Below, one piece after another: positions 1 to 26,182 of a stretch of DNA of 26,182 bases. The DNA is taken from the NCBI GenBank assembly GCA_002224055.1, contig AZLU01000070.1, positions 1 to 26,182 of the forward strand, written 5' to 3'. The notes under the pieces are model-generated. The model did not search any database, was not told the DNA's origin, and was given only the letters and a program-made list of their open reading frames with translations. Every line of letters begins with the position of its first letter. Position 1 is the stretch's first letter. The stretch is from Pezizomycotina sp. ARF18 (taxonomy: Eukaryota; Ascomycota). The translations under genes were made by a program, and so were the position numbers.

Positions 1-206
1 AAAAAGAACAGGCTAGATCCAGGTACTAGTACAAAAACGCGATAATACTCCGGAAATATAGATGGAAGCAAGAAAAAAGGACAAAAAAAAAAATTGGATA
101 GCGTCATTTCTCAATATCAGATGTAAATAAATGCTAGAAATGCAAAAGTCGTGTATAGCAAAAAAAAAAAAAAAAATAGGTAAGAAGACAGCAAATATAA
201 ATCTTA
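1..206. other. A/T-rich spacer downstream of gene A
   Basis: No gene is seen. The stretch contains short A-runs, including a 17-base run near 160-176, and would be the 3' flank of the minus-strand gene A. Confidence 0.5.
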
Positions 207-1010
207 TCAGTATAGATCGCCGTCGCTTTCGTCTTCGGACGGGTATTCTCGCTTAGCGTAGCGGCTGCTGCTGGTGTCGGCGTGCCCGTGCTGCCAGCCT
301 GCGAGAATGACGACGTGGACGAAAAGGATGAATTGAATGATGTCGTGCCGGACGTAGACGTCGAAGCCGGTTTTAGAAAAGGAAGGGAAGGTACACTTGC
401 GGCCGATACCGGCGCGGCAGGTTTCGAAAACAGCTTCGGCCTTTCCGTCGATATCGGCGGTTTGATTTCGCGCGGCGGTTGCGATACTGTTTGTGGCTGT
501 GATTTTGATAATTGCGGTGGTGGCAGTGGGGAGCCTTTTTAACAGTCCTTGGCTACTTCATCCTCTTCGTCGTCGATAATGACAACTTCCGGCGTCGGTT
601 TTCTGACTTTCTTCTTCGCCCTCAGCAACAGGGACACAGTGACCTTCGCCTCCGAGATTTCTCTTGTCGTCGACGGCGTCGCGGACACGCTCGTCCTCGA
701 CGCTTCACGTAGGTGCAGGGCTCATGAGCATCGCTCGTGGCCCTATCACTAATCTCACTCTCCCCTAACCCTCTTCGCCCTCTTCCTATGGGACGGCCCG
801 CGGGCGCCTTAGGCCTCGCTCCACTTTCCACCTCATCTCGCAGGACGGTCGCCTTCTTCTTCAGGGGCGGAAGCAGCCCTCTATGGCATGGTAGGTGGTG
901 TTCTCACCGAAGTATACCGCGATCTCCCGGTAGTGAACTTGAACTCGGTGGGCGGCGATGACGGCGGAGAGGAGCTTTTGGTATTTTTCCGCCGTCCAAG
1001 TTACCGGCAT
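207..1010 (-). CDS. Gene A: Myb/SANT-like domain protein with basic then Ser/Thr-rich tail (frame-broken)
   Basis: Reading from ATG at 1010-1008, the protein begins MPVTWTAEKYQKLLSAVIAA and continues with HYREIAVYFGE and HAIEGCFRP. This is a complete three-helix Myb/SANT-like pattern: Trp in helix 1, I-A-x-x-F-G in helix 2, A-I-x-x-x-(F/L)-x-x-L-K-K in helix 3. The frame hits TGA at 863-861, exactly inside helix 3. One more C in the C-run at 867-864 would continue it as PLKKKAT. The tail holds a GRP-containing basic stretch, then KKVRKPTPEVVIIDDEED, then TAA at 541-539. Beyond the TAA the same frame stays open for roughly 100 codons of Ser/Thr/Pro-rich sequence, and after one more shift ends in SEDESDGDLY and TGA at 209-207. 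Between about 758 and 703 either a missing base or a 56-nt intron (GTGAGA to GAAG) is needed. The likely role is nuclear DNA or chromatin binding, by analogy only. It is either a broken gene or one affected by sequence errors. Confidence 0.6.
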
Positions 1011-1700
1011 GAAGTGTAGGTATTTTTTTTATATCTTCTCAACTTTAAGGTCGTGTTTTCCGTTTCTCCTTCTCCTTTCTTTTGAGTGCTCGGTGGTAAC
1101 GTTCGTTATCGACGCTAAAATTAGAAGAGTTTGATATATCGTCAAAGAAGCGGTCAGTCGACGATGTTTGCTGCTGTATACGCTTTTCTGTAAATATTTA
1201 TGTTAGGACAGATAGTAGAGGAAGGGATGGTAGAGTCTCGATCCTCCCAAACTGACATTTTTCTTTTCTTTTTCTTCTTTTTAATAGAGGCCACTGCCGT
1301 GGCCGCCAGGAGTTTCCAATTTGTATGTGTGAGATACGTGTTTGTGCGCGAAAGGGAAACCGTACGTACAACCGGACAAAAAAAAAAGAGGCGTGAACGT
1401 CACCAGAAGTAAAGAACCAAAAGGATGATGATGGCTGGTATGTAAATGTATGCCGGAATGTTTGTTCAGTTTAGTCGGGTCGAGTTTTGGGGAGAGGCCG
1501 ATGCAATGAATCGTTCGCGGATGCTCGATTTGTCTGTTTCTCTATAATGCGTGAGGTGCGTGAGAAGTGCGTGAAGAAAAAAAACAGGCCTGGGTTTTAG
1601 GAGCGGCCACCAAAGAAAAAGGAAAAAAGAAATTGGAGAGCGAATAACAAAAACATGCACGACTGTTGTCGCATTAGCGCTATTTTTCCTTTTTTTTTTT

Positions 1701-1739
<39 letters not shown>

Positions 1740-2603
1740 GGGGCCGCGGAAATTTGCCCGTCTTGCCGTCGAAAGAATAGACACCCCTTCCCCCGGCAAC
1801 CAATCGCCCGGGACATGCCCCCCTCCCCCGTGAACCGGCACTGCAGGCACTAAAAAATGCAGTGGTATTGTCCATGGTGCCACGATCTTATATACCATTT
1901 ATATTAGATTTTGTTTCTAACCATTGATTCAATATACAACTATTGCTCCACTAAATATCTAATCAATAATAATAGAATGTTTCTTTTCCTCTTGCATGAG
2001 CGAGTAGTTGAGTGTTTTCTTCCTGGAGAGTTGTGGGCAACAATCTTCCACCGCTTCGGTCAGGGAGTTGTTTCTTTTAGCCTTTATGCCCTTTTGCTCG
2101 GCTGCGCCCTTTGAAACTCCAACAGGGTCTCGTTCGTTAAAGGATGTTATTCCTCCCCACGTCTCTTTCCCTCCTCCATACCCTCCGATAGTAAGTCTAG
2201 AGCTATAGATCTGATTTGCTTCTTTGGACATACATTTTTTTTCCAAACGCCGAATAGTTTATTGGAAAAAACTAACCCGTAAAAGATTTTTAAAACCATT
2301 CAGCTAGAGGGGAATACATTTCTGGTGATGCAAGAAGCCGATGGAGTCCATTCAGAACGCCCTTGAATTTAAACTAAAAGAAACGAAAGAGAGAAAAAAG
2401 TAGCAAATGACAATGAACCAATATGATGTCCTCTTTCGCCGATGATTGTATACTGATACATCGATCCCACTGCTACAAGCCTTGAGATTCGTGAATGGTA
2501 CTTGTATCCTTGGACAAACTAAACTCAACAAATACTTTTGCTAATAGCAAACAAAAAACAAATCATATGACGTACTCGAAGAAAATAAAAAAGGATTCTG
2601 CTT
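1011..2603. other. Gene-poor spacer between B and A
   Basis: I see no supportable gene. The most obvious element is a long T-run (about 33 T at 1703-1735, preceded by another 11). The open frames here are driven by that homopolymer, giving Lys-only stretches, and are not credible. The part next to 1011 should hold the promoter of gene A, but no clear TATA box stands out. Confidence 0.5.
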
Positions 2604-3330
2604 TTAGTATAGCCCACCCTCATCCTCCATCTCGTAGCTCTGCTTTCCAACCGTGCGTTGTCCCGCTCGACGCCGACGCTCTGCTTTTCAGTCACTGGTT
2701 GCTCCGCCTCGGCGGCAGCACTTTGATTTTCGGTGCGCACGTTGCGTTCAGGTACCGCTTTCCTAGGCGGTAACTTCTTCGCGGGTGCCTCGGGATCGAT
2801 GTAAGCTTTCGTCTTGTAATTTCGGTCCTTGTGATTCTTATAGTCGAACCCGTCGGAATCCGAACCCAAGTCGGGCATCGGGGGCTCCGATCCATCATCG
2901 TAGTCGTCTGCACATCCCTTTCCCTTCCCCTTTTTAGCCTTCCGTTGTTGCTTCTGCTTTTGTTTCTTCGGCGGAGAAGCAGAAGGAGAAGGCGACGCGA
3001 TCATGACGCCATCGTAAAACCTGCTCGGCAGATCGTTCCTTACGCATTCCTCTTCCTTGATTATAACATATCGTCATCGTATTCCTCTTCCCGGTTGATA
3101 ACGCTAACTTCCTCTTCCGCGGGGTCGGCGTATCGGGAAGATATCGCTGTCCGTTTGGCTCTCATGTCTGCTACTTCCTTTTGATGCCGCGGAGCTTGTG
3201 GTTAACCGAGTCCCGGGTCGCACCCGCGAGCACGCCGATGGTCGTGAGGTTGTAGCGGACAGCATCGTTGCTGGCGATATGGCGAGGAAGAGCTCCCGCT
3301 CGCGCTCTGGGTCCATGTCGATTTGGTCAT
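2604..3330 (-). CDS. Gene B: Myb/SANT-like domain protein with long charged tail (several one-base frame breaks)
   Basis: ATG at 3330-3328 begins MTKSTWT. Across a break at the GGG of 3309-3311 the domain continues ERERELFLAI, then (break near 3277-3280) IASNDAVRYNLTTIGVLAGA and TRDSVNHKLRGIK: a full Myb-like domain with helix 3 ending in L-x-x-I-K. A break in the T-run 3179-3182 leads to EVADMRAKRTAISSRYADPA and EEEYDDDM. A break near 3066-3070 leads to VIIKEEECVRNDLPSRF and a long tail (SPSPSASPPKK, a K/Q-rich stretch, PMPDLGSDSDG). A last break near 2632-2636 gives the end EMEDEGGLY with TAA at 2606-2604. Every break fits one missing base. No intron is required. The tail is basic then acidic, typical of disordered nuclear proteins. 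Expected to be about 240 residues if intact; function is inferred from the domain only. Confidence 0.62.
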
Positions 3331-4534
3331 CGCGACTAAGTAGCTATGTTTGTCTTTTGATATGGATGATAGATAAGCCTCTGAGCAGAATGCTGACAAG
3401 CGTATTCTTTTGTATTTGAAGAGCGCGTGAGTATTTTAGCAGTAAAGCCGTGAAGTTTCGAAATATGACGTTTTAGCGAGAGGAGGAAGAGTAGCAAAGC
3501 CTGCTGCGACGTAAAATACGCTGCATCCAAAGATCAATCGAGTGATTTCTGGTATAGAAACCAAATTGAACTTCCATGCAATGGGAATCTGTCCGGTACC
3601 CACCATCTCGACTATTCCATCAGCTAAACAAAGGAATGAAAATAGACCTTCTTTTATTTTGTTTTTTCATTGATGGCTCTGTGCTGTCCTTGAAAGTTTC
3701 TATTTCGTTCAATGCCTTTCCTTTGTCCTCTAGTACTAAGAAGATTATAATAAAGAGAAATATCAACAGTTTAGAGAAATCTTAGGGATTTAACGCCTAC
3801 ATTAATATTAACAAATGCTTCTTAGATTACACTCGCTCTTAATAGAAGGTATACCACTATTGAGTACTTTACAAGAGATGTTAGTCTAGTAACACCTCTG
3901 AAGGAATACTAGACTAGGAGATGTTGCATTGACAAAATAAAATTGTTTTTCTTTAACTCGATCACGGTGCTATATGAACTTTCGGTCGCCTAATTCCATC
4001 CCTCACGAAGTATCCCTCTTTTTTTATGGCTTGATATAGTGACTATCGAGGCCAATTCCTTCACTCTACTAAGGACCACCCTGTCTCCTGAGAAGAGACC
4101 TTCACGGAAGGGTGATTTGAGCCTGGAAGGACATTTCGACTCTGGGTGACGCAAATAGCATTCGATATTATTTCGTTTTTATATATATTTTTTTTATTCT
4201 GCTTCTTGTCTAGTCTACTCTAGCTATTGCAAATATTCCATTGTGCTCTTGTTCTATTGCGATTGCTACCTACTTATTCTTTGAACTTTCGCTAGACTTT
4301 TCAACTCGTGTTGGTTTTTTTTTTTTTTTTTTTTTTTGATTTTAATACGATGGAATGAACAAAGCACATGACCGTTTTACTTTTATTCCAACCTTTAAAC
4401 GCCATGAGAAAACCAAAGATCAAATAAAAAATCAATTCAGCCCAACATTGCTTTTTCCTCATAAATGCTCATGCCTCTTTTTTTTTTTTTTTTTTTTGTT
4501 CCCCAGTGGCTGAAGAACCTAGATTTGGAAAATC
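3331..4534. other. Gene-poor spacer between C and B
   Basis: No gene is recognised. The stretch includes T-runs at about 4314-4337 and 4478-4497 and a small perfect inverted repeat (10-bp arms at 3882-3891 and 3907-3916). The sequence just above 3330 should be the promoter of gene B. Confidence 0.5.
3882..3916. repeat. Short inverted repeat (possible hairpin)
   Basis: The arms TAGTCTAGTA and TACTAGACTA are exact reverse complements separated by 15 bases. No adjacent gene end makes a terminator role likely, and no target-site duplication was noticed. Confidence 0.4.
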
Positions 4535-5586
4535 TCAAATAACGTCATCGTCATCTTCCTCAGGGATTTCGAAAATTCCCTCTTCACAGATATCGCCTGC
4601 GGAGAGATCCAACATCGGCATCCTTCTAACGGCGCCGCCAATCTTGGATATCCCGATGTGGTTGATGGTGTTGTGATTATAATTGTTCCTAATACCGTTA
4701 TTGTCGGTGATATCGAATATCAGGCCCGTGGTAAGCGTGTTTTCCATCTTTACGTCCAGGGAGGTACTAAAGATCGATCGCATCGCTTGAACGGTTCCCA
4801 GGATAGCATTGCGGTGCGGATTAAGCATGGTAACATCAGCGTTGTTCCGGAGCGCAACTACCGAGTCATTGGTCGTTTCGACGATGTCGTCGTCTTCGAT
4901 CGGCGGCAGGGAATTGACAAAGTTCGTCGTGCTGCCGTCGTCGAACATCTCCACCTTAACCCGTCGACGGAGTGCGGGACGCCGAAGAGCTGGATGTCCT
5001 CTAAACTTAGGGCGGACGTTCTCTTCAGCGTACTCTTCGACCTTCGTTTCCATCTTGACGTGCGTCTGCCTCCTTGAGCAGTTGCTGCTCGACCGTGACG
5101 GCCATTGCGTCTTCCTCGATTTCGGGTGGATTAAAGAGGAAGAGAAACTGCTATGGTCCGGCTCTTTTTCCATCTCCTTCTTAACGAGGTACTCGCCATC
5201 AGGTCACCGTACCCAACACCGTACCCGGGTATCTTCCCCTTCTTAGTTCCTCCTCTTCGACCTCACTATCGTCCTCGTTCTTCGATGCCATTTTCTTCGG
5301 ACGGCCCTACGCTTCGATACGCCTCCTCCGCCCTTCGGTTTCAGAACGTCGCTGTTATCTGCCGAAGAAGAAGAAGAAGCGGATTTACGGGGTTTACGGG
5401 TATAGGTGCTGCTGCCGCCGATATCGCGGGCTTCTTTGCGCAGCTTCTTCATTTCTCCTCGATGGCGCGGGGGATGCGTCGCCGCCGAAGGCGCGGGCGA
5501 TCTGCTTGTAGTCCATGTGGATGTGGTGCACCGCCAGCGTCACCAGGAACAGCGGGAGACATTTCGGAGGTCCAGGTGATTGGCAT
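4535..5586 (-). CDS. Gene C: Myb/SANT-like domain protein with AT-hook and long acidic, psi-K-x-E-rich tail (frame-broken)
   Basis: ATG at 5586-5584 starts MPITWTSEM. After a shift near 5554-5556 the domain runs LFLVTLAVHHIHMDYKQIAR and AFGGDASP, then (missing C in the G-run 5469-5473 and missing A at 5452-5454) RAIEEK and MKKLRKEARDIG. The basic tail TYTRKPRKSASSSSS follows. A missing base at 5305-5307 restores an AT-hook, KRRGRPKK, followed by NEDDSEVEEEE. After further shifts around 5060-5210 comes one long clean frame (stop at 4535) containing VKME, VKVE and VKME, all matching the psi-K-x-E SUMO consensus, and ending FEIPEEDDDDVI. No intron is seen in the domain. This is the longest single-domain member, with a tail of about 300 residues. 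The last 200 codons read cleanly, which supports a real protein rather than an old relic. DNA binding is inferred from the domain and the AT-hook. Confidence 0.6.
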
Positions 5587-6917
5587 CTTGGACGATTTCT
5601 CTGACTCCCTTATTTCGTTTTTGTTTGGAGATTTTGCCTACTGTGTATGAGGTACACAGGACGGGGTGAGTAACGGAAACATTGCAAACGTGATCAAGAA
5701 GAAGTGTAGACACAAGGGAAGTTGGAGATGAAACTACCTTGCTGTCTTCGTTTTCTTCTTGCTGTTGTTTTCTCTTATTCCCCCGCAAAAAGATTTCCCG
5801 TCCGTGTATGAGCTGTCCTCTACTTGGTAGCTTTCTGTTGAGCTTGAGGCTACACAAGATTGTGATTTTCTCAAGAATAGCGGATATAAAGTCCTGAGAG
5901 CAGCTGGGTGATGTCTATAGCAGCAGAGGCAGCAGAGGTATTAGAAAAGAGCTACAGGAAAACCTATATATCGTATTTGGTTTTGGGTATCACCGAGCTC
6001 AACAGTGAAGATGATCAGTGGGCTGTTATACAGAGGATACACTTACCAACTCACTTCCCACTTAGTTAGGGCTGTTTGTCCTCTTTTTTTTTTTTTTTTT
6101 GCTGAGCTTGCTCTATGTGCTCTATGTGCTTCTTTGTCCTTCCACGGATTTACATGTCTGTCCTAGCGTCATGCACGTGCAGGGGAGAGCTACTACAAAA
6201 TGTATGAAAATTTGCAGGGTTACAGCCGTAGCTTGGCTATAGCTATAGCTGAAGGGGCTACGTAACCAATAGCAAAGGCAGTTACAAGGGTAGAGCTCCC
6301 GAAAGCAGCAATGAAGCTCGTTTTACGAAGATTTTTCCTAAAATTACGTACCTCGTTCGTGCTTTAGAATTCAATTGCACGACAATTTTTTACAGTGGAG
6401 AAATCCTAAACCTTTCGAATAAAATGGAGATAAGTTAAAGGCCCTGGATCATGAGATGATTTGATATCGATTACAAATGGGAGTATTTTGTAATATATAT
6501 CTTTTTTTTTTTTTTTTTCGTTTTTCCCCTCTTTTTTCCTTCGGTAAATGAGAATATGACTCAGGTACTACTTTAGGTATCATTCTGCGCAGAAGGAAGG
6601 GTCCCGATGTGAAGCCAATATTTACTGAATTATTGTGGAAGTGTGTTAAGAATGTTATAATACCGAATCGGATGTATGAGTTTCGTAGTAGTGAGTATAA
6701 TGTAAGTCTTAGATATATAATTAGATAGGAAAGAAGAGCATATCGCTCTGTATTATACTACCGTTTTAAAATTTCTCCTGCAAAAGCCCACGTTTTCCCC
6801 ACAGATGTTAAACAAAGGTATACCCGTCTAAAATTGCGTTTACATGACCTTCATCTCCCTCAACTTCCCCTTTTTTTTTCTCTCTCTCTTTTGTTTTGCG
6901 GTTTTCGACATAGATCT
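5587..6917. other. Gene-poor spacer between D and C
   Basis: No gene is recognised. It contains T-runs (about 6084-6100 and 6502-6519), short tandem copies of CTATGTGCT around 6113-6130, and a GCTATAGCTATAGCT stretch near 6234-6251. An apparent minus-strand reading frame up to 5857 simply runs through the start of gene C in the wrong frame. Confidence 0.5.
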
Positions 6918-7694
6918 TTAATATCCACTATAACTATCAGCGTTGTCAGCCTCCGGACCGAACCCCGTAAGCACTTTAACCATATTAGTCTTCCTCCTCT
7001 TCGCCTCCATTAAGGCTCTCCCCTTCCTCCCTTCCTCCTCCTCATTATCATATTCCTCTTCCTTCTTTACCGTCTTACGCTTCTTAACCACTTTCTCTAC
7101 TTCTTCTACTTCCTTCGGTTTCTTCCTCGCCTTCCCCTACCCTGCTTAGGCATTATGACGGCGGTCTTGACTTCTTCGTCGTCGACGTCGTCGTTTTGAA
7201 GATATTTTCCTTTGGTTTTAGGTCCTCGCTTCCTTTTAGTAGTGGTAGTAGTAGTGGTGGTGGTGGTGCTAGTGGTGCGTTTAGGTCCGCGGGGGAGTAT
7301 TGGAGTAGTCGAAGTTGGCGATGGGTGAGGAGTCAAGGATGCCTTGGAGAGGCGCGGATTTGACGATGCGCTCGGTTATGGCGCGGGCGGTGGGGACATC
7401 GCGGCCGTCTTGCGCTGTATTATACCAAAACCATTTAAAAAGGAAAAAAGAAAAGTGTTAGCTAGAGAAGAAAGGGAGAGAGCAAAAGTAGGAGAGGACT
7501 TACGCCAGGCATCGCGAATCCTTTCGCCCTTGAGATTAATGTTGTGCGTATCGAGGAGAAGGACGAGGAGGATGTGATCCTGGTTTCTCAAGAATAGTTA
7601 GTGCTCTATAATGACTAAAACCCCGAGAGGCCACGGAGCGGATTATAGAAAGCTCAAAAACTTTTGTACTTACGTTCTCGGTGGTCCAGCGCAT
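6918..7694 (-). CDS. Gene D: three-exon Myb/SANT-like domain protein with Lys/Glu-rich tail (frame-broken)
   Basis: Exon 1 (7694-7674) encodes MRWTTEN. Intron 1 (7673-7580) has GTAAGT, a CTAAC branch site and CAG. Exon 2 (7579-7504) encodes DHILLVLLLDTHNINLKGER and IRDAW. Intron 2 (7503-7415) has GTAAGT and ACAG. Exon 3 continues PQDGRDVPTARAITERIVK, a clear helix 3. One missing base at 7359-7361 and one at 7346-7347 extend it as IRASPKASLTPHPSPTSTTP. The tail then gives a (T)10 run, KRKRGPKTKGKYLQ and NDDVDDEEV. A missing G in the C-run 7134-7137 leads to a third frame, KARKKPKEVEEVEKVVKKRK, ending DNADSYSGY with TAA at 6920-6918. The two clean introns and continuous homology argue for an expressed gene. 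The Thr repeat is a codon microsatellite. Role: probably DNA or chromatin binding. Confidence 0.66.
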
Positions 7695-8255
7695 GGTGAG
7701 CAACAATAGGGATTTTTCAAGCAGGTTTGGATTTTCTTTTTGATATGATTCGACTTAGTAGAAAAACACTAAGAGGAGAGAGTGGGTTTCTCTTGACTGT
7801 TACTGACGAATACCTCTGCTGAGCGAAAATATTTCCTTAAGATGGCGGTGATATCTCGGTGATGATAAAAGAAGTGAGGTCGTCTGGGAAGAGAGAGGTG
7901 GAAGAGATTTCAAAGGATGAACTTCTTTTTTTATTTTAGCGCAATAGGGATATCCGTAGGCACTCCTTAGGATATAGATAGATATATTCACAAACTTCTC
8001 AGGATAAGGGTAGGTCCATCGCCACCTGGGAGTTTGCTGCCGTGGAAGTTTTGTAAATGGAGCTCACTGTCACGTTTTGGTGACGTATTTACTGTCATTT
8101 TGAAAAGCTACCGGGACGCTGCATAAGTCAATACAAACAGCAGTTTGAAAGAAATTCCCGCTGAGAGCATTGGTAGAGAGGAAGAAAGAGCGACACTTAT
8201 CCGGGAAGCTCTCAATCGTGATATTAATAATGGGACTTTACTTTGCTATTCTAAA

Positions 8256-8278
8256 AATAATAATAATAATAATAATAA
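8256..8278. repeat. (AAT)n microsatellite
   Basis: About seven to eight tandem AAT units are seen directly. Confidence 0.9.
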
Positions 8279-9307
8279 AGCTTTCATTGAGGCTTATGTA
8301 CAAACTGATTTTGAGGGAAACCTCAGCTCAATTTGGCGAGTTATAGCTGAGAGAAATCTCAGACCTACTTCGATTTCGAATTGTTGTGATAGCAAGAGTT
8401 GTGAGAAGGACATGCGCGTGCTGATTGATACCCAGATAATAATGATATGCTTCTATGAAGCTGTCGTTCTTCAGGGTTGCGCTGCTAAGGAGATTAGAAA
8501 CGAGAAACACATGGATTCAATTATGTCACTAGCATCGCTGAGCTATAAGTAAGTATTAATGTGTATCGACTAGTCTACGTATCGCCGATATCCAAGATCC
8601 TCGTGGCGTTTCGTTGCTATCGTATCCTGTCCGATATCCGTTTGTGCGTGCAAAAAGAGTGTTCTATATCTTCTTTGATCTAGGGGCAAAGAAAAAACAT
8701 CCGAAGTTCCAATTGGCTAATTTTGATTTTTGTCCGTAGTAGTAGTATTAGCAAACCCACACTTTGACATCATGGCCCTGGAGAATATTTCAACCAGTAT
8801 TCCACTTTTGGAATATTGATCACTTCATCAGGGAAAAAGCTTTACTCCATGGACACTTCCGGCGTGTAATAGGAAAAATACTCATATGAGTATAGATCAG
8901 TAGGAATTATTTTCGAGCAAAGTGTGCTCTTGGGGCTGATTTTCTGTTATTGATAGCGGCTCCTGTGCCGAGGCCGACCTCGTTTGGCTCCAAAGCCGAT
9001 TGAAAAGCACAGTGCCAGACATGTAAGGTCTTCCGACCAACAAGAGACCGACAGCCAATAAACCCGGGACGTTATGAGGAAATTCCCCGCGCCTCGGTAA
9101 AGGATTGTGAATTATTCTTTTTGTCGTATTTTGCCGCCGGTATCTACGATCTTTTCTTTCGATCGACTGATTGCTGTTTCTCAAAAAAAAAAAAAAAAAA
9201 AAAAAAAGAGAGAGAGAAAAGCTGAAAGCTGATAAATGTTACATTCATTCATTGGTGACAGTATGAAGGTTAGACGACGCACCATAACTTAAAACTCAAT
9301 AACCCTA

Positions 9308-9330
9308 TATTATTATTATTATTATTATTT
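9308..9330. repeat. (TTA)n microsatellite
   Basis: About seven tandem TTA units are seen directly. Confidence 0.9.
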
Positions 9331-10321
9331 AAAAAGGAAAGAAAAGAAAGAAAAAAGAGCTCTAATCATCAAAACAAAGTCTCAAACGAGTAAGCTGCAT
9401 CCATGAACAAAAAGCCATGCTTGTGAAAGATCGCAAGGCGTATTGCTCATACAACGTCGATAAGAGCAAGAAGGGTCCTGTACTTCCAGCCTTCATAAAA
9501 CCCGAATGGATTGTAAGCAAACAGGCCATAGCAAAATCGTGATCATGAGGGCTTTCGTGGAGGCTCTTATAGATCCCCGAAGCATGCATGTCATTAACTG
9601 TCGCCAACTCACGCGCAAGGCAGACCGATGGAAATTACTCACCATCACTGCTCACCACCAAAAACGCTGTGGAAAGGCTTCAAATCCTCTCACCTCTTTT
9701 CCTTCTCCCGCAAATATCCAGACACACAAGAAAAACAAAAAGGCCGTTTTCAGGCAAGGATGTTTTATGTATATATCCAACCAATAGCTTCACTCAATTG
9801 AAAAAATCCTTTTGGTTGAGAAGTATATCTGACTGGCTTGGATTAGTTGGATCGTCATACCCTTGGTTTTTTGACTGTTCCCTGGAACTTGGGTTAAAAA
9901 TATAAAAGAGAACAAAATAGCACGGGTAAAAAGATAAAAGGGAACCAAAAAAAAAACATGTCGATTTTGGGGTATTTGTGGTATTGTAGCAACGAAAAGA
10001 GCCTCAATAAACAACACTCGACGCGTTCGCGACATCACGAGACACCACTCTCGCGTAAAGTTAAAGGTCAAAAAAGTAAAAAAAATTAAAAAAAAGCAAA
10101 TAACGAAAAAGTGGATCCTTGGGGTGAGGATCTTCGAGGAGGTGCACATTCCTTGTTATTTGCTTTTCCTTGTTTAATCTCGGAGTCATTTTCTCGTTCG
10201 CGGAGCGACGGCTATCCTTGGACCTTGGCTAACTCGGAAACACTTTTTTTTCTTCTTTCCGTCCGGGCGCGTCTCGCCTTTCCCTTGTGAAATTGCGAAT
10301 CAATACTGTCTTAGAGAATGC

Positions 10322-10445
10322 ATTATATATATATAGAGGAGAGGGAAGGAATAAGATATATATATATATATATATGATGATCGCGATGATGTTTTTTTTT
10401 ATATAGAAGGAGTAGAGGAAGAAGAGAAGAGAAGAGAAGAGAAGA
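10322..10445. repeat. Cluster of TA and GAAGA simple repeats
   Basis: Two blocks of alternating TA (around 10322-10335 and 10354-10375) are followed by a purine-only stretch of GAAGA units (around 10420-10445). It lies upstream of gene E and could be promoter-proximal low-complexity DNA. Confidence 0.8.
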
Positions 10446-11150
10446 AAAGAGAGGGTTATTACGCAGTTGTTCGGGTTCTTTCAGGAAGCGAGAGTCAAAA
10501 GAGGCAATTGCAATTTCCCTATGTCATATATTAAAGTCTCTCCTGTCCTGTATCCAAGTAGGCCTAGTTTCTATCATACCCACACTACCCAACCTCGTGG
10601 CGGCGTGAGCGAGTATCAGATTGCAAGCCCACACCACCACTTAGTTGAAGATACTATAATATAATTCCTTTTTTTCTTCGTCGTCTTGCTTTGAACGCTA
10701 AGGAGGAAGATCCAATTACGGCTCCTATTTCGGAAAAGGTATATATCAGACCAGGCAGAAGCGGAACTGAACATCCTATCAGATCATTAGGACCGCCTGT
10801 AACAAAAGCCAGGGACAACCTATCTTACTTACGACTTCTTTTTCTTTCATTCTCACTTCCTCACTTCTTTCTTGAACAATTCTTCCATCTTCATCATCCT
10901 CATTCCCTTTCCTTGCGCCGTTTGATATTCATCCTCTCGACCTTTCTCCGATATTCTCGCCGTTCACGAAATTGAATCGAATCCATTGCGACATATGCAT
11001 ATATTATAGGGGTTTCCGGTTAAAAGGTTTCCATATTTTCCTGAGATTTGGAAACCGTCGAGCGAATCTCGTCTTCTAACAAACATCTCTTCTGATAAGG
11101 AAGAGAGACACTTTCTCAAAATCCCTATTCAGGATATATCGTCTGCAAAC

Positions 11151-12126
11151 ATGCCGATGCACTGGAACGAAAGAGCGGATGCCAGGGTCAGTATATCCAG
11201 CTAGCACATAAATACATATATAATTTCCCAACAAAATACTAATATGATCTCTGCCATTTTCTATTAGCTCTTCGCAGCCGTTATAAAAATCCACAACATC
11301 AAAATAAACTACGAAAAAGTAGCAGAAATCATGGACCCGACTGCACCGCAAAAGCAATCTGCCACCGCGTCTCCAAGATCAAAGAAAAATGTAAAGGCGA
11401 TTTCGCAGGGATCAAGATAGAACCTATCCACGCCGCCGACGCTTTCATACCGAAACAGCAGCGAACGGCGTCCGTTTCGGCGTCTCGAGCGTTGCGCCGA
11501 CGCCGAAGGATGATGGCGCTTCTGTTACGTCGACGCCGAAGCGCAGGGGCAGGCCGCCGAAGTCGGCAACGTCGTCTGCGCTGAAGCGCACGAAGATGGA
11601 AGCGGAAACTGATAACGAAGGGGAGCAGCAACCCGCCGACCGCGGTTCGCCGAGTCTGAGGAAGAAGGCTAAGACTGCTAAGCGCAAGAAGGCCTTACCA
11701 TATTCTCCTGTATCGGCCATCGAATCGTTAGATTCGTCTACCAGCTCTTCGCCGGCGACTATCGATTCGGCTTCTAGTCCTCCGGAGATCTCAGCGAGCA
11801 ACCGTATAAAACCCATCCTACAGCCCAGCTTCTACTTTGACGACGTGGTTACGTCAGCCGCATCACCAAACGTGAACGTCAAAGTTGAAGCCAAGGAAGG
11901 AGAAATGTCGGAGTTGTTGCGCTTAGACGGCGACGGCGGCGATGACACGGCAACCTTGGCTATGTTAGGAGGTGAGAACGATGATGCTGCCTTCGGCATG
12001 CACAACGACCCGCAGATGTCCTTTGCGGATACGTACATGTCCTTTGACTTTTGCTTCCCCGATTGGGACCCCTCTTGCTTTGGTGGTGCTGAGGATTCGT
12101 TTGCTACTGTAGATTATAATGAGTAA
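11151..12126 (+). CDS. Gene E: two-exon Myb/SANT-like domain protein with AT-hook and acidic C-terminus (frame-broken)
   Basis: Exon 1 (11151-11186) encodes MPMHWNERADAR. The intron 11187-11267 has an unusual donor GTCAGT, a TACTAAT branch site and TTAG. Exon 2 continues LFAAVIKIHNIKINYEKVAE and IM. One missing C in the CCC at 11336-11338 then gives DCTAKAICHRVSKIKEKCKG, a textbook helix 3. A second missing base near 11464-11465 joins to SSVAPTPKDDGASVTSTPK, the AT-hook KRRGRPPKSA, and a long clean tail: RKKAKTAKRKKALPYSP, a Ser-rich block, VNVKVEAKEGE (psi-K-x-E), and an acidic/aromatic end FATVDYNE with TAA at 12124-12126. The tail reads without interruption for about 220 codons. It is the only plus-strand member in the left half. 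Probably a nuclear DNA-binding protein; possible activation-type acidic end, by inference only. Confidence 0.7.
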
Positions 12127-13323
12127 GAAAAGAGGAAAAGAGATTTTAAACAAATGGTTTCGGCGTTTAACAAAAAAAGACAGCAAAAACAACAAAATAT
12201 TTTCATTCAGTATTTTCAGTTTTCAGTTTTCTTTCGCCTGCAACAGGATCGACTTTGGTCGATACTCCCCTGGTTTTTTGCTTTCAATTTGATCGGTTCT
12301 TTTGCGTCGTTCATTGTTCGGTTTTCTTATTGCTTTGTTGCTGTTTCATATCTCCAAAGTTTCTCATCTTTCTGTTTTGTGGTTTTCTTCTATTCATCTG
12401 TTTGCTTCTTCAAATGGCAGCTTTTCTACTTCGGGCTTTGTTTTTCTTATACGGCATCGTAAACGCTTTTTGTTTCTGCTTGGGGGTTTTTATTCTTCTG
12501 TTGCTTCGAAATCTTCTCTCATTAATATTGCATGTATTGGTCCGATCTTTTCTCCAGAAAAAAAAAAAAAACCTATCGTCATTCTTCCCGGTTCTCTTCA
12601 TCTCTTTCGATTTTCAACAAATTACTTTCTATCTCTTTGTTATCCTTACGAATGTTTACGAGTCAAATAAAAATCCTGTACAATAGTCCAAACACAATCA
12701 AATATAAGAAGGCCTACTAGAGGTCTTGGTTTACTTCCCCTGGGAGGGTTATAGCCAAATTTCATCAAGAATTGCTTTCACCAAGGTAGACGTCAGTGAA
12801 TTCAAACCTAGGAGTGTTTAAAAATATTGATGTTTCATATTATTACTTGGTATTTATTATTGACTTTATTATACATGGTATTTCAACGCGAAGACATTTG
12901 GGTAAAGAAATATAACACTCAAGTAAGAAATGGTTCCGTGAAAAAGAGGGAAGATATGATATACATACAGAATCAAAAGGAAAATACATGACCCAAAAAT
13001 TTTACACTCCGTTTGACGTCTAAATCTCAAAGCAACAGGAAAGGGAAAGAGAAAAGGGAATATTATTACTACTACTATTTGATCGCTCCACAAAAGTAGA
13101 TCAAGAAGAAAACGGCCAGCACAGATTAAAATAAAGGCTTCGCAATTAAGGTATTTTTGTTTTGCGGAGAAAAAAGAGAAAGCAAGAAAGGCGAGCGAAA
13201 AGAAATGATAATAAGAGTACGAGCTTTATTCGCTCCTTCAAGAAGCGTACAAACTACATAAAAAAATTAGTTAGCTTCCATCCCTCATTCAATCCAACTA
13301 ATAAAGAGAAACAGAGAAAATAC
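12127..13323. other. T-rich convergent spacer between E and F
   Basis: Genes E and F converge here, so both 3' ends lie in this stretch. It is T-rich on the plus strand over 12190-12690, which creates hydrophobic-looking false frames in several phases at once. No gene is supported. Confidence 0.55.
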
Positions 13324-13976
13324 TTACTCCTCATCCTCATCCTCCTCCTCTTCCCTCGTCATATCCACAACTCCGACCGGCCCTTACTCTGTCCTTGCGC
13401 CTCCCCTTAAATAGCTTCCTCCGCGTCGCATCGCCCTCTTTATCCTCCTGCGCATCGACGTCCACAACCTCGACGTCTGGTTTAACCCGCTGCTTCTTCG
13501 ACGGACTCTGCTGCTCCGGCTGAACAGCGGCACTGGCGCTACCGTAGTCGGCATTGTTGCTGTTATCCGGTGGCTGTATCATGACCTCGTCGTCGTCCTG
13601 CTCCGCTAGCTTCCGCTTATTCTTCGATGGCGTGCCGTTAGGTGTTTTGGGAGACCGGCGCCGCGGGGTTTTCGGGTGTAGCGTTACCCGGCCGGCGGAT
13701 CTTTTGCCAGTGCTGCCTGCAATGTGTCTCGTTTTCGATTAGCTATGGACCTTTTCAATTTGGTATGGAAATGAAAGGAAAGTGTGCTAAACTTCTGAAG
13801 GTAAGTAAGAGAATTGCAACAAAAAGAGGAAGCAAAACAGACCGGCACGCCTCGTGCGTGTACCCCTTCCCCATCTTCGCGGACACCTGGTGCCAGTTCG
13901 GCAGCTTTTTAATGTCGAGTAGGTCTATGATAGCGAGCAGCAGCTGCTTTTCGTCCTCGGAACTCCAGACGGGCAT
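13324..13976 (-). CDS. Gene F: two-exon Myb/SANT-like domain protein with TP-rich basic tail
   Basis: Exon 1 (13976-13843) encodes MPVWSSEDEKQLLLAIIDLL, then NWHQVSAKMGKGYTHEACR: helices 1 and 2 and the start of helix 3, with conserved Trp at both ends. The intron has donor GTCTGT at 13842, a CTAAT branch site and two acceptors four bases apart (ending at 13717 or 13713). The upstream acceptor keeps helix 3 (QHWQKIRRPG) but then needs two missing bases in 13669-13676 to reach the tail. The downstream one enters the tail frame directly but loses helix 3. The tail reads KTPRRRSPKTPNGTPSKNKR, AEQDDDEVM, SPSKKQRVKPDVEVVDVD. It ends at TGA 13339-13337 or, after a further shift, in an acidic run TREEEEDEDEE with TAA at 13326-13324. 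Best-preserved domain of the left half; DNA binding inferred from family. Confidence 0.7.
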
Positions 13977-14923
13977 GGTTGCTGCTTATATGTAATATAT
14001 AGAGGTTTGGTAAGGTGTTTTGTTTACTACTGCTAGCAGCCGAGCAGCGACAAAAATGAAAAGTTTTAGGACTCGGCGGGGGGCAGGGGTTCAGAAAGGA
14101 CGCAGTCAGAAGGAAAGGCAGAAAAGAAAGCGGAATCCTTGGAGTATGATCGTGATGCTTCAAGGGTCTTTGATTCGATAGACCCTCTTTGCTCAGCTCA
14201 GGGCGGCACAGAGGTGAAGGGAAAAAAGAAGGAAAGAATAGAAGGAAAAAGGTGCGTGTATAGGTGTGGGGAGTTAATGGTTGCTAAGGGAAAAAAAAAA
14301 AAAAAAAAACATAAGCGAAGAGAGAGGAAGGAAAAGAAACCACCACTAAATTTAGACGAAGCAAAGCAAAAAGTATTCAGAGAAACATCAGGAACAGGAA
14401 CTGCTTATTTTTTTTATTTCCTTCTTCCTCTATTTCTTCTTTTTTTCTTCTTCCCTTGTCCTTGCTCTGCGAAAAAAATATATATATATATGACCAGCTT
14501 TTCTTTTTGTGCTAATTCATAAGAATATTTCCAGCCATGCGGTTTATTCTCTCGATAAGGGGAAATATTTCGCTGAAGCCTCGTCTTCCGTTCCTCTTTC
14601 ATATTTCATCACGTTTATTGGTTGCTTTTTTTTTTTTTTTTTTTTTTGTTTTTCATTCCTTTGTCTAGCTAGAGTTCTGTGGTTCTATATCTCGGGTCTC
14701 AACATCGAGTTCCCCCGTTGGGGTGGTGGGGCAGTTCCTTTTTTTTCTGTCGCATCGTCTTACTCGATTTTTACGCGTAAAGTGGTCCATTACTTTCTAT
14801 ACTGACGTTACGATAAGAAACAGCCCACTTCTGCTCATTCGATATTGATAAATGATAGGTATGAAGCGATGAATAAAAGCGGCGGGAAAGAGCAGGTTCT
14901 GTCCTTTTGATGGTCAAGTTGGC

Positions 14924-14949
14924 TTTCTTGCAAGAAATTCTTGCAAGAA
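14924..14949. repeat. Two back-to-back palindromes
   Basis: TTTCTTGCAAGAAA is a perfect palindrome, followed at once by TTCTTGCAAGAA, also palindromic. Together they make a duplicated dyad. This could be a duplicated protein-binding site or chance in low-complexity DNA. Confidence 0.6.
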
Positions 14950-15210
14950 ATATAAGCAAAAGCAGGAATGAAAATCGACCGGCGACTCAGCAGCTTGCGA
15001 ATGCCTCGAATTATGCTTCCTTTGATTCGAAGACTCAGAACTTCAAAAAATTTTTTGCTTGAAATTTTTTTGGCTTCCTACTTTGTAAATGGCCATTTTA
15101 GTGGCCGGGAAGGATTTCGCAAATAGTCAAGAAGCAAGAGGACAGGAATCCAAGAATCCAGGCTCATGATATGACGCCTCTTCCCTGCAAAAAAGCAATC
15201 GTTTTAGGAA

Positions 15211-15236
15211 GAGTTGGTCCGCTACATGACCAACTC
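15211..15236. repeat. 9-bp inverted repeat
   Basis: GAGTTGGTC and GACCAACTC are exact reverse complements around an 8-base loop. There is no following T-run or gene end to suggest a function. Confidence 0.5.
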
Positions 15237-15377
15237 ATTTACAGGGGATAAATTTTCCCAATCGACAATCGCCAAAGTATCTCATATGACTACAACGTCT
15301 CTGCGTTAACAAGATGGTGAGGGGATTTTTGAAGGGAAAAAATCTTTACGGCATTCCGTGTGCCGTAAGTACACCAC

Positions 15378-15434
15378 CATCCTGTCCACCGCCTCCTTTT
15401 TTTTTTCTCATTTTCTTGTTTCATGGACAGGATG
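15378..15434. repeat. 11-bp inverted repeat
   Basis: CATCCTGTCCA (15378-15388) and TGGACAGGATG (15424-15434) are exact reverse complements separated by 35 bases that include a T-run. It may be a hairpin or a remnant of a small element; no coding content lies between the arms. Confidence 0.5.
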
Positions 15435-16093
15435 AGCGGGAACTTATCCGGTATTGGCCGCATTTTTTTTTTAGGTGCGTGTGCTAATTTCCAGTGCTGT
15501 GATTTGACCTACAGGAAGACAAATACAAGTGCAGAGCTGTAGCCCTTGCATAGAAAGTACGCCTGTTCTTTACGGACCTTTACGCGTTTCTTTCGCGTTT
15601 TTAGCATTGGGTGGGAACTGTCCTGTGTGCCACTGTTTTGAAGCTCTTCCCGGGTATCGCCAAGTTTGACCACCGGCGGTCCACTCGGGGAGAACCTATA
15701 CCACAATTTTATCACCACCAATATCTAAAAAGAGAATATTTCCAAATCGAGCGCGCGTCGCGGGACCTTTTTGCAAAGTCAAACTAGGAAGACGCGGTGA
15801 AGGAAATTAGAGAAAATCTTTGGCGTTAAAAGGTACTGTCCAAGTTATTGCCTATCCCAGTCCTCCGTTTCAAGGGTCGATTGCGCGGCATTCTACATTG
15901 TAATGAGGAGCAACGAACGGCTTTTTTTTATTTCGAGCGGTGGGTCAAGATAATTCTGCTGCCAGAATTGCACAGCCAAAGTATCTTCTTTTCCCTTCCA
16001 ACAATGAACTTTGGAAAGGAATCAACCATCTTTATTGCAAAATGCTCTCCCACACTACGTTGCTTCGAAGTCCGTAAGGAAGATGTGGAAAGC

Positions 16094-16100
16094 TATATAA
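16094..16100 (+). promoter_or_regulatory. Possible TATA box of gene G
   Basis: TATATAA lies about 275 bases before the ATG of gene G and is followed by pyrimidine-rich sequence. A second TATA-like stretch at 16355-16370 is too close to the ATG to be the core promoter. This is inference from position only. Confidence 0.3.
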
Positions 16101-16375
16101 ACCATTCCCGCTCCTCTTTTACAGGCTGTCAATGCCAGTTTCTCCTCAGCAGCCAGCAGCGACTTGAACATCCTCAGCTTCTTCCTACAACTCTTTCCTT
16201 TCCTAGCGACTTGTACCCAACCTTGAACACCTTGAACACCACTTTCTCATAATATATCCTCCTTCGAGCTTTTCAAAACTTGATTTCCAAGATTACTTTC
16301 GCTTAAGCATTTCCTTATCTTATCGCACTTTGATATAGCTTAAAGCTCCCACCATATATAAATATAATATTCACC

Positions 16376-16926
16376 ATGCCTTCCAAGCTCACCGCCGACC
16401 AGAACTCTCTTTTCCTGTACACTATCATTAAGACGGCTGACCTCAAATCTGTAAGTCATCCCTAATATCTTTATTAATTTATTTTATATTACTTCTTTAA
16501 ATGTTTTCACAAAGCTAATATGATTCTCACTTATAGATCCAATGGAACCAAGTCGGCAAACAATTCAACCTTACCAACCAAGCTGCTACATGCGCTTCTC
16601 CCGCCTCCGCACCGTTATGGAAAAGGAACTCCAGCTTCTCGACTCTAAAATGGCCGCGAACCCCGTTCCTTTAACTCCCAAGAAGAACTCTTCGCCTTCG
16701 AAGCCCCGGCAGCCGAAAAATAAGGGTAAGGCTGCGGCAGCGGCGACAGCAGCAGCTGTGTTGCTTCACCTAACTCGAAAACAACGGCTTCATGAGCTTC
16801 GATTCGGCTACCAGCACGATGAGCTTCACGAGCGGCTCCGAGTCTCCGTCCAAGAAGAGGAGGCTGGAAGAGGATGCGGATATTGAAGAGCTTAGTGAGG
16901 CGAGCTATGGCGTTTACACAGAGTAA
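16376..16926 (+). CDS. Gene G: two-exon Myb-like domain protein with Pro/Lys and acidic tail (frame-broken)
   Basis: The start context CACCATG is good. Exon 1 (16376-16450) encodes MPSKLTADQNSLFLYTIIKT and ADLKS. The intron 16451-16536 has GTAAGT, CTAAT and ATAG. Exon 2 opens IQWNQVGKQFNLTNQAAT. One missing base near 16588-16591 then gives MRFSRLRTVMEKELQLLDSK, completing helix 3. The tail continues VPLTPKKNSSPSKPRQPKNK. After shifts near 16746 and 16782 come CVASPNSK, a Ser/Thr-rich block, the putative nuclear localisation segment SPSKKRRLEEDADIEEL and the end EASYGVYTE with TAA at 16924-16926. The intron lies exactly before the (I/V)(Q/D)(W/Y/F) motif, as in H, J, K and domain 2 of I. Smallest broken member; probable nuclear DNA-binding protein. 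Confidence 0.7.
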
Positions 16927-17946
16927 ATTGTCCTCTAAGGGTCCCATTTGACGGCCTCTATAATAATGATTGGGTTTTTTTGGCGTCTGTTCTATTTTTT
17001 CGGTTGACTTTTCTTTTTGATATTCTGGTGAAATTGAACCGCTGGTTTTTCTCTTTGGTTCTTTCGGCTCCTGTCCTTTTGTCGTTTGTTCATGATCAAA
17101 TTTACATGGCTAAATATATGGTTGTTTTGCTTCAATTATTTTTTTCATTTATTGTCTTCTCGTCTTGCGAAAAGTTCTTAATATTCTTTCCTTTCGAGCT
17201 TCTATTTCGCAATATCTTCTTCAACATCGCCTCGTTTCCAAATTGTCAAAGATTGCTTTACATCATTGTTAAATAGTATTCTTCCTATTATCTACTTCTT
17301 CCAGTGCATAGATTTTCCTAATTATTCTCCATAAATCCATACTCGAGAAGGGCGCTTGGCTTCCTCTAGATTTCAAGAATCCAACTCGAAAATTCTTGAG
17401 AGAAAAAGTTGAATGAGACGGAATAGGAAACGGTGTAGAATAGACTAATAGACAGGGTAACAACTGGATGTCACTAGTATCTCCTCGAATTTTCCCTTTC
17501 CTGCTTCCCTCACTGCATATCCAACTAGCCTGTTGGAGTGTTCTAGCCCTCTCCAATTTCCTCGCACCATGGGCACTTTTACCAGGCTCGGGTTCTATTC
17601 GTGGGTGCTTCCAGCCATTTACAGACCCTTCTTTCACCAGGGCTACTCTCGACCACCACATTTTCAAGTTATTTTGCCAATTCGTCGACCCACTAGCAGT
17701 CCCATACCTACTAAGTACTTAATACTTTCTACAATTCCCCCCCTTCCAAGCCCACTACACAGTACTTCTGAATAAATTTGATACTCTTCTCATTTTCCTC
17801 TCGATACATATTCAGCAAACATTCATCCCGTTCTCAAAATCGTATGAACTTTTTTTTTGAATATTTTCAAGTCTAAAATATCTCAGCAAAACCAAAGCAG
17901 ACAGAAAACCTCACCGTAAGATTTCAATACAGAGTAAGAATTTGCA
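16927..17946. other. Spacer between G and H
   Basis: No gene is recognised. The plus strand is T/C-rich just after G (3' untranslated region likely). Overlapping frames at 17269-17775 occur on both strands with no start context, intron signals or family resemblance. Confidence 0.5.
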
Positions 17947-18557
17947 ATGCCGCCGTCAGCCTCTTATTCCCAGAATCCCGCGCCGTTCTTGATGTCTGTC
18001 ATCAGGCACTCTGATATCAGCAAGGTAACATCAACATTTCCATTTACATGCAATACTCCTATACACGATCATATATTCATAATCACTTTCCGGTATCCTA
18101 TAAGAAGAAAAGACATATTCACTTGAAAACTTGTACGATAATTTTTAGGTTGATTACGAAGCCATCGGCCGCGAAGCCGGCATCACCGCGCACTCCGCCT
18201 ACTGCCGCCTCAACGAGCTCAAAAAGAAACTAAAATCCGACTCCGATTCCTCTTCCCCCGCGACTACGCCTAGAAGCCGCGTACTCCCAGTAGTAAAAAT
18301 AAAGCTACGCCGAAGAAGAGGAAGGAAGAAGATGACGACGAAGTTGAAATGCAAGCGCAGATGAGGGATGAAGTCAACGCTAGCCCTACGAAGAAGGCGA
18401 AGGTTAAAGATGAGAAAGTGCAGAAGGTATGGATGTTAAGGAGAAGGAAGAGCAGGGGCAGCAGGTGAAGGTTAAGACGGAGGGGAGACAGAGGGTTCCG
18501 TTGAGGAGGGCTGTTGTTCAGGAGGAGGAAGAGGAGAGCGATGGGGTTATTGATTGA
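17947..18557 (+). CDS. Gene H: two-exon Myb-like domain protein with Lys/Glu-rich tail (frame-broken tail)
   Basis: Exon 1 (17947-18024) encodes MPPSASYSQNPAPFLMSVIR and HSDISK. The intron 18025-18148 has GTAACA and a T-rich tract ending TTTTTAG. Exon 2 reads VDYEAIGREAGITAHSAYCR and LNELKKKLKSD without any break, so the whole DNA-binding domain is intact. The tail shifts frame near 18279-18283 (one missing base) into TPSSKNKATPKKRKEEDDDE and SPTKKAKVKDEKVQK, and again near 18428-18432 into DVKEKEEQGQQVKVKTEGR. It ends EEEEESDGVID with TGA at 18555-18557. Without correction the domain frame would run on as an Arg/Lys-rich extension to a TGA near 18371. The domain resembles the fungal Myb-like family with the K|VD intron. 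Nuclear DNA or chromatin binding is inferred. Confidence 0.73.
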
Positions 18558-19431
18558 AGCAGTGGTAATAATCGTTTGAGCTTTTGCAATTCTTTTGATA
18601 TTCATGATGACCTCGAGAAGGAGAAATATGTTTGGTCAGATACCTATATTCATTTTGCTTTTCTTCTCTTCTCTGCCTTGTGGTATCTACGGAAAATCTA
18701 TTCTACAATCTACCTTACCGGAAGCATTCGAGTTTACGGATTATATTGAAGAATCTCCGCTATCTCTAACGGCTCTATCTACAAAAATTATTTAGTTACC
18801 AATCAATAATGATAACGTCACGAATATTCCCGGATGCTACTTCTATTGGATTCAGCAGAGATTCGTTTGATTCTGAAATTTGCCTGAATAGTAAAAAAGA
18901 CTTTTCTTTTTGGCACCTTAAACCTATTCATGACTCTAAGAGAATTGATTCAAGAGCTACCTAAATTAACAATAATCCCAATACTACTATAATATTCTCT
19001 GTTTCTAGATATTTCTTACTGAGATCCGAGTACATGAGCACGTCCGGTCTTTTTCGTGAATATCATTTATTATTATAAACTATATAGAAACTAGTCTCGC
19101 TTACTACTAACAGCAACCGAGTGAAAAAAATCGCGATTAGAAAGTTCATGAAGATTTTCTATACTTAAAGTATTATTGTTTCGCTTTAAAAAAGAAATAA
19201 AAATTCATACGGCGGCTGGTTCCAGAATCCACTATTTGTGCCAGTCTCCACATATTCTCTGAGTCCAGCCCCCTATAATCTCGTGCCCCCTTAATTAATT
19301 CCCTCCGATCACATAAAAATAAAAATATTCCATCTTCCACCCGAGCCTCACATTATTTATTCACCGCCAGCACTTCACAACCACCAGCATATCTTCACAG
19401 TTGTATATCAAGAGTAGAAAGAAAGCCAAAG
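18558..19431. other. Spacer between H and I
   Basis: No gene is recognised. It is A+T-rich. The last 100 bases before gene I are C/A-rich (CACTTCACAACCACCAGC) and look like a 5' untranslated region. Confidence 0.5.
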
Positions 19432-20688
19432 ATGGTGGTCTCAGACGAAGTATTCCTCATGTCGTGCTTGAAGCATACGCACTACAATGCGCCTCTGGGG
19501 CGAAGGTAAAGTAAATATCTATTTATACATATTGCAAACCCTCTATTAACGGATTAAAAAATAAAATATATGACTGTTGACTACAGCGCCGTCGCCGCAG
19601 CGTTCGGGTATGCCTCGAAAAAGTAGCCTACAACCGCCTGACGAAGCTCAAGAAGGACGCCGCCAGCGGGAACGTCGACGAAGCGGCCAGGCATTCCGAC
19701 TGCGCTTTCATCTTGTGCTGCATGCAGCACAGCAATGGCAAAGTAAGTATTAAAGTGATGCTTTTTCTTTCAATTAATTTTTTGTTATTAATATTATTTT
19801 ATTTATTTTTCTTTCTTTATTTCTTCATATATTAGTTTCTTCTTAAGTATTAATAGTTAAATTTTTTTCATTTTCTTTTTTTTTTAAAAAAAAAAAAAAA
19901 AAAAAAAAGGTCGATGGTAAAGCGGTCGCAGCGGACATTGGCTACGCTTCAGAGAAAGTAGTCAACAACAGGCTCACGAAGCTGCGAAAAGAAAATCCGT
20001 ATAATATCCCCCAAGTGGGCAGCAGCAACAATAGCGGTGAGAGAGGTATAGCTAGCGGTGGTGCCATAGGTAGTGGTGGTGAAAATAGCCTTGAAACGTT
20101 CTGGGAGCAAGTTGGCGCCGCAGCGTCCAGCGGAGCTAGCCCCGGTGAAAGAGCTGAAGACGGAAGCCCCGCTGCGAACCCACTCTGGAGGAAAAGAGGT
20201 AGGCCACGAAAGGACCCAAGCCAACCTAGACAAGCAACGGCACCAAAGCGCACAATATCTGGTGAAGACGAACAACAGCAACAACAACAATTTCGATCGC
20301 AACAACAGAGCACCGCGAAGGGGATCACGAAAAGGACAAAGGGAAAGGTAGAGTTGGTAGTAAGCCGACGGGGAGTTCGGCGGATATGACAGCGGGAGGA
20401 GGGGAGAAGGGTAGACCACAAAAGCGCGTTCTAGAGCTCGAGGGTCAAGGCCCAGCACTTGCCAGAGTTGCTCATAGCGGGGAGGGTGTGGTGGAAATGA
20501 GGGGCAATGTTGCACTTCAGACCACGAAAGGAGCAAAGTTGGGAATAGTCCGACAAAACGGTCAAAAATCGATCTGGTGGATTGGAAAGATACCTAGGAA
20601 AAGAAAAGGAATCGTGTTGGAGCACGTGGTTTGTTGGCTAGGGCCAAACAAACGGATTTTTTTGTTTGCTAATAGGTTTGGCAAATAA
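19432..20688 (+). CDS. Gene I: three-exon protein with two tandem Myb-like domains, AT-hooks and poly-Gln
   Basis: Exon 1 (19432-19505) encodes MVVSDEVFLMSCLKHTHYN. Intron 1 (19506-19586) ends CTACAG. Exon 2 gives AVAAAFGYAS. One missing A in the A-run 19618-19622 then gives KVAYNRLTKLKKDA, completing domain 1, and CAFILCCMQHSNGK, helix 1 of a second domain. Intron 2 (19743-19909) begins GTAAGT and ends in a 23-A run before AG. Exon 3 reads VDGKAVAADIGYASEKVVNN and RLTKLRKE, then runs clean to TGA 20387-20389. It contains Gly/Ser-rich linkers, a canonical AT-hook KRGRPRKDPS and Q6 and Q3 runs. One missing G at 20347-20348 would continue it as SKPTGSSADMTAGGGEKGRP, with a second AT-hook-like KGRPQKR, to TAA at 20686-20688. 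The two domains share GYAS-x-KV-x-x-NRLTKL(K/R)K, so they arose by internal duplication. Only two-domain member; likely bivalent DNA binding, by inference. Confidence 0.72.
19743..19909 (+). other. Intron 2 of gene I with poly-A acceptor tract
   Basis: The donor is GTAAGT. The end is a T10 block (19876-19885), a 23-A block (19886-19908) and the acceptor G. The reading frame on both sides and the homology to domain 1 fix the borders. The adenine tract next to the 3' splice site is unusual. Confidence 0.65.
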
Positions 20689-21719
20689 AGGAAGCAAGAT
20701 GTTTAAAGGAGGTTCCATAATGCAGGATAAAAGAGAAATCCATATTCCTTTTCCTTCTATTACATAACTGTGTCTTATTTGGCAGGAATAAAAAAAGCCT
20801 TCGCCATTTGCATCCACTCAAACAAGATATATTAAAAAAAAAAAAAAAAAAAAAAGAGATCCGGGTATGCGGCGGATATGAGTTAGTGGTGAAATTAAAA
20901 CAGAGAGGCGGAGACAGCGAACGAAAAAAGCTTGGTTATTTAGCTTTCTTGAATGAATATCTTTCGCGATAAACCGTATTGAAATTCTGTATAGAATATA
21001 TTGTGGATATGCGCGAGCTCCATTTCGTAGTTTATCCGCAGCGCCCACATATGTGTGCGAATAGGTCCTTGACGACACCACGGAAAAGAAACAGTAGGCG
21101 CAGATTACAAAAAGGGAATAACGCCAACAAAACTGATAACTGAGGGGCGTCACCTCCAAGCTTTCTTAAGCTAGTCTAAAGCAGGTTTGATCGAGAAGAA
21201 AGTACCCTTACTTACGCTCAGGCCACTAGCTTGTGTTTAGCTAGAATGCGTGTATTCTTATCGTGAAAGTCTCCAGGCTAGTTGGTCTAAGTGAAAGTGG
21301 TATTCTTTGATGGTCTTCTGAAGAAAAACGAGTAGGGATTTGGCCATCTCGTTTGGTTTGATTTTTCTCCTGAGGGTTCATTGATGCATGGTCCGCTTTA
21401 TTGTGCTTCATGTCCCAATTGCATGCCATCCAAAGATACTCCAGTATAGGATTCGTTTTGGAACATATATTATTATTCGGTCCCAAGCTGTTGGTATTTG
21501 TCTGTAGATTCCTTTGTCCCGAAAAATACAGAAAGGAAAAAGAAAAAGAAGAAAAAGAAAAGAAAACTAGGTGAAAAAAAGCAAAGAGGTATATCAGAGG
21601 ACAACCTTACCCAATACTTTGTTCTCTGCTCGGAGCGATTGTCACGGACCGTAGAAAACCAGTTCTCTGGGTCTTCCTAGTATTTTCTGTTATATTTCTG
21701 CCTCACAAGTTTTCGCACA

Positions 21720-22091
21720 ATGCCATCATTGAGAAAGATCGAAAAAATGTGCCCTTGGGCTGCTGATGTTGTCCGTGATTGTCAGGCAAAGAGCTCTCTT
21801 CGGGGCAGGAGAAACTACACCATAACCGGTAAGTTCGGGGAACAAAAGGTAAAGCGTACAAAAACGTGCCGGGACGTTTTCTCCGAGGAGATGCCCTAAT
21901 CCAACTGTGTAAAATAAATGTTAGGTATGCGTACAGAAACCAACATTTGTTCGAGTTTTTTTTGTTCGGCCGCAGCGGAAAAAAACAAGTATCTGCCGCG
22001 CCGGAAGATTCTTTGTTTGCTTTCTCCGACACATCCGAAGGTAATGGGATGTGACACCTCCTGTCATATGGGCCCTGTCTATAGCCCTTGA
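21720..22091 (+). CDS. Possible two-exon small Cys-containing protein (speculative)
   Basis: ATG at 21720 opens MPSLRKIEKMCPWAADVVRD and continues to RRNYTIT. A near-perfect intron follows at 21829-21924: GTAAGT donor, CTAAT branch site about 27 bases before the end, TTAG acceptor. Splicing keeps the frame open to TGA 22089-22091, giving about 91 residues with several Cys in the second exon. The segment RRNYTITGKFGEQ vaguely recalls helix 2 of the local Myb-like domains, but there is no convincing helix 1 or 3. It could be a diverged family relic or chance. I do not recognise the protein. The main support is the splice signals. Confidence 0.22.
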
Positions 22092-22715
22092 CGCTTACGT
22101 TATGGGGGTGCTCGAGCGATAAAAGTGGTGTAGGGCACATGGACTTCGACCATGGCCCAGACCGTTCGCAAAAATGCGCATGGGATGTCACAACATGGCG
22201 TACAGATTAATAAATAAAAAGGCATCTCGGGCTCCCCGACGAAAGTAACTTGGCTCAGCAAACGAGTCGCAATTCGAATTGAATTTTTGAAATGATATAA
22301 GATTCTATGGATATTTGTCCACACTTGACGTACCCAACTAGCTCGGAACTTCTCGCCGAAAGGAATAGGAAAGCAATCTGTAAATATCCAGATACCTATA
22401 TTGAGAGCTCAATGTTAGCTACTGTATGCCCAGAAACACGCGTTACACAAACAAGAATGAGGGTTATCCTACTTGTCTCAGAATAGGTTCTGGATACTGT
22501 CATGTGTTGGATATGTTATACATACAATTGAATTTCCCTTCAATTAGCCTTGTTGGATTGGAACCGTTCCCCCTATCATTAAGCTTAAGATATACCATTC
22601 TTGCTTATTCTTCTTACCTTGGACCGTGAGTCTTTTTCCTGGGGAGATTTATGGGGTAGCCGAAGAGGATTGCCTAGGAGAGTCGGTACTGAGCCGCAAG
22701 CACGACATAGTGCGG

Positions 22716-22733
22716 GGGTTTCCCGGGAAACCC
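22716..22733. repeat. Perfect 18-bp palindrome
   Basis: GGGTTTCCCGGGAAACCC equals its own reverse complement. It sits in a locally G+C-rich patch between I and J, with no gene assigned next to it. It may be a binding site for a dimeric protein or a chance hairpin. Confidence 0.6.
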
Positions 22734-23031
22734 GGGTCGTTTTCCATCAATTCCTTAACTTTGATTCGGCACCGTTAAGCAACGGTTCTTTTCGCAACAT
22801 TGACGCAGATTGGAACCTGATTAATCAGTATGCTTGAAAGAGGTTCATTGGAACACGGTTAACCTCGAGAAGCTTCGACCTTAAAAAGTTCGTTATTACT
22901 CCCCGGAGATCCCTTCCCTCTTTCAATCATCTTCAATGCGGAACTTTGATTCCCTTGCGAACGAAACACCAGACACGCTTCGATAACAAGAAAAGAAGAG
23001 GGTGAGGTCAACATCCTTCAGAACACGAGCA

Positions 23032-23588
23032 ATGAATGCCAGTATCAGTACTCCGAAGAAGAACGATGCCCCGAGTAAGGACGTGCTCGCGAAGAATGCG
23101 CAATTCCTCGCCTGTTGTTTCCAGTGCATAAAGGGGACGGCAAATGTAGGTCTCAACGCCTCTATATATATAAAAATATATGTTCTCTCCTGAATTCTAC
23201 GTTCTGCTTGACACTCCGTGCGGAACTCTCGACGCTAATAGAAAGCGGTCTGTAGGTAGATTTCGACATGCTTGCTGAGATGATGGGTCTCAAGAACGCC
23301 AAAGTTGCCGCGACCCGCCTATCTCAGATTCGAAAGCAGATGGATGTCGCGACAGGATCATCGGCATCCTCGGCGAAGATCAAGAGCATCAATAGCGGCA
23401 ATCCTGCGGACAAAGTCGTCAAAATCAGGAATTCTGCGAAGAGCGCTAGCGCTAGCCCAACCAAGAGTCGCAAGGGAAACCTGAAGAAGGCTAGCCCTGA
23501 CATGGAGGTGGCGAACGAATTTCTCGAAGAGTCAAGCATGGGATACCCACCCCAGTGGTTCCCGACGATGATAGGAACGCAACGATGA
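23032..23588 (+). CDS. Gene J: intact two-exon Myb-like domain protein
   Basis: Exon 1 (23032-23145) encodes 38 residues, MNASISTPKKNDAPSKDVLA then KNAQFLACCFQCIKGTAN. The intron 23146-23255 has GTAGGT, a CTAAT branch site and GTAG. Exon 2 (23256-23588) encodes VDFDMLAEMMGLKNAKVAAT and RLSQIRKQMDVA, completing the domain, then a Ser/Lys-rich basic tail (KVVKIRNSAKSASASPTKSR, KGNLKKASPD). It ends MGYPPQWFPTMIGTQR with TGA at 23586-23588. The 148-residue product has no frame break, the only member for which this is true. The intron position (directly before VDF) matches G, H, K and domain 2 of I. The tail lacks a clear AT-hook but is strongly basic. Nuclear DNA-binding or linker-histone-like role is inferred from domain and charge, not shown. 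Confidence 0.82.
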
Positions 23589-24531
23589 TATGAGGGGAAC
23601 CTGAAAGGCAAAACAAGAGGAATATAGACAAGGAAAAACAAATCATTAATTAAACCGCCTTTATTTCGAGATTATTTGTTTTATTATGATTTCTTTGCGA
23701 TGGGAATCTGTGGCGTTCGTCATTGAATTTTTCTGATCTTCGAGATAGATTTGCTTTGTTTCTCTCTTATCGTCCCTGATGAATTCAGGGATATAATTTG
23801 GATCACCAGTGTGCAATTGAAAATACTCCTCCGGAAGGTTTGGTCGAGACTATTTCCTTTTCTTTTTCTTTTCCTTCCTCTTTCTCGTTTTTTCCTTTCG
23901 ATTTCTTCTCGCCAAAAAAGGGCTCTTTGTGCGGCACAAGCAATTAGTCTTCTTTGAAAGCTTCCTGTACTTACGCTTGCAAATGTTCGGACGAGTTCAT
24001 GGACCCGATTGGTTGCGCTGATATTCTTCCCTGGTAGCGAAATTTAATAACCTGTAGTAGTTTCATTGTTAGGAATAAGACATAATAGCATATTTTTCGC
24101 TGTTGAGGTAGAACAAAAGATGACAAATTTGGGGGTTGTTGCATTCAAAATTGGTGATTTCTTCATTTGTCTCCTTTGTCCAAAATGATAAAAGGGGGTC
24201 TTTGTTAGAAAGTGCTCATTGACCTACGAAGCCGTAGCATTATAGTTCAAAACGACGCTCGAGTGGGTAAGGACAGGTCAATTTTTTGTTCTGGAAGATT
24301 GTGAAGAACAACAGAGCTAAGTTGGTATCAATATAAGAAAAGATATCCACGTACCAAATTGCTTCCTACCAGCGTCCCACGACGTCACGTTCGTTTCGGA
24401 ATCTTACCAAAAAAAGTATCGTTGTTAGCCCTTAGATTTGCAAAACAAAATATTCAATTCTTGAGAAGGGAGCAAATATTCCTTGCGAAGTGAATCCACA
24501 GGCAACAGGCACACGAAATCTTGCCTTCGCT
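23589..24531. other. Spacer between J and K
   Basis: No gene is recognised. A pyrimidine-rich stretch follows J around 23855-23915. The reverse-strand frame at 24432-24719 is antisense to exon 1 of gene K. Confidence 0.5.
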
Positions 24532-25487
24532 ATGCTCTCAACCTCAATTGTAGTAGCAGAGGAAGCTCCCCTACCTCCGTCACGAGGTTCGCCGATGAAG
24601 AGGAACACTTCCAATTCCTGATCGCATGTATTAGGCATTCGACTATGGCAAGGTAGAGAGAATGTTGCGTATAAAAATGCAATTTTATTTTCCCCTGTTT
24701 GCTGAGGCGAGCTAATCAAATTCTCTCGTTAACTCGTGCAGATCGATTTTTTGGCGGTAGCTAGAGAGCTTCGCATCGTCAGCAGGGAAGCAGCGTAAGT
24801 ATTCCATATAACAAATACTATCAGTTTTTACTCTAGAGGGTAGATATCCTAGGGCTCTAACAGTTTTGATTATTACTTACTAGTCAGAAACGCTACCACC
24901 GAATGATGCAAAAGAATGGAATATTGACGACACAAGGCGGCGGAACGAGATTTTTCGGTCCAGAAACGGAAGCAGCCAAAAAGAGACGCCTTCAGAAGCT
25001 ACTTACACGCAATGTTCTTCTTCGTATTCCGCCGGTGTGGGATTAGCAAGGCCTCGCTACCATCTCAAGCCAACGTCCACCGCTCGCCGTCGAAGCTTCA
25101 TTCGAAAACGCGGGTTGACGAAGAGGAAATCTGATACGCCTGCGAAGGTGCCGTGCAAGAGAGGAAGACCAGCAAAGCAGAAGCCGAGGAGATGGCATGA
25201 AGGAAAGTTTGAAGGAAAGTTTGAAGGAGGCCAACTTACTTCCATGAACCTGTGCCTCAACTTCGGTAGGCTTAATGATTCTAAAGGAGGAGGACGATGA
25301 TGAGGAGGAAAGAAATCTATATATGAAGGAGACGGATATAAAGAAAAAGCCTGTAGATCCGTGTCAACAGCATTTTAAAGTTTTCAGTATTTTCCAGGGA
25401 TATATAGAATGTGATTTCGAGGGAGGGGTGGTTAGGGAAATTAAGCAAAGAAAACTACGAAGCAAGAAAAAAATAAAATTAAAATAA
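24532..25487 (+). CDS. Gene K: three-exon Myb-like domain protein with AT-hook (frame-broken)
   Basis: Exon 1 (24532-24652) begins MLSTSIVVAEEAPLPP. One missing C at 24577-24578 gives TRFADEEEHFQFLIACIRHS and TMA. Intron 1 (24653-24741) has GTAGAG, CTAAT and GCAG. Exon 2 (24742-24794) encodes IDFLAVARELRIVSREAA. Intron 2 (24795-24883) has GTAAGT, CTAAC and CTAG. Exon 3 gives QKRYHRMMQKNGI, helix 3. The F-L-x-x-C-I-(R)-x-S...(V/I)DF-x-x-VA...AA-x-KRY-x-R-(L/M)M pattern is what I know from the common fungal Myb-like family, so this member best identifies the group. The tail breaks frame around 25000-25140. It carries the AT-hook KRGRPAKQKPRRW, an imperfect repeat EGKFEGKFEGG, and an acidic EEDDDEEE segment starting at 25275. 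Its last open frame runs to 25487, beside a pentanucleotide repeat, so the true 3' end is uncertain. Confidence 0.7.
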
Positions 25488-25632
25488 AATAAAATAAAAT
25501 AAAATAAAATAAAATAAAATAAAATAAATAAAATAAAATAAATAAAATAAAATAAATAAAATAAAATAAAATAAAATAAATAAAATAAAAAAAATAAAAT
25601 AAAATAAAAATAAATAAAATGAAATAAAAAAA
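25472..25632. repeat. (TAAAA)n pentanucleotide microsatellite
   Basis: About 160 bases of AAAAT units with occasional AAAT units. It makes long false Phe/Leu/Ile/Tyr frames on the minus strand. Confidence 0.95.
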
Positions 25633-26182
25633 GTAGAGGAGAAGGACGACGATGAAGGGCCCATCTCCGCCTCGTTCATATATTATTTGAATCCCTTTTA
25701 TAACCTGTATATTTAACCGCACCAGGGAGTAAGCGTCAGATTCCCGTTTGTTCTATTATTATATTCTTTTCCAAGTAACTGAATCGATAAAATCGTTTTA
25801 AATATTACTAAGTAGTTCATCTTTTGGTTTCGAATGGTCATTTGAGCAGACAACCCTATAATTGAATTTGTGTCATCTTCCATCATTGCTCAGCAAATCG
25901 GACGTCGTTATCTTCAACTGCACGCTCCTAATAAAAACGAATTTGAACCATAAATGGTTTCATAGGGGCCCTCTCGTGATTCAATTGGTTTTCTAATTGT
26001 TAGAAACTTAGCATACTAAGAATGGTATCACTGCTTTTTTTTCTTTCTTTTTTTGTTTTTTCAAAAAGTAGTACTAGTATAATGCTTGATACAATTTTAG
26101 CGCAGAGAAGTTTTCGATGACTTTCTAAGACCAATCAGCAAATACGAAGGCTTTTTTGTAGCGTATGTCGGGGTATGAACTT
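25633..26182. other. Right-edge spacer
   Basis: No gene is recognised. It is A+T-rich with a T-run near 26034-26060. Confidence 0.5.

Follow-up and report, generated by a model that had tools for sequence, protein, structure and literature searches.

A loose cluster of diverged genes for putative DNA-binding proteins of the PF22980 (Myb_DNA-bind_8) type in Pezizomycotina sp. ARF18

Results

Gene content of the array

Over about 25 kb of the window, meaning the whole stretch of 26,182 nucleotides analyzed, we found 11 gene-like places, each where the original prediction had put one (Table 1). They hold 12 copies of the domain, two in gene I and one in each of the others, and domain identity ranges from 10 to 41% when measured against the first row of each alignment. 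The domain of gene J is intact, as had been predicted. The prediction also held that nothing else lies between the array genes, and nothing else recognizable was found there: a Pfam scan of the 57 other ORFs of the window gave five single matches at E <= 0.01, the best at 9.8e-4 and none convincing, an Rfam search of the window returned no family over threshold, and a tRNA search of the window returned none. A subtelomeric array was rejected, as doubled TTAGGG or its complement was absent from the window and from the other loci examined.

Table 1. Position and structure of the 11 array genes in the window
Gene	Position	Strand	Features
A	207..1010	-	Single-exon domain MPVTWTAEKYQKLL...AIEGCFRP at 864-1010, followed by a frame break and a charged tail
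B	2528..3316	-	VRYNLTTIGVLAGATRDSVNHKLRGIKRK, a piece covering helices 2-3; domain broken in frame; charged tail
C	4538..5586	-	LFLVTLAVHHIHMDYKQIARAFGGDA, frame breaks within domain, 222-aa tail ORF
D	6918..7694	-	Three exons, MRWTTEN / DHILLVLLLDTHNINLKGERIRDAW / ..TARAITERIVKSA; introns ~7580-7673 (acceptor CAG) and 7415-7503; charged tail
E	11151..12126	+	Helix 1 preceded by intron 11187-11267; domain reads LFAAVIKIHNIKINYEKVAEIM and, past a frame break, AICHRVSKIKEK; tail ORF of 243 aa
F	13340..13976	-	MPVWSSEDEKQLLLAIIDLLDIKKLPNWHQVSAKMGKGYTHEACR, helix 3 split by short intron 13787-13842
G	16376..16926	+	Helices 1 and 2 separated by phase-0 intron 16451-16536; frame broken ahead of helix 3
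H	17947..18557	+	Intact domain with phase-0 intron 18025-18148; tail with frame breaks, ending ESDGVID
I	19432..20389	+	Two tandem domains; exons ~19432-19505, 19587-19742, 19910-20389; first domain frame-broken
J	23032..23588	+	Intact domain with phase-0 intron 23146-23255; tail basic
K	24530..25300	+	Phase-0 intron 24653-24741; second intron 24795-24887 in helix 3

The final splice of gene D follows the DNA itself, its introns starting with GT and ending with AG, and was chosen with the family pattern known. The tail of gene A was taken to end with ESDGDLY at 207. The predicted model of the gene A domain has three helices (mean pLDDT 82, pTM 0.48), and a Foldseek search with this model gave PDB matches no better than E 5.1. 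AT-hooks had been put forward as a general feature of the tails, but we found them confined to three of the 11 genes: the [R/K]GRP core in a basic context, counted without a chance control, was present in E (KRRGRPPK, in the tail ORF), I (KRGRPRKD), and K (KRGRPAK, in a different tail frame) and not in the other eight. The tail of gene F carries three S/T-P-x-K/R motifs.

Comparison of the array domains with PF22980 and other known families

Scoring against PF22980 (about 50 positions; curated cut-off 27 bits) revealed that five of the 11 window genes, contributing six of the 12 copies, pass the cut-off. Gene H scored 46.0 bits, gene J 29.9, and the first and second copies of gene I (I1 and I2) 32.5 and 33.5, while gene G reached 32.6 bits with its unbroken part and 47.8 with X at the break. 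Gene K, which is one base out of frame before its first intron, scored 69.3 bits when typed across that mismatch. In contrast, genes F (18.9 bits, or 17.8 with helix 3 added) and E (12.2 bits) stayed under the cut-off, and for A, B, C, and D there was no PF22980 match with E <= 10, nor did placing X at the breaks or re-splicing D bring one; the domains of these four, the re-spliced D included, had no Pfam match. By sequence, we assign G to K to PF22980, and since A to F fail its cut-off, we call them PF22980-like at most.

An NCBIfam search gave nothing useful, and no Myb chain was matched when the family profile was run by sequence against the PDB. Classical Myb proteins have tandem repeats, whereas the array proteins have one short domain, or two in gene I. 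The likeness to the classical Myb/SANT family (PF00249) is a weak 17.2-bit match of gene F, but the 24.4-bit cut-off of that family was unmet by all domains scanned from the array or from a second contig with family members, C97 (see below). AT-hook proteins of the HMGA type likewise resemble E, I, and K in the RGRP core with its basic flanks, but differ in that the array has this core in those genes only, alongside a Myb-like domain.

Relationship between the left (A-F) and right (G-K) groups

We scored relatedness with leave-one-out profiles, as the number of 2000 shuffles scoring at least as high. When D and F were spliced as the DNA reads, this number was 13 for B, 7 for D, and 0 for each of the other 10 window copies. 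In an earlier run with D wrongly spliced, it was 0 for C, E, F, H, I1, I2, J, and K, 1 for G, 5 for A, 58 for B, and 133 for D. With unspliced six-frame pieces, a weaker form of the test, half of the 12 copies (C, E, F, H, I1, and I2) beat every non-family ORF, and the remaining ranks were 2nd for A, 5th for K, 6th for J, 16th for G, 64th for B, and 823rd for D. B and D lacked support in both of these earlier runs. The predicted set of 11 Myb/SANT-like genes sharing a domain of about 50 residues stands in part: in addition to G-K, recognized by Pfam, the leave-one-out scores support A, C, E, and F as relatives of the family, while D and B appear weakly supported, D as a weaker member and B as the weakest of the array.

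Two subgroups could be told apart by a phase-0 intron that separates helix 1 from helix 2; it is common to G, H, I, J, and K and was not found in any of A-F. The right profile (G-K plus C97) recognized the left genes C and E (0 of 2000 shuffles as high) and F (2 of 2000) and did not rise above shuffles for A (319), B (155), or the wrongly spliced D (1545 of 2000), so that it is mainly C, E, and F that tie the two halves together. With the left profile, 1 to 15 of 2000 shuffles scored as high for H, G, I1, and copies a, b, and c of C97, and 53 to 485 for C97d, I2, K, and J.

Frame breaks and selection

Read by eye, the domain is frame-broken in 7 of the 11 genes (A, B, C, E, G, I in its first copy, and K). 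Genes for HSP70 and CCT in the same assembly showed about 20 frame changes in 7.7 kb (five HSP70 genes, about 2.6 per kb) and about 12 in 7.9 kb (seven CCT genes, about 1.5 per kb), and these changes leave no room for an intron. The counts leave out 3 of 38 HSP70 rows (two on C44, one on C10) and 3 of 33 CCT rows (two on C70, the contig of the window, and a nested one on C20), and 3 of the 32 counted junctions are ambiguous, resting on overlaps of 145-325 b. Since the HSP70 and CCT genes break too, the array breaks look like assembly indels rather than decay, and we caution that a frame break in this assembly does not by itself mean gene death.

The two domains of gene I are closer to each other than the domain identities given above, being alike in 19 of 28 residues, but 21 of their 28 third codon positions are different (pS 0.94, pN 0.20 over 28 codons). 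As they differ mainly at synonymous sites, we take this as a sign of purifying selection.

Family members elsewhere in the genome

Three genome-wide queries of the family type recovered 10 genes, six in the window and four on C97; two of the three were consensus peptides made from known members and are hence biased toward these. Gene C was matched by the left-type consensus peptide at E 0.03, and single exons of gene K scored 17.1 and 18.1 bits in the genome-wide search. Single-member protein queries of the genome matched their own genes only, and a 14.8-bit match on C3 was rejected as an extra member because it reads as low complexity. With these searches, which are of limited sensitivity, credible members were found only in the window and on C97.

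All four spliced copies on C97 (a to d) passed the PF22980 cut-off, at 39.6-52.7 bits, and, as read by eye, also have the phase-0 intron of the G-K type. Two further candidates on this contig scored 29.8 bits (at 32 kb) and 23.1 bits (at 27 kb), the latter below the cut-off. The introns of the neighboring copies a, b, and c gave no alignment. The concern, raised with the original prediction, that the array is an artefact of the assembly in which copies were collapsed or scattered is not supported because the copies are far diverged, as seen both in the domain identities and in these introns. Diversifying selection on the C97 copies (pS 0.47-0.62, pN 0.41-0.51) was considered and dropped; selection cannot be shown for them because they are too diverged.

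Discussion

Taken together, the results point to an old cluster of PF22980-type paralogues that arose by local duplication and encodes small proteins, putative DNA-binding nuclear regulators, a reading that we hold to be probable. The original prediction was largely right. The locus holds about 11 old, diverged genes, loosely clustered, from one known but uncharacterized family of small DNA-binding-type proteins, and gene duplication of the ordinary, local sort seems to have produced them. Local duplication and divergence of Myb/SANT-like proteins had been predicted, and the Pfam family, the leave-one-out profiles, the common intron of one subgroup, and the detection of members only at this locus and on C97 all agree with it.

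The broken frames could instead mean that the array is decaying and that most copies have been inactivated by frame shifts. Besides the seven broken domains, some tails are affected (e.g., that of H), and the array breaks were not counted in the same way as those of HSP70 and CCT, so single genes may be decaying. We nevertheless consider general decay unlikely and set it back, since essential HSP70 and CCT genes are frame-broken as well, at the rates given above, the changes between I1 and I2 are mostly synonymous, and tail ORFs of 133-243 aa are open in B, C, E, and F, with GC3 of 0.55-0.64 against an intergenic GC of 0.42. GC3 is lower in gene I (0.47). It is also unlikely, in our view, that two unrelated families of small domains lie side by side, a PF22980 family on the right (G-K) and another on the left (A-F). 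The intron confined to the right group would fit such an arrangement, as would the failure of the right profile (with D wrongly spliced) and of Pfam to recognize A, B, and D; against it are the right-profile scores of C, E, and F, the 18.9 bits that gene F reaches on PF22980, and the mended leave-one-out scores of A, D, and B.

Very unlikely, we think, is a diversifying array in conflict, in which DNA-binding specificities turn over in allorecognition (heterokaryon or mating) or in the silencing of mobile DNA. The genes are clustered and divergent, their tails have little in common, and members were found in two clusters only, as such an array might be expected to look, but we saw no sign of positive selection, gene I appears to be under purifying selection, and no conflict or transposase domain was recognized in the 57 window ORFs or in 80 flank ORFs (>= 125 aa), scans that are blunted by the frame breaks. 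The original prediction had offered defense against mobile DNA, mating, and heterokaryon recognition as options, for which we found no evidence. More speculative still, and highly improbable, is the idea that the two clusters, at the left end of C70 and on C97, could be one locus whose DNA-binding proteins, each directed at a target of its own, would form an evolving battery for lineage-specific silencing or self-recognition.

Returning to the old paralogue cluster, we hypothesize that each of the locally duplicated PF22980-type genes encodes a small protein with a three-helix Myb/SANT-like domain of about 50 residues and a charged tail, the tails carrying S/T-P-x-K/R motifs and, in three genes, AT-hook cores. 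The array proteins are probably DNA-binding and nuclear; the basic helix 3 would bind DNA, the tail would add contacts, and the proteins may act as transcription or chromatin regulators. The literature searched under the name and accession of PF22980 contained no paper on this family, and a dense cluster with the intact domains of H and J and the two-domain gene I, which appears to be under purifying selection, would be a good place to learn what its members bind. As far as sequence can tell, a basic helix 3 together with a charged tail would be compatible with a chromatin factor; among the 15 helix 3 strings tested, which did not include F, net charge ran from +1 to +7.

Family membership of the domains

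The window spans positions 1 to 26,182 of contig C70 (193,275 bases; genome 46.36 Mb in 408 contigs), and gene-like sequences are present at all eleven predicted places, five on the minus strand (A, B, C, D, and F) and six on the plus strand (E, G, H, I, J, and K). Their introns, read from the DNA, are short (about 56-167 bases) and GT-AG, which together with the genes present suggests a filamentous fungus. Eleven is correct as a count of genes but not of domains, since gene I carries two in tandem (I1 and I2). The original prediction of nothing else between the genes holds in the sense of nothing else recognisable: the 57 other window ORFs gave five single weak Pfam matches (E up to 0.01, best 9.8e-4), and Rfam and ARAGORN searches of the window found nothing.

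Membership was examined with the Pfam family PF22980 (Myb_DNA-bind_8; cut-off 27 bits) and with leave-one-out profiles of all other members, scored against 2000 shuffles of each domain. G, H, J, K, I1, and I2 exceeded the Pfam cut-off; F (18.9 bits) and E (12.2 bits) fell below it, and A, B, C, and D gave no match, also with X across the breaks, nor did D when re-spliced. When D and F were spliced according to the DNA sequence, 7 shuffles scored as high as D and 13 as high as B in the leave-one-out test, and none did for the other ten window copies or for four spliced copies from another contig (C97a to C97d). In a run with D incorrectly spliced, such shuffles numbered 133 for D, 58 for B, 5 for A, and one for G, and the remaining eight window copies (C, E, F, H, I1, I2, J, K) had none. 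In a cruder and weaker version using unspliced ORFs, six of twelve copies outscored every non-family ORF, B ranked 64th, and D ranked 823rd. Judged by sequence, the shared domain is thus well supported in nine genes (A, C, and E to K, by Pfam and/or the leave-one-out profiles), while the predicted membership of D and B is more weakly supported. Small WT-x-E-N type proteins like these are common uncharacterised paralogues in filamentous ascomycetes.

Two subgroups within the array

All of the right group (G to K) have a phase-0 intron at a single position, where it separates helix 1 from the (V/I)(D/Q) at the start of helix 2, and the same intron was read by eye in C97a to C97d. No intron was found at this point in the left group (A to F), where other introns lie before helix 1 (one in E), in helix 3 (one in F), or elsewhere (two in D). 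A right-group profile recognised C, E, and F (0, 0, and 2 of 2000 shuffles as high); A (319), B (155), and D (1545, in the incorrect splice) went unrecognised. Conversely, the left-group profile recognised H (1), C97b (3), G (6), I1 (7), C97a (14), and C97c (15), but not C97d (53), I2 (120), K (425), or J (485). Because of this intron pattern and cross-recognition, we read the array as at least two old subgroups lying side by side, whose unity rests mainly on C, E, and F.

Two unrelated small-domain families could instead adjoin each other. We consider this improbable, and somewhat more so once D was spliced as the DNA reads, a correction that also slightly raised our estimate for an old cluster of locally duplicated PF22980-type paralogues, which is the probable reading. 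The cluster is real, old, and composed of a known kind of gene.

Paralogues on a second contig

A genome-wide PF22980 search gave nine exon matches. C70 and C97 had four each, those on C70 all lying within the window (two belong to K, the others to H and J), and the ninth, a weak one, was on C3. The sensitivity of this search was limited, as it found three of five Pfam-positive window genes and four of six C97 places. The C3 match falls in low-complexity sequence. Of two consensus peptides made from members, one matched only four C97 places genome-wide and the other only A, C, and E. The C97 member at 27.7 kb is under the Pfam cut-off. In a further 98 kb of C70, the best profile match had E 0.98. 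The sequence read for members covered C70 up to 124 kb and C97 up to 127 kb, except 49-98 kb. For ten genes placed at random, the chance of six in one 26-kb stretch is about 1e-14, a figure that shows clustering only, the queries being partly built from genes they found.

Features of the window, C97, and the control genes
Feature	Contig	Position
ESDG(D/V/G) stretch, gene A	C70 (window)	207-240
ESDG(D/V/G) stretch, gene H	C70 (window)	18520-18557
ESDG(D/V/G) stretch, 32-kb gene	C97	about 32.8 kb
AAAAT/AAAT-type tandem repeat, ~170 b, after gene K	C70 (window)	25463-25640
Sequence reading N, right of window, adjoining array	C70	about 26.3-28.1 kb
Second cluster of the family, five members	C97	20.2-32.9 kb
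Lone member	C97	113.3-114.2 kb
Individual members	C97	about 20.9, 22.1, 23.5, 27.7, 32.2, 113.5 kb
HSP70 with frame shifts	C70	64385-65993
HSP70 with frame shifts	C49	53036-54818

Frame breaks and selection

Seven of the eleven genes have a frame break within the domain. In the control genes, frame changes with no space for an intron numbered about 20 over the 7.7 kb of five HSP70 genes and about 12 over the 7.9 kb of seven CCT genes (tally without 3/38 and 3/33 rows, respectively; three junctions ambiguous); across the genome, essential genes carry roughly 1.5-2.6 frame shifts per kb. It is hardly plausible that every one of these HSP70 and CCT genes is inactive, so indel errors, probably of single bases, are very likely present in the assembly. 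The array's breaks are therefore poor evidence for decay, although they were counted in another way and may be in excess. Over 28 codons, I1 and I2 are near synonymous saturation (pS 0.94) with few non-synonymous changes (pN 0.20), a pattern that we take as positive sequence evidence for function. The C97 copies have diverged too far for this comparison to tell selection. The cluster appears to be under selection at least in part.

Predicted structure and role

The intact piece of A was modelled as three helices (mean pLDDT 82), which fits a Myb/SANT-like bundle; Foldseek gave no significant match to this model in the PDB (best E 5.1). Helix 3 was basic in 15 of 15 strings (net +1 to +7), a set that excludes F and in which the A, C, and G strings were typed across breaks. 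S/T-P-x-K/R motifs occur in some frame in the tails of eight of eleven genes, and three tails (E, I, K) have RGRP AT-hook cores, both counted without a chance control; AT-hooks were predicted throughout, and do not stand as a general feature. From the model, the basic helix 3, and the tail motifs, the proteins are predicted to be nuclear and DNA-binding, most likely acting as transcription or chromatin regulators. The more dramatic options suggested at first, defence against mobile DNA and mating or heterokaryon recognition, found no support. A, H, and the 32-kb gene of C97 have a similar acidic ESDG(D/V/G) stretch close to where their C-termini are presumed to lie.

Literature searches found no paper for PF22980 by name or accession, and nothing to the point on fungal Myb-like gene arrays. 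In the passages seen of one paper, Myb is listed among fungal regulator classes, the main ascomycete expansions are of Zn2Cys6 and fungal-specific transcription-factor domains, and a Myb expansion is not mentioned (PMC3998117).

Flanking regions

Many long A or T runs are found all over the window. Scans of ORFs of at least 125 aa, which frame breaks weaken, revealed, in 48 ORFs of C97 (1-49 kb and 108-118 kb), an FMN-dependent dehydrogenase as well as amino-acid permeases. To the right of the window (C70:26-65k), the 32 ORFs scanned, one of them mostly N, included an HSP70 and a Brix-domain gene.
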